This document shows positions 1 to 64,000 of a DNA stretch of 64,000 nt, piece after piece (position 1 is the stretch's first letter; each line of letters opens with the position of its first letter). The notes below the pieces were generated by a model. It ran no database searches. It was not told where the DNA came from and saw only the letters and a list, made by a program, of their open reading frames with translations. This DNA comes from Streptomyces sp. MUM 178J (lineage in GTDB: Bacteria > Actinomycetota > Actinomycetes > Streptomycetales > Streptomycetaceae). The translations under genes and the position numbers were made by a program. Where the stretch lies: contig NZ_JADWYQ010000024.1 in NCBI RefSeq assembly GCF_022414575.1, positions 42,350 to 106,349 of the forward strand, read 5' to 3'.

Positions 1-660
1 CTCGTCGCCCACGAGGGCGTCGGCGGGGAGGCGCACCTCGTCGAGGACCAGCTCGAACTGTTTCTCGTGGGCGTGCAGCTCCATGTCGATCCGCGAACGG
101 GTGAAGCCGGGGGTCTCACGCGGGACGATGAACAGGCAGGCCTTGAGTTTCCCGGTGCGGGCGTCTTCGGTGCGGCCGACGACGAGGGTGGCGTCGGCGA
201 TGTCCACGCCGGATATGAAGACCTTGCGCCCGGTGAGAACCCAGCCGCCGTCGTCCGCGCGGCGCGCGGTGGTGGTGATGCGGTGGGAGTTCGATCCGGC
301 GTCGGGCTCGGTGATGCCGAACGCCATCGTGCGGGAGCCGTCGGCGAGGCCGGGGAGCCAGGTGCGGCGCTGTTCCTCGGTGCCGAAGCGGGCGATGACG
401 GTGCCGCAGATGGCGGGCGACACGATCATCATCAGCAGCGGGCAGCCCGCGGCCCCCAGCTCCTCCAGGACGATGGACAGCTCGGCGATGCCGCCGCCTC
501 CGCCGCCGTGCTCCTCGGGGAGGTTGACGCCGAGATAGCCGAGTTTCGCGGCCTCCGTCCACAGGGCTTCGGGGTCGCAGCCGCGGCCGTGGCGGCGGCC
601 GAGGGCGGCGACGGCGGACCGCAGCTGGGTGTGCTCTTCCGTTTCCAGGATCAGGTTCAC
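1..660 (-). CDS. acyl-CoA dehydrogenase (C-terminus off the window)
   Basis: Flavoprotein that would oxidise an acyl-CoA to the 2-enoyl-CoA. The 220 visible residues cover the N-terminal helical domain and the middle beta domain: a GGGGGG run near the end of the helical domain, then AFGITEPDAGSN, the usual FAD/substrate segment, and the VFISG strand. It starts at GTG 660, overlapping the stop of the biotin carboxylase gene by four bases (GTGA), so it is probably translationally coupled as the last visible member of the operon. Operon context with an acyl-CoA carboxylase suggests a branched-chain or terpenoid acyl-CoA substrate; that is inference. The C-terminal domain with the catalytic base is not visible. 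Confidence 0.93.
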   Translation of the reverse strand, partial: MNLILETEEHTQLRSAVAALGRRHGRGCDPEALWTEAAKLGYLGVNLPEEHGGGGGGIAELSIVLEELGAAGCPLLMMIVSPAICGTVIARFGTEEQRRTWLPGLADGSRTMAFGITEPDAGSNSHRITTTARRADDGGWVLTGRKVFISGVDIADATLVVGRTEDARTGKLKACLFIVPRETPGFTRSRIDMELHAHEKQFELVLDEVRLPADALVGDE

Positions 661-3029
661 GATGGTTCGTCCTCCTGTATGTCGTCCTGTATGTCGTCCT
701 GTATGTCGGCTTTCACGTCGGCCTTCGCTTCGGCTTTTACGCCGGCCTCTGCGCCGCCCTCCGCGCCGGTCCCCGCGTCGTCCCGTGCTTCGTCGACGAC
801 GGCGAGAAGCTCACCGACCTCGACCTGGCGGCCGGGGACGGCGTGCAGCGCGGTGAGCGTGCCGGAGGCGGGAGCATCGACGCGGTGCTCCATCTTCATG
901 GCCTCCAGCCAGACGAGCGGCTGCCCGGCCCGCACACGCGCCCCCGCCATGAGCCCTTCGCCGACGCGGACGACGGTGCCGGGCATGGGGGCGAGCAGCG
1001 AGCCGGGTTCGGTGCGGTCCTGCGGGTCGGGGAAGCGGGGGCGGACGAGGAGTGAGTGACTGCCGGTCCCGACCGAGTCGACGTACACCCGCTCCGGCGC
1101 CGCGCCGTACACGCTGACGTCGTGCCGCCGGACGACCCCGTCGATCTCCAGCCATACGGTCCGGGGTGTCACACCCGCGACGCGCACGCCCGGTTCGTCC
1201 ACGAGCGCGTACCCGCCGTCGCGGGTGCGGCGGTACCGGACGGTGTGCTCGCCGTATGTCTTCGTCTGCGGCTGCGACGGCAGATTCCGCCATGCGCCGG
1301 GGCCCGTCCCGCCCCGCCGCGCCGCGTCCGCGAGCGCGGCGGCCACCGCGGCGTGCCGCTCGCCGCCGGCGGGCGCGGTGAGCTCCGCCAGATGTCGCTC
1401 GTAGAACCCGGTGTCCATCCGTCCCTCGCGGAACTCCGGATGCTCCAGCGACCGTACGAGCATCTCCCGATTGGTCACCGGCCCGTGCACCCGCCCCCGC
1501 CGCAGCGCGTCCGCGAGCCTCCGCACGGCCTCCTCCCGGGTGGCCCCCCACGCGATCACCTTTGCCACCATGGCGTCGTAGTGCACCCCGACGGCGTCCC
1601 CCGCGGCGTATCCGGCATCCACCCGCACCCAGGGGAGGGCCGCCGGGCCCTCGCCCCCGACAACGCCCGCCGCAACCGGAACGCGCGCCGCCGGGGCGGC
1701 GGGGCGGCCCGCGGGGGCATGCGCGTCCACCGCAGCAGAAGCGTCGTCTCCGCCCACCGCGGCGTTCTCCGGCCCCGCCGGGCCGCCAGGGGTGCCGAAG
1801 CCGCCCCCGGCGCTCACCGCCGCACCCGGCGCACGCGACGCCGATCCAGCCGACAGACCCGCAACACCACCATCCGCAGCCGGCGCACCGCCCGCGCCAC
1901 GCGCGGCGGCCGGACCCGGCCAGGCGGCGGAGCCGCCAGGGGTGTCGGGGGCGGAGCCGCCGACCGACGAGGGCGGGCGGGTGGGGAAGCTCAGCGCGTG
2001 CAGCGCGCCCGACGTCGGCGTCCAGCCCCGCCCCGGATCCTCCGCGTACAGCCGCGCCTCCACCGCGTGCCCGTGCGGCGCCGGCGGGGCGTCGGGCAGC
2101 GCCGCCCCCTCCGCGAGGCGGAGTTGGAGGGCGACCAGGTCGATCCCGTACACCGCCTCCGTCACCGGGTGCTCCACCTGCAGCCGCGTGTTCATCTCCA
2201 GGAAGTGCGCCCGGCCCTCGGGCGAGACGAGGAACTCGACCGTCCCCACTCCCCGGTACCCCACCGTCCGCGCCACGCGCGCCGCCGACCCGCGCACCTC
2301 GCCGAACACCCCGTCCGGCAGCCCCGGCGCCGGGCACTCCTCGATCACCTTCTGGTGGCGGCGCTGGAGCGAGCAGTCCCGCGTGCCCAGCGCCCACACC
2401 GTGCCGAAGGCGTCCGCGGCGATCTGGACTTCGACGTGCCGGCCCCGTTCGACGTACGGCTCGACGAACACCTCGCCGTCGCCGAACGCCGACTCCGCCT
2501 CCGCCCGAGCCGCCGCCAGTTCCCGCTCCAGCAGGGGCAGTTCGCGGACGATCCGCATGCCGCGGCCGCCTCCGCCCGCCGCGGCCTTCACCAGCACCGG
2601 CAGATCGCCCTCGGTCAGCGAAGCGGGGTCCAGCGGAGCGAACCCCATCAGCTCCTTCGCCCGCGTCTTGGACGCCATCGCCTCGATCGCGGCCGGCGGC
2701 GGCCCGATCCAGACCAGTCCCGCGTCCTCGACCGCCCGCGCGAAGTCCGCGTTCTCCGACAGGAACCCGTATCCCGGGTGCACCGCGTCCGCGCCCGCCG
2801 CCAGCGCCGCCTTGACGATCAGGTCGCCGCGCAGATACGTCTCCGAGGGCGCCGCCCCCGGCAGCCGTACCGCCGTATCCGCTTCCCGCACGTGCAGCGC
2901 GCCCTCATCCGCGTCCGAGAACACCGCGACGGCAGCGATGCCCAGCTCCCGGCAGGTGCGGAAGACCCGGCAGGCGATCTCCCCGCGGTTCGCGACCAGA
3001 ACAGAACCCAGCACAGAACGAAGCACCAT
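657..3029 (-). CDS. acyl-CoA carboxylase alpha subunit (biotin carboxylase + biotin carrier)
   Basis: ATP-dependent carboxylation of its own biotin for transfer to an acyl-CoA by the beta subunit encoded just upstream. Order: biotin carboxylase N-domain (LVANRGEIACR, residues 11-21), ATP-grasp glycine loop KAAAGGGGRGM (about 148-158), biotin carboxylase C-domain, then a biotinyl domain with EAMKMEH at 709-715, so biotin should sit on Lys712. At 790 aa it is longer than the usual 650-700: residues about 351-465 are an Ala/Gly/Pro-rich insertion inside the C-domain, and the tail carries three DIQDD-type repeats. The ATP-grasp also seems a few residues short after KELM. ATG at 3029; the stop overlaps the next gene. 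Methylcrotonyl-, geranyl- or another acyl-CoA cannot be distinguished. Confidence 0.92.
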   Translation of the reverse strand: MVLRSVLGSVLVANRGEIACRVFRTCRELGIAAVAVFSDADEGALHVREADTAVRLPGAAPSETYLRGDLIVKAALAAGADAVHPGYGFLSENADFARAVEDAGLVWIGPPPAAIEAMASKTRAKELMGFAPLDPASLTEGDLPVLVKAAAGGGGRGMRIVRELPLLERELAAARAEAESAFGDGEVFVEPYVERGRHVEVQIAADAFGTVWALGTRDCSLQRRHQKVIEECPAPGLPDGVFGEVRGSAARVARTVGYRGVGTVEFLVSPEGRAHFLEMNTRLQVEHPVTEAVYGIDLVALQLRLAEGAALPDAPPAPHGHAVEARLYAEDPGRGWTPTSGALHALSFPTRPPSSVGGSAPDTPGGSAAWPGPAAARGAGGAPAADGGVAGLSAGSASRAPGAAVSAGGGFGTPGGPAGPENAAVGGDDASAAVDAHAPAGRPAAPAARVPVAAGVVGGEGPAALPWVRVDAGYAAGDAVGVHYDAMVAKVIAWGATREEAVRRLADALRRGRVHGPVTNREMLVRSLEHPEFREGRMDTGFYERHLAELTAPAGGERHAAVAAALADAARRGGTGPGAWRNLPSQPQTKTYGEHTVRYRRTRDGGYALVDEPGVRVAGVTPRTVWLEIDGVVRRHDVSVYGAAPERVYVDSVGTGSHSLLVRPRFPDPQDRTEPGSLLAPMPGTVVRVGEGLMAGARVRAGQPLVWLEAMKMEHRVDAPASGTLTALHAVPGRQVEVGELLAVVDEARDDAGTGAEGGAEAGVKAEAKADVKADIQDDIQDDIQEDEPS
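674..709. repeat. 12-bp tandem repeat, 3 copies
   Basis: Unit cctgtatgtcgt repeated three times (last copy one mismatch) inside the 3' end of the biotin carboxylase gene. On the coding strand it encodes an acidic DIQD-type tail after the biotinyl domain. The period of 12 keeps the frame. Confidence 0.9.
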
Positions 3030-3038
3030 TCCAAGCCC

Positions 3039-4682
3039 TCACATCCGGAAGACGCCGAAGCCGCCGCGCGCGCCTTCCACCGGCGCGGTGTGGATCGCCG
3101 ACAGACACAGCCCCAGCACGGTCCGCGTATCGCGCGGGTCGATCACCCCGTCGTCGTACAGCCGACCGGACAGGAACATCGGCAGCGACTCGGACTCGAT
3201 CTGCTGCTCCACCATGCTGCGGAGTGCGGCGTCGGCCTCGTCGTCATACGGCTGCCCCTTCGCCGCCGCCGACTGCCGCGCGACGATCGACAGCACGCCC
3301 GCGAGCTGCTGCGGCCCCATCACCGCCGACTTGGCGCTCGGCCAGGCGAAGAGGAAGCGGGGGTCGTAGGCGCGTCCGCACATGCCGTAGTGCCCGGCCC
3401 CGTACGACGCGCCCAGCAGCACGCTCAGATGCGGCACGCGCGAGTTCGACACCGCGTTGATCATCATCGAGCCGTGTTTGACGATCCCGCCCTGCTCGTA
3501 CTCCTTGCCGACCATGTAGCCGGTGGTGTTGTGCAGGAAGAGCAGCGGAACATCGCGCTGGTTGGCGAGCTGGATGAACTGCGCCGCCTTCTGCGACTCC
3601 TCGCTGAACAGCACGCCCTGCGCATTGGCCAGCACCCCGAGGGGATACCCGGCGAGCCGTGCCCACCCGGTCACCAGGCTCGGCCCGTACAGGGGCTTGA
3701 ACTCGTCGAACCCCGAACCACCCCACCCGTCCGATCCGTCCGAAGCGTCAGCGCCGGCAGCGCCGTCGACGCCGTCGACGATTCGCGCGATCACCTCACG
3801 CGGGTCGAAGGGGGTGCGCAGATCACCGGGGACGATGCCGAGCAGTTCCTCGGGGTCGTGCCGCGGCGGCACGACGGGATACGGCGGCGTCGGATGCGCC
3901 TTGCGCCAGTTGAGCCGGGCGACCACGCGCCGGGCCTGCCGCAGCGCGTCGGGTTCGTCGACCGCGAAGTAGTCCGCGAGTCCCGAGGTGCGGGCGTGCA
4001 TCCGCGCGCCGCCCAGGGACTCGTCGTCGCTCTCCTCGCCGGTCGCCATCTTCACCAGCGGCGGCCCGCCGAGGAAGACCTTCGACCGCTCCTCGATCAT
4101 GATGACGTGGTCGGACATGCCGGGGACGTACGCCCCGCCGGCCGTGGAGTTGCCGAAGACGACGGCGATCGTGGGTATCCCGGCGGCAGAGAGCCGGGTC
4201 AGGTCCCGGAACAGCGCCCCGCCGGGGATGAAGATCTCCTTCTGGGACGGCAGGTCCGCGCCGCCCGACTCGACGAGCGAGATACACGGCAGCCGGTTGG
4301 CGAAGGCGATCTCGTTGGCGCGCAGGGCCTTCTTCAGGGTCCAGGGGTTGGACGCTCCGCCGCGCACGGTGGGGTCGTTGGCGGTGATCACGCACTCCAC
4401 GCCCGCGACGACGCCGATGCCGGTGACCATCGACGCGCCGACCGGGTAGTCGCTGCCCCAGGCCGCGAGCGGGGACAGTTCGAGGAAGGGCGTGTCCGGG
4501 TCGAGGAGCAGCTCGACGCGTTCGCGGGCGAGCAGTTTGCCGCGGTCGCGGTGGCGGGCGCGGTACTTCTCGCCGCCGCCCGCGAGCGCTTTGGCGTGCT
4601 CGGCTTCGAGGTCGGCCAGCTTGGCGAGCATGGCCTCGCGGTTGGCGGCGTACTCGGCGCCCCTGACGTCGATGGCCGTCAC
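3039..4682 (-). CDS. acyl-CoA carboxylase beta subunit (carboxyltransferase)
   Basis: Transfers the carboxyl group from biotin to an acyl-CoA; partner of the alpha subunit that begins 9 bases downstream. The 547-residue product has the crotonase-fold halves of the family: an N-terminal part with AWGSDYPVGASMVTGIG and VFGNSTAGGAYVPGMSDH, and a C-terminal part with QNAQGVLFSEESQKAAQFI-like sequence, a GASYGAGHYGMCGRAYDP oxyanion loop and the WPSAKSAVMGPQQLAGVL stretch. This is the methylcrotonyl/geranyl-CoA carboxylase type rather than the short AccD type. GTG at 4682 chosen because it gives the normal N-terminus and overlaps the AtuA-like stop (GTGA). A short Gly/Asp/Ser insertion (DGAAGADASDGSDGWGGSG) lies mid-protein. 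Confidence 0.93.
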   Translation of the reverse strand: MTAIDVRGAEYAANREAMLAKLADLEAEHAKALAGGGEKYRARHRDRGKLLARERVELLLDPDTPFLELSPLAAWGSDYPVGASMVTGIGVVAGVECVITANDPTVRGGASNPWTLKKALRANEIAFANRLPCISLVESGGADLPSQKEIFIPGGALFRDLTRLSAAGIPTIAVVFGNSTAGGAYVPGMSDHVIMIEERSKVFLGGPPLVKMATGEESDDESLGGARMHARTSGLADYFAVDEPDALRQARRVVARLNWRKAHPTPPYPVVPPRHDPEELLGIVPGDLRTPFDPREVIARIVDGVDGAAGADASDGSDGWGGSGFDEFKPLYGPSLVTGWARLAGYPLGVLANAQGVLFSEESQKAAQFIQLANQRDVPLLFLHNTTGYMVGKEYEQGGIVKHGSMMINAVSNSRVPHLSVLLGASYGAGHYGMCGRAYDPRFLFAWPSAKSAVMGPQQLAGVLSIVARQSAAAKGQPYDDEADAALRSMVEQQIESESLPMFLSGRLYDDGVIDPRDTRTVLGLCLSAIHTAPVEGARGGFGVFRM

Positions 4683-6493
4683 AGCAGCACCTCCGGAATG
4701 TCGACGTACCGCGAACGCAGCCACTCGCCCAGTGCCTTGGCCTGCGGGTCGAAGCGGGCCTGGGCGGCGACGCCTTCGCCGAGGATGCCCTCGACCACGA
4801 AGTTGAGGGCGCGCAGATTGGGCAGGACATGGCGTACGACGACGAGTCCCGCGGTCTCCGGGAGCAGCGCGCGGAAGCGGTCCTCGGTCAGCTCGTGGGC
4901 CAGCCAGCGCCAGGCCTCGTCGGAGCGCGCCCACACCCCGACGTTGGCGTCGCCGCCCTTGTCGCCGCTGCGTGCGCCCGCGACGAGGCCCAGGGGCGCG
5001 GCCCGGCACGGTCCCGGCGGCAGCGGGTCGGGCAGCTCGGCGGACGGGCGCGCGGGGACGGACGGGCGCGCGGGGACGGACGAGTGCACGGAGGCGGGCG
5101 AGTGCACGGAGGCGGGCGAGTGCACGGAGGCGGGCGGGTGCGCCGGGGCGGCCGGCTCGGTACGGGCGGGAGGGGAGACGGCCACCCGCTCCCCGTCGGG
5201 CAGCACCGCCGTGTGCCGCGCCTCGCCCAGGTCGACGTACCGCGCCTCGAAGACGCCGTAGGGCGCGCCTTTGCCGGGCGGGGCCGTGACATGGAAGCCG
5301 GGGTAGCTGGCGAGCGCCAGCTCGACGGCCGCGCCGCTGACGGCCCGGCCCACCTTCTCCGGGTCGCCGTCGCGGACGACGAGCCGCAGATAGGCGCTGG
5401 CGCGCTCCTGGGTGTCGCCGTCCTCCCGCTCGGTGCGGGCGAGCTCCCAGCGCACATGTGCGGGCCGCTGTCTGCCGCCGTCCGCGGCGAAGGCGTCTTC
5501 GAGCTGGTCCCGGACCAGTTGGGCCTTGGCCTCGATGTCGAGTCCGGTGAGGACGAACACGACCTCGTTGCGCCAGCCGCCGATGCGGTTGAGGCCGACC
5601 TTGAGGGTGGGGGGCGGGGCCTCACCGCGTACGCCGGAGATGCGCACCCGGTCCGGCCCGTCCGGCTCCAGCCGTACGGTGTCGAGGCGGGCGGTGACGT
5701 CCGGGCCCGCGTAGCGCGCGCCGCCGGTCTCGTACAGCAGCTGCGCGGTGACGGTTCCGACGTCCACGAGGCCGCCGGTACCGGGGTGTTTGGTGATGAC
5801 GGAGGAGCCGTCGGCGCGGAGCTCGGCGAGGGGGAAGCCGGGGCGGCGCAGGGAGCGGGCGTCGTGTCCGGCGAAGAAGGCGTAGTTGCCGCCGGTGGCC
5901 TGGGTGCCGCACTCCAGCACATGGCCCGCGAGGACGGCCCCGGCGAGGGCGTCGTAGTACCCGGGGTCCTCGGGGTCCCAGCCGAAGTGGGCGGCGGCCG
6001 GGCCGGTGACCAGGGCCGCGTCCGTGACCCGGCCGGTGACCACGACATCCGCCCCGGCGCGCAGACAGGCGGCGATCCCGCCCCCGCCGAGGTAGGCGTT
6101 GGCGGTGAGCACGCCCGCGCCCCAGCGGCCGCGTGCCAGCAGGTCGTCGCCTTCGACATGGGCGACGCGGGCGGGGACGCCGAGGCGCTCGGCGAGGCCG
6201 CGCACGGCGTCGGCGAGGCCGGAGGGGTTCAGCCCGCCCGCGTTGGCGACGATGCGCACGCCGCGGTCGAGGGCGAGGCCGAGGCACTCCTCTAGCTGGC
6301 GGAGGAAGGTCTTGGCGTAGCCGAGGCGGGCGTCCTTGAGCCGGTCCCGGCCGAGGATGAGCATGGTCAGCTCGGCGAGGTAGTCCCCGGTGAGGACGTC
6401 CAGTTCGCCGCCTTCGAGCATCTCGCGCATGGCGTCGAAGCGGTCGCCGTAGAAGCCGGAGGCGTTGCCGACGCGGAGGACGGGGTCCGTCAT
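4679..6493 (-). CDS. AtuA-like (DUF1446) protein of the acyl-CoA carboxylase operon
   Basis: Homologue of AtuA, whose gene belongs to the Pseudomonas acyclic-terpene (citronellol/geranyl-CoA) utilisation cluster; its molecular role is not firmly established. 604 aa: the N-terminal domain begins VLRVGNASGFYGDRFDAM and continues with NAGGLNPSGLADAV and the VTGRVTDAALV segment; a C-terminal ferredoxin-like domain starts near ARSGDKGGDANVG. Between them is a Ser/Val/His/Pro/Ala linker built from tandem repeats (DNA 5043-5150). ATG 6493 overlaps the stop of the upstream gene (ATGA) and the 3' end overlaps the carboxyltransferase start. Together with the carboxylase and dehydrogenase this suggests catabolism of a methyl-branched or terpenoid acid. 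Confidence 0.88.
   Translation of the reverse strand: MTDPVLRVGNASGFYGDRFDAMREMLEGGELDVLTGDYLAELTMLILGRDRLKDARLGYAKTFLRQLEECLGLALDRGVRIVANAGGLNPSGLADAVRGLAERLGVPARVAHVEGDDLLARGRWGAGVLTANAYLGGGGIAACLRAGADVVVTGRVTDAALVTGPAAAHFGWDPEDPGYYDALAGAVLAGHVLECGTQATGGNYAFFAGHDARSLRRPGFPLAELRADGSSVITKHPGTGGLVDVGTVTAQLLYETGGARYAGPDVTARLDTVRLEPDGPDRVRISGVRGEAPPPTLKVGLNRIGGWRNEVVFVLTGLDIEAKAQLVRDQLEDAFAADGGRQRPAHVRWELARTEREDGDTQERASAYLRLVVRDGDPEKVGRAVSGAAVELALASYPGFHVTAPPGKGAPYGVFEARYVDLGEARHTAVLPDGERVAVSPPARTEPAAPAHPPASVHSPASVHSPASVHSSVPARPSVPARPSAELPDPLPPGPCRAAPLGLVAGARSGDKGGDANVGVWARSDEAWRWLAHELTEDRFRALLPETAGLVVVRHVLPNLRALNFVVEGILGEGVAAQARFDPQAKALGEWLRSRYVDIPEVLL
5043..5150. repeat. 18-bp tandem repeats, 6 units, in AtuA-like linker
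   Basis: Six consecutive 18-bp units: two copies of gacgggcgcgcggggacg, three close copies of ggcgagtgcacggaggcg, and one diverged copy. Being a multiple of three they extend the interdomain linker (PSVPAR and PASVHS peptide repeats) without breaking the frame. Confidence 0.92.
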
Positions 6494-7308
6494 ATCGACC
6501 CCTTCGGCGGGCGTCCGGGGCCCGCCGGTCCGGCGAACGCCTGGGCGATGTCCAGCCAGCGGTCGGCGTCCGGGCCTTCGGCGCGCAGCGCGAGGTCGGC
6601 GCGGTGGGCGCGCTGGGTGACGAGCAGGCAGAAGTCGAGGGCGGGGCCGGTCACGCGCTGGGGCGCGTCCTCGGGGCCGTACGCCCACACCTCCGTGCCG
6701 TCCGGGGCGGTCAGCTCGACGCGGAACGCGTCCGCGGGCGGGGTCAGTCCCCGTGCCCCGTACGCGTAGTCGCGGGTACGGACGCCGATGCGGGCCACAT
6801 GCCGCAGCCGTGCGGTCGGGCTGCGTACGGCTCCGAGTGCGTCTGCGATGTCCTGGCCGTGCGCCCAGGTCTCCATCAGCCGGGCGCTCGCCATGGACGC
6901 GACGCCCATGGGCGGGCCGTACCAGGGCAGCCGGGCGCCCGGCGGGGCCGCGCGCAGGGCGTGCTGCAGCCGTTCGCGCCCCTCCCGCCAGCGGGCGAGC
7001 AGTGCGTCCGGCGGCATGGCGGCCCCGGCCCGCGCGCCTTCGTCGACGAACGACTCGGGTGCGCCGAGGGCCTTTTCGACCTCGGCGGCGAAGGCGTCGG
7101 GATCGGTGGCGGCCAGCAGCGCGGCGGCGTCGGTCCAGGCCAGGTGGGCGATCTGATGGGCGACCGTCCAGCCGGGGGCGGGCGTCGCGGTGCGCCAGCG
7201 CTCGGGACTCAGCTCCGCTGCCAGCCGGTCGAGCGCATGGCTCTCCTGTCTCAGATCGTCGAGGACGGCGATGGGGACGGGCACGGCGGCGGGGACGGGA
7301 TCGGACAC
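6490..7308 (-). CDS. TIGR03084-type DinB/mycothiol-dependent-isomerase-like protein
   Basis: First gene of the acyl-CoA operon, 272 aa. The N-terminal four-helix domain has the family motif W-TVAHQIAHLAWTD (about residues 46-61), where the His residues resemble the metal site of DinB/maleylpyruvate-isomerase-like proteins, and the C-terminal part has TWAHGQDIADALG with a further metal-type His. Proteins of this type are repeatedly found beside AtuA-like and acyl-CoA carboxylase genes in actinobacteria (from general knowledge), but the reaction is unknown. GTG at 7308 chosen as the only start giving the family N-terminus. It overlaps the next gene by ATGA. The palindrome at 7368-7385 lies about 60 bp upstream. 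Confidence 0.85.
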   Translation of the reverse strand: MSDPVPAAVPVPIAVLDDLRQESHALDRLAAELSPERWRTATPAPGWTVAHQIAHLAWTDAAALLAATDPDAFAAEVEKALGAPESFVDEGARAGAAMPPDALLARWREGRERLQHALRAAPPGARLPWYGPPMGVASMASARLMETWAHGQDIADALGAVRSPTARLRHVARIGVRTRDYAYGARGLTPPADAFRVELTAPDGTEVWAYGPEDAPQRVTGPALDFCLLVTQRAHRADLALRAEGPDADRWLDIAQAFAGPAGPGRPPKGSI

Positions 7309-7367
7309 GAGGCGCTCCCTCGGGGCACGACGTCAGTGCCCCGGAGCATGGCAGCGCCGACAAAAAC

Positions 7368-7385
7368 AAGCAAGCATGCTTGCTT
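7368..7385. promoter_or_regulatory. 18-bp perfect palindrome, probable operator of the acyl-CoA operon
   Basis: aagcaagcatgcttgctt reads identically on both strands, in an AT-richer patch about 60 bp upstream of the first gene of the minus-strand operon (start 7308) and just past the 3' end of the EamA gene. Length and symmetry fit a TetR-family dimer site. No TetR gene adjoins it, so the regulator would act in trans. It has no T-tract and is not a terminator. Confidence 0.7.
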
Positions 7386-7391
7386 TGATTT

Positions 7392-8408
7392 CTAGCCCTT
7401 TCCGGCCACCTGCGTCCGCACCGCTCCCATGCTCGCCGCGATGACCAGCGTGATCGCCAACGCGTCGATGAGCGAAAGGGCCTGATGCAGCACCAGGAAC
7501 CCGGCCCCCGCGGCGATCGCCGGCTCCAGGCTCATCAGCACGGCGAAGGTGGAGGCGGGCAGACGGCGCAGGGCGAGCAGTTCGAGGGTGTAGGGCAGGA
7601 CGGACGACAGCAGTGCGACCGCGAGGCCGAGGACGAGGACGGCGGGTGTGATCAGCGTCGTCCCGGCCTCGGCGACGCCCAGCGGCAGGGTGAGCAGCGC
7701 GGCGACGCCGATGGCCAGCGCCAGGCCGTCCGCCTGCGGGAAGCGGCGGCCGGTGCGGGCGCTGAAGACGATGTACGCGGCCCACATCGAGCCCGCGGCG
7801 AGCGCGAAGGCCGCGCCGACGGGGTCGAGGCGGTCGAAGCCGCCGCCGCTGAGCAGCACCACGCCGCCCAGGGCGAGCCCGGCCCAGACGAGGTTGACCC
7901 AGCGCCGGGAGACGATGACGGAGAGGGCGAGCGGGCCGAGCACCTCGAAGGTGACGGCCGCGCCGAGGGGGATGCGGTCGGCCGCCTGGTAGAAGAGCGT
8001 GTTCATGGCCGCCATGGCCGCGCCGAACGCGACGACCGTGCCCCAGTCGGCGCGCGAGTGCCCGCGCAGCCGGGGACGGCAGACGGCGAGCATCACCAGG
8101 GCGGCGAGCCCCAGCCGCAGGGTGACGACGCCGAGGGCCCCGGCGCGCGGCATCAGCAGCACGGCGACGGCTGCGCCGAACTGCACGGACAGGGCGCCTG
8201 CTACGACGAGCGAGACGGGCCCGAGGGACGGCCCGCCGCGCCGCCCGCCCTGCCCGGCCCGCCCACTCTGGCCACCCTGCGCGCCGCGCCCGCTCTCCGT
8301 GGCCCCTGCGGGCCGTCCGGCCTGCCCCGCCTGCTGCCCCGCCTGACGGGCCGGCTGCGCGGGCCCGGCCGCACCCCTCGTCGCTGTCTCGCTGTTCACC
8401 CGCCCCAC
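7392..8408 (-). CDS. EamA/DMT-family transporter
   Basis: Inner-membrane transporter of the drug/metabolite superfamily, probably an exporter of small metabolites. After a hydrophilic Gly/Gln/Arg-rich N-terminus (about 60 residues, QAGQQAGQAGRP-like repeats) come about ten hydrophobic helices in two EamA halves; LVVAGALSVQFGAAVAVLL is the first helix, and the second half has SVLPYTLELLALRRLPAS, the usual EamA signature. The long N-terminus makes the start uncertain: GTG 8408 and GTG 8399 are both possible and neither has a strong ribosome site. Divergent from the LysR gene at 8469 across 60 bp, so likely its target. Confidence 0.9.
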   Translation of the reverse strand: MGRVNSETATRGAAGPAQPARQAGQQAGQAGRPAGATESGRGAQGGQSGRAGQGGRRGGPSLGPVSLVVAGALSVQFGAAVAVLLMPRAGALGVVTLRLGLAALVMLAVCRPRLRGHSRADWGTVVAFGAAMAAMNTLFYQAADRIPLGAAVTFEVLGPLALSVIVSRRWVNLVWAGLALGGVVLLSGGGFDRLDPVGAAFALAAGSMWAAYIVFSARTGRRFPQADGLALAIGVAALLTLPLGVAEAGTTLITPAVLVLGLAVALLSSVLPYTLELLALRRLPASTFAVLMSLEPAIAAGAGFLVLHQALSLIDALAITLVIAASMGAVRTQVAGKG

Positions 8409-8468
8409 CGTAGGGATTGCCGCGTCCGCAGTGAAATGTCTATTGGTCTGCGGTTATGCTTGTGAAGC

Positions 8469-9332
8469 ATGAGCATCGAGGTGCGTCATCTGCGTTGCTT
8501 CCTCGCCGTGGCGGAGGAGTCCAGCGTGACCCGCGCGGCGTACCGGCTCGGCATCACCCAGCCCGCGGTCTCGCGCACACTGGCCGCGCTGGAACGGGCC
8601 CTCGGCGTACTGCTCGTGGACCGCTCCACCCACCATGTGGCCCTCACGGCCGAGGGCAGGGCCTTCCGCGACAAGGCGGCGGCCGCGGTGGCCGCGTTCG
8701 ACGAGGCACTCGACACGGGGCGGCTGCGCCGCTGGCCGCTGCGGCTCGGCCACGCCTGGTCGGCGCTCGGCCCGTACACCACTCCCCTGCTGCGCCGCTG
8801 GCAGCAGGAGCACCCCGAGACCCCGCTGGAACTCCTCCGCATCGACGACATCACGGCGGGCCTGACGCGCGGCGAGGTGGACGCGGCGGTGCTGCGGGGC
8901 CCGGTGGACGTCCCCGGCCTGGTCACCGAGCTGCTCTTCACGGAGCCCCGCGTCGCCGCGCTCCCCTCCGACCATCCGCTGGCGGACCGCCCGTCGCTCA
9001 CCCTCACCGACCTCGCGGCGCTCCCGGTGATCCTCAACCCGGTCTCCGGCACGACGACCCTCGACCTGTGGCCGCCCTCCGCCCGGCCGGCCGCCGTGCT
9101 GACCGTCGCCAACACGGACGACTGGCTCACCGCGATCGCGGCAGGCCGCGGCGCGGGCGTCTCGGGCACGTCGACGGCCGCGCTCCACCCGTACCCGGGC
9201 GTCACCTACCGCCCGCTCCCGGACGCCCCCGACATCCCGGTCCTCCTGGCCCACCGCCAGGGCCCGGCCCACCCGGCGCTCCCCCAACTGTCCACCCTGG
9301 CACACGAGGTGACGTCGGAACGGCATACGTGA
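8469..9332 (+). CDS. LysR-family transcriptional regulator
   Basis: 287-aa regulator. The N-terminal winged helix-turn-helix is clear (VRHLRCFLAVAEESSVTRAAYRLGITQPAVSRTLAALE, split here as the recognition region in the first 40 residues), followed by a periplasmic-binding-protein-like effector domain with GHAWSALGPYTTPLLRRW and the later DWLTAIAAGRGAGVSG segment. Divergent orientation and the 60-bp shared spacer suggest control of the EamA exporter in response to a co-inducer that cannot be deduced. ATG 8469 begins the conserved domain directly. Confidence 0.93.
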   Translation: MSIEVRHLRCFLAVAEESSVTRAAYRLGITQPAVSRTLAALERALGVLLVDRSTHHVALTAEGRAFRDKAAAAVAAFDEALDTGRLRRWPLRLGHAWSALGPYTTPLLRRWQQEHPETPLELLRIDDITAGLTRGEVDAAVLRGPVDVPGLVTELLFTEPRVAALPSDHPLADRPSLTLTDLAALPVILNPVSGTTTLDLWPPSARPAAVLTVANTDDWLTAIAAGRGAGVSGTSTAALHPYPGVTYRPLPDAPDIPVLLAHRQGPAHPALPQLSTLAHEVTSERHT

Positions 9333-9338
9333 CCCGCC

Positions 9339-9707
9339 TCAGGCATCCCCTCCCCAGCCCTGCTCAAGCCGGGCCAGGCAGCCGGTGAGCGCGAGCACCG
9401 TGCGGGCGAGACGCCGGGCGTAGTCGACGGCCTGGGCGAGGCCGGCGCCGGTCAACTGCTCATCGAGACAACGGTGAGCCCGGGCGACGTCGCCCAGCGC
9501 GGCGGCCAGGGCGTCGTCGTTGCGCGGGTACGCGGCGATCCGGTCGCTCACGACGGGAACGAGCCACATCACATGTCCGCGCAGCCGCAGGGTCAGCTCA
9601 TGCAGCCCGTCGTACGCGGGCACATCGGCGGTACAGGCCAGCAACCGCTCGGCGTCCACCCGCATCCCCGCCGTACTGAGGCTCGTCGGGTTCGCTCCGG
9701 GGTTCAT
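9339..9707 (-). CDS. DUF6415-like hypothetical protein
   Basis: 122-aa soluble, mostly helical protein with LRGHVMWLVPVV and a C-terminal LARTVLALTGCLARLEQGWG helix. It resembles a Streptomyces family annotated DUF6415, of unknown function (recognition from memory, not a search). ATG 9707 overlaps the stop of the small CxxC protein gene (ATGA), so it is the last gene of a three-gene coupled unit. Confidence 0.7.
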   Translation of the reverse strand: MNPGANPTSLSTAGMRVDAERLLACTADVPAYDGLHELTLRLRGHVMWLVPVVSDRIAAYPRNDDALAAALGDVARAHRCLDEQLTGAGLAQAVDYARRLARTVLALTGCLARLEQGWGGDA

Positions 9708-9898
9708 GCGTCGCTCCCGGCGGTGTGGGGGTGGTTACGGAGCTCGACGTTGCAGTCCACGGCCTTCGACCGGTCCCCGGCGGCGAGCGCTGCGGCACGC
9801 TGCTGGGCCAGGGCCGCGCAGACACCGCATCCGGGCGCGGGGTCGGGGACGTCGCCGGGAGGCAGGAGGTGGACTGGGAGCGGTCCGTACACGGTCAC
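9704..9898 (-). CDS. small CxxC-containing hypothetical protein
   Basis: 64-aa product, start GTG 9898 with a GAGGGGA ribosome site about six bases upstream. The centre carries PGCGVCAALAQQ and a third Cys in AVDCNVELRNHPH, a pattern that could bind zinc or form a disulfide. Function unknown. It overlaps both neighbours by four bases (GTGA upstream, ATGA downstream), so three small genes form one tightly coupled unit downstream of the XRE regulator. Confidence 0.65.
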   Translation of the reverse strand: MTVYGPLPVHLLPPGDVPDPAPGCGVCAALAQQRAAALAAGDRSKAVDCNVELRNHPHTAGSDA

Positions 9899-10134
9899 GA
9901 CGCTCCCCTCGCTGCCGGGTGGACAGTGCGCGGGTGCGACAGCCGCGGCTGGTTCAGCAGGCGGGACAGATGTGCATACACGTGCTCGACCTCGACGCGG
10001 GACAGGACGAGATCGGCTTGACCCTGCGGCCTGTCGACGCACCACAAGTCCAGCGGTACGCGGATCTCTCCGGTGTCGGCATCGCCCATGGGTGGCGCGC
10101 CCGGACGCGGTGAGGCATGCCAGGCTGTGGCCAT
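9895..10134 (-). CDS. small hypothetical protein
   Basis: 79-aa product of unknown function with a basic Pro-rich start, a GEIRVPLDLW strand and a VEHVYAHLSRLL helix. ATG 10134 is chosen because GGAGAG lies just upstream; an internal ATG at 10089 is an alternative. First gene of the three-gene unit that lies 95 bp after the XRE-type regulator on the same strand. Such small-gene sets next to XRE regulators are common in Streptomyces. Confidence 0.62.
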   Translation of the reverse strand: MATAWHASPRPGAPPMGDADTGEIRVPLDLWCVDRPQGQADLVLSRVEVEHVYAHLSRLLNQPRLSHPRTVHPAARGAS

Positions 10135-10229
10135 CAGCTCTCCAGGTATCGGCTTTGACGGGCCGTCACCGTACGATCGCTACCACGCGGTAACGGGGAC
10201 AGAGCGTCCCCGCAACCCCCGGTGTCCCC

Positions 10230-11462
10230 CTACCCTGCTTCGCGCAGACCGATCCGCCCTGCCAACCTCGCCGCCTCCGGGCGCAGCGCCCGAGGCACAT
10301 CCCGCCACAACTCGGCCACCGCCGTACGAGCGGACGGCGTGTACTCGACCGTCTCCGCCCCGATCCGGTGCGCGAGCTGCATCACATGCAGCGCGGCCGT
10401 GTGGTCCCCCCGTTGCAGATGCCCACGGGCGACCTCCACCCACAAGCGCGCTCGCCGCTCCACCGAGGGCATCTCGTCCGGGTCGACGTCGTTCGCCGCG
10501 GAAAGCGCCTGGCGACTGGTCTTCAGATCGACCGCCACGCTGATCTCGTGGAAGTCGACGTTCGCCCGGCCGAACACGGTGGACGGGTGCACGTACGAGG
10601 CGGGCAGCGACTTCGCCACCTGATCACCGGCGCCCCAGTAGCGCCACGCGTCTCCCGACCTGCCGTCCCGCGCCGCCGTGACCGCGGCGTGCAGTTGGAG
10701 CGCACCGTAGATGCCGCGCCAGTCGTCCGGAGCGTCGTCGAGGTGGGACCGGATCAGTTCGGCGGCCTCCGTCACCACCCGAAGGGCTTCATCCGGATAC
10801 GCGGTCTCACGCAGGATGTTGCCCATGTTCCAGGCGGCGGCCGCGATCGCATCCGGTTGGTCCGCATCCCGCGCGGCCGTCATCGCCCGGTCGGCGACCA
10901 CCCAGGCCAGCTCCGCTGGGGCGATGTAGGCGGTGGCCTGCCCGGTGAGGCGGTAGACGTCCGAGACCGCGACAAGCGCGGCCCGGCGCTGGTCGCCGTC
11001 GAGTGCCCGGGTCGCGTTCTCGGTGTCCCGGATCAGTGGTGGGAGCAGCTTGAGGACCTCGGTGCGGTTGCGGCTTGAGGTGTGCCAGAGCCGCCACGTC
11101 TGGTCGACGCGTCCCTGCAGCCCGGCCACATCGGGCTGCGTTGCAGATGCGGTGAGGGAGAGGCGCGTGTTCATGACGGCGTCCCAGATCGCGGGCGTGG
11201 CCGGATGCTGAAGACGGCCAATCGGCACGGTCTGGCCGACTTGAGTCGAGCCGGTCAGCGCGGAGGCGTCGGAGAGCTGGAGTGCGGCGGCCAGACGTAG
11301 TACGAGGTGGTTGGCGCGCAGCTCCCGCTCGCCTGACTCGATCTTCTTGAGCCAGTCAGGGCCACGGCCGCACATCCCGGCGAGCACGGCTCGGGACATG
11401 CCCCGGGATTCTCGGAGGAGTCGGATGCGTTCGCCGGTGCTGAGATCATCGGGGATGTCCAT
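10230..11462 (-). CDS. XRE-family regulator with C-terminal helical-repeat domain
   Basis: 410 aa. N-terminal Cro/CI-type helix-turn-helix: LSTGERIRLLRESRGMSRA followed by a recognition helix in GPDWLKKIESGERELR (about residues 8-50). The remaining 330 residues are Ala-rich helices of TPR-like character (for example AIAAAAWNMGNILRETAYPDEAL), as in the many Streptomyces XRE regulators whose sensory domain is a helical repeat. Divergent from the Nudix gene at 11573 and upstream of three co-oriented small genes, any of which may be the target. Confidence 0.88.
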   Translation of the reverse strand: MDIPDDLSTGERIRLLRESRGMSRAVLAGMCGRGPDWLKKIESGERELRANHLVLRLAAALQLSDASALTGSTQVGQTVPIGRLQHPATPAIWDAVMNTRLSLTASATQPDVAGLQGRVDQTWRLWHTSSRNRTEVLKLLPPLIRDTENATRALDGDQRRAALVAVSDVYRLTGQATAYIAPAELAWVVADRAMTAARDADQPDAIAAAAWNMGNILRETAYPDEALRVVTEAAELIRSHLDDAPDDWRGIYGALQLHAAVTAARDGRSGDAWRYWGAGDQVAKSLPASYVHPSTVFGRANVDFHEISVAVDLKTSRQALSAANDVDPDEMPSVERRARLWVEVARGHLQRGDHTAALHVMQLAHRIGAETVEYTPSARTAVAELWRDVPRALRPEAARLAGRIGLREAG

Positions 11463-11572
11463 GGTGCCCCTTCTCCGTGTGCCGTTTCAGTCAGAGTAGG
11501 GGCGGGGCTGTGGTCCGGGGAATGAGGAACTGGCAGGGTTCGGCCCGCCGAGATCGTCGTCACGGAGTCCCC

Positions 11573-12067
11573 ATGAGCAAGCGCACCCGCCGCATCGACT
11601 ACTGGCAGGACTCGGCCGCCCCCAAGCCGACCAGCCGCAAGACGTCGGCGTCCGTGTTCGTCCGTGACGACCAAGGGCGGCTGCTGCTGCTCAAGCGAGT
11701 GGACAACGACCTGTGGAGCATCCCCACGGGCGGGGTCAAGAAGGGCGAGACCGTCGGGCAGGCAGGGGTACGGGAGTGCCGCGAGGAGACCGGCCTGGAG
11801 GTCGAAGTCATCGGGCTGGTCGGGGTGTTCTCGACACCGGACCACGTCATCGCCTACTGGCACGGCGACAGGCTCGACGAAGTGCGCCAGCCCATCAACA
11901 TCTGCCTGCGCGCCCGCGTCGTCGGGGGCCGCATCGCACCCGACCCGTCCGAAGCGGCGGAGGTCAGCTGGGTGGCCCCGGCCGAACTTGACGGCTACCC
12001 GGTGCACCCTGCGCTTCGGGCGCGTATCGACCACGGCCTGCGTTCGACGGAGCCGTACATCTCCTGA
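11573..12067 (+). CDS. Nudix hydrolase
   Basis: 164-aa pyrophosphohydrolase of the Nudix superfamily. The Nudix box begins GGVKKGETVGQAGVRE and ends CREETGLEV (about residues 55-80), with the metal-binding REccEE pattern intact. ATG 11573 is preceded by ACGGAG and precedes the fold; the longer reading back to 11477 lacks support. The substrate (nucleotide sugar, oxidised nucleotide, ADP-ribose-like) cannot be deduced. Transcribed divergently from the XRE regulator. Confidence 0.93.
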   Translation: MSKRTRRIDYWQDSAAPKPTSRKTSASVFVRDDQGRLLLLKRVDNDLWSIPTGGVKKGETVGQAGVRECREETGLEVEVIGLVGVFSTPDHVIAYWHGDRLDEVRQPINICLRARVVGGRIAPDPSEAAEVSWVAPAELDGYPVHPALRARIDHGLRSTEPYIS

Positions 12068-12112
12068 GGCGTACATCCCGCACGAGCCGGGCGGCGAGTT
12101 CCGGCACCCGCG

Positions 12113-14995
12113 TCAGCCAGGCCCATCAAGCCCGCCAGGCTGGTCAGGAACCTCACCGCCCCCCTCCTCCGGCAGCGCGTCCGCCAGCAGCTCCGCCAGG
12201 TGTCGCCCCCGCACGCCGCCCAGCTGGTCCAGCTGCGTGCGGCAGGAGAAGCCGTCCGCCAGGACCGCCGCGGAGGGGGTCGCGGCCCGCACCGACGGCA
12301 GCAGCTGTTCCTCCGCGCAGGCCGCGGAGACGTCGAAGTGGCCCTTCTCGAAGCCGAAGTTGCCCGCGAGCCCGCAGCAGCCGCCGCTCAGCTCGCCCGT
12401 CAGGCCGGCCCGCTCCCGCAGGCGGCGCTCCGCCGCGTCGCCCAGCACGGCGTGCTGGTGGCAGTGTGTCTGGCCGACGACGGGGCGGTCGAGGCGCGGT
12501 GGGGACCAGTCTGGCTGGGCGCACTCCTCGAGGCCCTGGGCGAAGGTGCGCACCAGGGCCGCGAGGCGGCGTGCGCGGGGGTCGCCGGTCAGCAGTTCCG
12601 GGAGGTCGGTGGTGAGCGCCGCCGCGCAGCTCGGTTCCAGCACCACCACCGGCACGCCCAGGTCGAGCAGCGGCTCGACCGCGTCCAGGGTGCGCCGCAT
12701 GACGGTGCGCGCCCGCCGGAGCTGGCCCGTGGAGACATACGTCAGCCCGCAGCACACCCGCCCCGGGGGCAGCACGACTCCCACGCCCGCAGCCTCCATC
12801 ACCCGTACCGCCGCACGCCCCACCTCCGGTGAGAGGTGATCGGTGAAGGTGTCGGGCCACAGCACCGCCGTACGGCCTTCGGCGAGCACCGTCTCCCGGT
12901 CCCGCTGGCGTCTGCGCAGCCAGCGCCGGAAGGTCTCCCCCGCCAGCCGCGGCAGCTGCCGCTCGGGCGCGATCCCGCCGAGGCGTTTCGCGACCGCCGC
13001 GAGCGGTCGCACGCCCGCCGCCGCGTTGACCGCGTCCGCCAGCGGCGCGGCCGCCCGCAGCCACTGAGGCAGCCGGCCCATCGCGTAGTGGGCGGCGGGC
13101 CGCAGCCGCCCCGCGTAGTGGTGGTGCAGGAACTCCGCCTTGTACGTGGCCATGTCCACGCCCACGGGACAGTCGCTGCGGCAGCCCTTGCAGGACAGGC
13201 ACAGGTCGAGCGCCTCCCGCACCTCCTGCGACCGCCAGCCGTCCGTCACCACCTCGCCCGCGAGCATCTCGTGCAGCAGCCGCGCCCGCCCGCGCGTGGA
13301 GTGCATCTCCTCGCCCGTGGCCCGGAACGACGGGCACATCACCCCCGGACCGCCGCCGGTCGCCGCGGCCCGGCATTTGGCGACCCCGACGCACCGCCGC
13401 ACCGCCGCTGAGAAGTCCCCGCCGCCCCGGCCGTCCTCCGGGTAGCCGAACTCGACCGCCACCCGCTCCCGCGGCAGCACCTCGAAGCGCAGATGCTCGT
13501 CCAGCCGGTCGGGCCGGGCCAGCATGCCGGGGTTGAGCCCGCCGTCCGGGTCCCACAGGTCCTTGAAGCGGCCGAAGAGCCCCACGAGTTCGTCCCCGTA
13601 CATCTTCGGCAGCAGTTCGGCCCGTGCCTGCCCGTCGCCGTGCTCCCCCGACAGCGATCCGCCGTGCGCGACCACCAGTTCCGCGACCTCCTCCGAGAAG
13701 GCACGGAACCGCGCCACGCCGCCGGCGGTCAGCAGGTCGAAGTCGATGCGGACATGGATGCAGCCGTCGCCGAAGTGCCCGTACGGAGTGCCGCGCAGCC
13801 CGTGTGCCGCCAGCAGCGCCCGGAAGTCCCGCAGATACGCGCCGAGCCGTGCGGGAGGCACCGCGCAGTCCTCCCAGCCCGGCCAGGCCTCTCCGCCGTC
13901 CGGGGTCCTGGTGGCGGTCCCGGACGCGTCCTCCCGTACGCGCCAGAGCGCCCGCATCCCGGCCGGGTCGTCCACCACCGCCGTGTCCAGCGCGTCCGAC
14001 GCCTTCGCGACGGCCTCCGCCCGCGCCCGCGCCCCGGCCGCCGTGTCTCCTCCGGTCTCGACGAACAGCCAGGCCCGCCCCCGCGGCAGCGACCGGACCC
14101 CCGGCACCAGGTCCTCGGCCATCCCCTCGACGGTCAGCGGCCCCAGCGGCAGCAGCCCCGCCGCGGCCTCGGCCGCCGCGCTCTCGTCCGGGTAGCCCAG
14201 CACGGCGAGCGCCCGCGCGGCCGGCGCGTCCACCAGGCGCACAACGGCCTCGGTCACCACCCCGAGTGTGCCCTCGCTGCCGCAGAAGGCCCGTGCCAGG
14301 TCGACGTCCTTCTCCGGCAGCAGCGCGTCCAGCGCATAGCCGGAGATACAGCGCGGCAGATTCTCCGGGTATCCGGTCCGCAGCAGCGCGAGATTCCCCC
14401 AGGCCAGCTCCCGCACCCCGTCGGGCCCACCGCCGAAGCCGCGCGCAAGGCGGTGCGCGGCGCCCCGGTACGTCAGCACGTCCAGCTCGGCGACGTTGTC
14501 CGCGGTGGTGCCCCAGGCCACGGAGTGCGCGCCGCAGGAGTTGTTGCCGATCATCCCGCCGAGCGTGCACCGGCTGTGCGTGGACGGGTCGGGGCCGAAG
14601 GTCAGTCCGTACGGGCGTGCCGCGTCCCGCAGTTCGTCAAGGACGAGGCCCGGTTGCACCACCGCCATATGCGAGTCCGGATCGATTCCCACGATCGAGT
14701 CCATATGCCGGGTGAAGTCCAGGACGACGCCGACTCCCGTGGCCTGCCCGGCGATGGAGGTGCCCCCGCCGCGCGGCACGACAGGAGTGGCGTGCGCACG
14801 GCACACTTCGAGGGCCGCGGCGACGTCGGCGGCGTCCCGCGGTGCTACGACCCCGACCGGGACGCGCCGGTAGTTGGAGGCGTCCATCGTCGTCAGGGCG
14901 CGGGCGGCGGCGCTGAAGTCCACCTCGCCCCGAACGGCCCGCGTCAGCTCCTCCGCCAGCCCGCGTGCCGGGCCCAGTGCCTGCTGTTGCGTCAT
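12113..14995 (-). CDS. FAD-linked oxidase / Fe-S oxidoreductase (D-lactate dehydrogenase type)
   Basis: 960-aa fusion of a GlcD-like flavoprotein and a GlcF-like iron-sulfur protein, the layout of membrane-associated D-2-hydroxyacid (often D-lactate) dehydrogenases. The FAD-binding 4 domain has PRGGGTSIAGQATGVGVVLD (about 95-115) and MIGNNSCGAHS; the FAD-oxidase C-terminal domain ends with SGEHGDGQAR. A ferredoxin-like module follows with CLSCKGCRSDCPVG, though only one clear CxxCxxC-CP set is visible, and then two cysteine-rich CCG modules (RVCCGLTYVSTG, GGCCGLAGNFG). ATG 14995. Electrons probably go to quinone. The substrate is inferred from family architecture only. Confidence 0.9.
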   Translation of the reverse strand: MTQQQALGPARGLAEELTRAVRGEVDFSAAARALTTMDASNYRRVPVGVVAPRDAADVAAALEVCRAHATPVVPRGGGTSIAGQATGVGVVLDFTRHMDSIVGIDPDSHMAVVQPGLVLDELRDAARPYGLTFGPDPSTHSRCTLGGMIGNNSCGAHSVAWGTTADNVAELDVLTYRGAAHRLARGFGGGPDGVRELAWGNLALLRTGYPENLPRCISGYALDALLPEKDVDLARAFCGSEGTLGVVTEAVVRLVDAPAARALAVLGYPDESAAAEAAAGLLPLGPLTVEGMAEDLVPGVRSLPRGRAWLFVETGGDTAAGARARAEAVAKASDALDTAVVDDPAGMRALWRVREDASGTATRTPDGGEAWPGWEDCAVPPARLGAYLRDFRALLAAHGLRGTPYGHFGDGCIHVRIDFDLLTAGGVARFRAFSEEVAELVVAHGGSLSGEHGDGQARAELLPKMYGDELVGLFGRFKDLWDPDGGLNPGMLARPDRLDEHLRFEVLPRERVAVEFGYPEDGRGGGDFSAAVRRCVGVAKCRAAATGGGPGVMCPSFRATGEEMHSTRGRARLLHEMLAGEVVTDGWRSQEVREALDLCLSCKGCRSDCPVGVDMATYKAEFLHHHYAGRLRPAAHYAMGRLPQWLRAAAPLADAVNAAAGVRPLAAVAKRLGGIAPERQLPRLAGETFRRWLRRRQRDRETVLAEGRTAVLWPDTFTDHLSPEVGRAAVRVMEAAGVGVVLPPGRVCCGLTYVSTGQLRRARTVMRRTLDAVEPLLDLGVPVVVLEPSCAAALTTDLPELLTGDPRARRLAALVRTFAQGLEECAQPDWSPPRLDRPVVGQTHCHQHAVLGDAAERRLRERAGLTGELSGGCCGLAGNFGFEKGHFDVSAACAEEQLLPSVRAATPSAAVLADGFSCRTQLDQLGGVRGRHLAELLADALPEEGGGEVPDQPGGLDGPG

Positions 14996-15108
14996 GTGCC
15001 CAGCATGCCCACGTGCGGAGCGTCACACCTGGAGGCGATGCCGACCCTGCCGAGAACCGCCTCCGGCAGCCCTCAACCCCCCTATATTGACCCCCACTTC
15101 GTCAGCGA

Positions 15109-15236
15109 AGCACGGCACCACACCACGGTGCCACGGCAACCCGCGCCCGTGGCAGACCTCGCACCACGGCACCACGGCTCCGCACCACGGCACCACGGCT
15201 CCACACCACGGCTCCACACCACAGCCCGCTACACAT
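15109..15236. repeat. short caccacggc-type repeats
   Basis: Between the FAD oxidase start and the orphan GTPase gene, the motif caccacggc(t/a)cc recurs about seven times with small variations. No gene is visible in 14996-15270. Possibly a slipped-strand minisatellite in the 5' region of the downstream gene. Confidence 0.7.
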
Positions 15237-15270
15237 CCCGTCTACGCCCCGTCACCCCGGAAGGCCAGAC

Positions 15271-15296
15271 ATGTTGACCGGCACCGACGAGCAGCG

Positions 15297-15300
<4 letters not shown>
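15271..15300 (+). CDS. possible 9-codon leader ORF upstream of cvnD-like gene
   Basis: ATG 15271 follows GGAAGG at a good spacing and reads M-L-T-G-T-D-E-Q-R to TGA 15298-15300, which overlaps the ATG of the GTPase gene (ATGA). It may be a leader for translational coupling, or the 3' scar of a lost upstream conservon gene. No evidence that the peptide itself acts. Confidence 0.35.
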
Positions 15301-17172
<1,872 letters not shown>

Positions 17173-17194
17173 CGTTCGCAGTGCACTGCACTAC

Positions 17195-17221
17195 GAGGGC
17201 CCGCCGCCACGGCGGGCCCTC
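17195..17221 (+). terminator. hairpin terminator after serC
   Basis: gagggcccgccg and cggcgggccctc form a perfect 12-bp stem with a 3-base loop, 22 bp after the serC stop. There is no U-tract, as is common in actinobacterial terminators. A 12-bp palindrome gcagtgcactgc lies just before it at 17178-17189. Confidence 0.85.
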
Positions 17222-17310
17222 ACTCGTACAGGTGACCGTACGGAGAACGGACACGGCAGGGCGTATCCGCCTACGATGATGGTCTCGACACCAGCCAACA
17301 GGAGGCCCGC

Positions 17311-17931
17311 ATGTCTGCCGCAGCAGTCGAGCACCCCTGTCACGACGAGCCGGCGACCCTGCTTGAGGCAGCGGACGAGCTGACTGAGCAGCTTCCCGGC
17401 TATCGCGTCGAGATCATCGGAGGCATTCTCACTGTGACACCGCCGCCGGACACCGCCCACGCCCGCGCCATCGCCAGGCTGACACGGCCCTTCATGATGG
17501 CCGGCCTCGACGGTGGGGAAACCGAAGTGTTTCAGAACGTCGGCCTCTGGCTGCCAGGCGGCGAAGAGGACTTCGCCATTCCTGATCTCGTCATCGTCGA
17601 CTCCGACATCGACGATCATCTCATCGAGAACAACTGCTACGACCCAGCCTGCTTCCGCCTGGTCCTGGAAGTCACCTCCAGCAACTACCAGCAAGACCTC
17701 CGCAACAAGGTGGCCGCCTATGCCGAGGCGCAGATCCCCGTCTATGTGATCGTCAACCGCAAGCACGGCCGTATCCACGTCCTGACCGAGCCGAACCCCG
17801 CCGAGCGGACGTACGACACCCACCGCGTCCACGCCCCCGGCGAGCAGATCACGCTCCCCGAGTCGATCGGGGCGGAGGTCAAACTGGACGTCGAGGCGCT
17901 CCTCCGGGCAGCCACGCCCAAGAAGCCCTGA
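17311..17931 (+). CDS. Uma2-family (DUF820) putative nuclease
   Basis: 206-aa protein of the Uma2 family, which has a PD-(D/E)XK-like fold and is much expanded in Streptomyces; its biological role is unclear. Visible core: PDLVIVDSDID, then FRLVLEVTSSN and QDLRNKVAAYAEAQIPVYVIV, matching the D...ExT/S...K arrangement. ATG 17311 has AGGAGG upstream. Convergent with the ABC permease gene. Confidence 0.88.
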   Translation: MSAAAVEHPCHDEPATLLEAADELTEQLPGYRVEIIGGILTVTPPPDTAHARAIARLTRPFMMAGLDGGETEVFQNVGLWLPGGEEDFAIPDLVIVDSDIDDHLIENNCYDPACFRLVLEVTSSNYQQDLRNKVAAYAEAQIPVYVIVNRKHGRIHVLTEPNPAERTYDTHRVHAPGEQITLPESIGAEVKLDVEALLRAATPKKP

Positions 17932-17956
17932 GCCAGCCCCACCAAGGTCACCGTCC

Positions 17957-18793
17957 TCAGCGGCTCAGCCGCTGGAAGCGGCGGACCGCCAGCGGCAGGC
18001 AGACCGCGGTGACGGCCGCCGGCCAGACCACCGCCATCAGCACCGCGTGCTCCTGGATCCAGCTGCCGTCGCTCGCCACCGGGTTGCCGAAGAGCTCGCG
18101 CGTCGCCGTGGCCGTCGAGGAGATCGGGTTCCAGGCGGCGACCGCGCCCAGCCAGTCCGGCATCGAGGACGGCGGGACGAAGACGCTGGAGACCATGGTG
18201 AGCGGGAAGACCACCGCGTAGAGGCCGCCGGCGGCCTCCGGGCTCGGGATGAGCAGGCCGAGCCAGACGCCGACCCAGATCAGGCAGAACCGCAGGAGCA
18301 GCAGCAGCGCGAAGGCTCCGGCGGCCGCGGCAAGGCCGCCGTCCGCGCGCCAGCCCATCGCCAGCGCGGTCGCCGCCAGGATCGTCAGCTCGGCGCAGGC
18401 CACGATCAGATCGTTCGCACCCCGGCCCGCGACCACCGCGGACGGCGCCATCGGCATCGAGCGGAAGCGGTCCACGACCCCCTTCGACGCGTCCGTGACC
18501 ATCGTGATCGCGGTGTTCATCAGACCGAAGGCCATGGTCATCACAAACATGCCGGGCAGCAGGAAGTCCCGGTAGTCCCCGCCGCCCGGCGGCTTCATCG
18601 CGCCGCCGAAGACATACCCGTACAGCAGCACCGACACGATCGGGAAGCCCAGCTGCCACACGATGTACGAGGGCTGGCGCAGATAGTGGGTCAGGCCTCG
18701 GCGTACCACGTTCCAGCAGTCGGCCAGGGCCCAGTAGGCCCTGCGGCCCGGACCTTCCTCGCCCGCGTACACCGCCCGCAGATCGACGCTCAT
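17957..18793 (-). CDS. ABC transporter permease (DrrB/ABC-2 type)
   Basis: 278-aa membrane subunit of an ABC-2 exporter. Six hydrophobic segments are apparent; the first follows [22 protein letters not shown], and [18 protein letters not shown] is the usual DrrB-like C-terminal motif. ATG 18793 overlaps the ATPase stop (ATGA), fixing the start and showing coupling. Pairing with a DrrA-like ATPase and a divergent TetR suggests export of, and resistance to, a hydrophobic compound; the substrate is unknown. Confidence 0.93.
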
Positions 18794-19800
18794 ACGGCTT
18801 CCCCCTCGCTCTCCATGCGCTCCGTGCGGTGTCCGGTCAGCCGCAGGAACACCTCGTCCAGCGACGGCCTGCGCAGCCCGATGTCCTCCACCGCGACGCG
18901 CTCCTCCTGGAGCGTCCGGGCGACCTCCGTCAGCGCCGCCACCCGGTCGCCGCTGACCGCGGCGTGCACCCGGCAGCCCCACTCGTCCGTGGTCGTCGCC
19001 GTCGGCGTCGTCGCCGTCTCCGGCTCCGTGCCCGCGTCCGCGACGCGCGCGACCGCCTTGACCGCCGCCGGAAGGTCCGACGGCTCGGCGACCACTACCT
19101 CGATGCGGTCCCCGCCGACCCGGCGCTTCAGACCGTCGGGGGTGTCGTCCGCGATCGCCCGCCCCTGGTCGAGGACGGTGATGCGGGAGGCGAGCCTGTC
19201 CGCCTCGTCCAGATACTGCGTGGTGAGCAGTACGGTCGTGCCGCCCGCCACCAGCGCCCGCACCGCGTCCCACACCTCGCCGCGCCCGCGCGGATCGAGC
19301 CCGGTCGTCGGCTCGTCCAGGAACAGCACATCCGGCGCCATGATCATCGACGCGGCCAGGTCCAGCCGTCGCCGCATGCCGCCGCTGTACTCGCCCGCAC
19401 CCTTGTCGGCCGCTTCGGTCAGGTCGAAGCGCTCCAGCAGTTCGGCGGCGCGCAGCCGCGCCCGCCTGCCGCCGAGATGGAACAGCCGGCCGAACATCTC
19501 CAGGTTCTGCCGCCCCGTCAAGAGCTTGTCCACCGCTGCGTACTGGCCGGTCAGGCCGATCCGGCTGCGTACGCGGCGCGGGTGGCGCGCCACGTCCACG
19601 CCCGCCACCTCGGCGCGTCCGCCGTCCAGCCGCAGCAGCGTGGTGAGCACGCGCACCGCCGTCGTCTTGCCCGCGCCGTTGGGCCCGAGCAGCCCGTGCA
19701 CGGTGCCCTTGCGCACCGCCAGGTCGAACCCGTCGAGCGCGCGTGTGTCCTCCCCGTACTGCTTCTCCAGCGCCTCCGCCAGCACCGCGTATCCGCTCAC
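18790..19800 (-). CDS. ABC transporter ATPase (DrrA-like)
   Basis: 336-aa nucleotide-binding subunit. Walker [10 protein letters not shown] (about residues 39-47), signature YSGGMRRR, Walker [13 protein letters not shown], and the DrrA-type C-terminal domain ending with [15 protein letters not shown] 19800 follows a GAGGGGG ribosome site. An Ala/Thr/Glu-rich insert ([14 protein letters not shown]) sits in the C-terminal domain. The promoter faces that of a TetR gene over two GAGTAC-type inverted repeats, so drug-inducible repression is likely. Confidence 0.95.
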
Positions 19801-19833
19801 TGAACCCCCTCGCTCGCATCGTCAAACACAACT

Positions 19834-19869
19834 GAGTACGGCGTACGAGATTGAGAGTACATCGTACTC
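19834..19869. promoter_or_regulatory. paired TetR-type operators between drrA-like and tetR genes
   Basis: Two copies of the same inverted repeat 21 bp apart: gagtacggcgtacga (19834-19848, imperfect) and gagtacatcgtactc (19855-19869, perfect 6-bp arms around 3 bases). Spacing of two helical turns would place two dimers on one DNA face. They lie in the 99-bp divergent promoter region. Confidence 0.75.
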
Positions 19870-19899
19870 AGTTTCTGTCCAGCGCATTAGGGTGAAGCC

Positions 19900-20694
19900 A
19901 TGACGACGACCGAAACGAGCGGCAGCGGCGACGTCGCGCGCAGCCTGGAGCTCCTCTGGGGCACCGGCGAGCGCCCCACCCGCGGCCCCAAACCAGGCCT
20001 CAGCCTCGACCGGATCGTCACGGCCGCGATCACGGTGGCCGACACCGAGGGCCTGGCCGCCGTCTCGATGCGCCGGCTCGCCGCCGAACTGGGCGTCGGC
20101 GCGATGTCGCTCTACCGGTACGTCCCCGGCAAGGCCGAGCTGCTCGACCTGATGCTTGACCGCGTCCAGGGCGAGGCGACCGAAGGCGCCTCGACCCCGC
20201 CCCCCGGCGAGATCGACTGGCGCGAGGCCATGGAGAAGCTCGCCCGCGGCCACCTGGCCCAGTACCGCGCCCACCCCTGGCTGCTGAAGGTCAACCAGGC
20301 CCGTACAGTGCTGGGCCCCAGCGCCGTACGCGGCCTGGAACTCGCCCTCGCCGGGCTGCGCGGCATGGGTCTGAACGACCCCGAGACGATCTCCGCGATC
20401 ATCAGCGTGCAGAGCTTCGTCCACGGCATCGCCCAGATGGAGCTGCAGACCGCGGAAGCCGCGCAGCAGACGGGGTTGAGCGACGAGGCGTTCTGGGAGG
20501 GGCAGCGCCCGTTCCTGGAGCGGGCCATGACGAGCGGCGAGTATCCGCTGATGGCCTCCCTGTCGGAGGACGCGTTCGCCGAATTCGACCACTTCGGCTT
20601 CGGGCTGCGCCGCCTCGTCGCCGGCTTCGAGACCCTCGTACGCGAACGGGCGGAGCAGCGGAGCGCCGACAGCCCCGGGCCCGCGAGCGGATGA
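19900..20694 (+). CDS. TetR/AcrR-family regulator
   Basis: 264-aa repressor type. Helix-turn-helix at about residues 40-85: LDRIVTAAITVADTEG, then MRRLAAELGVGAMSLYRYV, the recognition helix typical of the TetR subgroup with a TetR_C-like ligand domain. Divergent from the DrrAB-type exporter over the GAGTAC operators, so it most likely represses the exporter and itself. ATG 19900 is preceded by GGGTGA. Confidence 0.92.
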   Translation: MTTTETSGSGDVARSLELLWGTGERPTRGPKPGLSLDRIVTAAITVADTEGLAAVSMRRLAAELGVGAMSLYRYVPGKAELLDLMLDRVQGEATEGASTPPPGEIDWREAMEKLARGHLAQYRAHPWLLKVNQARTVLGPSAVRGLELALAGLRGMGLNDPETISAIISVQSFVHGIAQMELQTAEAAQQTGLSDEAFWEGQRPFLERAMTSGEYPLMASLSEDAFAEFDHFGFGLRRLVAGFETLVRERAEQRSADSPGPASG

Positions 20695-20725
20695 CGTCCG
20701 CGCCGGGCCATGCCTTCATGAAGAC

Positions 20726-21190
20726 ATGCGCCATAGAGACACGAGCGGAGGCGGCGGAAGCGGCGGAGGCAGCGGAGGCGGCGGAGGCAGCAGCAGCGGC
20801 ACACCGGCCCTGACGCCCTTTGTCGAGCAGTGGGCCGCCCTGCTGACCAGTCATAAACGCGACGGCACAGGCGTCGGCACGCCCGTCAACATCGTCGTCG
20901 AAGGCGACCACGCCTACGTCCGCACTTACGCGAAGGCCTGGAAGGCGAAGCGGATGCGGAACGATCCGGAGATCGAGCTCGCGCCTTCGACAATGCGCGG
21001 CACGCCGACCGGCCCGCCGATCAGGGCCCGCGCCCGGCTGCTCGACCAGAACAGCGAGGAGAACGCGCACGCGGCGAAGCTGCTGGCGCGCAAGTACCCC
21101 GTCACGCACGGGCTGCTGGTGCCGCTGGCACACAAGGTGAAGCGGGACCGGACGCTGCACTACGAGGTGCGCCCCCTCTCGAGGAGCTGA
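20726..21190 (+). CDS. PPOX-class F420/FMN-dependent oxidoreductase-like protein
   Basis: 154-aa split-barrel protein of the pyridoxamine-phosphate-oxidase superfamily, class often using F420 in actinobacteria. After a Gly/Ser-rich N-terminus (about 25 residues encoded by GGA/GGC/AGC repeats at 20740-20800) the core shows GTPVNIVVEGDHAYVRTYAKAWKAKR-type strands and a conserved TGPPIRARAR. Substrate unknown. The repetitive N-terminus makes the start at 20726 uncertain; there is no clear ribosome site. Confidence 0.8.
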   Translation: MRHRDTSGGGGSGGGSGGGGGSSSGTPALTPFVEQWAALLTSHKRDGTGVGTPVNIVVEGDHAYVRTYAKAWKAKRMRNDPEIELAPSTMRGTPTGPPIRARARLLDQNSEENAHAAKLLARKYPVTHGLLVPLAHKVKRDRTLHYEVRPLSRS

Positions 21191-21276
21191 TCACTCCGCG
21201 GGCTCGGCGCGCGCCGCCCCCGAGGCTCGACCCCCTGGGGATCGGGGCTCAGCCCTTGCGGCCCACAGCCTGTGCG

Positions 21277-22284
21277 CTAGCCCTTGCGGCGCATGCCGCG
21301 CAGCCACAGCACGAGGGCCCCGAGGCCCGCGGCGGCGACGAGCCCGTATGTCAGATTCCGGTCGCCGTCCGAGGAGGACGCCCCTCCTTCGGCCGCACTC
21401 CCGCCCTTCTCCTTCTCGCCCGTCTCGCCGTTCTCCGTCTTGTCCTGCCGTCCCTCCAACTCCACGCGCTGGACGGTGCTCTGCGCCCCTTCCGTGCCGA
21501 ACATCAGTGCGCTCCCGTCAGGGGTGTACGCGACGGATTCGGCCTGCCGCTGGATCGGCGCGCGCACCCTGCGGTCGGCGCCGGGCCGGCCGTCCTTCCA
21601 CTCGTACGCGCGGGCGCTGAAGTAGGAGCGCAGCAGCAGCTCGCCGCCGTCGGGGGAGAACGCGCCATCGGTCACCCAGGGCACTTCGGCGATCCTGCGG
21701 AAGACGTTCGCCCCGGAGGCGGTGAGCGTGGCGGGCCCCTCGTACAGCCCACCGCCGTCCTCGTTCTTGGAGGCGATGTAGACGCGCCCGGTGGCGGGGT
21801 GCACCATCAGCGCCTCGGCGTCCCGCGCCCCGTCCTCGTACCGGACGGTGTACTGCGTCGCCCGCACCGTCAGCTCGGGGCTGAGTTTCTCCGGCTCCGG
21901 GAAGCGGTAGATCCAGACGTGGTCCCAGCCGCCGCCCAGGTTGTCGCCGATGTCGCCCACATAGACGTCTCCGTCCGGCCCGACAGAGACGGCTTCCATG
22001 TCACGCGGCTCGCCGACCCCGCGCATGGCGACCCGTGCGACGGTCTCACCGGTCTCCGAGTCGACGGCGTAGAGGTAGGGCCCCTCGTCCTGATCGTTGT
22101 GCGTCCAGTAGACACCCGGGTGCCGCTTGCTCGCGGCGAGACCACTGGACTCCGTGATCCGTTGATCCTTGATGGTGAAGGACGAGTCGTCGGCGGCGGC
22201 GGCGCCACATCCGGTCAGCACGGTTGCGGCGGCGAGGGCGGCGGAGAAGGCTGCCGAGGCGGCGACGTACGAAGGCGAACGCAT
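21277..22284 (-). CDS. secreted, membrane-anchored beta-propeller-like protein
   Basis: 335 aa. A signal peptide is visible (SAAFSAALAAATVLTGCGAAA), with a lipobox-like LTGC, so it is probably a lipoprotein. The body reads as propeller blades: SSGLAASKRHPGVYWTHNDQ, then DMEAVSVGPDGDVYVGDIGDN and PDGGELLLRSYF. A Glu/Gly/Ser-rich stalk leads to a C-terminal hydrophobic helix and GMRRKG, giving a second anchor. Enzymatic role unknown; similar proteins are annotated only as WD40/NHL-like or esterase-like. Start ATG 22284 chosen because the signal peptide follows. Confidence 0.75.
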   Translation of the reverse strand: MRSPSYVAASAAFSAALAAATVLTGCGAAAADDSSFTIKDQRITESSGLAASKRHPGVYWTHNDQDEGPYLYAVDSETGETVARVAMRGVGEPRDMEAVSVGPDGDVYVGDIGDNLGGGWDHVWIYRFPEPEKLSPELTVRATQYTVRYEDGARDAEALMVHPATGRVYIASKNEDGGGLYEGPATLTASGANVFRRIAEVPWVTDGAFSPDGGELLLRSYFSARAYEWKDGRPGADRRVRAPIQRQAESVAYTPDGSALMFGTEGAQSTVQRVELEGRQDKTENGETGEKEKGGSAAEGGASSSDGDRNLTYGLVAAAGLGALVLWLRGMRRKG

Positions 22285-22396
22285 TCCCCAAGCCTGCCAT
22301 CCCCTGCGGTCGGTGTCGGCGCGTCCTCCCACGCGCTTCGACACCCCGGATGCATCCTCTCCAAACCACCTCATACCCGACATACACAGGCAGCCC

Positions 22397-24106
22397 ATGA
22401 CCCAGACCTCAGCCGTCAGCCACCCGCCCGAATCCACCGCCGCCCGCCTGCTCGCCCCGTCCCGGTTGCGCGACCTCATCTGGCTCGGCTCCGTGGCCGG
22501 GGCGTTCACCGTCCTCCAGCTCGTGCTCAGCGTGCCCGGGACCGGGCTCGGCTGGGACGAGACCGTGTACGTGAGCCAGGTCAGCCCCGATGCCCCGGCG
22601 GCGTTCTTCAGCGCCCCGCGCGCCCGCGGCGTCACCTTCCTCGTGGCCCCCGTGACGGTGCTGACCTCGTCGGTCACCGCCCTGCGCGTCTATCTGGCAC
22701 TGCTGTCCGGGGCCGCGCTGCTGCTCTCCCTCTGGCTGTGGCGCCCGCTGCTGCCGGTGCGCGTGCTGGCACTCGCCGGGGTGCTGTTCGCCACCCTGTG
22801 GATCACACTCCTGTACGGGCCGCAGGTCATGCCCAACCTGTGGGCCGCCTACGCGGCCCTCATCGCCACGGCCTGCTTCCTTCGCGCGGCCGGGGTTCCG
22901 TCGGACCACAGCACCCAGGCGGCCCCCTCGGCCCCGTCGCTCCAATGGACCTCCGCCGAAGGCACAACAGCCTCCACCGCACGAGAGCTCACCGACTACC
23001 TCCGCCCCCGCGGCCGGAACACCGCCGCACGCCGAGCGCTGCCGGGCCTCGCCGCCGCGATCGCGTGCGCCGCCCTCCTGCGCCCCACCGACGCCTTCTG
23101 GCTGGCACTCCCGCTCGCCGTCGCGACCCTGTGCGTACGGCGCTGGCGACGCCGCCCCGCGCTGCTGCTGGCACTGGTGGCCGGAGGCGCGATCGGCTGC
23201 GCGCCATGGGCGGCGGAGGCGTACCTCAGCTACGGCGGGCTGCTGCCGCGGCTGCACCGCGCCAGCGAGATCCAGGGCGAGCTGGGCTGGAACTTCGCCG
23301 TCGACGACCAGGTCCGGGCGCTGGCGGGCCGCACGCTGTGCCGCCCGTGCGACGTGCCGTGGCGGGACCCCCTGACGGCACTGTGGTTCTTCGCGCTTCC
23401 ACTGCTGGTCATCGGCGGCTGCCTGGCGGCCCGCCGCACCCCGCAGCGCACCGCGCTCAACATGGCCGCCCTCACCGGCGTCTTCGCCGCGTTCCCCTAT
23501 CTGCTGCTCATCGGCTACGCGGCGCCCCGTTTCCTGCTCCCGGCCTACGCGCTGCTGGCGCTCCCCACGGCATACGCCCTGATGCACCTGGCGCGCACCG
23601 TTCGCCCGCGCAGCCTGGTCGCCGCGGGCCTCGTCCTGGCCCTGGCGGCCCATCTGACCGTCCAGTACCTGACCCTGACGCGGATCACCGCCCGCTACCG
23701 TGAGGACGGGGTCGCCTTCACACGGATCTCCGCGGAGCTGAACCGCCTGGGCGTACGCCCCCCGTGCGTCGTCAACGGCACGGAATACGTCCGCATCGGC
23801 TTCGGCACGGGCTGCTCCTCCCGCCAGACCGGCGGCCACGACGGCTCGATCACCGTGGCCGGCCTCGAGGATCTGGCCCGCCGTATGCCGATGGCGGTCA
23901 TCGTCCGCGAGGACGCGACGGTCCCCCGCTACGCCCGCACCTGGACCGCCCACCCCCTGCCCGCTCTGCCCGGCAAGGGCGAACTGACCGCCTACCTCTC
24001 CCCGTCGACAACCTCCGCGCCCCAGCCTGCCGCGTCCACACTCTCCCCCTCCGCGCTCTCCCCCTCCGCGCTCTCTCCACCCGCGTGGCGAGCCTCACAT
24101 CGCTGA
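22397..24106 (+). CDS. membrane glycosyltransferase (GT39/ArnT-like)
   Basis: 569-aa integral membrane protein with about ten hydrophobic helices. GWDETVYVSQVS at about residues 52-63 matches the acidic first-loop motif of GT-C enzymes (protein mannosyltransferase/ArnT type), which use polyprenyl-phosphate sugars outside the membrane. A soluble C-terminal domain contains the PPCVVNGTEYVRIGFGTGC segment. A hydrophilic insertion (about residues 173-210) and a Ser/Pro/Leu repeat tail (SPSALSPSALSPPA) are unusual. Acceptor unknown. ATG 22397 precedes the first helix at a normal distance. Confidence 0.82.
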   Translation: MTQTSAVSHPPESTAARLLAPSRLRDLIWLGSVAGAFTVLQLVLSVPGTGLGWDETVYVSQVSPDAPAAFFSAPRARGVTFLVAPVTVLTSSVTALRVYLALLSGAALLLSLWLWRPLLPVRVLALAGVLFATLWITLLYGPQVMPNLWAAYAALIATACFLRAAGVPSDHSTQAAPSAPSLQWTSAEGTTASTARELTDYLRPRGRNTAARRALPGLAAAIACAALLRPTDAFWLALPLAVATLCVRRWRRRPALLLALVAGGAIGCAPWAAEAYLSYGGLLPRLHRASEIQGELGWNFAVDDQVRALAGRTLCRPCDVPWRDPLTALWFFALPLLVIGGCLAARRTPQRTALNMAALTGVFAAFPYLLLIGYAAPRFLLPAYALLALPTAYALMHLARTVRPRSLVAAGLVLALAAHLTVQYLTLTRITARYREDGVAFTRISAELNRLGVRPPCVVNGTEYVRIGFGTGCSSRQTGGHDGSITVAGLEDLARRMPMAVIVREDATVPRYARTWTAHPLPALPGKGELTAYLSPSTTSAPQPAASTLSPSALSPSALSPPAWRASHR

Positions 24107-24136
24107 GTCGACCGACGATCGGCGAGGATGTTACCC

Positions 24137-24829
24137 ATGCGTTTTCTGTTCGTCGGCGACAGCATGACCATCGGACGCGCCGGCGACTTCACCTGGCGCT
24201 ACCGCATGTGGCAGCACCTCTCCCGGCTGTCCGACGGCCCGTACGAGATCGTCGGCCCCCGCACCGGGCTGTACGACCACGCCACAGCGGCCGCCGCCTC
24301 CGACGCCTACGCCGACCCCGCCTTCCCGCCCCCGGCCCGCCGCCACCTCGCGGGCTGGGGCGAAGGCTGGCTCCATATGGCCCCGGCCATCCGCGAAGCG
24401 GCGACCGCCGCCCGGCCGGACATCCTGCTGGTCTCCCTGGGCCTGATAGACCTCGGCTTCTACACCGACAGCACCCAAACCATCGCCAACACCCACCACT
24501 TCATCACCGAAGCCCGCGCGGCCAACCCCCACATCCGCCTGGTGCTGCTCCCGGTCATCCCCAACATCCGCGCCACGACGGACGCCCCGTTCGCCGCGGA
24601 GTGCGCCCGCTTCAACGAACTCCTCGCCAAGACGACGGCGGACCTCTCCACCCCCGCCTCCCCGATCCTCCTGGCCTCCGTCCCCCCGTCGTACACCCTC
24701 GCCGCCGACACCTACGACGGCACCCACCCCAGCCCCGCGGGCGAACACAAACTGGCGTCGGCCTTCGCCGACGCAATGCACCAGGCCTGGGGCCTGGGCT
24801 CCCCCTATCAGCCCACCCTCGCGGACTGA
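24137..24829 (+). CDS. SGNH/GDSL-family hydrolase
   Basis: 230-aa esterase/lipase-fold protein. Block I FVGDSMTIG near the N-terminus carries the nucleophile Ser and block V DGTHPSPAGEHKLA supplies Asp/His; the oxyanion Gly/Asn blocks are less clear (SLGLIDLGF where an N-D pair is usual). No signal peptide, so probably cytoplasmic. ATG 24137 is favoured over 24128 because GAGG then lies at a normal distance. Confidence 0.85.
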   Translation: MRFLFVGDSMTIGRAGDFTWRYRMWQHLSRLSDGPYEIVGPRTGLYDHATAAAASDAYADPAFPPPARRHLAGWGEGWLHMAPAIREAATAARPDILLVSLGLIDLGFYTDSTQTIANTHHFITEARAANPHIRLVLLPVIPNIRATTDAPFAAECARFNELLAKTTADLSTPASPILLASVPPSYTLAADTYDGTHPSPAGEHKLASAFADAMHQAWGLGSPYQPTLAD

Positions 24830-24894
24830 CCCTCCTGCACCGTCCGCACCCGGGGCAACGCACCATGCTGGCCCAGCGATTCATCCCGACATGA

Positions 24895-25632
24895 GCCACG
24901 CCCATTCCAGGGCCCGGGCGCCGGCAGTGGCCGCCTCGGATCACCGCTGAAGATGTGGAAGGACGACTCCTGGCGCAACTTCCCCAACGTGACCCGCTAC
25001 CGCGGCGTCGGCTGGGAGCGCGACGGGCTGATCGCCATATCGCCCAGCGGCGGCCTGTACGCCTACCCGAGCGCTGCCAACGGCGTGCTGTCGGGCAAGC
25101 GGCACGAGATGTGGCACGACAAGACCTGGAACAAGAAGCACATCAGCAGCGGTGACTTCAACGGCGACGGCCGGGACGACGTGATCGCCGTCGCCCAGAG
25201 CGGGCGGCCTCCACCTCTACAAGGGCAACGCCAAGGGCAAGCTCGACTTCGGCGTCTCCATGTGGCACGACGAGTCGTGGGGCGGCTTCCGCGTCATCAT
25301 GGGCGGCGACTTCAACGGCGACGGCAAGGGCGACGTCGCGGCGATCAACAGCAGCGGAGGGCTCTACCTGTACCCGGGCGACGGCAAGGGCAAGCTCGGC
25401 TCCCGCATGGCGATGTGGCCTGCCAAGTCCTGAGCGTCTCCTCGGCCGCCGCCGACGGCGGCTCTTCGACGGCAAGGACCTCGGCCGCCTCTACTTCGCC
25501 GGCATCACCGGCGACGGCAGGGCGGACCTCATCGTCCACGGCCGCGACGGCAGAATCGCCGTACGCAAGAACATGGGCGACTGCCTCAACGGCAGCTACC
25601 TCAGCGGCAGCACGCTGATGATCACCCTGTGA
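24895..25632 (+). pseudogene. decayed FG-GAP/VCBS-repeat protein gene
   Basis: Three reading frames together encode beta-propeller FG-GAP repeats. The first segment ends with SSGDFNGDGRDDVIAVAQSG; near 25198 an extra G in gcgggcgg breaks the frame; the second continues GLHLYKGNAKGKL and MGGDFNGDGKGDVAAINSSG to a TGA at 25431; a third frame resumes LFDGKDLGRLYFAGITGDGRADL to TGA 25630-25632. No plausible start or signal peptide precedes the first segment. This is the 3' remnant of a secreted repeat protein. A single sequencing error could explain the first shift but not all breaks. Confidence 0.85.
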
Positions 25633-25677
25633 CCCCGTCGAGCAGCTGACCGGCGCACAGACCGGCCGGTCCCCCCG

Positions 25678-25714
25678 AACGACCCGCGAAGGCCGCAGCG
25701 CCTCGCGGGTTGTT
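25678..25714 (+). terminator. hairpin after the FG-GAP remnant
   Basis: aacgacccgcga pairs with tcgcgggttgtt (one G-T pair) around a 13-base loop, 46 bp past the final stop of the remnant. It fits a rho-independent-like actinobacterial terminator. Confidence 0.6.
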
Positions 25715-25866
25715 CGCCGTCCGCCCTCGGGGTGCGCGGCAGCCGCAGCCGGTCTGGCGCGTTGTGCAAGTGGTCTGGCGTCTTCTGCCAGTGCGGGCCG
25801 CGCCGGCCCCCCGTAGCGTGACAGGAGAAGCATTCGGGATCATTCGACATAGAAAGCAGAAAAGCC

Positions 25867-26679
25867 ATGCGAACAGCCCTGGTCACCGGCGCCTCGTCAG
25901 GCATGGGCAAGGAAACGGCCAAGAGACTCCTCGACGAGGGCTACGCGGTCTACGCCGTCGCCCGCCGGGTCGAGCGGATGCGCGACCTGCAGGAACGGGG
26001 CGCGGTGACCCTCCGGATGGACATCACCCGCGACGAGGACGTCAAGGCGGTCGTCGACCGCATCGCGGCGGAACGCGGCGGGGTGGACGTCCTGGTCAAC
26101 AACGCCGGATTCGGAATGTACGGGGCGATGGAGGACACCTCCGTCGACGACGCCCGGTACCAGTTCGAGGTGAACCTCTTCGGCCTCGCCCGGCTCACCC
26201 AGCTGGTGCTGCCGTATATGCGCAAACAGGGTTCGGGCAGGATCGTGAACATCTCGTCGGTCGGCGGCAGGATCCACACACCGCTGGGCAGCTGGTACCA
26301 CGCCACCAAGCACGCCCTGGAAGGCTGGTCGGACTCGCTGCGCCTGGAGGTCGCGCCGTTCGGCGTCGACGTCGTCATCATCGAACCGGGCGTCATCGAA
26401 ACCGAATTCGGCGAGGTGATGGTGGAGCCCATGCTGGAGCGTTCGGGATCCTCCGACTACAGCGAGCTGGCGCACAGGCTGGCCGCGGCCACCCGGGAGA
26501 ACTACAAGCGCGGCGGCGGCACCCCCGCCTCCCGTCTGGCCGAGGTGATCGTCGGCTCGATCACGGCACGGCGGCCCAAGACGCGGTACGTTGCGGGCAA
26601 GTACGCCAAGCCGCTGATCGCCACACGCAGGTGGCTCAGCGACCGGACGTTCGACCGCCTGGTGATGCGCTTCGTGTGA
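25867..26679 (+). CDS. short-chain dehydrogenase/reductase (oxidoreductase)
   Basis: 270-aa classical SDR. Cofactor loop TGASSGMGKE (residues 7-16), NNAGFGMYG, catalytic Ser in NISSVGG and YHATK motif. The R-R-V-E after the second strand suggests NADP. The following AraC-type gene starts 17 bp downstream on the same strand, so the two probably form an operon, a frequent pairing. Substrate unknown. Confidence 0.93.
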   Translation: MRTALVTGASSGMGKETAKRLLDEGYAVYAVARRVERMRDLQERGAVTLRMDITRDEDVKAVVDRIAAERGGVDVLVNNAGFGMYGAMEDTSVDDARYQFEVNLFGLARLTQLVLPYMRKQGSGRIVNISSVGGRIHTPLGSWYHATKHALEGWSDSLRLEVAPFGVDVVIIEPGVIETEFGEVMVEPMLERSGSSDYSELAHRLAAATRENYKRGGGTPASRLAEVIVGSITARRPKTRYVAGKYAKPLIATRRWLSDRTFDRLVMRFV

Positions 26680-26696
26680 ACCCCGCAGGAGACGTC

Positions 26697-27674
26697 ATGC
26701 CCGCTGATCTGTTCACCGTGCAGGCCTCGACCCGGGCGCTGCTGACGGACCTCGGCCTCTCGCCCGGCGATGTGCTGCGCCGGGCGGGGCTGGCGCAGGA
26801 TCTGTTCGCCCGGACGCCGGTACAGCTCACCGCCGAGGAGTACTTCTCCCTGTGGCGGGCGGTCGAGGCGGAGGCCGACGACCCCGAGCTGCCGCTCACC
26901 GTCGCGCGGGTGCTGTCCCCGGAAGTCTTCGACCCGCTGCTGTTCGCCGCGCTGTGCAGTCCGGACCTCCGGGCGGCGGCCCGCCGGATCGCCGCGTACA
27001 AGAAGTTGATCGGCCCCATGGCCGTCCAGGTCACGGAGGCGTCCGGCCGGCTCACGCTGGTGCTGGCATGGCCCCCGTCGGTGACGCCGCCGCCTCTGCT
27101 GGCGGTGACGGAACTGGTCTTCTGGGTGGTGCTGGCCAGGGTCGCCACCCGGGCGCAGGTGTCCCCGTTGCAGATCACCACCCCTGAGCCGCCCCCGGAC
27201 GCCCGCCCCTACCTGGACTTCCTCGGCGCCGCCGTCGAGCGCGGGCCACAGCAGTCGATCACCTTCTCGTCGTACGACGCCGACCGGCCGTTCCTCACCG
27301 CGGACCCGCGCATGTGGGACTTCTTCGAACCGGAGCTTCGACGCCGGATGTCCGAGCTGGAGTCGGGCGCCACCGCGACCGAGCGGGTCCGGGCGGCGCT
27401 GCTGGAACTCCTGCCCGCCGGCAGCGCCGCGATGGAGGCGGTCGCCCGATCGCTGACCGTGAGCACCCGCACGCTTCAGCGGCAGCTGAAGGGCGAGGGC
27501 ACCACCTTCCAGACGGTCCTCAACGACACCCGGGAGACCCTGGCCCGGCACTATCTGGCCCACTCGCAGCTGACGGTGCGGGAGATCTCCTTCCTGCTCG
27601 GATACGAGGACCCCAACTCCTTCTACCGCGCCTTCCACACCTGGACCGGCCTGACTCCCGCGCAGTTGGGCTGA
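26697..27674 (+). CDS. AraC-family regulator (OruR/ArgR-like, N-terminal Arabinose_bd type)
   Basis: 325 aa. The N-terminal half has the layout of the PF12625-like sensor (LGLSPGDVLRRAGL, LTAEEYFSLWRAVE); the C-terminal pair of helix-turn-helices is clear, with AVARSLTVSTRTLQRQLKGEG and EISFLLGYEDPNSFYRAFHTWTGLTPAQ. ATG 26697 follows GCAGGAG. Probably controls the SDR gene that precedes it. Confidence 0.9.
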   Translation: MPADLFTVQASTRALLTDLGLSPGDVLRRAGLAQDLFARTPVQLTAEEYFSLWRAVEAEADDPELPLTVARVLSPEVFDPLLFAALCSPDLRAAARRIAAYKKLIGPMAVQVTEASGRLTLVLAWPPSVTPPPLLAVTELVFWVVLARVATRAQVSPLQITTPEPPPDARPYLDFLGAAVERGPQQSITFSSYDADRPFLTADPRMWDFFEPELRRRMSELESGATATERVRAALLELLPAGSAAMEAVARSLTVSTRTLQRQLKGEGTTFQTVLNDTRETLARHYLAHSQLTVREISFLLGYEDPNSFYRAFHTWTGLTPAQLG

Positions 27675-27796
27675 CCTGTGCGGGAGCCGCACGCATCGGC
27701 GTCGCGAGGCCTTTCCCAAGCCGCGAGCACCCGGCCTAGGACCCGGATGCCGCCCGCCGTCAGAACCCTCTCCCGGGGCGCGGGCCGCCCGCTTCG

Positions 27797-28300
27797 CTAC
27801 GCCCGTGTAAGGCGGTTCGCGAGCGTCGACATCGTGTAAGTGCCGATGCCCATCACCACCTCCAGCGCATGCTGCCGGGTATAGCCGTGCGCCAGGAACG
27901 CCCGAAGGTCCGCGTCCTGAACCGCACCGGCCGTGTCGAGTACGAGCAGCGCGAACCGCCGTACCGCCTCAAGGCGTTCGTCGCCGACCGGCCGCGCCTC
28001 GCACAGCGCGGCCACCAGCGCGTCATCGGCGCCAAGGGCCCGCAGCTTCCCCGTGTGCATCGCGATGCACACCTCGCATCCGTTGCGTGCGGCGACGGCC
28101 ATGATGACGACCTCGCGGGCGACGGGCTCCAGTGTCGTCTGCTCGAACATCGCGCTGAGCCTGAGGAAGCCGTCCAGCAGATGCGGTGAGGTCGCGAGCT
28201 TCGCGACCGCTCGCGGCAGGTGGCCCAGGCGCTGGACCGTCGCCTCCATCGCGCGGCGCGAGCCCTGCGGGGCCGACTCAAGGGTGTGCTCGACGAACAT
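27797..28300 (-). CDS. AhpD/carboxymuconolactone-decarboxylase-like protein
   Basis: 167 aa with the AhpD-type redox motif NGCEVCIAMH (Cys-x-x-Cys then His), which in AhpD supports alkylhydroperoxidase activity; many relatives have unknown roles. ATG 28300 has AGGAG at about ten bases. Only 27 bp separate it from the divergent MarR gene, with inverted repeats over the spacer, so it is likely under MarR control, perhaps in oxidative or electrophile stress. Confidence 0.88.
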   Translation of the reverse strand: MFVEHTLESAPQGSRRAMEATVQRLGHLPRAVAKLATSPHLLDGFLRLSAMFEQTTLEPVAREVVIMAVAARNGCEVCIAMHTGKLRALGADDALVAALCEARPVGDERLEAVRRFALLVLDTAGAVQDADLRAFLAHGYTRQHALEVVMGIGTYTMSTLANRLTRA

Positions 28301-28318
28301 GGGCTGCCAGCTCCTACA

Positions 28319-28363
28319 ATCGACAACATGGTTGACCATAAGAACGTAAACCAGGTTGTCGAT
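28319..28363. promoter_or_regulatory. inverted repeats over the marR start, probable operator
   Basis: atcgacaac (28319-28327) and gttgtcgat (28355-28363) are exact 9-bp inverted arms; a nested caac-atg-gttg element spans the MarR start codon. Position between and inside divergent 5' ends fits autorepression plus control of the AhpD-like gene. Confidence 0.65.
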
Positions 28364-28843
28364 AAGGGCAATGCCCCGGCGGCCGACACCCCCGGGTACG
28401 AGCTGCCCCTGCTCCTCTTCGCCGGGTTCCGCTCCCTCATCGACCGTCTCCACACGGAGCTCGCCGCGCAGGGACACCCCGACCTCCGGCCCGCCCACGG
28501 CTTCGCCATGCAGGCGATCGGGCGCGACGGGGCGACGGCGAGCGAGGTCGGGCGGCGGCTCGGGGTCTCCAAACAGGCCGCGGGCAAGACCCTCGACCGC
28601 CTGATCGCCCTCGGCTACTGCACCCGCACCGACGATCCGGCCGACGCCCGCCGCAAGCTCATCCGCCTCACCCCGCGCGGAGCAGACGCCCTGACCCGCT
28701 CCGCCGCGATCTTCGACGAGCTGCGCGCGGAGTGGGCGAAGACCCTCGGCGCGGACCGCCTGCGCGCCCTGGAGGCAGACCTCCGCACGGTCACACCGCC
28801 CGAGAGCTTCCGCCTCGACGCGGCCGGCTGGCTCGGCGGCTGA
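28328..28843 (+). CDS. MarR-family regulator
   Basis: 171 aa. Winged-helix core: GATASEVGRRLGVSKQAAGKTLDRL followed by GYCTRTDDPADARRKLIRLT, the beta-wing with its DARRK signature. A single Cys (GYC) is in the DNA-binding region, not at the N-terminal OhrR position, so thiol sensing is not evident. ATG 28328 chosen because it follows the divergent spacer and starts a normal-length protein. Confidence 0.9.
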   Translation: MVDHKNVNQVVDKGNAPAADTPGYELPLLLFAGFRSLIDRLHTELAAQGHPDLRPAHGFAMQAIGRDGATASEVGRRLGVSKQAAGKTLDRLIALGYCTRTDDPADARRKLIRLTPRGADALTRSAAIFDELRAEWAKTLGADRLRALEADLRTVTPPESFRLDAAGWLGG

Positions 28844-28926
28844 CTGACCGCCGTGACCTTCCCCGCGTGCGTATCGTTGTACTGCGCGCTGCCTGTGATC
28901 CAGCGGCAGCGGGGAGGAGCGCCGCG

Positions 28927-29520
28927 ATGACCGTCGTAGAAGTCGACAGGATCGAGATGGCCGAAAGCAGCGACGAGCTCACCTTGGACATGCTGTTCGA
29001 GTGGCTCGAGAAGATGCCCGTCCCCGAGGGATACAAGACCGAGATCGTCGGGGGGCACATCTTCATGTCGCCGCAGCGGGACGTCCATTGGAACATCATC
29101 CGCCGGATCGTACGAGCCCTTGAGGACCAGTTCGGAATGGACGCCAAGGTCACGTCTGACGTCCGTATCGACTTCCCGGGTCACCTCAACGGCTTCGCCC
29201 CCGATGTGGCGCTGCTCAGTGACGAAGCCGAGAAGAGCGCACAGGGGCGCTGGAGCTACCAGGACGTGCAGTTCGTGGCCGAGGTCATCTCCAAGAACAC
29301 CGCCCTGAACGACTACGGCCCCAAGAAGACCGCCTACGCCGAGGCCAAGGTCCCCGCCTACCTCATCGTCAACCCCTACACCGGCAAGTGCGTGCTTCAC
29401 ACGACCCCCAAGAACGGCGACTACGACACCGACGCCAGGTTCACCTTCGGCGACGAGATCGACCTCACCCACACCCCCGCCGGCCTCACCCTCGCCACCG
29501 ACGGCTTCCCCCGGGATTGA
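28927..29520 (+). CDS. Uma2-family (DUF820) putative nuclease, second copy
   Basis: 197 aa with the same family layout as the gene at 17311 but well diverged: FAPDVALLSDEAE, then FVAEVISKNTALNDYGPKKTAYAEAKVPAYLIV, giving the D...ExS...K set. Role unknown. ATG 28927 follows GGGGAGGAGC. Three copies of an 11-bp repeat lie directly at its stop. Confidence 0.88.
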   Translation: MTVVEVDRIEMAESSDELTLDMLFEWLEKMPVPEGYKTEIVGGHIFMSPQRDVHWNIIRRIVRALEDQFGMDAKVTSDVRIDFPGHLNGFAPDVALLSDEAEKSAQGRWSYQDVQFVAEVISKNTALNDYGPKKTAYAEAKVPAYLIVNPYTGKCVLHTTPKNGDYDTDARFTFGDEIDLTHTPAGLTLATDGFPRD

Positions 29521-29550
29521 CATCCGACTGACATCCGACTGACATCCGCC
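29518..29550. repeat. 11-bp tandem repeat, 3 copies
   Basis: tgacatccgac repeated three times (one mismatch in the third), beginning at the Uma2 stop codon. Each unit contains a TGA, so any readthrough is stopped in successive frames. Confidence 0.85.
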
Positions 29551-29624
29551 CGACCGGCGCAGCTCGTCCGCGCCGCGCGCGTTCCCTTGCCTGGAGCGGA
29601 CTCCAAGGCGTTGGCTTGGCGTCC

Positions 29625-30623
29625 ATGAAGTACACGCAGCTCGGGCGTACGGGACTCAAGGTCAGCCGAATCGTCCTCGGGACGATGAACTTCGGGCCGC
29701 AGACCGACGAGGCGGACAGCCACACCATCATGGACGCCGCGCTCGACGCGGGGATCAATCTCGTCGACACCGCGAACGTGTACGGCTGGGGCGAGAACAA
29801 GGGCCGTACGGAAGAGATCATCGGCAACTGGTTCGCCAAGGGCGGCGACCGCCGGGACAAGGTCGTCCTCGCCACCAAGGTGTTCGGCAACATGGACACG
29901 GGCGGCGGCCGTCCCTGGCCCAATCACGACCGGCTCTCCGCGCTCAACATCCGTCGGGCCGTCGATGCGTCGCTGAAGCGGCTGAAGACCGACTACATCG
30001 ACCTGTACCAGTTCCACCACATCGACCGGCGCACGCCCGTCGACGAGATCTGGCAGGCCATGGACGTCCTGGTCCAACAGGGCAAGGTCCTCTATGTGGG
30101 GTCCAGCAACTTCCCGGGCTGGAAGATCGCGCAGATGAACGAGGCAGCCGGCCGCCGCGGCTCATACGGCCTGGTCAGCGAGCAGTGCCTGTACAACCTG
30201 GCCGAGCGGCGCGCCGAGATGGAGGTCATCCCGGCCGCGCGGGAGTACGGGCTGGGGGTCGTCCCCTGGTCGCCGCTGAGCGGCGGGCTGCTCGGCGGGG
30301 TGATCAGGAAGGAGCGTGAGGGCGGCGCGACCCGGTCCGGGGCCGGGCGCTCCGCTCAGGCTCTGGCGAACACCGAGGTGCGGGGGCAGATCCAGGCGTA
30401 CGAGGAGCTGCTCGGGGAGCACGGTCTGGATCCGGGCGAGACCGCGCTGGCCTGGCTGCTCACCCGGCCCGGGGTGACCGGCCCGATCGTCGGGCCGCGC
30501 ACCGCCGACCAGCTTGCCTCCGCACTGCGCGCGGTCGAGCTGGAACTGTCGGACACCGTGCTTGCGGCGCTGGACGAGATCTTCCCGGGGCCCGGGCCCG
30601 CTCCCGAGGCGTTCGCCTGGTGA
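29625..30623 (+). CDS. aldo/keto reductase
   Basis: 332-aa NADPH-dependent TIM-barrel reductase. Start MKYTQLGRTGLKVSR, then DTANVYGWGENKG carrying the catalytic Asp/Tyr, a Lys in LATKVFG, and His in YQFHHID; the cofactor segment GPIVGPRTADQL is near the C-terminus. ATG 29625 gives the normal family start. Closest general type is the YajO/voltage-gated-K-channel-beta-like AKRs. Substrate unknown. Confidence 0.93.
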   Translation: MKYTQLGRTGLKVSRIVLGTMNFGPQTDEADSHTIMDAALDAGINLVDTANVYGWGENKGRTEEIIGNWFAKGGDRRDKVVLATKVFGNMDTGGGRPWPNHDRLSALNIRRAVDASLKRLKTDYIDLYQFHHIDRRTPVDEIWQAMDVLVQQGKVLYVGSSNFPGWKIAQMNEAAGRRGSYGLVSEQCLYNLAERRAEMEVIPAAREYGLGVVPWSPLSGGLLGGVIRKEREGGATRSGAGRSAQALANTEVRGQIQAYEELLGEHGLDPGETALAWLLTRPGVTGPIVGPRTADQLASALRAVELELSDTVLAALDEIFPGPGPAPEAFAW

Positions 30624-30642
30624 GCAGTGCGGGCCGGCCGTC

Positions 30643-30812
30643 GAGCGCGGAGCGGCCGACCTGAGCGCGGGGCGGCCGACCTGAGCGCGGGGCGGGCGCA
30701 TGAACACAGGACGGCCGCATGAGCACAGGACGGCCGGTCAGAACGCGGGGCTGCCGCCAGAACACATAACAGTCGGCTGGATCACAGGACAGCCGCCGGA
30801 GCACGGGGCAGC
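30643..30812. repeat. degenerate 19-20-bp tandem repeats
   Basis: gagcgcgg(a/g)gcggccgacct occurs twice and a truncated third time (30643-30701), followed by ga(a/g)cacaggacggccg units (30702-30740) and more diverged copies to about 30812. The array fills the gap between the aldo/keto reductase gene and a short minus-strand ORF. No gene is supported inside it. Confidence 0.85.
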
Positions 30813-30814
30813 CG

Positions 30815-30898
30815 TCAGAGCACCGACGCCACCGCGATGATCGCGAACATCAGCACAAGCGCACCGGCCATGATCCGGTTCCGGGTCTTCGGGTCCAC
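30815..30898 (-). CDS. 27-aa predicted membrane peptide
   Basis: GTG 30898 to TGA 30815: MDPKTRNRIMAG followed by a single hydrophobic helix (ALVLMFAIIAVASVL). A basic start and one transmembrane helix ending the protein are features of real small membrane proteins of Streptomyces. Ribosome site is weak, so the call is tentative. Function unknown. Confidence 0.5.
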   Translation of the reverse strand: MDPKTRNRIMAGALVLMFAIIAVASVL

Positions 30899-30955
30899 GC
30901 TTCGAGATTAACCGCACCGGTCCCGCTCCTTCCCCGGAGGGGCGGGGCAGCGCAA

Positions 30956-31519
30956 TCAGCGGCCCAGCTCCCACTCGCCCACGGTCTCGTACCGCGGCCG
31001 CGCGCCCGGGGCTCCGCCCCTCGGCAGATTGCTGCGGACGAGAGCCAGCCGGGCCACCTCCCACGGCTCGCCCTCGAAGCCCTCCAGCGCCGTGACGTAC
31101 GGTCGCAGGTCGGCGTCGAAGCGGGCGCGTGCGATCGTCAGATGGGCCTGGTAGCGGCGGTGTTCGTCCATGGGCACGCCTGCGCGGCGCGCGGCCGCGT
31201 CGGAGCGTTCCGCGAGGAGCCGCAGCTCGTCGAGGCCGCCGGCCGCGCCGATCCACAGCGCCCGTTTGCCGAACCGTCCGCCGCCGTGCGCGCGCAGCGC
31301 GAAGGGTGTGCTCCGGTGCGCCGCCCGGGACAGCCGCTCGTGCAGCTCCGGCAGCAGCCTGTCCTCCACTTCCCCCATGAAGGCGAGCGTGTAGTGCCAG
31401 CCCTCCGCGGTGCTCCAGCGCAGGTCGTCCGCGCCCGGGAGGGATCTCAACCGGTCGACGGCGCGGCCGACTTCGTCCAGCGCCGCGGGGGGAGGCAGTA
31501 CGGCGGTGAAGAGTCTCAT
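30956..31519 (-). CDS. thpR: RNA 2',3'-cyclic phosphodiesterase
   Basis: 187-aa 2H-phosphoesterase that opens 2',3'-cyclic phosphates on RNA ends. Both catalytic HxT/Sx motifs are present: HYTLAF (about residues 42-47) and HLTIAR (about 125-130). Start MRLFTAVLPP at ATG 31519 is the family start; longer readings run into tandem repeats. Confidence 0.92.
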   Translation of the reverse strand: MRLFTAVLPPPAALDEVGRAVDRLRSLPGADDLRWSTAEGWHYTLAFMGEVEDRLLPELHERLSRAAHRSTPFALRAHGGGRFGKRALWIGAAGGLDELRLLAERSDAAARRAGVPMDEHRRYQAHLTIARARFDADLRPYVTALEGFEGEPWEVARLALVRSNLPRGGAPGARPRYETVGEWELGR

Positions 31520-31734
31520 AGGGCGAGTCTCCCACCGCCGCCGGGGCCTGCGGCACCGCGCGTCGGGCAGCCGCGTGCCGGGCTCGGCGCCCCGCTCCCG
31601 CCCGGCCCCTCGCCCGCAGGCCCCACGCCGCCGCGGCGCGCGGCGCCTGCGCCCACGGGCTTCGGCCATGGGCTGCGGCCGCGAGCTGCGGTGCTTCAAG
31701 CGGGCCGCGACCGCCCTCTGGACGTCGCCCCTGC

Positions 31735-31875
31735 GGTCCACCGGGCCGCCGGGCCTCCGGACGGGGCTCCGGACAGGGCTCCGGACAGGGCTCCGGTCCA
31801 CCGGGCCTCCGGACGGGGCTCCGGGCGGGGCTCCGGTCCACCGGGCGTCCGGGCCTCCGGGTGGGGCTCCGGTCC
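31735..31875. repeat. GC-rich minisatellite upstream of thpR
   Basis: Nested tandem repeats: 12-bp units of ggctccggacag type and a larger ggtccaccgggc-containing unit repeated about three times. They lie in the 31520-31926 gap between thpR and the MFS gene, in which no gene is visible. The translated six-frame peptides are low complexity and not credible. Confidence 0.85.
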
Positions 31876-31926
31876 GTCGATCCGCCGGTCCGCCGCGTCA
31901 GGCAGGCCGACCGGCCGGGAACACGG

Positions 31927-33312
31927 TCACGCCGCCGGCGTCAGCTCTTCCGCCGGTTCCCGCGCGGGCTGCTCCTCGGCGGTGCGGGGGTCACGGGGTA
32001 CGAAACGCACATGCGGGCGGACACCAGGGCGCAGGTCCACCTTGAGCCGCAGACCGCCCACACGGGCCAGGATCAGGCCCACGCACACCGCCGCGAGCAG
32101 TGAGACCGCGCCGCCCGCCGCGAAGCCGACACGTGGGCCGAAGGTGTCGGTGATCCAGCCGACCAGCGGTGCGCCGATCGGCGTGCCGCCGATGAAGACC
32201 ATCATGAACAGGCTCATCACCCGTCCCCGCATCTGCGGGTCCGTCGCCATCTGGAGGCTGGAGTTGGCCGTGACGTTCACGGTCAGGCCGAACACCCCGA
32301 GGGGGGCCATCAGCGCCGCGAAGACCCAGAAGGCGGGCGCGAACGCGGTCACGATCTCCAGCAGGCCGAAGATCAGCGCCGCGCCGACCAGGATGCGCAG
32401 CCGCGAGGCGCCGCGACGGGCGGCGAGCAGCGCGCCCGTCAGCGAGCCGGCCGCCATCAGTGTGTTGAGCAGGCCGTAGGCGCCCGCTCCCGAGTGGTAC
32501 ACGTCGTCGACGAAGGCCGTCAGCCAGATGGGGAAGTTGAAGCCGAAGGTGCCGATGAAGCCGACGAGGACGATCGGCCAGATCAGCTCGGGCCGCCCGG
32601 CGACATAGGCGAGCCCTTCGCGCAGCTGGCCCTTGCCGCGCGGCGCGCGCCGGGCCTTGTGGAGTTCGGCGGACCGCATCATCAGCAGGCCCGTGATGGG
32701 CGCGAGGAAGGACAGGCCGTTGAGGAGGAAGGCGTACCCGCTGCCGACGGCGGTGATCAGTACGCCGGCGACGGCGGGCCCGACGAGCCGGGCGGACTGG
32801 AAGTTGGCGGAGTTCAGGCTGACCGCGTTGGGCAGCTGCTCCGGGCCGACCATCTCGGAGACGAACGACTGGCGCGCGGGGTTGTCGACGACGGTGACGA
32901 GGCCGAGGAGGAAGGCGGTCAGATAGACGTGCCAGACCTGGACATGGCCGCTGAGGGTGAGGCCGGCGAGGGCGAGGCCGGTCAGGGCCATCGCGGACTG
33001 GGTGGCCAGCAGCAGTGGCCGCTTGGGCAGCCGGTCGGCGAGGACTCCGCCGTACAGGCCGAAGAGCAGCATCGGAAGGAACTGCAGCGCGATGGTGATG
33101 CCGACGGCCGATGCGGAGCCGGTGAGGGTGAGCACCAGCCAGTCCTGTGCGATGCGCTGCATCCAGGTGCCGGTGTTGGAGATGACCTGCCCGGTGGCGA
33201 AGAGCCGGTAGTTGCGGATCTTCAGCGAGCTGAACATCGAGGTTCGGTCGGCGGTGGGTGTCGTCGTAGGGGCAGGTGCGGGTGCGGAGTCTGCTCCGGG
33301 TCCCGTACGCAA
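31927..33312 (-). CDS. MFS transporter (Enterobactin/Bug-type efflux)
   Basis: About 461 aa with twelve hydrophobic helices; SSLKIRNYRLFATGQVISNTG starts the first helix region, FGLYGGVLADRLPKRP is the loop 2-3 motif A, and FVSEMVGPEQLPNAVSLNS is typical of the EntS-like subfamily of exporters. TTG 33312 is chosen because GGGAGG lies upstream; ATG 33237, directly before the conserved domain, is an alternative. The upstream MarR gene ends 33 bp before on the same strand, so both are probably co-transcribed and the MarR represses efflux. Confidence 0.9.
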   Translation of the reverse strand: MRTGPGADSAPAPAPTTTPTADRTSMFSSLKIRNYRLFATGQVISNTGTWMQRIAQDWLVLTLTGSASAVGITIALQFLPMLLFGLYGGVLADRLPKRPLLLATQSAMALTGLALAGLTLSGHVQVWHVYLTAFLLGLVTVVDNPARQSFVSEMVGPEQLPNAVSLNSANFQSARLVGPAVAGVLITAVGSGYAFLLNGLSFLAPITGLLMMRSAELHKARRAPRGKGQLREGLAYVAGRPELIWPIVLVGFIGTFGFNFPIWLTAFVDDVYHSGAGAYGLLNTLMAAGSLTGALLAARRGASRLRILVGAALIFGLLEIVTAFAPAFWVFAALMAPLGVFGLTVNVTANSSLQMATDPQMRGRVMSLFMMVFIGGTPIGAPLVGWITDTFGPRVGFAAGGAVSLLAAVCVGLILARVGGLRLKVDLRPGVRPHVRFVPRDPRTAEEQPAREPAEELTPAA

Positions 33313-33344
33313 AAGGGTTCGCCTCCCAGGGTGTCGGCGGCTGC

Positions 33345-33782
33345 TTACATGTGCGCGAGCTTCTCCAGTACGGGTGCGGCCTCGCGGAGCTTGGCCCACT
33401 CGTCCTCGTCCAGGCCGTCGGCGAGGGCGGCCAGCCAGGCGTTCCGCTTGCGGCGGGACTCCTCAAGCATGGCCTCGGCCTGCTCGGTCTGGCTGACCAC
33501 CTTCTGCCGGCGGTCGTCGGGATGCGGCTCCAGCCGGACCAGTCCCTTGGCCTCCAGCAGCGCCACGATCCGGGTCATGGACGGCGGCTGGACGTGCTCC
33601 TTGCGGGCCAGCTCTCCGGGAGTGGCGGAACCGCAGCGGGCGAGGGTGCCGAGCACCGACATCTCGGTCGGGCTCAGCGATTCGTCGACGCGCTGGTGCT
33701 TGAGGCGTCGGCCCAGCCGCATCACGGCCGAGCGGAGGGAGTTCACGGCGGCCGCGTCGTCGCCGTGGTTCAGGTCAGGCAT
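33345..33782 (-). CDS. MarR-family regulator of the adjacent MFS exporter
   Basis: 145 aa. Winged helix at about residues 37-95: LSPTEMSVLGTLARCGSATPGELARKEHV, recognition segment PPSMTRIVALLEAKGLV, wing PHPDDRRQKVV. First gene of a two-gene unit with the MFS exporter. A TTAG-N5-CTAA inverted repeat lies about 20 bp upstream of its start. Confidence 0.93.
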   Translation of the reverse strand: MPDLNHGDDAAAVNSLRSAVMRLGRRLKHQRVDESLSPTEMSVLGTLARCGSATPGELARKEHVQPPSMTRIVALLEAKGLVRLEPHPDDRRQKVVSQTEQAEAMLEESRRKRNAWLAALADGLDEDEWAKLREAAPVLEKLAHM

Positions 33783-33786
33783 AGTC

Positions 33787-33814
33787 CTTAGGGTAGCTCA
33801 TTAGTCAGCCTAAG
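33787..33814. promoter_or_regulatory. inverted repeats upstream of marR-MFS unit
   Basis: cttagg (33787-33792) pairs with cctaag (33809-33814), and ttag-tcagc-ctaa (33801-33813) is a tighter inverted repeat within the same AT-rich patch, 5-32 bp from the MarR ATG. Probable autoregulatory MarR site. Confidence 0.6.
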
Positions 33815-33910
33815 AATAGTCGTGTTATTGCCGTCACGTGTCACTCGTCCGAGTGAGCCACATCCGGAAAGTGACGCCACCCGTGTGGTGCACTGGCCAC
33901 CCTGGCCGAC

Positions 33911-34141
33911 ATGGGATGCATGGGATCGGCATCGGGATCGACATCGACGGTGCTCAGCCTGCGGATAGACGAAGAGCTGCTCGACCGGCTCCGGCAGCAT
34001 GCCGCCAGACGCGGGGCGAGCGTCCAGGACTACGTCCTCCGGACGCTCGCCCGCGTCGATTTCGACGAGCGCTTCCACGCCGCCGTCGACGAGACGGAGA
34101 AGTTCTACGGCGACGCTCCGACGGCGACGACCACGAAATAA
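33911..34141 (+). CDS. ribbon-helix-helix (CopG/antitoxin-like) protein
   Basis: 76 aa; core VLSLRIDEELLDRLRQHAARRG followed by SVQDYVLRTLARVDF is a typical RHH DNA-binding or antitoxin N-domain (strand of alternating hydrophobics, then two helices). No toxin gene adjoins it, so it is an orphan antitoxin or a small regulator. The start could be ATG 33911, ATG 33920 or the GTG before LSLRID. Confidence 0.7.
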   Translation: MGCMGSASGSTSTVLSLRIDEELLDRLRQHAARRGASVQDYVLRTLARVDFDERFHAAVDETEKFYGDAPTATTTK

Positions 34142-34196
34142 GCCTGGGCCCGATCCCCACAACGCGAGACCGGGCCCCACGGTATGAGACCGGGCC

Positions 34197-35681
34197 CTAC
34201 GACGTGAGACCGAGCGCCGGCATCACGTAGTAGAAGGCGAACACCGCCGACACGGCGTACATGGCGACGGGCACCTCACGCCCCCGGCCCGCCGCCAGCC
34301 GCAGCACGCTGAAGGCGATGAAGCCGATCCCGATCCCGTTGGTGATCGAGTACGTGAACGGCATCATCACCATGGCCAGGAACGCCGGCACGGCGATGGT
34401 GAAGTCGCCCCAGTCGATGTCCCGCACCGAACCGGCCAGGATCAGAAAGCCCACGGCCACCAGGGCGGGCGTCGCCGCCTGCGAGGGCACCATGGTGGCC
34501 AGCGGGGTCAGGAACAGCGCCAGCGAGAAGAGCCCGCCGGTGACCACGGACGCCAGGCCCGTGCGCGCGCCTTCGCCGACGCCCGCCGTGGACTCCACGA
34601 AGCAGGTGGTCGCGGACGAGGAGCTCGCGCCGCCCGAGGCGACCGCCAGACCGTCCACCAGCAGGACCTTGTTGATGCCGGGGACGTTGCCGTCCTCGTC
34701 CATCAGCTTCGCCTCGTCGCCGACGGCGAGGATGGTGCCCATCGCGTCGAAGAAGCACGACAGCAGCACGGTGAAGACGAACAGCAGGCCGGTCAGCAGC
34801 CCCACCTTCTCGAAGCCGCCGAACAGGCTCACCTGGCCGAGCAGCCCGAAGTCCGGGGAGGCGACCGGACTGCCCGGCCACTCGGGCGTGGTCAGTCCCC
34901 AGGCCCCCTCCGGCAGATCCGCGGCCAGCTGGACGGCGGCCGCGACGGCCGTCATCGCCACGATGGAGATCAGGATCGCACCCGGCGCCTTGCGGATGAT
35001 CAGTGCGAGCGTCAGCAGCACGCCGACGACGAAGACGAGGACCGGCCAGCCGCCCAGATGGCCGTCCGGGCCCAGCTGGAGCGGGACGACGGTGTCGGCG
35101 TCGTCCGGGATGCGGGAGACGAAGCCGGAGTCCACCAGGCCGATCAGCATGATGAACAGGCCGATGCCGATCGCGATGCCCTTGCGCAGACCGAGCGGCA
35201 CGGCGTTCATCACCCGCTCGCGCAGTCCGGTGGCCACCAGCAGCATCACGGCGAAGCCCGCCAGCACCACCATGCCCATGGCGTCCGGCCAGGACATCCG
35301 AGGCGCGAGCTGGAGGGCGACGACGGTGTTCACCCCGAGGCCGGCCGCGAGCGCGACCGGAACATTGCCGATGACGCCCATGAGCAGCGTGGTGAAGGCG
35401 GCGGTGATCACCGTGGCGGTGACCAGCTGGCCGCCGTCGAGGTAGTTCTCGTGCACGTCGTGCGCGCTGCCGAGAATGATCGGATTCAGCACGATGATGT
35501 ACGCCATCGCGAAGAACGTGGCGAACCCGCCGCGCACCTCGCGGCCGAAGGTGGAGCCGCGCTCGGAGACCCGGAAATAGCGGTCGAGCGCGACGCCGAG
35601 GCGGCCGCGACCGGAGCCCGGCTGCCGCTGCGGCTGCGGAGACTGCCGACCGTCCGCAGGGGCAGTGGCCGTGGGGGTCAT
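34197..35681 (-). CDS. AzgA-type purine (adenine/guanine/hypoxanthine) permease
   Basis: 494-aa nucleobase-cation symporter 2 protein, AzgA branch. Recognised by RYFRVSERGSTFGREVRGGF at the N-terminus leading to TFFAMAYIIVLNPIILG, the GVNTVVAL segment in helix 3 and SSATTCFVESTAGVGEGARTG before helix 8-9; about 13 hydrophobic helices. ATG 35681 has a GAGG ribosome site; the upstream residues in the longer reading lack family similarity. Confidence 0.93.
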   Translation of the reverse strand: MTPTATAPADGRQSPQPQRQPGSGRGRLGVALDRYFRVSERGSTFGREVRGGFATFFAMAYIIVLNPIILGSAHDVHENYLDGGQLVTATVITAAFTTLLMGVIGNVPVALAAGLGVNTVVALQLAPRMSWPDAMGMVVLAGFAVMLLVATGLRERVMNAVPLGLRKGIAIGIGLFIMLIGLVDSGFVSRIPDDADTVVPLQLGPDGHLGGWPVLVFVVGVLLTLALIIRKAPGAILISIVAMTAVAAAVQLAADLPEGAWGLTTPEWPGSPVASPDFGLLGQVSLFGGFEKVGLLTGLLFVFTVLLSCFFDAMGTILAVGDEAKLMDEDGNVPGINKVLLVDGLAVASGGASSSSATTCFVESTAGVGEGARTGLASVVTGGLFSLALFLTPLATMVPSQAATPALVAVGFLILAGSVRDIDWGDFTIAVPAFLAMVMMPFTYSITNGIGIGFIAFSVLRLAAGRGREVPVAMYAVSAVFAFYYVMPALGLTS

Positions 35682-35822
35682 ACGGGAACCTCGTCGATGC
35701 TCTGTTCGGCTGTTCATACGAACGCAAGGGGTCGGACGCAAACCGTTTCAGTATGAACACATAAATGAGAGAGCGGTATCTCCGCGCGTAGACCCATCGT
35801 GGGTACCCACTACGCTGAGCGC

Positions 35823-36119
35823 ATGGCTGGATTTCTGAAGTGGACGCCCGAGCACGAGGCGCCAGAGCCGCTGGAAGGGCCCGTCGTCGCCACCATCACC
35901 GGCGGCACGATCCTGTGGTTCGTCCTCTTCCTCGTGCAGGTCCCCTTCTACGGCTGGTTCGACGACCGCGATCTGACCTGGTGGGTGTGGACGTGCCTGG
36001 CCGGCGCGGGCCTGGGCCTCATCGGCATCTGGTACGTACGCAAGCGGGACGCCGCGATCAAGCGCGCACAGGCCGGGCGCGTACCCCCCGAGGACGATAT
36101 GTCTCCTCCCGCAGTCTGA
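35823..36119 (+). CDS. DUF2530-type small membrane protein
   Basis: 98 aa with two hydrophobic helices (GGTILWFVLFLVQVPFYGWF and WTCLAGAGLGLIGIWYVRK) and Arg/Lys-rich C-terminus; matches the actinobacterial DUF2530 pattern. Function unknown. ATG 35823. Confidence 0.85.
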   Translation: MAGFLKWTPEHEAPEPLEGPVVATITGGTILWFVLFLVQVPFYGWFDDRDLTWWVWTCLAGAGLGLIGIWYVRKRDAAIKRAQAGRVPPEDDMSPPAV

Positions 36120-36172
36120 AGTTCACCCCGCTCGGGCGGTGAACCACGGCAACCGCCCTTACCGTCAGAACC

Positions 36173-38773
36173 ATGACGCAGCGGGCGAGAGTCGACGGGG
36201 ACGGGGACGAGGATGGCGGCGGCGACGGCCGGGACGGCCCCGAGCCGGCGCCGGGCCCCCTCATAGACGCGGGGGCGGAACTCGACCCCGTACATCCGCG
36301 GACGCTGCCCGCAGCGAGCACCGAGACCGCCAGGAGCCCCGCGGGCGCCAGGAGCTCCGCGGGCGCTGAGCGGGGCGCTGAGCGCGACGGCGAGCGCGCA
36401 TGGCGTGCTGAGCGCACTGCGGCGCGCCCCGCCGGGCTGAGCACGGCAGAGGTCGCCGAACGCGTCGCCCGGGGCGAGGTCAACGACGTCCCCGTACGCA
36501 GTTCCCGCTCCACCGCGGACATCGTCCGCGGCAACGTCTTCACCCGCTTCAACGCCATCATCGGCGTCCTGTGGGCGATCATGCTCTTCGTCGCGCCGAT
36601 CCAGGACAGCCTCTTCGGCTTCGTCATCCTCGCCAACACCGGCATCGGCATCATCCAGGAGCTGCGCGCCAAAAAAACCCTCGACGGGCTCGCCGTCATC
36701 GGCGAGGCCAAGCCGACGGTGCGGCGGGACGGCGTCGCCGCCGAGATCCACACCTCAGAGATCGTCCTCGGGGACCTGATCGAACTCGGCCCCGGCGACA
36801 AGGTCGTGGTCGACGGGGAGGTCGCCGAGGCCGACAGTCTGGAAGTCGACGAGTCGCTGCTCACCGGCGAGGCCGACCCCGTCGTCAAACACCCCGGCGA
36901 CCAGGTGATGTCGGGCAGCTTCGTCGTCGCGGGCGGCGGCGCGTTCACCGCGACCAAGGTGGGGCGCGAGGCGTATGCGGCGCAGCTCGCCGAGGAGGCG
37001 TCCCGCTTCACGCTCGTCCACTCCGAGCTGCGGTCCGGGATCTCCACGATCCTCAAGTACGTCACCTGGATGATGGTCCCGACCGCTCTCGGCCTCATCA
37101 TCAGCCAGCTCGTCGTCAAGGAGCACGCCTTCGACGACTCGGTGGCGCGGACGGTCGGCGGGATCGTGCCGATGATCCCCGAGGGTCTGGTGCTGCTGAC
37201 CTCCGTCGCCTTCGCCATCGGCGTCATCAGGCTGGGCCGCCAGCAGTGCCTGGTTCAGGAACTGCCCGCGATCGAGGGCCTCGCGCGCGTGGACGTCGTC
37301 TGCCTCGACAAGACCGGCACCCTCACCGAGGGCGGCATGGACGTCACCGAGCTGCGCACCCTGGGCGGCACGGAAGAGGAGTACGTACGCAAGGTGCTGG
37401 GCGCGCTCGGCGAGTCCGATCCGCGGCCCAACGCCTCACTGCAAGCGATCATCGACGCGTATCCGGACGGCGAGGAGTGGCGGTGCACCCAGGCCCTGCC
37501 CTTCTCGTCCGCGCGCAAGTACAGCGGCGCAAGCTTCAGCGAGGACAACGGCGAGAGCTCCAGCTGGCTGCTGGGCGCACCCGATGTGCTGCTCGCGCCG
37601 GACGATCCGGCCCTGGACGAGATCGAGCACCTCAACGAGCAGGGCCTGCGGGTGCTGCTGCTGGCCCGCGCGGCGGACGGGCCCGGGGGGCTCGAAGGGG
37701 CCGATGCGGCCAGGGACGCCAAGCCCGCAGCGCTGGTGGTGCTGGAGCAGCGGCTGCGGCCGGACGCATCGGACACCCTGCGGTACTTCGCCGAGCAGAA
37801 CGTCTCGGCGAAGGTCATCTCCGGCGACAACGCGGTGTCCGTCGGCGCGGTCGCGGGCAAACTCGGGATGCGCGGCGCGGAGCACACCGTCGACGCCCGG
37901 CGGCTGCCGGAAGAGCGGGACGAGATGGCGGCGGAGCTGGATGAGAACGCCGTCTTCGGGCGCGTCACCCCGCGGCAGAAACGCGACATGGTCGGCGCGC
38001 TCCAGTCGCACGGGCACACGGTCGCCATGACGGGCGACGGCGTCAACGACGTCCTGGCGCTCAAGGACGCCGACATCGGGGTGTCGATGGGGTCGGGTTC
38101 GGAGGCGACCCGCGCCGTCGCGCAGATCGTGCTGCTGAACAACAGCTTCGCGACGCTGCCCTCGGTGGTGGCGGAGGGACGGCGGGTGATCGGCAACATC
38201 ACCCGGGTCGCGACCCTGTTCCTCACCAAGACCGTGTACTCGGTGCTGCTGGCGATCCTGGTGGTCCTCACTCAGGTCGAGTACCCCTTCCTGCCGCGGC
38301 ATCTGACGCTGCTGTCCACGCTGACTATCGGCGTGCCCGCCTTCTTCCTGGCGCTCGCCCCCAACAAGGAACGCGCCAAGCCGCACTTCGTACGGAGGGT
38401 GATGCGGTACGCCGTCCCGGCGGGGCTGATCGCGGCGGCGGCGACCTTCGCGACGTATCTGCTGGCCCGGGTCCACTACAGCGGCCCGGACGCACTCGCC
38501 GCGGAGACCAGCGCGGCGACCCTGACCCTGTTCCTGGTCTCCCTCTGGGTCCTGGCCATCATCGCCCGCCCGTACACCTGGTGGCGCGTGGGTCTGGTGG
38601 CGGCGATGGGACTCGGTTTCCTGCTGGTGCTGGTGATCCCCTGGCTTCAGGACTTCTTCGCGCTGAAGCTCGTCGGAACGACGATGCCCTGGACTGCGGT
38701 GGCGATCGCGGCGGCGGCCGCGGGAGCGCTGGAGCTGGCATGGCGGCAGGTGACCCGGAGGTTCCAGACGTAG
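36173..38773 (+). CDS. cation-translocating P-type ATPase (CtpE-like)
   Basis: 866-aa ion pump. LLTGEADPV in the actuator domain, phosphorylation motif CLDKTGTLT with Asp379, MTGDGVNDVLALKDADIG hinge, and PEGLVLLTS in helix M4, where a PEGL motif is usual for Ca-type P2 pumps. The protein resembles mycobacterial CtpE, described as a calcium pump; the ion is inferred from this. The first 85 residues are a disordered Asp/Gly/Ala-rich extension with ARSSAGAERGAER repeats, longer than in relatives. ATG 36173 is the first reasonable start. Confidence 0.93.
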   Translation: MTQRARVDGDGDEDGGGDGRDGPEPAPGPLIDAGAELDPVHPRTLPAASTETARSPAGARSSAGAERGAERDGERAWRAERTAARPAGLSTAEVAERVARGEVNDVPVRSSRSTADIVRGNVFTRFNAIIGVLWAIMLFVAPIQDSLFGFVILANTGIGIIQELRAKKTLDGLAVIGEAKPTVRRDGVAAEIHTSEIVLGDLIELGPGDKVVVDGEVAEADSLEVDESLLTGEADPVVKHPGDQVMSGSFVVAGGGAFTATKVGREAYAAQLAEEASRFTLVHSELRSGISTILKYVTWMMVPTALGLIISQLVVKEHAFDDSVARTVGGIVPMIPEGLVLLTSVAFAIGVIRLGRQQCLVQELPAIEGLARVDVVCLDKTGTLTEGGMDVTELRTLGGTEEEYVRKVLGALGESDPRPNASLQAIIDAYPDGEEWRCTQALPFSSARKYSGASFSEDNGESSSWLLGAPDVLLAPDDPALDEIEHLNEQGLRVLLLARAADGPGGLEGADAARDAKPAALVVLEQRLRPDASDTLRYFAEQNVSAKVISGDNAVSVGAVAGKLGMRGAEHTVDARRLPEERDEMAAELDENAVFGRVTPRQKRDMVGALQSHGHTVAMTGDGVNDVLALKDADIGVSMGSGSEATRAVAQIVLLNNSFATLPSVVAEGRRVIGNITRVATLFLTKTVYSVLLAILVVLTQVEYPFLPRHLTLLSTLTIGVPAFFLALAPNKERAKPHFVRRVMRYAVPAGLIAAAATFATYLLARVHYSGPDALAAETSAATLTLFLVSLWVLAIIARPYTWWRVGLVAAMGLGFLLVLVIPWLQDFFALKLVGTTMPWTAVAIAAAAAGALELAWRQVTRRFQT

Positions 38774-38876
38774 GAGGGGCCGGGGGCCCGCTCCTCCTGC
38801 CCGCCCCGGCGAACGCAACCGGCCCGGGCCCCGGGAGGTCCGACGCCTTACCCCCGGTACCAGCCCAAGCGGAGCG

Positions 38877-41800
38877 TCACGCGTCGAACCAGCGGTCCCG
38901 GGCCAGTTCCCGCTCCCTGTCCGGGTCTTCCAGCAGCGCCGCCACCTCGAAGCGCCTCGGCCACTGGCCCGCCGCCCAGGCGAGGCCGGCCGCGACGCCT
39001 TCCAGGGTGGCGGCGTGGAGCGTTCCGTCCGGGGTCTGCCGCCAGTCCAGTTCGACGCCGCCCGCGAGGAGTTCCTCGTGCTCGACGTACGAGGACGGGG
39101 CGGCCGGGCCGAGCAGGGTGCGCACCGGCGCCGGGACGTCGCGCTCCTCGCCGTCCGTCGTGACCTCCGCCGCGACGGTCTCGCCGAGCCGCCGCACCTG
39201 CAGCAGCTCCGCCAGCTCGGCCGCCTGCCCCGGAGCGACCGGCAGCAGGGGCAGCCCGCCCGTCAGCGGCAGCAGATCCGGCGCGTCGGCCACGACCGCG
39301 TCCGCCGCGTCGACCACGCGGACCTCGCCGTCCACGACGGCCCGCAGCTCGTCCGGCAGGGTCACCTGCTCCGGGTCCAGCTCGGCCATCGCCGTGTACA
39401 GGCCGTGCAGCTGTGCGGGCCGCACCGGCCGGTCGGGGTCCGCCAGCCGCCCCAGCAGCTCGGCCGCGCCGCCCGGTTCTTCCAGCAGGGCGCCGACCGT
39501 GGTCCGCACACCGAGGGCCCGCAACACCTGGGCGTCGTCAAAGCCGGTTGCGTCGACCGTGTCGTACAGGCCCTCCAGCAGCGGGTCCCCGCCCGCCGCC
39601 CGCAGACCGGCGGGCCTGCGGCCGTCGAGGACCGGGTGGTCGCGCAGCCACCAGGCGGTGTACGGGCGTACGGTCTCGGTCGTCCCGTCCGGCAGCAGAA
39701 TCCGCACCTGCTGGGTGAGGGCGTCCCGCAGCGGCGGCTGCGCCAGCAGCGCCAGGGCCTGCGGCCAGGCGTCGTCGTCCACCAGGTCCAGGTCGCGCAC
39801 GGCGACGATCTCGGTGGCGACCGGCGGGACGGGGGTGTCCGGCAGCCGGTCGAGGACGTCCTCGCACCATACGTCGACGGCGTCGAGCAGCCCGGCGTCG
39901 TCCGGCTCGGGGAAGTCGCCGTCGCGGGGCTCCAGTTCGTCGGGGTCGAGGACGACGTCCTCGGCGCGTACGAGGGCGAAGTTCGCCAGCACCCCGCAGG
40001 CGGCGAGCGGCTGCTCGCCCCACCGTTCGGCCAGCTCCGCGTCGCACAGCGCCAGTTCGTCCGCGCGCATCACGGAGGCGAAGGGGCTGCCCGGCAGCAC
40101 CAGCTCGGCGGCGGGCGCCGGCTCCCCGTCCTCGTCGGGAAGGGCGAGCGCGCCGAGCCACGGCTCGTCGCCGGGGTCCAGATCGGCGTCCCGTACGAGC
40201 GCGAGGACGGTCTCGGCGAGTTCGTCGGCGTCGAGGGAGTCCTCCTCCCACATCTCCCCGGCGTCCAGCGAACCGGCCACCGCCGCCCGCACCTGGGGTG
40301 TCGTCAGCACGGCGCGCGGCGTCGCGGGCAGCGCGCCCAGCTTCTCCAGCAGCGGATGCGCGGCGTCCGGATGGGCGACCTTCAGACCGAGGCGGGCGAG
40401 TTGCGGCGGGGTGTCGGGCAGCGGCAGCAGGGTCTGCCGGGGCCCGATCGTCGTGCGGCCTCCCCCAGAGCCTCCGGCCTGGGAGGTTCCCCCAGCCAAT
40501 GGGACCGGGAGGCCGGAGAGCCGGTCCGGGTCCACCCCGGCCAGGCTGTCGTACAGCCGACGCCACCACTCGGGCGCGCGCTCGAGCCCGGCGAGCCGGT
40601 CGATCGCCTCGGTCAGCGGGACGCGGGCGACGCCGAGCGTCCGCAGCTCCACGCGCCGCTCCAGACCGGCGGGCAGCAGCGACGGCATGACCTCGGCCAG
40701 CACGCGTACGGTGTCGACGCCCGCGCCCTCCAGCACCTCCGCCTCGATGGCGCGCAGCCCCTTGGTTTCTCCTTCGGCCGTGTCGTCGCGCGGGGCGGCC
40801 GGCTCCAGGAACGCGACGCGCGGCAGCCGGGTGAGGATCTCGGCGCGCAGCGCCCCGTCCAGCTCCCCCTTGCCGAGCGGGCCCGGCACCAGGTCGACGG
40901 TCCCGACGGACACCGGCTCCCAGTCGGCGAGCAGCTCGGCGTAGGCGTCGGCGGCACGGCCGACGAGGAAGTCGGCAAGGGGGCCGCGAGCCGGGTGGCG
41001 GCGGGTGGTGTCCAGGGGCAGCGAGGCGATGAGCAGCGCGGGGACGCCGAGGGGTTCGTCGGTGGGGGTGGGGGCGTGGACGACCGGTGCGGTGCGAGGG
41101 CGGGCGGGCGCGCCGTCGTCGTCCACGGGCACGGCCCAGGTGACGGACCAGTGCGGGCGCAGCCGCTCCTCGACGGGGCGGTCGGCGAGCAGTGCCGCGT
41201 CGATGGGGCCGCCGTGGCTGACGACGCGCCAGCGGCGGTCGCCGTGGGCGCTGTCCTCGATGCGGACGTACGGGCCCTGCGCGGTGCGGCGCAGGATGCG
41301 GGCGCCGCCCGGGGTCTCGACGACGATCTCGTCGAGACCGGGGAGGGTGAGCAGCAGGGCGTCGTCGATGCCGGCGAGGAGGCGTTCGACGAGATCGACG
41401 GCCGCGCCGTCGCGCAGGGGGAGGACGACGACGGTGTCGTACCCCTCAGGCGCGGTGCCCTCGGCGGGCAGCGGCAGCCGCAGCAGCGGGACGTGGCCCT
41501 CGCGGCGGCGCAGCTCGTCGCCGAGGCCGGGGCTGGCCTTGGCGGCCTGCGCGGTCAGCTCGCGGGCCTCGGCGAGCGAGAAGCGGACGCCGCCGTGACG
41601 GCCGACGACCGCGGGTTCGTCGCTGACGGCGAGCACGGCGGCGAAGCCGACGCCGAACCGGCCGACGGCCGACTCATGTCCCTCCCGCTTCGCGGAGGCC
41701 CGCAGGGTGCTGAGGGATTCGACGCCCGCGGCGTCGAGCGGCGCGCCGGTGTTGGCAGCGGCCAGCACGGCGGGTTCGCCGGGGGCGCGGCTGGGGTGCA

Positions 41801-42029
41801 GGGTGAGCCGCAGCCGGCCGCGGGCGGCGGCTCGGGCGGCGGCGTCGGCGGCGTTCTGGGCGAGCTCCACGACGAGGCGGTCGCGGTAGCCGCCGAGCGC
41901 GAGGTCCTCCTCGGCGTTCGCGTCCTCGCGGAAGCGCGCCGGGCTGGCCCCCCACGCGTCGAGCACGCCGCGGCGGAGTCGGGCCGTGCCGAACGGGTCG
42001 TGGCCCTCGGTGGTCCTGACGACGCTCAC
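38877..42029 (-). CDS. sacsin-like N-terminal ATPase-domain protein
   Basis: About 1050 aa. The N-terminus is an Hsp90-type GHKL ATPase fold as in sacsin repeat proteins: RLVVELAQNAADA (Asn/Asp metal-ATP site), then LSTLRASAKREG and VGRFGVGFAAVLAVSDEP. The long Leu/Ala/Asp-rich remainder has no recognised domain. Such proteins are widespread in actinobacteria; a chaperone-like role is guessed. GTG 42029 is chosen for its GTGGAG ribosome site; GTG 42059 is an alternative. A dispersed Streptomyces-type repeat sits in-frame at about 40459-40515. Confidence 0.85.
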   Translation of the reverse strand: MSVVRTTEGHDPFGTARLRRGVLDAWGASPARFREDANAEEDLALGGYRDRLVVELAQNAADAAARAAARGRLRLTLHPSRAPGEPAVLAAANTGAPLDAAGVESLSTLRASAKREGHESAVGRFGVGFAAVLAVSDEPAVVGRHGGVRFSLAEARELTAQAAKASPGLGDELRRREGHVPLLRLPLPAEGTAPEGYDTVVVLPLRDGAAVDLVERLLAGIDDALLLTLPGLDEIVVETPGGARILRRTAQGPYVRIEDSAHGDRRWRVVSHGGPIDAALLADRPVEERLRPHWSVTWAVPVDDDGAPARPRTAPVVHAPTPTDEPLGVPALLIASLPLDTTRRHPARGPLADFLVGRAADAYAELLADWEPVSVGTVDLVPGPLGKGELDGALRAEILTRLPRVAFLEPAAPRDDTAEGETKGLRAIEAEVLEGAGVDTVRVLAEVMPSLLPAGLERRVELRTLGVARVPLTEAIDRLAGLERAPEWWRRLYDSLAGVDPDRLSGLPVPLAGGTSQAGGSGGGRTTIGPRQTLLPLPDTPPQLARLGLKVAHPDAAHPLLEKLGALPATPRAVLTTPQVRAAVAGSLDAGEMWEEDSLDADELAETVLALVRDADLDPGDEPWLGALALPDEDGEPAPAAELVLPGSPFASVMRADELALCDAELAERWGEQPLAACGVLANFALVRAEDVVLDPDELEPRDGDFPEPDDAGLLDAVDVWCEDVLDRLPDTPVPPVATEIVAVRDLDLVDDDAWPQALALLAQPPLRDALTQQVRILLPDGTTETVRPYTAWWLRDHPVLDGRRPAGLRAAGGDPLLEGLYDTVDATGFDDAQVLRALGVRTTVGALLEEPGGAAELLGRLADPDRPVRPAQLHGLYTAMAELDPEQVTLPDELRAVVDGEVRVVDAADAVVADAPDLLPLTGGLPLLPVAPGQAAELAELLQVRRLGETVAAEVTTDGEERDVPAPVRTLLGPAAPSSYVEHEELLAGGVELDWRQTPDGTLHAATLEGVAAGLAWAAGQWPRRFEVAALLEDPDRERELARDRWFDA
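40459..40515. repeat. dispersed GC repeat inserted in the sacsin-like gene
   Basis: cctcccccagagcctccgg and gggaggttcccccagcc flank a short spacer; this pattern is familiar from Streptomyces intergenic repeats (recognised from memory). Here it is read in-frame as a Gly/Ser-rich insert (GGTSQAGGSGGGR). Confidence 0.65.
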
Positions 42030-42302
42030 GGTGCGCTCCACTCTCTGCTCTGTGTCCACGGTGCCTGCCTTGTCGCCCGAAGGTACCGCGCGGAACGCCT
42101 TTCCCGATGCCGGGGGCACCGTGGGCCCGCCGGTGCGGGTCGCCCGGGGCGCGGGCGGGCCCCTCTCCCCCCTGCCCCTACGCCCTGGGGGCGCGGGGGG
42201 CCTCAGACCCCTTTCCGGCACCTCGTTGAGCGGCCACTGCCGGTCGAATCCGAGGCAGGAGCCCGGTCCTTTCGACAGAGGGCGGGGCCGTTCGTCTCAG
42301 AC

Positions 42303-42386
42303 CTGTGAACGCGGAGCGCATCGACGTCGAGTACGCGGTACTCAAACCTCAGGCCGGCCAGATACTTGGCGATGTCTGCGTGACGT
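42303..42386 (-). pseudogene. possible C-terminal fragment of a WYL-type regulator
   Basis: Minus-strand reading HADIAKYLAGLRFEYRVLDV then DALRVH resembles the last residues of WYL-domain regulators. It has no start and runs out of similarity after about 28 codons. The rest of 42030-42386 shows no gene. Confidence 0.3.
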
Positions 42387-43193
42387 CTAGCCGTTCTGCT
42401 GTTTCGGCGGGTTCGACCGCCCGAAGGGGGCCATGCCCGCCAGTTTCCCGCCGTCCACCGGCAGGACCGCGCCTGTGATGAACGAAGCCTCGTCCGAGCA
42501 GAGCCACACGGCCGCGGCCGCCACCTCGTCGGGGCGGCCGATACGCCGCATCGGCATCGCCTGACCGGCCATCCGCCGGGCCTGCTCACCGGCGCGCTCG
42601 AGCTGCTCGGTGTGGATGGGCCCGGGGGCGAGCGCGTTGACCCGCACCCCCGCCTCGGCGTAGTCGAGCGCCGCGGACCTGGTCAGGCCGACGAGGGCGA
42701 ACTTGCTGGACACATAGCCCGCCAGCCCGCCGACCGCCTGCAGTCCAGCGGTCGACGCCATGTTGACCACGGCGCCCCCGCCGCTCTCCAGCATGGCGGG
42801 GATCTCGTACTTCATGGCCAGGAAGACGCCGCGTACGTTGACCGCCAGCGCGCTGTCGTAGTCGGCGACCGCCACCTCGGCGAGCGGTGTGGGCGGATGG
42901 CCGCCGCCCGCCGCGTTGTTGACGGCCGCATCCAGCCGCCCGAACTCCCGCACCGTGCGCCGGACGAGAGCCTCGACCGCTGCCGGGTCGGTCACATCGG
43001 TCGGCGCCGCCAGAGCACGGCCCCCGCCGTCGTTGATCTCGGCGGCGAGCGCGGACAGCGCGTCGGCGTCACGGGCGGCCAGGGCGACGGCGGCCCCGGC
43101 TCGGTGCAGCGCTCGTGCGGTGGCCGCGCCGATGCCGCGGCTGGCGCCGGTGACGATGGCCACCCGGTTGTCGAGGGGACGGCGTTCGCTCAT
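42387..43193 (-). CDS. SDR-family oxidoreductase
   Basis: 268-aa classical SDR (FabG-like): TGASRGIGAAT, NNAAGGG, catalytic MASTAG Ser and YVSSK, and PVDGGKLAGM at the C-terminus. ATG 43193 preceded by AGGGAGCAGGA; the extra 12 residues of the longer reading are rejected. Divergent from a TetR gene, probably its repressor. Substrate unknown. Confidence 0.93.
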   Translation of the reverse strand: MSERRPLDNRVAIVTGASRGIGAATARALHRAGAAVALAARDADALSALAAEINDGGGRALAAPTDVTDPAAVEALVRRTVREFGRLDAAVNNAAGGGHPPTPLAEVAVADYDSALAVNVRGVFLAMKYEIPAMLESGGGAVVNMASTAGLQAVGGLAGYVSSKFALVGLTRSAALDYAEAGVRVNALAPGPIHTEQLERAGEQARRMAGQAMPMRRIGRPDEVAAAAVWLCSDEASFITGAVLPVDGGKLAGMAPFGRSNPPKQQNG

Positions 43194-43213
43194 GATCCTG
43201 CTCCCTGCCAGGT

Positions 43214-43239
43214 TGTCTGCTAAAATCATTAGACAGACA
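43214..43239. promoter_or_regulatory. inverted repeat between SDR and tetR genes
   Basis: tgtctg (43214-43219) and cagaca (43234-43239) flank a 14-bp AT-rich core (ctaaaatcattaga) in the 78-bp divergent spacer. Likely operator of the TetR at 43272. Confidence 0.6.
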
Positions 43240-43271
43240 GTAAATCCAAAAATTCGAGGCAGTCAAGCGCG

Positions 43272-43898
43272 ATGAGCCCACGCCCCTACCACTCCGGCAA
43301 GCGACAGGCCGCCGCCGACGAGACGCGACAGCGGATCCTCGCCGCGGCACGCACCCTGCTGTCCGGCGCTTCGGCGCACCAGGTCTCCGTGGACGCGGTG
43401 GCCAAGGCCGCCGACGTGTCCCGGCAGACGGTCTACAACGCCTTCGGCTCCAAGTCCGGCCTCCTGGAGGCCCTGTTCGACACGCTGGCCGCCCGCGCGG
43501 GCATGGATGTGCAGGAGGCCTTCGCCGCACCGGACGCCGCCACGGCGCTGACGCGCTTCACCGAGGCGTTCTGCCGCTTCTGGGACTCCGACCGGACCGT
43601 CATCAGACGGCTCCGCGGGATGGCCGTGCTGGACCGGGACCTCGACCGGCTGCTGCGCGAGCGCGACGAGATGCGCCGCTCCGCCCTGACCGAGCTGCTC
43701 CGCCGGTTCACCGATGCCCCCGAGCCGGAGACGGTCGACATCATCTGGCAGCTGACCGGCTTCGAGGCATACGACGCCCTGGCCGGCCGCGACACCCCCC
43801 GGGCACACGCGGAGGCGACCAGGACCGTCACGGCCGCCGTCACGGTCCTGTACGACGCCGCGACCGCCGGCGGCTCCACCCCTCGGACGCGGCGCTGA
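43272..43898 (+). CDS. TetR-family regulator
   Basis: 208 aa. Helix-turn-helix around residues 15-60: ETRQRILAAARTLLSG, then VDAVAKAADVSRQTVYNAFGSKSGLLEALF. C-terminal ligand domain without recognisable signature. Divergent from the SDR gene over an inverted repeat, so probable repressor of that gene. Confidence 0.92.
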   Translation: MSPRPYHSGKRQAAADETRQRILAAARTLLSGASAHQVSVDAVAKAADVSRQTVYNAFGSKSGLLEALFDTLAARAGMDVQEAFAAPDAATALTRFTEAFCRFWDSDRTVIRRLRGMAVLDRDLDRLLRERDEMRRSALTELLRRFTDAPEPETVDIIWQLTGFEAYDALAGRDTPRAHAEATRTVTAAVTVLYDAATAGGSTPRTRR

Positions 43899-44446
43899 GC
43901 ACACCCTCACCCCCGCCCCGACCCGACGCGGGCGCGGCGCCGTCGAGGGGTCTTCGCCTACGGGCGCCGCTGCAGCGTCGGGGACGAACCGGTCGAACCG
44001 ACCGCGAGGCCCTCCGCCGCACACGCCACTGTCAACGCCCGGGGCGCGCGGCCGCTCGGCCCCGGGACAACTCCCCCGCGCGGCACACCCATCCAGTCCC
44101 GGACGCGGCCGGCCGGTCGACGCCGGGGCGGACCGGGCCGCCCCAGGCAGATGCCGGCCGGGGCCCGCGCCCAGGGGGTGTGCTCCGGCCACCGTCGAGT
44201 GAGGTCGATCGGGGGACGGATGGTGACCAGGCCACCATGACCCAGCGCCGGGAGGGCCGTCGAGCGGCGTAAAAGCACCGTCCGTGGGGGTGTTCGGGGC
44301 GGTTTGCGGGGCCGCCCCGACGCCGCCGGGTGGCAGGCGTGCATCACGGGGCCCAGGTGTGTGATCGGCGCACCTGGGCTGCGGGACGCCCCGGACCGCA
44401 CCGTGATGGGACCGCTTCGTGGCGGTCAGCGAGGGACGGGGTAGCC
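43899..44446. other. 548-bp gene-free region at the left edge of the biosynthetic cluster
   Basis: No credible gene on either strand. It holds several inverted repeats: cggggcgg/ccgccccg (44295-44302, 44312-44319), gcccaggtg/cacctgggc (44351-44359, 44371-44379) and an outer catcacgg/ccgtgatg pair (44342-44349, 44401-44408). The last two are nested and lie immediately before the transposase-like gene. Confidence 0.7.
44342..44408. promoter_or_regulatory. nested inverted repeats upstream of the transposase-like gene
   Basis: Inner arms gcccaggtg and cacctgggc (perfect, 9 bp, 11-base loop) sit inside outer arms catcacgg and ccgtgatg (perfect, 8 bp). The element ends 38 bp before ATG 44447. It may be an operator, a cruciform, or a remnant terminal repeat. 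Confidence 0.6.
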
Positions 44447-45640
44447 ATGGAAACCAAGGTTGTGAGGGTCGACAGCCGACGCGCACACGGGGTGCCGGAG
44501 GCGATCGTGGGGGAAGTCTGCTCGGAGCTGTTCGCCGGGCTGGCGCGCAAGGACCAGCGCTGCAAGGGCGAGCAGTATCTGCGCGGACTGCTGACGGCCC
44601 AGGGGCGCAAGTCGATCCGGAACATCGCCGCGTCCGTCGGAGACGGCGCGGCGGAGCAGAGCCTGCACCACTTCATCTCGGCGTCCACCTGGGACTGGAC
44701 TCCGGTGCGCGCGGCGCTCGCCCGCTATCTGGAGCGGGTGATGCGCCCGCGCTGCTGGGTGGTGCAGAACGTTGTGATCCCCAAGGCGGGGCAGCACTCG
44801 GTCGGGGTGACCCGGCGGTTCGTGCCGAGCCTCGGGCATATCGTCAACAGCCAGGAGGCGTACGGCGTCTGGGCCGCCAACGAGGAGATGAGCAGCCCGG
44901 TGAGCTGGCGGCTGAGGCTCTCCGCGGAGTGGCTGCGGCAGTGCAGGAGCGGTGTGCCGGGGCATCCGGCGGAGCAGCCGGCCACGACGTCGCTGGCCTG
45001 TGTGACCGACGCGGTGCGTCAGGCGCAGTCGTGGATCGTCGGTCCGCCGCGCCCGGTGGTCCTCGACCTCCCGGAGAGCGATCCGTCTCAGACGGCCCGC
45101 GGTCTGCGCGCCGCCGGGCTGCCGTTCCTGATGGCCGTGCACGGCACCACGCGCGTGACGGCCGCGGATCCGGCGCTGGCGGGCACCGGCATCGGGGAGG
45201 TTTCCGTGCAGCAGCTGCTGCGGGTGGCCGGTCCGCTGCGCCGCCCGGTCACCTGGACGGACCCGGAGACCCGACGGCTGCGCACGAGCCTGGTGACCGC
45301 CCTGCGGGTGGAACTGCCCGCCGCGGGCCCGGTGTTGCTGCTGGGCGAGTGGGGCGACCCCCGCGGCTGGCCGCGCAAGTGCTGGATCACCGACCTGTCG
45401 GGGGCCGCCTGGGGCGATCTGCTGCGTCTCGCGCAGCTGACCCGCCGGGTGGAGACCGACTTCAACCGTACGTCGGTCAACGTCGGCGTCGTGGACTTCG
45501 AGGGGCGGTCCTTCGACGGCTGGCACCGGCACACCACCCTGGCGTCCGCCGCTCAGGCGGTGCAGACCCTGGCGACGGCGGACGGCCGGGTGCGCGCTGT
45601 GGTCCGGCCGGTGGCGCAGCCGCTGGCCCAGCCGGCCTGA
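44447..45640 (+). CDS. IS701-type transposase homologue, catalytic site degraded (putative regulator)
   Basis: 397 aa, full length for IS701-type DDE transposases: HHFISASTWDW-type N-domain, WVVQNVVIPKAGQHSVGV, a later VVLDLPESD with AAGLPFLMAV, and DFEGRSFDGWHRHTTL. In active members the first segment is W-V-I-D-D-T-G-F-P-K; here the acidic pair is Gln107-Asn108, so the first catalytic Asp is lost while Asp207 and Glu352 remain. No terminal inverted repeats or target duplication flank the gene. It has a GAGGGACGGGG ribosome site. Intact length with loss of catalysis and location at a cluster edge suggest a domesticated DNA-binding protein. Confidence 0.85.
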   Translation: METKVVRVDSRRAHGVPEAIVGEVCSELFAGLARKDQRCKGEQYLRGLLTAQGRKSIRNIAASVGDGAAEQSLHHFISASTWDWTPVRAALARYLERVMRPRCWVVQNVVIPKAGQHSVGVTRRFVPSLGHIVNSQEAYGVWAANEEMSSPVSWRLRLSAEWLRQCRSGVPGHPAEQPATTSLACVTDAVRQAQSWIVGPPRPVVLDLPESDPSQTARGLRAAGLPFLMAVHGTTRVTAADPALAGTGIGEVSVQQLLRVAGPLRRPVTWTDPETRRLRTSLVTALRVELPAAGPVLLLGEWGDPRGWPRKCWITDLSGAAWGDLLRLAQLTRRVETDFNRTSVNVGVVDFEGRSFDGWHRHTTLASAAQAVQTLATADGRVRAVVRPVAQPLAQPA

Positions 45641-45968
45641 CGGACGACGCCGCCGGCTGCACCGTCAGCCGTGCCCCGGGCCCCGTCCTCAGCCTTGCGC
45701 GGCCTGCCAGCCGCCGCCCGGCGGCCTCTCCTGACCTGCGGCCTCTCCCGGCCGACGGCACGGACCGCCTCGTACGGACGGTTCCCTCGGACGGGCGGGC
45801 CGCCGAAGCCCGCAAGAGGCGAGGCAGCCCCAGGACGCCGTCAGCCGCTCGACACGGCGCTTCCGACGCCGCGCGCCTCAGTCCGGTCCGGCGACCCGAC
45901 GCGTGCCGTCAACCGGCCCGCACTGGCCGTCCGATGCACACCCGCGGCCCCGGCGGGCCCCGCGCGCA
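45641..45968. other. 328-bp convergent spacer without a gene
   Basis: Between the stops of the transposase-like gene and the PucR-type regulator. GC-rich, no supported ORF, no clear hairpin terminator recognised. Confidence 0.6.
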
Positions 45969-47921
45969 TCAGCCCCGCGCGCGGTCCGTCTGGCCGCTGC
46001 GCCGTCGCACCAGGGCCCGCCTGGTGCGCTGGAGCTGGAGGGCGAGCTGCACCTCCAGCGCCCGTGCGGGCTCCTGCCAGGCGGCGCCGAGGAGTTCGGT
46101 GATCCGCTCCAGCCTCCGGGAGACGGTATTGGGGTGCACATGCAGGGTTTCCGCGGCGCGGGTGGGGCTGCTGGCCGAGGCGAAGTACGCCTCAAGGGTG
46201 CGCGCCAGCTCGGTGGCCTGCTGGGCGTCGTAGTCCAGCACCGGCCCGATGGTGCGGTTGATGAAGCCGACGGTGTTGGGACTGTCGGAGAGCAGCAGTC
46301 CGAGGAAGCCCAGCTCCCGGGGCGAGACGGCGACCCCGACGCCGCCGAGGGCGGTCACCGCCTCCAGGCAGCGCCGTGCCTCCTGGTGGACGCCGATGAT
46401 GTCGGCGGGGTTCGTGGTCGGCCCCGCGGCGCCGACGGTCACCGGGCTGCCGAGGACGGTGGAGAGCTCCGAGGACAGGGCCTCTCCCACGGCGACCGGA
46501 TCCGTCCCGGGGAGCAGCATGACGATGCAGTCGCCGTCGACGCTCTTGAGGCCGGACAGCCGGTGCGCGTAGGAGGAGGCCCAGACGACGGCCCGGCCCC
46601 GTATGCCCCCCTCCGGGCGGGCGACCGCGACGGTGTGCGGTTCGTCGAGGTCGACGGAGAGGCGGCGGGCCCGCTCGGCGAGCTGCGCCGGGGGCAGCCG
46701 GGAACCGCTCAGCAGATCGTTGAAGAGCAGGTCTCGCACCTGCCCTTCGGCGGCCGCAGCGCTGCGCCGCATGAGCAGTAACACGGCGGTGATCTGGGCG
46801 ACCGACCGAAGCAGGTCGATCTGGTGTTCGCTGAACGGTTCCTGCGGGTTCTGCCGCGCGAGGACGAGCGTGCCGAGCATCTCGTCCCGGGAGGCGGCGG
46901 GGCAGAGCCAGAGGCCGCCCTGGGACCGGATGGGCCTGCGCTCGGTGTGCGTGTCGAGGGAGAGCATGTCGAGCTCGGACTCGTCCAGTTCGGGGAGTTC
47001 GCCGGCAGAGGCCAGCCTGCGGCCTGCCGGGTCGCGGACCAGCAGCGAGCCGTGCAGCAGCTTCGCCGACTCCGCCGCGAGGCCGGCCAGGTCGCCGCCT
47101 TCGAGCAGCAGGCCGAGCAGGTCCGAGTGCGCGTCGCCGAACTCCCGGGCGGCGGCGAAGGAGTCCTTGGCGCGGGAGGTGTCCAGCTCCAGTTCCGCGA
47201 CCTCGTCCCGGGTCCGCTCCAGCAGCCGGGTCTTCTCGATGGCGACGGCGGCGAGGTCGCCGAGCGAGCTCATCAGCGAGACCTCGTCGGGCGCGAAGTG
47301 CCGGACCCGGCGGTCGGCCACGTACAGGACGCCGAAGGTGGACTCCTCCGACTGCAGCGGGACGGCCATGATGGCCTGCAGCCCTTCGGCGCGCACCACG
47401 TCGTCGATGGTCTCGGAGTGCGCGAAGGTGTCGTCGCGGAGATAGTCGGCGGACCAGAAGGGTCCGGAGCGCTGGGTCGCCTGGCTGCCGACGCCGCCCT
47501 GCATGGGCACCTCGAACCCCACGGTGATCGCCGAGGCGTGGCCGTCCGCCGCCCGTACGCGCGAGCAGTCGGCGTCGAAGTCGTGGAAGGTCACCCAGGA
47601 CATGTCGAGCCCCAGCAGCAGCCGGGCGCGCCGGGTGATGACCTTGAGCAGGGCGTCCAGGTGATACGGCAGCGTCAGATCCCTGGCGGTGTCGACGAGG
47701 GCGGAGAGACCGGCCTCGCGCTGCTGGCGGCGGGCGAAGAGCGCCCGGATGCCCAGGGAGAGGTCTTTGGCCCGGTTCAGCCGGTCGAGGGTCCCGGCGC
47801 GCGCGCCCCCCTGACGCGCCTGCCTGACCACTGCCTCGAACTCGCTCTCGGGCGCCTCCTGGGCGAGCAGCTCGAGCATTGTAAAAGCATCAACATCCGA
47901 CGACCGGTCTTCCGGCGTCAT
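45969..47921 (-). CDS. GAF-domain PucR/CdaR-type transcriptional regulator
   Basis: About 650 aa. A GAF domain (VITRRARLLLGLDMSWVTFH through TFGVLYVADRRVRHF and SSLGDLAAVAIEK), a coiled linker, a GGDEF-like middle region (LSVDLDEPHTVAVARPEGG), and a C-terminal PucR-type helix-turn-helix: LEAYFASASSPTRAAETLHVHPNTVSRRLERI split around residues 570-610. This is the usual layout of PucR/CdaR-type activators in Streptomyces clusters. ATG 47921 follows GGGGGGCGGGA; ATG 47880 is possible. It is divergent from the first biosynthetic gene at 48166, so it likely controls the cluster. Confidence 0.88.
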   Translation of the reverse strand: MTPEDRSSDVDAFTMLELLAQEAPESEFEAVVRQARQGGARAGTLDRLNRAKDLSLGIRALFARRQQREAGLSALVDTARDLTLPYHLDALLKVITRRARLLLGLDMSWVTFHDFDADCSRVRAADGHASAITVGFEVPMQGGVGSQATQRSGPFWSADYLRDDTFAHSETIDDVVRAEGLQAIMAVPLQSEESTFGVLYVADRRVRHFAPDEVSLMSSLGDLAAVAIEKTRLLERTRDEVAELELDTSRAKDSFAAAREFGDAHSDLLGLLLEGGDLAGLAAESAKLLHGSLLVRDPAGRRLASAGELPELDESELDMLSLDTHTERRPIRSQGGLWLCPAASRDEMLGTLVLARQNPQEPFSEHQIDLLRSVAQITAVLLLMRRSAAAAEGQVRDLLFNDLLSGSRLPPAQLAERARRLSVDLDEPHTVAVARPEGGIRGRAVVWASSYAHRLSGLKSVDGDCIVMLLPGTDPVAVGEALSSELSTVLGSPVTVGAAGPTTNPADIIGVHQEARRCLEAVTALGGVGVAVSPRELGFLGLLLSDSPNTVGFINRTIGPVLDYDAQQATELARTLEAYFASASSPTRAAETLHVHPNTVSRRLERITELLGAAWQEPARALEVQLALQLQRTRRALVRRRSGQTDRARG

Positions 47922-48116
47922 TCCCGCCCCCCGAGTTCTCAAGACGCATGGACTGGCTGAAAGTAATGCGGATGGTAAGGGTTGGTCAACAATCCGTTGG
48001 CTCCGGACAGTCCAGGTCAACACGGCACACGGTGACTGGATCACCACCCCCTCCGATCAACGGTGTCGCCGGACCACCTTCTGGAAGCTCTCGTTCCGCC
48101 TGAATGCTGATGGCAC

Positions 48117-48135
48117 GTGCCCGGCTCGCGGGCAC
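48117..48135. promoter_or_regulatory. inverted repeat upstream of the first biosynthetic gene
   Basis: gtgcccg and cgggcac (7-bp perfect arms, 5-base loop) lie 31 bp before ATG 48166 in the 244-bp divergent spacer with the PucR-type gene, next to a gcacgtgc palindrome (48113-48120). Candidate operator or leader hairpin. Confidence 0.5.
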
Positions 48136-48165
48136 CTCGAGGACGACTAGAGGGGGAGGGGTCCC

Positions 48166-48891
48166 ATGTCTCGGATCCAGAGCTTCGAGCGTTCCATCGC
48201 TCGCAGCCGCGCATCACTGACCAGGGAAGACCGGCCGGAGACCTTCACGTTGTGCGGGCGCGAGTGGGATCTGCTCGACGAGGTGTTCGCACCGGTCTAC
48301 TCACCGTCGACCGGCATCGCACTGGAGTTCCTCGGCCTCAACCACGAGCCGCCGCTGCCGCACTCCGGTTCCTTCCTGGAGGTCGGGTGCGGCACCGGAG
48401 TGATCGCGGTGATGGCGGCACTGGCCGGATACGAGCGGGTAGTTGCGTCCGATATCAGCCCCCGCGCTGTCGAGAACGCGGCCGTCAACGCCGAACGGCA
48501 CGGCGTCACTGGCCGATTCAGGGCCGTGCACAGCGACCTGTTCTCCGGGCTTGACGACGGCCAGCGCTTCGACACCGTCTTCTGGAGCTCCAACTACGTG
48601 CTGGGCCCGGAACAGTACGAGTACAAGTCCGTGCACGAGCAGGCGTACGTCGACGCCGGCTACCGCACGCACCGCCGGTATCTGGAGCAGGTCCTCAATC
48701 GGCTTGCTCCGGGCGGCTCGGCACTGCTGCACTTCAGCAACCGAGGCGACGAGGCGACCCTGCACCGAATAGCCGAGGAGTGCGGCCGTGAGCTGCGCAC
48801 AGTGCGCGCCGACACCGTCCGCGAGGGCGAGTACGGCGACGACTCGGTCACCCACATGCTCCTTCAGATCGTCCCGGCAGCCACCGTCTGA
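48166..48891 (+). CDS. SAM-dependent methyltransferase (HemK/PrmC-like, altered NPPY motif)
   Basis: 241-aa class I methyltransferase. Motif I FLEVGCGTGVIAVMAAL and motif II VVASDISPRAVENA are strong. Where HemK/PrmC-type N-methyltransferases have N-P-P-Y, this protein has SSNYV (in FWSSNYVLGPEQYEY), so it is a relative with a changed substrate pocket. First plus-strand gene of the cluster, ATG 48166 with GAGGGGGAGGGG, 17 bp before the PabAB gene. Probably methylates the cluster product or an intermediate on N or O; the acceptor is not deducible. Confidence 0.88.
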   Translation: MSRIQSFERSIARSRASLTREDRPETFTLCGREWDLLDEVFAPVYSPSTGIALEFLGLNHEPPLPHSGSFLEVGCGTGVIAVMAALAGYERVVASDISPRAVENAAVNAERHGVTGRFRAVHSDLFSGLDDGQRFDTVFWSSNYVLGPEQYEYKSVHEQAYVDAGYRTHRRYLEQVLNRLAPGGSALLHFSNRGDEATLHRIAEECGRELRTVRADTVREGEYGDDSVTHMLLQIVPAATV

Positions 48892-48908
48892 GCCCAGGAG
48901 AGGTCACC

Positions 48909-51671
48909 GTGCGCACGCTGCTCGTCGACAACTACGACTCGTTCACATACAACCTCTTCCACCAGCTCGCCGAGGTGAACGGCAGGGAGCCGGAGGTCAT
49001 CCGCAACGACGATCCGCGCTGGCGGGCCGGGCTGCTGGCCTCGTTCGACAACGTCGTGGTCTCCCCCGGTCCCGGGCATCCGGGACGGGCGGCGGACTTC
49101 GGCATCTGCCGCGAGATCATCGAGGAGTCCCGGCTGCCGCTGCTCGGCATCTGCCTGGGGCACCAGGGCATCGGGCTGCTCAACGGCGCGGCTGTGGGCC
49201 GCGCACCGGAACCCTTCCACGGGCGGGTGTCCGCCGTGCTGCACGGCGGTGACGGGCTCTTCGCCGGGGTGCCCTCTCCCATGGAGGCGGTGCGCTACCA
49301 CTCCCTCCGGGTGACCGAGCTGCCGCCGGAGCTGGAGGCGGTCGCCTGGACGCCGGACGGGGTGCTGATGGCGCTGCGGCACCGCGAACGGCCCCAGTGG
49401 GGTGTGCAGTTCCACCCGGAGTCGATCTGCTCGCAGTACGGGGTCAGGCTGCTGGGCAACTTCGCGGAGCTGAGCCGGGCGCGGCGGGAGCACCGGGCGC
49501 CGCGGCCGCTTGCCGTCGCGGGGCCGGTCGGCAGCGCACGACCGGTCGGCGACACAGGACCGGTCGGCGAGACACGACCGGTCGGCGACACACGAAGACC
49601 CGTCAGCGCGACGCCTGCGGACACAGGGCCCAGGGGTGCGATGCCCGTCGACGCGACGCCTGCGGACTCGAGCCGGGCGGCGGGCGGCGCCCGGGGTCCG
49701 GCCGCCCGGGCCGCCGCCCCCGCACGGCACATGCCCGCCCCCGCCCGTACGCCTGAGCCCGCGCCCGCGCCTACGCCCGTGCCGGTGACGTCCATGCCGG
49801 ATACGTCCGCGCCGGTGCCAGCCGCACCGGAGACGTCCGCACCGGAAGCGTCCGCGGCGCGGCAGCTGCGGGTGCTCGTCGAGACGCTGCCCACCCGCTG
49901 GGACGGCGAGATCGTCTATGACCGGCTCTTCCGCGGCCGCGACCACGCCTTCTGGCTCGACAGCAGCCGTCCGGACGCCGGGCGCGGCCGCTTCTCCGTG
50001 ATGGGCGACGCCTCCGGGCCGCTGGCCCGGGTGGCCCGCGCCGATGTGTGGAGCGGCACGGTGACGGTGAGGGCCGCGGCCGGCACCGAGATCGTCGCGG
50101 GGCCGTTCCTCGACTGGATCGACCGGGATCTGCGGTCCTGCCGCACCGACGTGCCGGAGCTGCCCTGCGGGTTCGCGCTCGGCTGGGTCGGATATCTGGG
50201 CTACGAACTGAAGGCGGAGTGCGGGGGCGAGGCGGTGCACCGCTCCCAGGACCCCGACGCGACGATGGTCTTCGCGGACCGGGCGGTGGTGTTCGACCAT
50301 GCGACGGGCATGACCTATCTGCTGGCGCTGGCGGAGGAGGGTTCGGCGTCGGGCGGCGTCGCGGCCGCGCGGGCCTGGCTCACCGCGACGGCGGACGCGC
50401 TCGCCGCGTGCGGCGTCCCTCAGGACGGGGGCGAAACCCCCACACCCGCGGCACTCAGCGCGGGCGGCGTCCAACGGCCGGAACCGTCCGCGGGCATGGG
50501 CGTCTCCACGGCGCAGTTGTCGGCGGCCGGCGTGCCGATCGGCCGCACGGGCGGCAGCAGCGGTACACGGGAAGCCCGGCCGAACGCGGCCGCCGCCGGG
50601 GCGGAGGCCGCGGAGGCCGCGGAGGCGCTCCGCGCGGCAGGCGTCGCCGCGTCGGCCTCCGGCGGGTACCAGGCCGACCGGGACGCCGAACCGCTCGGCG
50701 ACACCGGGAGGGCGCTCGACGCCTACCCGGCCGCCCCCACCGCGCCGGACGGCGTCGAGATGGTGCTGCGGCACGATCACGAGGCGTATCTGGAGCTGAT
50801 CGCCGAGTGCCAGCGGCAGATCGCGGCGGGCGAGACGTACGAGGTGTGTCTGACGAACATGGCGGAGGTCCACGGACGTTACGACCCGTGGACCGCCTAC
50901 CGGACGCTGCGGCGGACCAGCCCCGTGCCCTTCGGCGCGCTGTTGCAGTTCGACGGGCTGGCCGTGCTGAGCACCTCGCCCGAGCGGTTCGTCGGCGTCT
51001 CGCGCGACGGGCTGGCCGTATCCGAGCCGATCAAGGGGACCAGACCGCGCGGGCGCACCCCGGAGGCGGATGCGGCGCTCGCCGCGGATCTGCGGGAGGC
51101 GGAGAAGGACCGCAGCGAGAACCTGATGATCGTGGATCTGGTCCGCAACGACCTCGGGCGGTGCGCCGTGCCCGGCTCGGTCGAGGCGGACGAGATCTTC
51201 CGGGTCGAGAGCTATGCCACCACGCACCAGCTGGTGAGCACCGTACGGGCCCGGCTGCGGCCCGGCCTGAGCGCCGTGGAATGCGTGCGCGCGGCCTTCC
51301 CCGGCGGTTCCATGACCGGTGCGCCCAAGAAGCGCACCATGGAGCTGATCGACCGGCTCGAAGGCGGGCCGCGCGGGGTGTACTCGGGGGCGATCGGCTA
51401 CTTCTCGCTCACCGGGGCCGCGGACCTCAGCATCGTCATCCGCACCGCTCTGATCACCGAGGACCGGGTCCGCTACGGCGTGGGCGGGGCGGTGATCGCC
51501 CTGTCCGACCCGGAGGCGGAGTTCGAGGAGACCGCGGTCAAGGCCGCCCCGCTGCTCGCGATCACCGGCGCCGTGTTCCCGCGACGCGACGCCGTGTCCC
51601 CGCACGGCGCGGCGAGCGGGCCGGAGCGGCGGGCGGAGCGGCGGGCGGAACCGCAGCGGATCGCGCTGTGA
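48909..51671 (+). CDS. pabAB: aminodeoxychorismate synthase, fused PabA-PabB
   Basis: 920-aa fusion converting chorismate + glutamine to 4-amino-4-deoxychorismate. N-terminal glutamine amidotransferase (VDNYDSFTYNL; nucleophile in GICLGHQGIG; QFHPES), then the PabB half. The PIKGTRPRG motif with Lys709 marks ADC synthase; anthranilate synthases have PIAGT here. ENLMIVDLVRNDLGR, GSMTGAPKKRTMELID and VRYGVGGAVIALSDPE follow. Two low-complexity inserts are unusual: residues about 198-320 with 18-bp tandem repeats, and about 500-610. GTG 48909. The matching lyase PabC is not in the window, so the fate of ADC is unclear. Confidence 0.92.
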   Translation: MRTLLVDNYDSFTYNLFHQLAEVNGREPEVIRNDDPRWRAGLLASFDNVVVSPGPGHPGRAADFGICREIIEESRLPLLGICLGHQGIGLLNGAAVGRAPEPFHGRVSAVLHGGDGLFAGVPSPMEAVRYHSLRVTELPPELEAVAWTPDGVLMALRHRERPQWGVQFHPESICSQYGVRLLGNFAELSRARREHRAPRPLAVAGPVGSARPVGDTGPVGETRPVGDTRRPVSATPADTGPRGAMPVDATPADSSRAAGGARGPAARAAAPARHMPAPARTPEPAPAPTPVPVTSMPDTSAPVPAAPETSAPEASAARQLRVLVETLPTRWDGEIVYDRLFRGRDHAFWLDSSRPDAGRGRFSVMGDASGPLARVARADVWSGTVTVRAAAGTEIVAGPFLDWIDRDLRSCRTDVPELPCGFALGWVGYLGYELKAECGGEAVHRSQDPDATMVFADRAVVFDHATGMTYLLALAEEGSASGGVAAARAWLTATADALAACGVPQDGGETPTPAALSAGGVQRPEPSAGMGVSTAQLSAAGVPIGRTGGSSGTREARPNAAAAGAEAAEAAEALRAAGVAASASGGYQADRDAEPLGDTGRALDAYPAAPTAPDGVEMVLRHDHEAYLELIAECQRQIAAGETYEVCLTNMAEVHGRYDPWTAYRTLRRTSPVPFGALLQFDGLAVLSTSPERFVGVSRDGLAVSEPIKGTRPRGRTPEADAALAADLREAEKDRSENLMIVDLVRNDLGRCAVPGSVEADEIFRVESYATTHQLVSTVRARLRPGLSAVECVRAAFPGGSMTGAPKKRTMELIDRLEGGPRGVYSGAIGYFSLTGAADLSIVIRTALITEDRVRYGVGGAVIALSDPEAEFEETAVKAAPLLAITGAVFPRRDAVSPHGAASGPERRAERRAEPQRIAL
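49524..49595. repeat. 18-bp tandem repeat, 4 copies, in the PabAB linker
   Basis: Four consecutive ccggtcggcgacacacga-like units, in-frame, encoding PVG(S/D/E)(A/T)(R/G)-type hexapeptides between the amidotransferase and synthase halves. Confidence 0.93.
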
Positions 51672-51679
51672 CACAGCCG

Positions 51680-52801
51680 TCAGCGGTGTTCCCAGGAGTG
51701 CTGGAGGCGCGCGAGCTCCGCCGTCTCCAGCACGCCCGCCAACTCCCCGATGCGCACACCGTGCCGCTCCAGGGCCGCCAGGGCCCGCCGCCCCTCGCCG
51801 TGGGTGTTGAGCAGGGTGTCGCCGAGGAGTTCGAGTTCGTCCGACGCGGTTTCGAGGATGTCCAGGGGCATGGCGATCGCCGTGTTCCAGCCGATGAGGG
51901 AGGCGATATGACGGGAGTGCGGCTCGGTCCACAGCAGCCGCGGCGGACGCGCCCCGCCTGCTCTGAGCACCCGCCACCACTCGCTGGCGAGCCGCTCCTC
52001 CCGTACGCGGAACACCTGGCGCGCCACCGCCACGGCGGCCGTGTCGACGGCCTCGCACGCCCTCGCCCTGCCGCCTGCCTCGCACGCCCTCGTCCTGCCG
52101 GCGGCCTCGCGGGCCTTCGCCGCCGCCGGGCCCCCGGGGATCCCCGGGGTCTCCGAGGCGGGCCCGGCCGCCCTGGCCCCCGCCGCCCCCGGGACCGCGG
52201 CCGGCCCTCCCCTCGCGCCCTGGGGGCGTGGGCGGCCCCCCAGCCGTGCGTTGGCCTCCGAGTCGAGCGGCCCGACCGGGAAGGAGGCCACGCAGGCGAT
52301 CGTCTGCAGGGCGAGACCCGAGGCCAGCGCCCGCTCCATGCCGGAGAAAAAAGCGTCGAGGACCTGTCCGTAGCGCTCCGCGCAGAACACGAGGGCGCTG
52401 TCCACACCGATCCCGTCGGCGACACACGCGCCGAGGGCGACCAGACCGGCGGATGTCGCCGGAATGCGCACCAGCAGATTGGGGCGGCCCACCTCGCGGT
52501 GGATACGGCGCGCTTCCTCGGTCAGCGCCTGCGCGTCATGGGCGATGCCCGGGTTCACGGGCACCGACACATGCCCGTCATGACCCCCGCTCGCCTCGTG
52601 AACGGGCCACAGCGCATCGCAGGCTCTCCGGGCGTCCGCAGGTGAGGAGGGGGGTCTCACCGCGCCGCGGAAGAGCCGTGCATCGGTGAGCTGGTCCGGC
52701 GCACCACCGGTGACTCCGCCCCGCCCGCTGTCGGCGAGCCACGGGGAGACACCCTCGGCGGCCAACCGCTTGAGCAATACGATGGCCGATTCGCTGTTCA
52801 T
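51680..52801 (-). CDS. transaldolase-like protein lacking the catalytic lysine
   Basis: 373 aa, aligned to bacterial transaldolases along its length: HVSVPVNPGIAHDA, PNLLVRIPATSAGLVALG, VDSALVFCAERYGQVLDAF, CVASFPVGPLDSEAN and NTAIAMPLDILETASDE. The Schiff-base Lys of transaldolase (I-K-I-P) is Arg112 here (codon CGC), and the early N-P-T-I-F region is also lost (LTDARLFRG). Residues about 195-255 are Ala/Gly/Pro-rich. It therefore probably does not catalyse transaldolase chemistry. Only minus-strand gene inside the cluster, divergent from DAHP synthase. It may be a pseudoenzyme, or have another role in sugar-phosphate supply. Confidence 0.8.
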   Translation of the reverse strand: MNSESAIVLLKRLAAEGVSPWLADSGRGGVTGGAPDQLTDARLFRGAVRPPSSPADARRACDALWPVHEASGGHDGHVSVPVNPGIAHDAQALTEEARRIHREVGRPNLLVRIPATSAGLVALGACVADGIGVDSALVFCAERYGQVLDAFFSGMERALASGLALQTIACVASFPVGPLDSEANARLGGRPRPQGARGGPAAVPGAAGARAAGPASETPGIPGGPAAAKAREAAGRTRACEAGGRARACEAVDTAAVAVARQVFRVREERLASEWWRVLRAGGARPPRLLWTEPHSRHIASLIGWNTAIAMPLDILETASDELELLGDTLLNTHGEGRRALAALERHGVRIGELAGVLETAELARLQHSWEHR

Positions 52802-52856
52802 GCACCGACCTTAGGGCGCGGGCGGCGTAAGGCGGCAGAGAGATGAGGCGTCTGTG

Positions 52857-52936
52857 TCAAGTCGCGGCCGGAAATCTTCGGCTGAATATGTCAACGGCCG
52901 TAAGCCCTTCTGACTTGACCAAGTGAGCCTCACTTG
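52857..52936. promoter_or_regulatory. CAAGTGAG/CTTGA-type boxes in the divergent DAHP synthase promoter
   Basis: caagtgag-c-ctcacttg (52920-52936) is a perfect 8-bp inverted repeat around one base. tcaagtc (52857-52863) and gacttga (52912-52918) are an exact inverted pair around it. The spacer serves the transaldolase-like gene and the DAHP synthase gene. Confidence 0.65.
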
Positions 52937-53031
52937 ACGAAGTGGCGATCGACCGTTGGTTTCCGGCCTACGGCCATTCCCAGACTCCTCAGTGCATCCG
53001 TTGGGGCAGTTACAGCACTGGGAGGTACCAC

Positions 53032-54201
53032 GTGCAGGAAGTTGACCTCTGGAGGACCCTGCCGGCAGGCCAGCAACCCGACTGGCCGGATGAGAACGTT
53101 CTCGCCACCGTGCGCGAGAGGCTGGCCAGCGCGCCGCCTCTCGTCTACGGGGACGATGTGAGGGAGCTGCGTTTCCTGCTGGCCGCGGCGGCGGCGGGCG
53201 ACCTGCAGGTCATACAGACCGGGGACTGTGCGGAGGACCCGGCCGAATGCACCCCCGGCTATGTGGCGCGCAAGACGGCGCTGCTGGACGTGCTCGCCGG
53301 TGTGATGAAGGCACGTTCGCTCAAGCCCGTGATCCGGGTGGGCAGGATCGCGGGCCAGTTCGGCAAGCCCCGCTCCAAGCCGACCGAGATCGTGGGCGGC
53401 GTCGAACTCCCCTCGTACCGGGGCCATATGGTCAACAGTCCGACGCCGGACCCGGTGCTGCGCCGTCCCGACGCCGAGCGGCTGTGGGCCGGCTACCGGG
53501 CGGCGGCGGTGGTCATGGAGTTGCTCGGCCGGCACGGCGGACGCCGGCCCTTCCCGGCCGAGGCCCCCGTGTGGACCAGCCATGAGGCGCTGCTGCTGGA
53601 CTACGAGGGCCCGATGCTGCGGACCGAGCCGGACGGCGCCCAGCTGCTGACGTCGACCCACTGGCCGTGGATCGGCGAGCGGACCCGTGAGCTGGACGGC
53701 GCCCATGTCGCGCTGCTGGCGTCGGTGTGCAACCCGGTGGCGTGCAAGGTCGGTCCGAGCATCACCGTGTCCGAGCTTGTCGCCCTGTGCGAGCGCCTCG
53801 ACCCCGAGAGGGATCCGGGACGACTCACCCTCATCGCCCGGCAGGGCGCCGGGACCGCGGCCGAGCGGCTGCCGAAACTGGTGCGGGCCGTACGGGAAGC
53901 CGGGCACCCGGTGCTGTGGCTGTGCGACCCGATGCACGGCAACACGGTCAGCGCCCCCGACGGGGTCAAGACCCGCTATATCGCCACCGTCGTCCGCGAA
54001 GTCGAGGAATTCCAGACCGCCGTCATCGAAAACGGCGGCACAGCGGCGGGTCTGCACCTGGAAACCACCCCGGACGACGTCCGCGAATGCGTTCTGGACC
54101 CCTGCCACATCGACGAACTGGGCGAGAAATACACCACTTTCTGCGACCCCAGGCTCAATCCCTGGCAGGCATACGGCGTCGCCGCCGCGTGGCGTGGCTG
54201 A
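53032..54201 (+). CDS. 3-deoxy-D-arabino-heptulosonate 7-phosphate synthase, class II (PhzC-type)
   Basis: First shikimate step: erythrose 4-phosphate + PEP to DAHP. 389 aa, the short class II form as in PhzC, without the regulatory N-terminal extension of the mycobacterial enzyme, so it is likely feedback-insensitive (inference). Metal Cys in QTGDCAED, GRIAGQFGKPRS, RQGAGTAAERLP, CDPMHGNTVS (metal His) and CDPRLNPWQ are visible. GTG 53032 follows GGGAGG. The next gene starts 36 bp downstream. Confidence 0.95.
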   Translation: MQEVDLWRTLPAGQQPDWPDENVLATVRERLASAPPLVYGDDVRELRFLLAAAAAGDLQVIQTGDCAEDPAECTPGYVARKTALLDVLAGVMKARSLKPVIRVGRIAGQFGKPRSKPTEIVGGVELPSYRGHMVNSPTPDPVLRRPDAERLWAGYRAAAVVMELLGRHGGRRPFPAEAPVWTSHEALLLDYEGPMLRTEPDGAQLLTSTHWPWIGERTRELDGAHVALLASVCNPVACKVGPSITVSELVALCERLDPERDPGRLTLIARQGAGTAAERLPKLVRAVREAGHPVLWLCDPMHGNTVSAPDGVKTRYIATVVREVEEFQTAVIENGGTAAGLHLETTPDDVRECVLDPCHIDELGEKYTTFCDPRLNPWQAYGVAAAWRG

Positions 54202-54237
54202 AGCCGTCGGAGCGAGGGGACAAGGAGGCACAGCAGT

Positions 54238-55014
54238 ATGGAAATGGAAGGCAAGACCGCACTGGTCACCGGAGCCGCCGGCGGCATAGGCGAGGCGATC
54301 GTCAACGCCCTGGCCGAACGCGGCGCGCGGGTGGCCGCCGTCGACCGGGACGCCGACCGGCTCCGCGAACGCGTCAAGTACGCCGTGGAGCAGGGCTACC
54401 CGGTCCAGTCGTTCCCCGCCGACATCACCTCAAGCACGGAGGTCGAGTCGCTGGTCGACGACGCCGAGGCCCTCATGGGCCCCATCGACTACCTCGTCAA
54501 CGCCGCCGGGGTGCTGCGGCTGGCCGAAGCCCGGAAGCTCACGGACGAGGAGTGGGCCACCACCTTCGCCGTCAACACCACCGGCGTCTTCTTCGTGTCC
54601 CGGGCCGTCGTCAACCGCATGGTGACGCGGCGGAGCGGGGCGATCGTCACCGTCGCCTCGAACGCAGCCGGCACCGCGCGCGTCGAGATGTCCGCGTACG
54701 CGGCCTCGAAGGCGGCGGCGACCATGTTCACCAAGTGCCTGGGCCTCGAGGTGGCCGAGTACGGCATCCGCGCCAACATCGTCGCCCCCGGCTCCACGTA
54801 CACCCCGATGCTCACCTCCATGTGGAAGGACGACAGCGGCGCCCAGGCCTCGCTCGACGGGGTGCCGGAGGCGTACCGCGTGGGCATCCCGCTGCGGAAG
54901 CTCGCCCAGCCCGGGGACGTCGCCGACGCGGTGGTGTTCCTGCTGTCGGACAAGGCCGCGCACATCACGATGCACGACCTGACGGTGGACGGAGGTGCGG
55001 CGCTCGGTGTCTAG
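54238..55014 (+). CDS. 2,3-dihydro-2,3-dihydroxybenzoate / 2,3-dihydro-3-hydroxyanthranilate dehydrogenase
   Basis: 258-aa EntA/DhbA-type SDR that aromatises a dihydrodiol. Cofactor loop TGAAGGIGE, Asp36 region [10 protein letters not shown] (NAD preference), catalytic Ser141, Tyr154 and Lys158 (YAASK). PhzD/PhzE-like partners follow, so the substrate here is probably 2,3-dihydro-3-hydroxyanthranilate, giving 3-hydroxyanthranilate, rather than the dihydroxybenzoate of siderophore pathways. ATG 54238 has AAGGAGG. The stop overlaps the isochorismatase start by 8 bases. Confidence 0.9.
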
Positions 55015-55777
55015 CACCCTTAAGCAGTCAGGTCGGCAACCGGGTCGGCAGTCAAGCGAGCAGTCAGGGGAGCAGTCGACCCGGCTGCCGAGCCCCGGAA
55101 TCCCCGCGATCAGCCCGTATCCGATGCCGAGCGCCGACGAGCTGCCGGCGAGCACGCCCGCGTGGACGCCGGACCCCGCCCGGACCGTGCTGCTCGTCCA
55201 CGACATGCAGCGCTACTTCCTGGCCCCCTTCCCCGCAGGGCAGCAGCCCGTCACCACGCTGGTGGACAACGCCGCGCGGATACGCGACTGCTGCGCCGCG
55301 CTCTCCGTCCCCGTCGCATACACGGCGCAGCCCGGCGGCATGGACGCGGAGCAGCGCGGTCTGCTGAGGGACTTCTGGGGTCCCGGCATGACCCCGAGCG
55401 CCGAACACCGGCAGGTCGTGGCTCCGCTGGCCCCCGCCCCAGGCGACTGGGTGTTCACCAAGTGGCGCTACAGCGCCTTCCACCGCACCGAGCTGCTCGC
55501 CCATATGCGGGCCGCCGGGCGCGATCAGCTCGTCCTCTGCGGGGTGTACGCGCACGTCGGCGTGCTGATGACGGCCGTCGAGGCGTTCAGCCACGACATC
55601 CAGCCGTTCCTGGTCGCCGACGCCGTCGCCGACTTCAGCCGGGAGGAGCACCACATGGCGCTGCAGTACGCGGCCACCCGCTGCGCCGCCCTGACCACGG
55701 CGGAGGAACTGGTCACCGCCCTGATGGCCGGCCCGCCGTCGCCGGTGGGCGCCGGCTCCCGCAAGGAGGAGTCATGA
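55007..55777 (+). CDS. isochorismatase, PhzD-type (2-amino-2-deoxyisochorismate hydrolase)
   Basis: 256 aa. Hydrolyses the enolpyruvyl ether of ADIC to pyruvate + 2,3-dihydro-3-hydroxyanthranilate. Core is strongly PhzD-like: [19 protein letters not shown], catalytic Asp66 in VHDMQRYF, Lys153 in FTKWRYSAF and [18 protein letters not shown]. Compared with PhzD (about 207 aa), the N-terminus carries an extra 28-residue Gln/Ser/Arg-rich repeat, and the C-terminus about 15 residues. GTG 55007 overlaps the upstream gene; GTG 54995 is also possible. The stop overlaps the next start by ATGA. Confidence 0.93.
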
Positions 55778-57747
55778 CAGAAGACCGCGACCTGCTGGGG
55801 CGGGTGCTCACCGCCGATCCGCCGCCGTTCGCGCTGGTGTACCGCCCCGAGACCACCGGGCCCGGCCGGGTCGATCTGCTGCTCGGCCCGGTCGGCGAGG
55901 TCGACGGCCTCGCCGCACTCCCCCTCCCCGGCCGGGAGGAGCGACGGGAGGTACGGGGCGCGGGACGCGACGCGCAGGACGACGGCGGCGCCCGCCAGGA
56001 CCTGCTCGCGCTCATCCCGTACCGGCAGATCGCCGAGCGCGGCTACGACGCCCCCGACGACGGTGAACCGCTGCTCGCCATGGCCGTCGAGGAGCAGACG
56101 ACGGTGGCGCTGTCGGAGGTGCTGCGCCGCATCCCCGACCTGCCGGTACCGCTCCGCGAGGGCGGCGGCTTCGACGTCGACGACACGGCCTACGCCCGGA
56201 CGGTCCGGGAGGTGATCGCCCAGGAGATCGGCACGGGCGAGGGCGCGAACTTTGTGATGAAGCGGTCGTACGTCGCGGAGATCGCCGACTACTCCGTCTG
56301 CGCCGCGCTGCGCTTCTTCCGGCTGCTGCTGGAGAAGGAGTCCGGCGCGTACTGGACGTTCATCGTGCACACCGGGGACCGCACCTTCGTCGGCGCCTCC
56401 CCCGAGCGGCACATCAGCGTCGCGGGCGGCCGGGCCGTGATGAACCCCATCAGCGGCACCTACCGCTATCCCGACTCCGGGCCCACCCTGTCCGGGGTCA
56501 TGGAGTTCCTCGCCGACCGCAAGGAGTCCGACGAGCTGTACATGGTCGTCGACGAAGAGCTGAAGATGATGGCGCGAGTGTGCGACACCGGCGGCCGCGT
56601 CGTCGGCCCGCACCTCAAGGAGATGGCGCGGCTCGCGCACACCGAGTACTTCATCGAGGGCCACACGACGCGCGATCCGCGCGACATCCTCCACGAGACG
56701 CTGTTCGCGCCGACCGTCACCGGCTCCCCGCTGGAGAGCGCCTGCCGGGTCATCAAGCGGTACGAGCCGGGGGGCCGCGGCTACTACAGCGGCGTCCTGG
56801 CCCTGATCGGCCGGGACGCCGACGACGGCGACACACTGGACTCGGCGATCCTGATCCGCACCGCCGACATCGACGCGGGCGGAACGATGCGGATCGGCGT
56901 CGGCGCGACCCTGGTGCGCCACTCCGATCCCCTCTCCGAGGTCGCCGAGACCCGCTCCAAGGCGGCCGGGCTGCTCGGCGTCCTCGGCGACACCGGGCCG
57001 CGCCGCCTCGGCGGCCACCCGGAGGTGCGGGCCGCGCTGGAGAGCCGCAACGACTCCATCGCGGGCTTCTGGCTGGACGACGTGGCCGGGCGGCTCCGCG
57101 AGATGCCAGGAGTGGCCGGGCGCAAGGTGCTGGTCGTTGACGCGGAGGACACCTTCACCGCGATGCTGGCCCACCAACTGCGCGCGATGGGCGCGCGGGT
57201 GACGGTGCGGCGGTTCGACGAGCCGTACGCCTTCGAACCGTACGAGCTGGTCGTCATGGGACCCGGTCCGGGCGATCCCCGGGAGTCCGGCCACCCCAAG
57301 ATCGCGCACCTGCGGACGGCGATCGACACCCTCCTGTCGTCGCGGCGGCCGTTCCTCGCGGTGTGCCTCAGCCACCAGGTGCTCAGCGCCCGCCTCGGTC
57401 TGGAGGTCCACCGCAGGGCCCACCCCAACCAGGGGGTGCAGCGGGAGATCGACCTGTTCGGGCGGACGGTGCGCGTCGGCTTCTACAACACGTTCGCCGC
57501 GCGCGCCGGCGACGACAAGGCGGAGACGGACGTCGGCGTGGTCGAGGTCAGCCGGGACCGGGCGACCGGCGAGGTGTACGCGCTGCGCGGGCCGGGCTTC
57601 CGCTCCCTGCAGTTCCACCCCGAGTCGGTGCTCACCGAGGACGGCGTCCGCATCCTCGGCGAGGCGCTGACCGGGCTCCTGGAAGGACGGCCGGAAGGAC
57701 ATCCGGAAGAACTGGCGGAAGGACTGGCGGAAGGGCACCTCGTATGA
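55774..57747 (+). CDS. 2-amino-2-deoxyisochorismate synthase (PhzE-type)
   Basis: 657-aa fusion of a chorismate-binding half and a glutamine amidotransferase, making ADIC from chorismate + glutamine. The synthase half shows [28 protein letters not shown] (PISGT, not PIKGT as in ADC synthase) and the [20 protein letters not shown] signature. The amidotransferase half has [17 protein letters not shown] with the nucleophile Cys and [10 protein letters not shown]. No PabC-like lyase activity is expected in this type. A short Arg/Gly/Asp insert lies at about residues 55-70 and an [18 protein letters not shown] repeat at the tail. ATGA overlaps at both ends. Confidence 0.94.
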
Positions 57748-58085
57748 AGGCCGCCGTCGTGTGGTGGGACCTGAAGGACACCGGGCACAGCGCCGAGTCG
57801 CTGCGGGACTTCCTGCGGGACGAGGCGATCGACCGGTTCGCCGGAATCGACGGGCTGCGGCTGAAGTTCTGGATCTCCGACCCGGAGACCGAGCGCTGGG
57901 GCGCGGTGCTGCTGTGGGAGTCGGCCGAGGCGGCGGCCGCGCCGCTGCCCGCACGGGCAGTCGAGATCATCGGGCGGCCGCCCGTCCACGCCACACTGTT
58001 CGACGTGGAGGCGGTGGTGGAGGGCCGGCACTCGGACCCCGACCTGTCGGCCCTGGGCCTGGCCAGATCGGCCGTGGTCCCATGA
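57744..58085 (+). CDS. small YdhR/ferredoxin-fold-like protein in the operon
   Basis: 113-aa soluble protein. A central stretch LRLKFWISDPETERWGAVLLWES and the terminal FDVEAVVEG strand fit the dimeric alpha-beta barrel of YdhR/antibiotic-monooxygenase-like proteins. Function unknown; it could be an accessory oxygenase, cyclase or binding protein. ATGA overlaps join it to the PhzE-like gene before and the shikimate kinase after, so it is expressed in step with them and probably participates in this pathway. Confidence 0.7.
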   Translation: MKAAVVWWDLKDTGHSAESLRDFLRDEAIDRFAGIDGLRLKFWISDPETERWGAVLLWESAEAAAAPLPARAVEIIGRPPVHATLFDVEAVVEGRHSDPDLSALGLARSAVVP

Positions 58086-58606
58086 CCGGCCCGCTGGCGG
58101 TCCTCATCGGGCTGCCGGGCAGCGGCAAGACCACCGTCGGCCGGCTGCTCGCGCGGCGGCTGGGGGCGGACTTCCGCGACACCGACGCCGATGTGGAGCG
58201 AGCCGCCGGGCTCTCGGTCCGGGAGATCCTCCTGGAGCGCGGTGAGGCCGCGTTCCGGGTGCTGGAGCGGGAGGCGGTGCAGCGGGCGCTCGCCGAACAC
58301 CCCGGCGTGCTCGCCGTCGGCGGCGGGGCGGTCCTGGACGACACCACCCAGCGGCGGCTGGCCGGCCATCGGGTCGTCCACCTCCGCGTCGGCGCGGCGA
58401 CCGCGGCGGCCCGGGTGGGCGGCGCCCGCACGCGGCCGCTGCTCGCCGACGACCCGGCGGGCGAACTCCGCGTCCTGGCCGCCGTCCGCCTCCCGATCTA
58501 CGACCGCCTGGCCGCCGCGTGCGTCTGGGCCGAAGGCCGCGGCCCGGAGCGCACGGCGGAGGAGATCGCGGCGCTGCTGCCGGTGGCCGTGGCGGGCGGG
58601 GGATAG
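58082..58606 (+). CDS. aroK: shikimate kinase
   Basis: 174 aa; phosphorylates shikimate at O3. Walker A LIGLPGSGKTTVGR (residues 8-21), DTDADVERAAG (shikimate-binding Asp), EREAVQRALAEH and VGGGAVLDD. The lid Arg region GGARTRPLLADD is intact. It starts ATG 58082 overlapping the preceding stop (ATGA). Likely a cluster-dedicated paralogue that adds to the housekeeping enzyme. Followed by a 538-bp repeat-rich spacer. Confidence 0.95.
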   Translation: MTGPLAVLIGLPGSGKTTVGRLLARRLGADFRDTDADVERAAGLSVREILLERGEAAFRVLEREAVQRALAEHPGVLAVGGGAVLDDTTQRRLAGHRVVHLRVGAATAAARVGGARTRPLLADDPAGELRVLAAVRLPIYDRLAAACVWAEGRGPERTAEEIAALLPVAVAGGG

Positions 58607-58860
58607 CCGGGGCTCCGCCCCAGACCCCGGTTTCCGGGGCTCCGCCCCCGGACCCCCGCGCCTCAAACTCCCCCAGGCGAGGCTGATTTTTCCAGCCCGT
58701 CCGGCGATTGAGGACCACGGACCCGCCGCTCCAGCCCCGCCTGGGGGCACCCCCGGACGAAGTCTGGGGGAGGTAGCTGGGGGAGTTTGAGGCGCAGGAC
58801 CCGCACACCCCAGCCCCGCCGGCGCTTGAGGCGCGGGATCTGGGGCGGCGCCCCGGCTAC
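58607..58860. repeat. Streptomyces-type intergenic repeat array with 19-bp inverted arms
   Basis: gcgcctcaaactcccccag (58658-58676) and its exact complement (58777-58795) flank about 100 bp containing cccgtccggcgattgagg and gtctgggggag elements of a dispersed family familiar in Streptomyces intergenic regions. Additional ggggctccgcccc units lie at 58607-58650. No gene is seen in 58607-59144. Confidence 0.85.
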
Positions 58861-59144
58861 ACAGCAACCGCACCGGCGACTGTCGGCCACCTGACGAAGT
58901 GCCAATGAGCCACTCCGCACAACCGCCCCCGCACCCCCAGGGTGTTCACAGGCGGCCGCACGGACCCCACCCCGCGCCGCCCGGCACAGGACGGCCGCGG
59001 GCCGTCGGGCGCCCCCCCTTCCGCCCGACGGCCCCGGCACATCCCCCTCCCCCCACCCCTGCCCCCGGCGCGACGACATCCCTTCCGGATCCCTCCGGGT
59101 CCACTCCGGTGGATCCCCTCTGGCGAAGGAGCCCTGAGCAGACG

Positions 59145-61334
59145 GTGAGTACCTCATTGGAGACCCCGCTGGAGACCCCGCCCCGCGGCCGCTTCGAGTG
59201 GAGCGAGCTGGACCGGCGCGCCGTGGACGTCGCACGTGCGCTGGCCGTGGATGCCGTGGAGACGGCCGGACACGGCCACCCGGGCACCGCGATGAGCCTG
59301 GCCCCGGCCGCGTATCTGCTGTTCCAGCGGCTGCTGCGGCATGACCCGGCCGACCCCGCGTGGGCGGGCCGGGACCGCTTCGTGCTGTCGTGCGGCCACT
59401 CCAGCCTGACCCTCTACACCCAGCTGTACCTCTCCGGGTACGGCCTGGAGCTCGACGACCTCAAGGCGCTGCGCACCGCGGGGAGTCTGACGCCCGCGCA
59501 CCCCGAGTACGGACACACCCCGGGCGTCGAGACCACCACCGGACCGCTCGGCCAGGGCTTCGGCAACGCGGTCGGCATGGCGATGGCGGCCCGCCGGGAG
59601 CGCGGCCTGTTCGACCCGGACGCGGCGCCCGGCGCGAGCCCCTTCGACCACACGGTGTGGGTGTTCGCCTCGGACGGCGACCTGGAGGAGGGCATCAGCC
59701 ATGAGGCGGGCTCCCTCGCCGGGCACCAGCGGCTCGGCAATCTGGTCGTGCTCTACGACGACAACCACATCTCCATCGAGGACGACACGCAGATCGCCCA
59801 GTCCGAGGACGTGCTCGCGCGGTTCGCCGCGTACGGCTGGCACGTCCAGCAGGTCGACTGGACCGGGAACGGGGCGTACGAGGAGGACGTGCCCGCCCTG
59901 TACGGGGCCCTCGCCGCCGCCCGTGCGGAGACCGGCCGGCCCTCGCTGGTCGCCCTGCGCACCGTCATCGGCTGGCCGTCGCCCGGCAAGCAGAACACCG
60001 GAAAGATCCATGGCGCGGCGCTCGGCGCGGCCGAAGCCGCGGCGACCAAGGCGGCGATGGGGCTGGACCCCGAGGTCGCCTTCCAGATGCCGGCCGACGT
60101 CCTCGCCCACGCACGCCAGGTGACCGAGCGGGCCCGCGACGACCGTGCCGTGTGGGAGAAGCGGTACCGGGACTGGCGTGCCGCCTGCCCGGAGCGGGCC
60201 GCGGAGTTCGACCGCATCTCCGCCCGCGAACTGCCCGAGGGCTGGGCGGCGGCGCTCCCCGTCTTCGAGCCGGGCACTGAAGTGGCGACCCGCAAGGCGT
60301 CCGGGGAGGTCCTCGGCGCACTCGCCTCCGTACTGCCCGAACTGTGGGGCGGCTCCGCCGATCTGGCCGAGTCGAACAACACCACCATGAAGGGCGAGCC
60401 GTCCTTTGTCCCGGAGGAGCGGGCGACCGCCGCCTTCCCCGGCCACCCCTACGGCCGCACGCTGCACTTCGGCATCCGCGAGCACGCCATGGGCGCGATC
60501 CTCAACGGCATCGCCCTGCACGGCGGCACCCGCCCCTACGGCGGCACGTTCCTCGTCTTCTCCGACTACATGCGCCCGGCGGTGCGGCTCGCCGCCATGA
60601 TGCGACTGCCCGTCACCTACGTGTGGACGCACGACTCGATCGGCCTCGGCGAGGACGGCCCGACCCACCAGCCCGTCGAGCATCTGTGGTCGCTGCGCTC
60701 CATCCCCGGTCTGGACGTCGTGCGCCCCGCCGACGCCAATGAGACGGCGGTCGCCTGGCGCACCGTGCTGGAGCACGCCGACCGCCCCGCCGGCCTGTGC
60801 CTGAGCCGGCAGAGCCTGCCGGTGCTGGACCGGTCCCCCGACTCGGGCGTGGAGTCCGCGGAGGGCACGGCGCGCGGCGGCTACATCCTGGCCGAGGCGT
60901 CCGGCGGCATCCCGGAGGCGATCCTGATCGCCACCGGCAGCGAGGTGCACATCGCGCTGGACGCCCGGCGCATCCTCCAGCGCGACGGCGTCCCCACCCG
61001 GGTGGTGTCGATGCCGTGCCTGGAGTGGTTCGACGAGCAAGGCCAGGAGTACCGGGACCGGGTGCTGCCGCCCGCGCTGCGCGCCCGCGTCTCCGTCGAG
61101 GCGGGCTCCGTGATCGGCTGGCACGCGCTGGTCGGCGACGCGGGGCACACGGTCGGCCTGGACCGGTTCGGCGCATCGGCCTCGTACCGGCAGCTGTACG
61201 AGCAGTACGGCTTCACGGCGGAGCGGGTCGCCGCGGCCGCCCGCGCGAGCGTGACACGGCAGCGGGACGCCCGCCGGCGCGACGCCGACCGGGACGGACG
61301 GCTGGCGAACCCGCTGCGCCGGGGGCTGGCATGA
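59145..61334 (+). CDS. tkt: transketolase
   Basis: 729-aa ThDP enzyme that makes erythrose 4-phosphate from hexose/triose phosphates and so feeds DAHP synthase. Full length: GHGHPGTAMSLAP, ThDP-binding SDGDLEEGISHEAGSLAG to LYDDNHISIEDDTQ, His-rich TRPYGGTFLVFSDYMRPAVR, and C-domain GWHALVGDAGHTVGLDRFGAS. GTG 59145 is chosen because the upstream reading is Pro-rich noise; AAGGAG is 13 bases upstream. Stop overlaps aroA by ATGA, so both are cotranslated. Confidence 0.95.
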   Translation: MSTSLETPLETPPRGRFEWSELDRRAVDVARALAVDAVETAGHGHPGTAMSLAPAAYLLFQRLLRHDPADPAWAGRDRFVLSCGHSSLTLYTQLYLSGYGLELDDLKALRTAGSLTPAHPEYGHTPGVETTTGPLGQGFGNAVGMAMAARRERGLFDPDAAPGASPFDHTVWVFASDGDLEEGISHEAGSLAGHQRLGNLVVLYDDNHISIEDDTQIAQSEDVLARFAAYGWHVQQVDWTGNGAYEEDVPALYGALAAARAETGRPSLVALRTVIGWPSPGKQNTGKIHGAALGAAEAAATKAAMGLDPEVAFQMPADVLAHARQVTERARDDRAVWEKRYRDWRAACPERAAEFDRISARELPEGWAAALPVFEPGTEVATRKASGEVLGALASVLPELWGGSADLAESNNTTMKGEPSFVPEERATAAFPGHPYGRTLHFGIREHAMGAILNGIALHGGTRPYGGTFLVFSDYMRPAVRLAAMMRLPVTYVWTHDSIGLGEDGPTHQPVEHLWSLRSIPGLDVVRPADANETAVAWRTVLEHADRPAGLCLSRQSLPVLDRSPDSGVESAEGTARGGYILAEASGGIPEAILIATGSEVHIALDARRILQRDGVPTRVVSMPCLEWFDEQGQEYRDRVLPPALRARVSVEAGSVIGWHALVGDAGHTVGLDRFGASASYRQLYEQYGFTAERVAAAARASVTRQRDARRRDADRDGRLANPLRRGLA

Positions 61335-62611
61335 CCACCGCCGCGGCGCCCGTCGTCGCCCGCGTACCCGGTTCGAAGAGCATCACCAACCGCGCGCTGC
61401 TGCTGGCCGCCGCCGCGTCCGGCGCCAGCCGGCTGTACGCGCCGCTCGTCAGCGAGGACACGATCGCCTTCCGCACGGCGCTGGCCGGCCTCGGCTACCG
61501 CATCGTCAGCGGCCCCGGCGACGCCTGGTGGGAGGTGACCGGCAAGGGCCACGGCCCGGTCGGCGGCGGCCGTGTGTGGTGCGCCGACGCGGGCACCGCC
61601 GCGCGCTTCCTGCCGCCGTTCGCGGCGACCGGCAGCGGGGACTTCCTCTTCGACGGCTCCGACCAGCTGCGGGCCCGCCCGCTCCAGCCGCTGGCCGACG
61701 CGCTGACGCGGCTCGGCGTGAGCGTGTGGACCGAACCGTGCGGCGGGCTGCCGCTGCGGGTGGCGGCCGCGGGGGCCTGGGGCGGCGAGCTGTTCGTGGA
61801 GGGCGGGCTCAGCAGCCAGTATCTGAGCGGTCTGCTGATGGCTGCCCCGCTGCTGCGGTCCCCGCTGACCGTGCGGTTCCGGGATCTCGTCAGCCGCCCG
61901 TACGTCGACATGACCGTCGCGCTGATGCGGGAGTTCGGGGCCAAGGTCGTCGAACGCCCCGACGGCCCCGTCGAGATCGCGGCCGACGGCTACTGCGCCA
62001 CCGGGCTGCGGGTGGAGCCGGACGCCTCCGCCGCCTCGTATCTCTTCGCCGCGGCGGCCGTCACCGGGCGGAGCGTCACCGTGCCGGGCCTGGGGACGGA
62101 CAGCATCCAGGGAGACCTGCGCTTCACCGATGTGCTGGCCCGGGCCGGCGCCCATGTCGAGGTGGGCGAGGAGGGCACGACCGTCACCGGCGCACCGGAC
62201 GGACGGCTGCGCGGCGGCTTCGAGGTCGACATGGGCGATATCTCCGACACCTTTATGACGTTCGCCGCGATCGCCCCGCTCGCCGACGCCCCCGTCACCG
62301 TCCACGGCATCGGACACGCCCGGCTGAAGGAGTCCGACCGGATCGCGGCGGTCGCGCAGAACCTCGCCGGCTGCGGGGTGCCCACCGAGGTCGGCCGGGA
62401 CTGGATCACCGTCCACCCCGCCGCGCGCCCGCACGGGGCGCGGATCGCCTGCCACCGGGACCACCGGATCGCGATGGCCTTCTCGGTGCTCGGGCTGCGG
62501 GTCCCCGGGATCACCCTCGACGACCCGCGCTGCGTGGCCAAGACGTTCCCCGGCTTCCGCGCGGAACTGGGCCGCCTCTTCCCCGATCAACCTGCTCCCA
62601 CCCGCGTTTGA
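61331..62611 (+). CDS. aroA: EPSP synthase (3-phosphoshikimate 1-carboxyvinyltransferase)
   Basis: 426 aa; transfers enolpyruvyl from PEP to shikimate 3-phosphate. PGSKSITNRALLLAAAASG at residues 14-32, DAGTAARFLPPF in place of the usual NAGTA, SSQYLSGLLMAAPLL, and DHRIAMAFSVLGLR at the C-terminus. The D for N change in the DAGTAAR motif may be of interest but is seen in other Streptomyces enzymes (from memory). ATG 61331 overlaps the transketolase stop. Confidence 0.95.
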   Translation: MTTAAAPVVARVPGSKSITNRALLLAAAASGASRLYAPLVSEDTIAFRTALAGLGYRIVSGPGDAWWEVTGKGHGPVGGGRVWCADAGTAARFLPPFAATGSGDFLFDGSDQLRARPLQPLADALTRLGVSVWTEPCGGLPLRVAAAGAWGGELFVEGGLSSQYLSGLLMAAPLLRSPLTVRFRDLVSRPYVDMTVALMREFGAKVVERPDGPVEIAADGYCATGLRVEPDASAASYLFAAAAVTGRSVTVPGLGTDSIQGDLRFTDVLARAGAHVEVGEEGTTVTGAPDGRLRGGFEVDMGDISDTFMTFAAIAPLADAPVTVHGIGHARLKESDRIAAVAQNLAGCGVPTEVGRDWITVHPAARPHGARIACHRDHRIAMAFSVLGLRVPGITLDDPRCVAKTFPGFRAELGRLFPDQPAPTRV

Positions 62612-62652
62612 GAACCGTTCAAGACCCGTTTGAGAAAGGACCCGAGACCACC

Positions 62653-63939
62653 ATGGCTCACACGATCGTCGCCGGCGGCGGCATAGGCGGACTGGCCACG
62701 GCCATCTCCCTCGCACGGCACGGCCACCGCGTCACCGTCCTGGAGCGCCGGGACGCCTTCACCGAGCTCGGCGCGGGCATCCAGCTCGGCCCCAACGCCT
62801 TCCATGCGATGGACCGCCTCGGCGTCGGCGCCCAGGTGCGCGCCCGCGCCGTCTACATCGACGAGCTGCGCTTCATGGACGGCACCACCGGGCAGCGGGT
62901 GGCCTCCATGCCGCTGACCGACGCCTACCGGGAGCGGTTCGGCAACCCGTACGCGGTGGTGCAGCGCATGGACCTGTACGAGCCGCTGCTGGAGGCATGC
63001 CGCCGCCACCCGGACGTCGAGCTGCGCGTCGACTGCGCGGTGACCCGGTACGAGCAGACCGCGGGCGAGGTCACCGCCGTCCTGGCGAGCGGCGAGCGGG
63101 TCACCGGCACCGCGCTGATCGGCGCGGACGGCATCCGCTCGACCGTGCGGCGGCAGCTCGTCGGCGACGGCGACCCGCGCGTGTCCGGCCACACCATCTA
63201 CCGCTCGGTGATCCCGATGGAGGAGGTGCCGCAGGAGCTGCGCTGGAACACGGTCACCCTGTGGGCCGGCCCCAAGTGGCACTTCGTGCACTATCCGATC
63301 GGCGGCGGCGCGTACTTCAACCTGGCCGCCACCCGCGACGACGCGGCCGCGGAGGCGCTCGTCGGCAAGCCCGCGGCGCGTGACCACGTGCTGAACGAGT
63401 TCCCGGAGCTGGGCGAGACGGCCCGGCGGCTGCTGGAGCTCGGCCGCGACTGGAAGGCCTGGGTGCTGTGCGACCGCGACCCGGTCGACGGCTGGACGGA
63501 CGGACGGGTCGCCCTCCTCGGCGACGCCGCCCATCCGATGCTCCAGTACGCGGCGCAGGGGGCCTGCCAGGCCCTGGAGGACGCCGTCGTCCTCGGCGAA
63601 CTGCTCGGCGGCAGCGGCGCGGACGAGGTGGTGCAGCGGCTGGAGAAGTTCAACGCCGAGCGGCGCGAACGCACCGCGCGCACGCAGCTCGTCGCCCGTG
63701 AGATGGGCCGCCAGCTCTACCACCCGGCGGGCGCGGCGGCGCGGGAGCGCAACGCGATGCTGTCCTCGCTGTCGGCTCAGGACATGTACGACAAGGTGGC
63801 CTGGCTGCACGGCGACTGCGACTTCGTCGCGGACGCCGGGGTCCGTGCCGGGGCCCGTGCTGCCGAGGCCCGCGCTGCCGGGGCCCGTGCTGCCGAGGCC
63901 CGCGCTGCCGGGGCCCGTGCTGCCGGGGCGGCGCGTTGA
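62653..63939 (+). CDS. FAD-dependent aromatic monooxygenase (salicylate/3-hydroxybenzoate-hydroxylase type)
   Basis: 428-aa class A flavoprotein hydroxylase. GGGIGGLATAISL (Rossmann, residues 8-20), LGAGIQLGPNAFHAMDRLG as in 3-hydroxybenzoate 6-monooxygenase, LIGADGIRSTVR (DG motif), and VALLGDAAHPMLQYAAQGACQALEDA (GD motif). The expected role is hydroxylation, possibly decarboxylative, of an aminohydroxybenzoate such as 3-hydroxyanthranilate. A tail of 15-residue repeats (RAAEARAAGARAAEA) follows the fold. ATG 62653; the stop overlaps the next start (TTGA). Confidence 0.93.
   Translation: MAHTIVAGGGIGGLATAISLARHGHRVTVLERRDAFTELGAGIQLGPNAFHAMDRLGVGAQVRARAVYIDELRFMDGTTGQRVASMPLTDAYRERFGNPYAVVQRMDLYEPLLEACRRHPDVELRVDCAVTRYEQTAGEVTAVLASGERVTGTALIGADGIRSTVRRQLVGDGDPRVSGHTIYRSVIPMEEVPQELRWNTVTLWAGPKWHFVHYPIGGGAYFNLAATRDDAAAEALVGKPAARDHVLNEFPELGETARRLLELGRDWKAWVLCDRDPVDGWTDGRVALLGDAAHPMLQYAAQGACQALEDAVVLGELLGGSGADEVVQRLEKFNAERRERTARTQLVAREMGRQLYHPAGAAARERNAMLSSLSAQDMYDKVAWLHGDCDFVADAGVRAGARAAEARAAGARAAEARAAGARAAGAAR
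63851..63925. repeat. 30-bp tandem repeat, 2.5 copies, in monooxygenase tail
   Basis: gggcccgtgctgccgaggcc + cgcgctgccg repeated at 63851-63880 and 63881-63910, with a half copy after. Encodes an Ala/Arg/Gly/Glu-rich extension beyond the monooxygenase fold. Confidence 0.92.
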
Positions 63940-64000
63940 GCAGGTTGCGCTGGCTGACCGCGGGGGAGTCGCACGGACCCGCACTGGCGGCGACGCTGGA
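63936..64000 (+). CDS. aroC: chorismate synthase (N-terminus only)
   Basis: TTG 63936, overlapping the monooxygenase stop (TTGA), opens a frame reading SRLRWLTAGESHGPALAATL to the window end. The start of chorismate synthases is LRWLTAGESHGPAL, so the gene is confidently identified from 21 residues. It would convert EPSP to chorismate and complete the visible supply pathway. Confidence 0.9.
   Translation, partial: MSRLRWLTAGESHGPALAATL

Follow-up and report, generated by a model that had tools for sequence, protein, structure and literature searches.

A Streptomyces gene cluster predicted to form a hydroxylated 3-hydroxyanthranilate and accompanied by an accessory 4-amino-4-deoxychorismate synthase

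Introduction

Why should a single Streptomyces locus encode two enzymes that aminate chorismate, one of the PhzE type and one a fused PabAB? Both are present side by side, as originally predicted, in the stretch of DNA analysed here (the window, 64,000 nucleotides), whose last base is the end of contig C24, with no sequence further right. The original prediction read them as parts of one operon-like region that aminates chorismate at C2 and C4 on the way to one product, an interpretation that our analysis supports in part.

Results

The genes do not form one operon-like region. The methyltransferase and PabAB genes make up one short unit, and a minus-strand transaldolase-like gene parts them from the right-hand operon, which spans 53032 to the contig end. 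Beyond the genes listed originally, this operon encodes shikimate kinase, transketolase, EPSP synthase, a NosA-like protein, an FAD hydroxylase and the start of aroC. It opens with a class II DAHP synthase (53032..54201, + strand; PF01474, 408.6 bits; TIGR01358, 396.5 bits, under its cut-off of 614.7). The three enzymes from which a route to 3-hydroxyanthranilate (3-HAA) had been predicted follow on the same strand, and each is present: an EntA/DhbA-type dehydrogenase, the proposed DHHA dehydrogenase (54238..55014; TIGR04316, 347 bits against a cut-off of 300; PDB 2fwm); a PhzD-type isochorismatase, predicted to convert ADIC to DHHA, whose best relative is PhzD (55124..55777; PDB 1nf9, E 8.4e-80) and which keeps the VHD and KWRYSAF stretches; and a PhzE-type ADIC synthase with PISGT (Ser227) and a fused GATase (55774..57747), whose best solved relative is PhzE 3r74 (E 6.9e-211; 705 bits over residues 4-636). 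Next comes a NosA/YdhR-like protein of 113 residues (57744..58085, +; PDB 4za1, E 3.4e-20), by sequence of the same family as NosA of nosiheptide. Unlike that NosA gene, the one in the window adjoins PhzE, and elsewhere in the genome the domain is joined to PhzF: one 392-residue protein (G000, contig C32) consists of a NosA-like N-terminus followed by PhzF. NosA acts in nosiheptide biosynthesis through enamine chemistry; the protein encoded here probably acts at the level of DHHA. Queries for PhzF (one), PhzB (one) and PhzG (two) gave no tblastn match in the window at E 1e-3, which agrees with the predicted absence of such genes and led us to reject the visible part as a phenazine cluster; the PhzF, PhzB and PhzG queries each match 24-27 of 157 loci at 1e-10.

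The rest of the operon, all on the + strand, is given over to chorismate supply and one oxygenation. It comprises a shikimate kinase (58082..58606; PF01202, 128.6 bits, below the NCBIfam equivalog cut-offs), a transketolase for erythrose-4-phosphate supply (59145..61334; TIGR00232, 753 bits against 682), EPSP synthase, AroA (61331..62611; TIGR01356, 357.7 bits against 287), and an FAD monooxygenase of the 3-hydroxybenzoate 6-hydroxylase kind (62653..63939; NF006021, 488.3 bits against 459; PDB 4bjy). The TTG start of chorismate synthase (aroC) overlaps the stop of the monooxygenase gene; its first 21 codons (63936..64000) are the last 65 bases of the window, where the contig end cuts the gene. 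Hydroxylase followed by aroC also occurs in L012, L015, L021, L022 and L142. Beyond chorismate synthase no assembly enzyme was seen in two relatives, and fuller relatives have activation/reduction-like and N-acetyltransferase-like genes near the cluster.

The fused PabAB (48909..51671, +; TIGR00553, 368.8 bits against a cut-off of 328.4) is an ADC (4-amino-4-deoxychorismate) synthase, as predicted. It matches best the 702-residue '4-amino-4-deoxychorismate synthase' of PDB 8hx6 (E 3.8e-209). PIKGT with Lys709 is preserved, as are the Cys and His-Glu motifs of the GATase, and the protein carries two long Ala/Pro/Gly-rich inserts. A fused PabAB with PIKGT is likewise found in 8hx6 and in the PAPA-like set of L144, but the window, unlike these, has no match to chorismate-mutase-like, prephenate-dehydrogenase-like or PabC proteins; PabC, PapB-like and PapC-like queries (one each) gave no tblastn match there. 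Nor did tblastn find a dedicated ADC user in the window, where we also identified no gene of folate metabolism or of the methyl cycle. The genome has a separate pabB-pabC pair on contig C21, so the cluster PabAB is probably unneeded for basal folate. This counters the view of PabAB as just the folate gene, although folate supply is still the favoured use.

To the left lies a further set of genes. A GAF/PucR-type transcriptional regulator (45969..47879, - strand; PF01590, PF13556, PF17853) is divergent from the methyltransferase-PabAB unit. The methyltransferase (48166..48891, +) is a class I SAM enzyme of HemK/PrmC-like kind, as judged from PDB profile matches and an alignment of 13 sequences, in which W-x-S-N-Y/F-V or similar replaces the NPPY-type motif of such enzymes. 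The transaldolase-like protein, TalX (51680..52801, -; PF00923), has a low-complexity insert and, aligned to transaldolase chains 3r5e and 7bbx, an Arg at the position of the catalytic Schiff-base Lys; among 17 TalX-like rows this position is R in 9, K in 6 and another residue in 2. By this residue the window's TalX does not classify as an active transaldolase. The idea that TalX and transketolase jointly give erythrose 4-phosphate is weakened likewise, TalX lacking the Lys in the window and often travelling with the GAF/methyltransferase set.

Upstream of the regulator is an IS701-like (DDE_5) protein (44492..45640, +; NF033540, 280.7 bits against a cut-off of 150; PF13546). On our own assignment of the DDE motif, the catalytic Asp pair (first DD) is absent from all 16 aligned relatives, of which 13 adjoin the regulator, and is kept in three control records annotated IS701; a single Asp of the pair remains in a fourth control, from S. 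finlayi, whose annotation reads simply 'transposase'. The gene is single-copy (next best 34%), and of 21 inverted-repeat pairs of 12-26 nt around it none was accepted as a terminal repeat. The missing catalytic residues speak against an active IS701 insertion sequence, and the protein is probably domesticated. A transposase relative has thus lost its catalytic residues, yet remains beside one regulator.

We compared the locus with relatives in which gene boundaries came from a codon-usage caller, which gave some wrong starts (aroC in most loci), some missed or split genes and one doubtful 821-residue frame in L014/L148; names assigned by eye there were taken from the first residues of translations. 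The order GAF regulator, methyltransferase, PabAB, TalX (-), DAHP synthase, EntA, PhzD, PhzE, NosA recurs in L013, L014, L016 and G031 (L142). We surveyed 80 PhzE loci, part of them truncated where a contig ends. EntA is found in 45, PhzF in 22, both in 1 and neither in 14; the near-exclusion of EntA and PhzF supports the prediction that DHHA is directed to 3-HAA rather than to phenazines. The hydroxylase, at 50% identity or more, occurs in 18 of the 80, 16 of these with EntA. EPSP synthase is found in 13, transketolase, whole or as a fragment, in 8 and shikimate kinase in 5. Because relatives thus also have aro genes next to PhzDE, their presence here is not the accident of a housekeeping neighbourhood that would have undone the original prediction.

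The left-hand set (dead IS701-like transposase, GAF/PucR regulator, methyltransferase, PabAB and often the transaldolase-like protein) has a distribution of its own. It accompanies 3-HAA clusters and phenazine clusters, and occurs in two genomes with no PhzE in view; in G015 the complete set adjoins metK, metF and a PfkB-family kinase. Trees of PabAB, the GAF regulator, the methyltransferase and PhzE give the same three clades across 3-HAA, EntA-less and phenazine-type loci (support for the 3-HAA clade being only 0.78 in the methyltransferase tree), and the role of PabAB therefore looks independent of the product. PabAB is kept where EntA is missing (L017, L036, L067). L012, L024, L030 and L155-L157 have comparable 3-HAA genes but no PabAB next to them, so its function there is dispensable or done elsewhere. 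The methyltransferase, at 49% identity or more, was found in 16 of 101 genomes of a genus sample; within 25 kb of it lie PabAB in 9, PhzE in 7, both in 4 and neither in 4. By these counts the link between the accessory set and PhzE is only partial.

Discussion

How might these genes work together? We propose, at about an even chance, that the cluster supplies its own chorismate for a hydroxylated 3-HAA, and that the accessory PabAB serves PABA and folate supply rather than amination of the 3-HAA ring at C4. Transketolase and the class II DAHP synthase would feed the shikimate pathway, and shikimate kinase, EPSP synthase and the cluster's own chorismate synthase would complete chorismate. PhzE would then give ADIC and PhzD would give DHHA, which the EntA-type dehydrogenase would aromatise to 3-HAA, the NosA-like protein probably assisting at the DHHA (enamine) step. 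If the para-hydroxylation rule of 3-hydroxybenzoate 6-hydroxylases applies to the FAD monooxygenase, an OH would be added para to the 3-OH to give 3,6-dihydroxyanthranilate, or an amino-hydroquinone if the enzyme decarboxylates; it could be decarboxylating or use another substrate. The end product would be a small aminohydroxybenzoate or quinone, with the final steps encoded beyond the contig or elsewhere; an epoxyquinol of the LL-C10037-alpha type was considered as product and set aside, no paper in the literature search having named it. PabAB would form ADC, which the housekeeping PabC could turn into PABA, most likely sustaining folate and one-carbon supply during chorismate drain and methyl-group use.

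The right-hand genes are closest to known 3-HAA systems. The ring-A set of paulomycin, pau17-21 (PMC4425429), comprises a 3-hydroxybenzoate 6-hydroxylase, PhzE, PhzD, an EntA-type enzyme and DAHP synthase, all found here in one cluster; the window adds shikimate kinase, transketolase, EPSP synthase, aroC, the NosA-like gene and the PabAB set. Among the window proteins scanned, which were part of the total, we recognised no second monooxygenase, sugar or glycosyltransferase genes of the paulomycin type, and the contig ends at 64000. In limazepine biosynthesis, Lim3-Lim6 follow the chorismate/DHHA route to 3-HAA with DAHP synthase, DHHA dehydrogenase, PhzD and ADIC synthase, all shared with the window, and the same paper (PMC5958127) cites the route for tilivalline, paulomycin, diazepinomicin, calcimycin, caboxamycin and A33853. 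Beyond these enzymes the window has a hydroxylase and genes for chorismate supply, and no assembly gene of the NRPS or CoA-ligase type was recognised among the proteins scanned. No cluster combining PhzE, EntA and PabAB was found described in the open-licence PMC papers surveyed.

What, then, does the second amination serve? Probably no single ring receives both aminations: PabAB tracks a separate set, is lacking beside some 3-HAA genes and elsewhere occurs without PhzE in view, and this part of the original prediction is not supported. PABA might instead be a second building block, perhaps hydroxylated or methylated by the cluster methyltransferase, and be joined to hydroxylated 3-HAA in a product of two aminobenzoid units. 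We regard this as possible but rather doubtful. Of 12 long-PabAB genomes (among 14 chosen via PhzE loci), 11 have PabAB no more than 20 kb from PhzE, and in the even genus sample of 101 it is near PhzE in 3 cases besides our own genome against 0.19 expected; AMP-binding (LuxE-like), aldehyde-dehydrogenase-family (LuxC-like) and N-acetyltransferase genes stand near the G003 cluster. In G065 and G072, PabAB adjoins a 4-hydroxybenzoate-3-monooxygenase-type (PobA-type) enzyme, with the methyltransferase nearby, an arrangement that points to a building-block use of PABA in those genomes, although the regulator, TalX and IS701-like genes are missing. Yet the accessory set also goes with phenazine and EntA-less clusters, the window has no PabC, and PabAB is dispensed with beside comparable 3-HAA genes. 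An improbable further scheme has PhzD and the EntA-type enzyme accept ADC too, so that PhzE would lead to 3-HAA and PabAB to 4-amino-3-hydroxybenzoate. P. aeruginosa PhzD is reported to hydrolyse 4-amino-4-deoxychorismate (PMC5368275, citing Parsons 2003), and the cluster PhzD with its conserved stretches, in a window where no dedicated ADC user was found, fits this; however, such promiscuity does not show physiological use and may just as well point to PabAB making up for ADC that PhzD consumes, and PabAB is also conserved at loci lacking EntA.

The predicted likeness to nybomycin fares worse, and a nybomycin/streptonigrin-type diaminobenzenoid pathway seems very improbable. DAHP synthase, an anthranilate-synthase-type (chorismate-aminating) enzyme and an isochorismatase are common to the window and nybD/E/F of the nybA-Z cluster, but the published gene table (PMC6265801) shows a single aminating enzyme, with neither an ADC synthase nor any gene annotated as EntA-type, and a family scan of part of the window proteins recognised no counterparts of nybA, nybC, nybK, nybM or nybN. 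Membership in that type was rejected on the gene table. Least credible of all is a phenazine cluster with its assembly genes past the contig end: L021 and L022 do share the run of shikimate kinase, transketolase, EPSP synthase, hydroxylase and aroC, together with PhzF, PhzB and PhzG, but the window has EntA, which occurs without PhzF in 44 of 45 loci, and L012 and L015 have no PhzF.

PABA and folate supply is the role of PabAB that we favour, at confidence evenly balanced. A folate-only PabAB had been named as a finding that would overturn the original prediction; the pabB-pabC pair speaks against a basal folate need, while a folate/one-carbon role is the best-supported use. The position of PabAB beside dihydropteroate synthase in G017 backs this role weakly, because the regulator, TalX and the IS701-like gene are missing there and the methyltransferase is 13 kb off. 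More tentatively, and in our estimate unlikely, PabAB may belong, rather than to one half of a single pathway, to a portable accessory unit for PABA and one-carbon supply that joins varied chorismate-draining clusters. Such a unit, with the methyltransferase and a degenerate transaldolase, would carry a regulator pair of its own, in which the domesticated transposase partners the GAF protein in binding DNA.

Reading the ADC synthase as metabolic support within a recurrent gene set replaces the double-amination reading, and a family of unassigned Streptomyces clusters can now be placed on the 3-hydroxyanthranilate map, its members carrying shikimate-pathway genes and often a second chorismate synthase. 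The contigs of G000, G009 and G010 all end within aroC, a coincidence for which this finding offers a likely reason.

Gene content of the window and the predicted 3-hydroxyanthranilate route

The window (positions 42350-106349) closes contig C24 of the MUM 178J genome (G000; 6.63 Mb, 127 contigs); the contig's last base is window base 64000. The enzymes named in the original prediction are all present, with slightly sharpened coordinates: PabAB (48909-51671; PIKGT, Lys709), an EntA-type dehydrogenase (54238-55014), PhzD (55124-55777) and PhzE (55774-57747; PISGT, Ser227). We also found genes that it had left unnamed, encoding a class II DAHP synthase, a NosA-like protein of 113 residues, a shikimate kinase, a transketolase, an EPSP synthase and a flavoenzyme (62653-63939) exceeding the cut-off for the 3-hydroxybenzoate 6-monooxygenase type. 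Four-base overlaps occur at each junction from PhzD through PhzE and NosA to the shikimate kinase, between the transketolase and EPSP synthase genes, and between the flavoenzyme gene and aroC. The left-hand unit comprises an IS701-like gene (44492-45640), a GAF/PucR regulator (45969-47879, minus strand), a HemK/PrmC-like methyltransferase (MT), PabAB and a transaldolase-like gene (TalX, minus strand). The window PabAB has 920 residues versus about 700 in its relatives, owing to two Ala/Pro/Gly-rich inserts, and the flavoenzyme has a C-terminal tail of Ala/Arg-rich repeat.

Judged by sequence, DAHP synthase, the EntA-type enzyme, PhzD and PhzE constitute the route from chorismate through DHHA, the PhzD product, to 3-hydroxyanthranilate, a known kind of pathway. 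Two of its enzymes, Lim6 and Lim5, are demonstrated in vitro according to PMC5958127, which also assigns the route to paulomycin, diazepinomicin and benzoxazoles. The paulomycin ring-A genes pau17-21, as described in PMC4425429, encode the same four functions plus a 3-hydroxybenzoate 6-hydroxylase, and the window likewise adds its flavoenzyme of that type. The observation behind the original prediction is confirmed, and its interpretation is half right: the 3-hydroxyanthranilate route is supported, but a place for PabAB in the product ring is not. The cluster varies on the known kind in its chorismate supply, its duplicate aroC, the hydroxylase and the PabAB set.

We surveyed the best 80 of 575 confirmed PhzE loci, some of them truncated where a contig stops. 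A relative of EntA at ≥50% identity occurred in 45 and PhzF in 22; one locus had both and 14 had neither. At the same identity threshold the hydroxylase was found in 18 loci, of which 16 also had EntA and 2 had PhzF. A NosA-like protein was present in 19 of the 80, together with EntA in 8 and with PhzF in 11, and in none that lacked both. In addition, a single 392-residue protein on contig C32 of G000 fuses a NosA-like N-terminus (37% identity to the window protein) to PhzF. This co-occurrence and the fusion suggest that the NosA-like protein acts on DHHA or its successor.

Chorismate synthase at the contig end

The final 65 bases of the window (63936-64000) encode LSRLRWLTAGESHGPALAATL, the N-terminus of a chorismate synthase whose TTG start overlaps the flavoenzyme stop and whose frame runs to the contig end. 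An aroC gene occupies the equivalent place in L012, L015, L021, L022 and L142. A chorismate synthase search gave no match in G000, and the control genomes matched in 14 of 14 cases. Of 16 individually searched genomes, seven (G001, G004, G005, G007, G008, G011 and G031) hold a second copy or strong second fragment, six (G002, G003, G006, G012, G013 and G014) a single copy and G000 none; in G009 and G010, a contig end cuts both copies off after about 29-37 codons, a situation resembling that in the window. The short-read assemblies of G000, G009 and G010 thus appear to be interrupted by their aroC copies; for the window, two near-identical copies that broke the assembly are very probably the reason why it stops.

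Six genomes have at least two complete copies, and in each of them a DNA tree (L116-L141; supports 0.94 to 1.0) placed the cluster aroC with the other copy or copies of that genome, with pair identities of 98.0% in G001, 97.8% in G008, 90.1% in G031, 87.8% in G004, 86.5% in G005 and 83.8% in G007. The pattern suggests that aroC underwent gene conversion or was recruited repeatedly. The case is strong in two genomes and only moderate in the remainder, since by plain identity the cluster copies of G005 and G007 are slightly nearer another genome's copy.

Judged by eye from the first residues of translations, no assembly enzyme lies past aroC in L012 or L015; KAS III-like and N-acetyltransferase-like genes lie left of the DAHP synthase gene in L015. 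Fuller relatives depart from this picture: G003 has genes for an N-acetyltransferase (PF00797), a LuxE-like AMP-binding protein and a LuxC-like member of the aldehyde-dehydrogenase family, and in G005 genes resembling those for KAS III, a carrier protein, LuxE and LuxC were recognised by eye.

Recurrence and possible role of the PabAB gene set

The five-gene set (IS701-like, GAF, MT, PabAB and TalX) is visible in L013, L014, L016, L036, L067, L104, L142, L152 and L153. It lacks an adjoining TalX in L031, L105, L106 and L107, and lacks PabAB in L012 and L154-L157, where in L155-L157 the other four genes lie beside 3-hydroxyanthranilate genes. In 14 genomes chosen via PhzE loci, a sample skewed towards PhzE and partly towards MT/GAF, 12 had a long PabAB, which in 11 lay no more than 20 kb from PhzE; that of G001 lies away from PhzE, next to a PAPA-like set (by eye).

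Across 101 evenly chosen genus members, our own included, at least 47 gave a PabAB-like match (52 rows among about 150 matches listed, some with open frames of just 441-588 residues, perhaps unfused), 35 had PhzE above 700 bits and at least 20 had both. The two lay within 25 kb in at least five; excluding our own, at least four compare with 0.19 expected (Poisson 5e-5, relatedness ignored), and when G016, where a PAPA-type set adjoins phenazine genes, is left out, the remaining three give 0.001 (relatedness again ignored). MT at ≥49% identity was found in 16 of the 101, seven others having only a 42-45% relative; among the matches listed, these 16 had PabAB within 25 kb in at least nine, PhzE in seven, both in at least four and neither in four. 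MT serves better as a marker than PabAB. Trees of PabAB, GAF, MT and PhzE drawn from 12 loci share three clades, namely the 3-hydroxyanthranilate type, an EntA-less type, and L031 with the phenazine loci (supports >0.96, except 0.78 for the 3-hydroxyanthranilate clade in the MT tree); L104 and L105 shift position between trees. The matching clades indicate that the set has long travelled with PhzE across different products.

What, then, might PabAB contribute? Its co-carriage with PhzE across different products argues for a general role of the set rather than one in a single product's ring. The genome has a separate pabB-pabC pair, and no PabC, PapB- or PapC-like match was found in the 64-kb window. 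In G015 (contig C465, L152; genome completeness just 79%), the whole set sits among one-carbon genes, its neighbours being metK, metF and a gene for a PfkB-family kinase, with no PhzE in view. Taking the spread over products together with these observations, we favour PABA/folate supply, at about an even chance. Standing against it are the 3-hydroxyanthranilate clusters without PabAB and the context in G065 and G072, where MT and PabAB alone accompany genes of the PobA-type hydroxylase and luciferase-like-monooxygenase types. Pseudomonas aeruginosa PhzD is reported in PMC5368275 to cleave ADC, the PabAB product, as well. Two further roles are therefore conceivable: PabAB may make good the ADC that PhzD consumes, or this ADC may be converted by PhzD and the EntA-type enzyme to 4-amino-3-hydroxybenzoate.

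The G015 arrangement looks like a methyl-cycle supply set. G060 carries the whole set on a 21.6-kb contig, with PhzE not in view. In G017 (contig C8, L151), PabAB adjoins a dihydropteroate synthase gene (TIGR01496, above cut-off), with MT 13 kb away; this synthase shows similarity to Sul-type variants too, with scores under the respective cut-offs.

The IS701-like and transaldolase-like proteins and other PhzE clusters

In 22 of the 24 loci that have the GAF/PucR regulator (the window, L012, L013, L014, L016, L021, L022, L031, L032, L034, L036, L052, L053, L067, L104, L105, L142, L152 and L154-L157), an IS701-like gene is convergent with the regulator and no more than 1.2 kb from it; in L153 the distance is 3.5 kb, and L017 ends without the gene in view. 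The first catalytic Asp pair, as we place it, is absent from all 16 aligned IS701-like proteins (13 beside the regulator, 3 from other PhzE loci) and present in three annotated IS701 transposases; an S. finlayi 'transposase' retains one Asp. The gene is single-copy in G000, and its product is probably a domesticated transposase. At the position that we take to be that of the Schiff base, the window TalX has Arg, and 17 TalX-like rows have Arg in 9, Lys in 6 and other residues in 2.

Altogether, G000 gave four PhzE-type matches, of which one, more distant, lies beside a DAHP synthase gene on contig C43. The second cluster (C32, L101), which carries the NosA-PhzF fusion, has PhzB, PhzG, mevalonate- and prenyltransferase-like genes (by eye), and its product is possibly a prenylated phenazine. 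The third (C52, L100) has PhzF-, PhzD-, PhzB- and methyltransferase-like genes. Each of the EntA-less loci L017, L019, L036 and L067 contains a transketolase fragment, about 150-170 residues long and judged by eye to be C-terminal; in L017, L019 and L067 a second transaldolase-like gene adjoins it.
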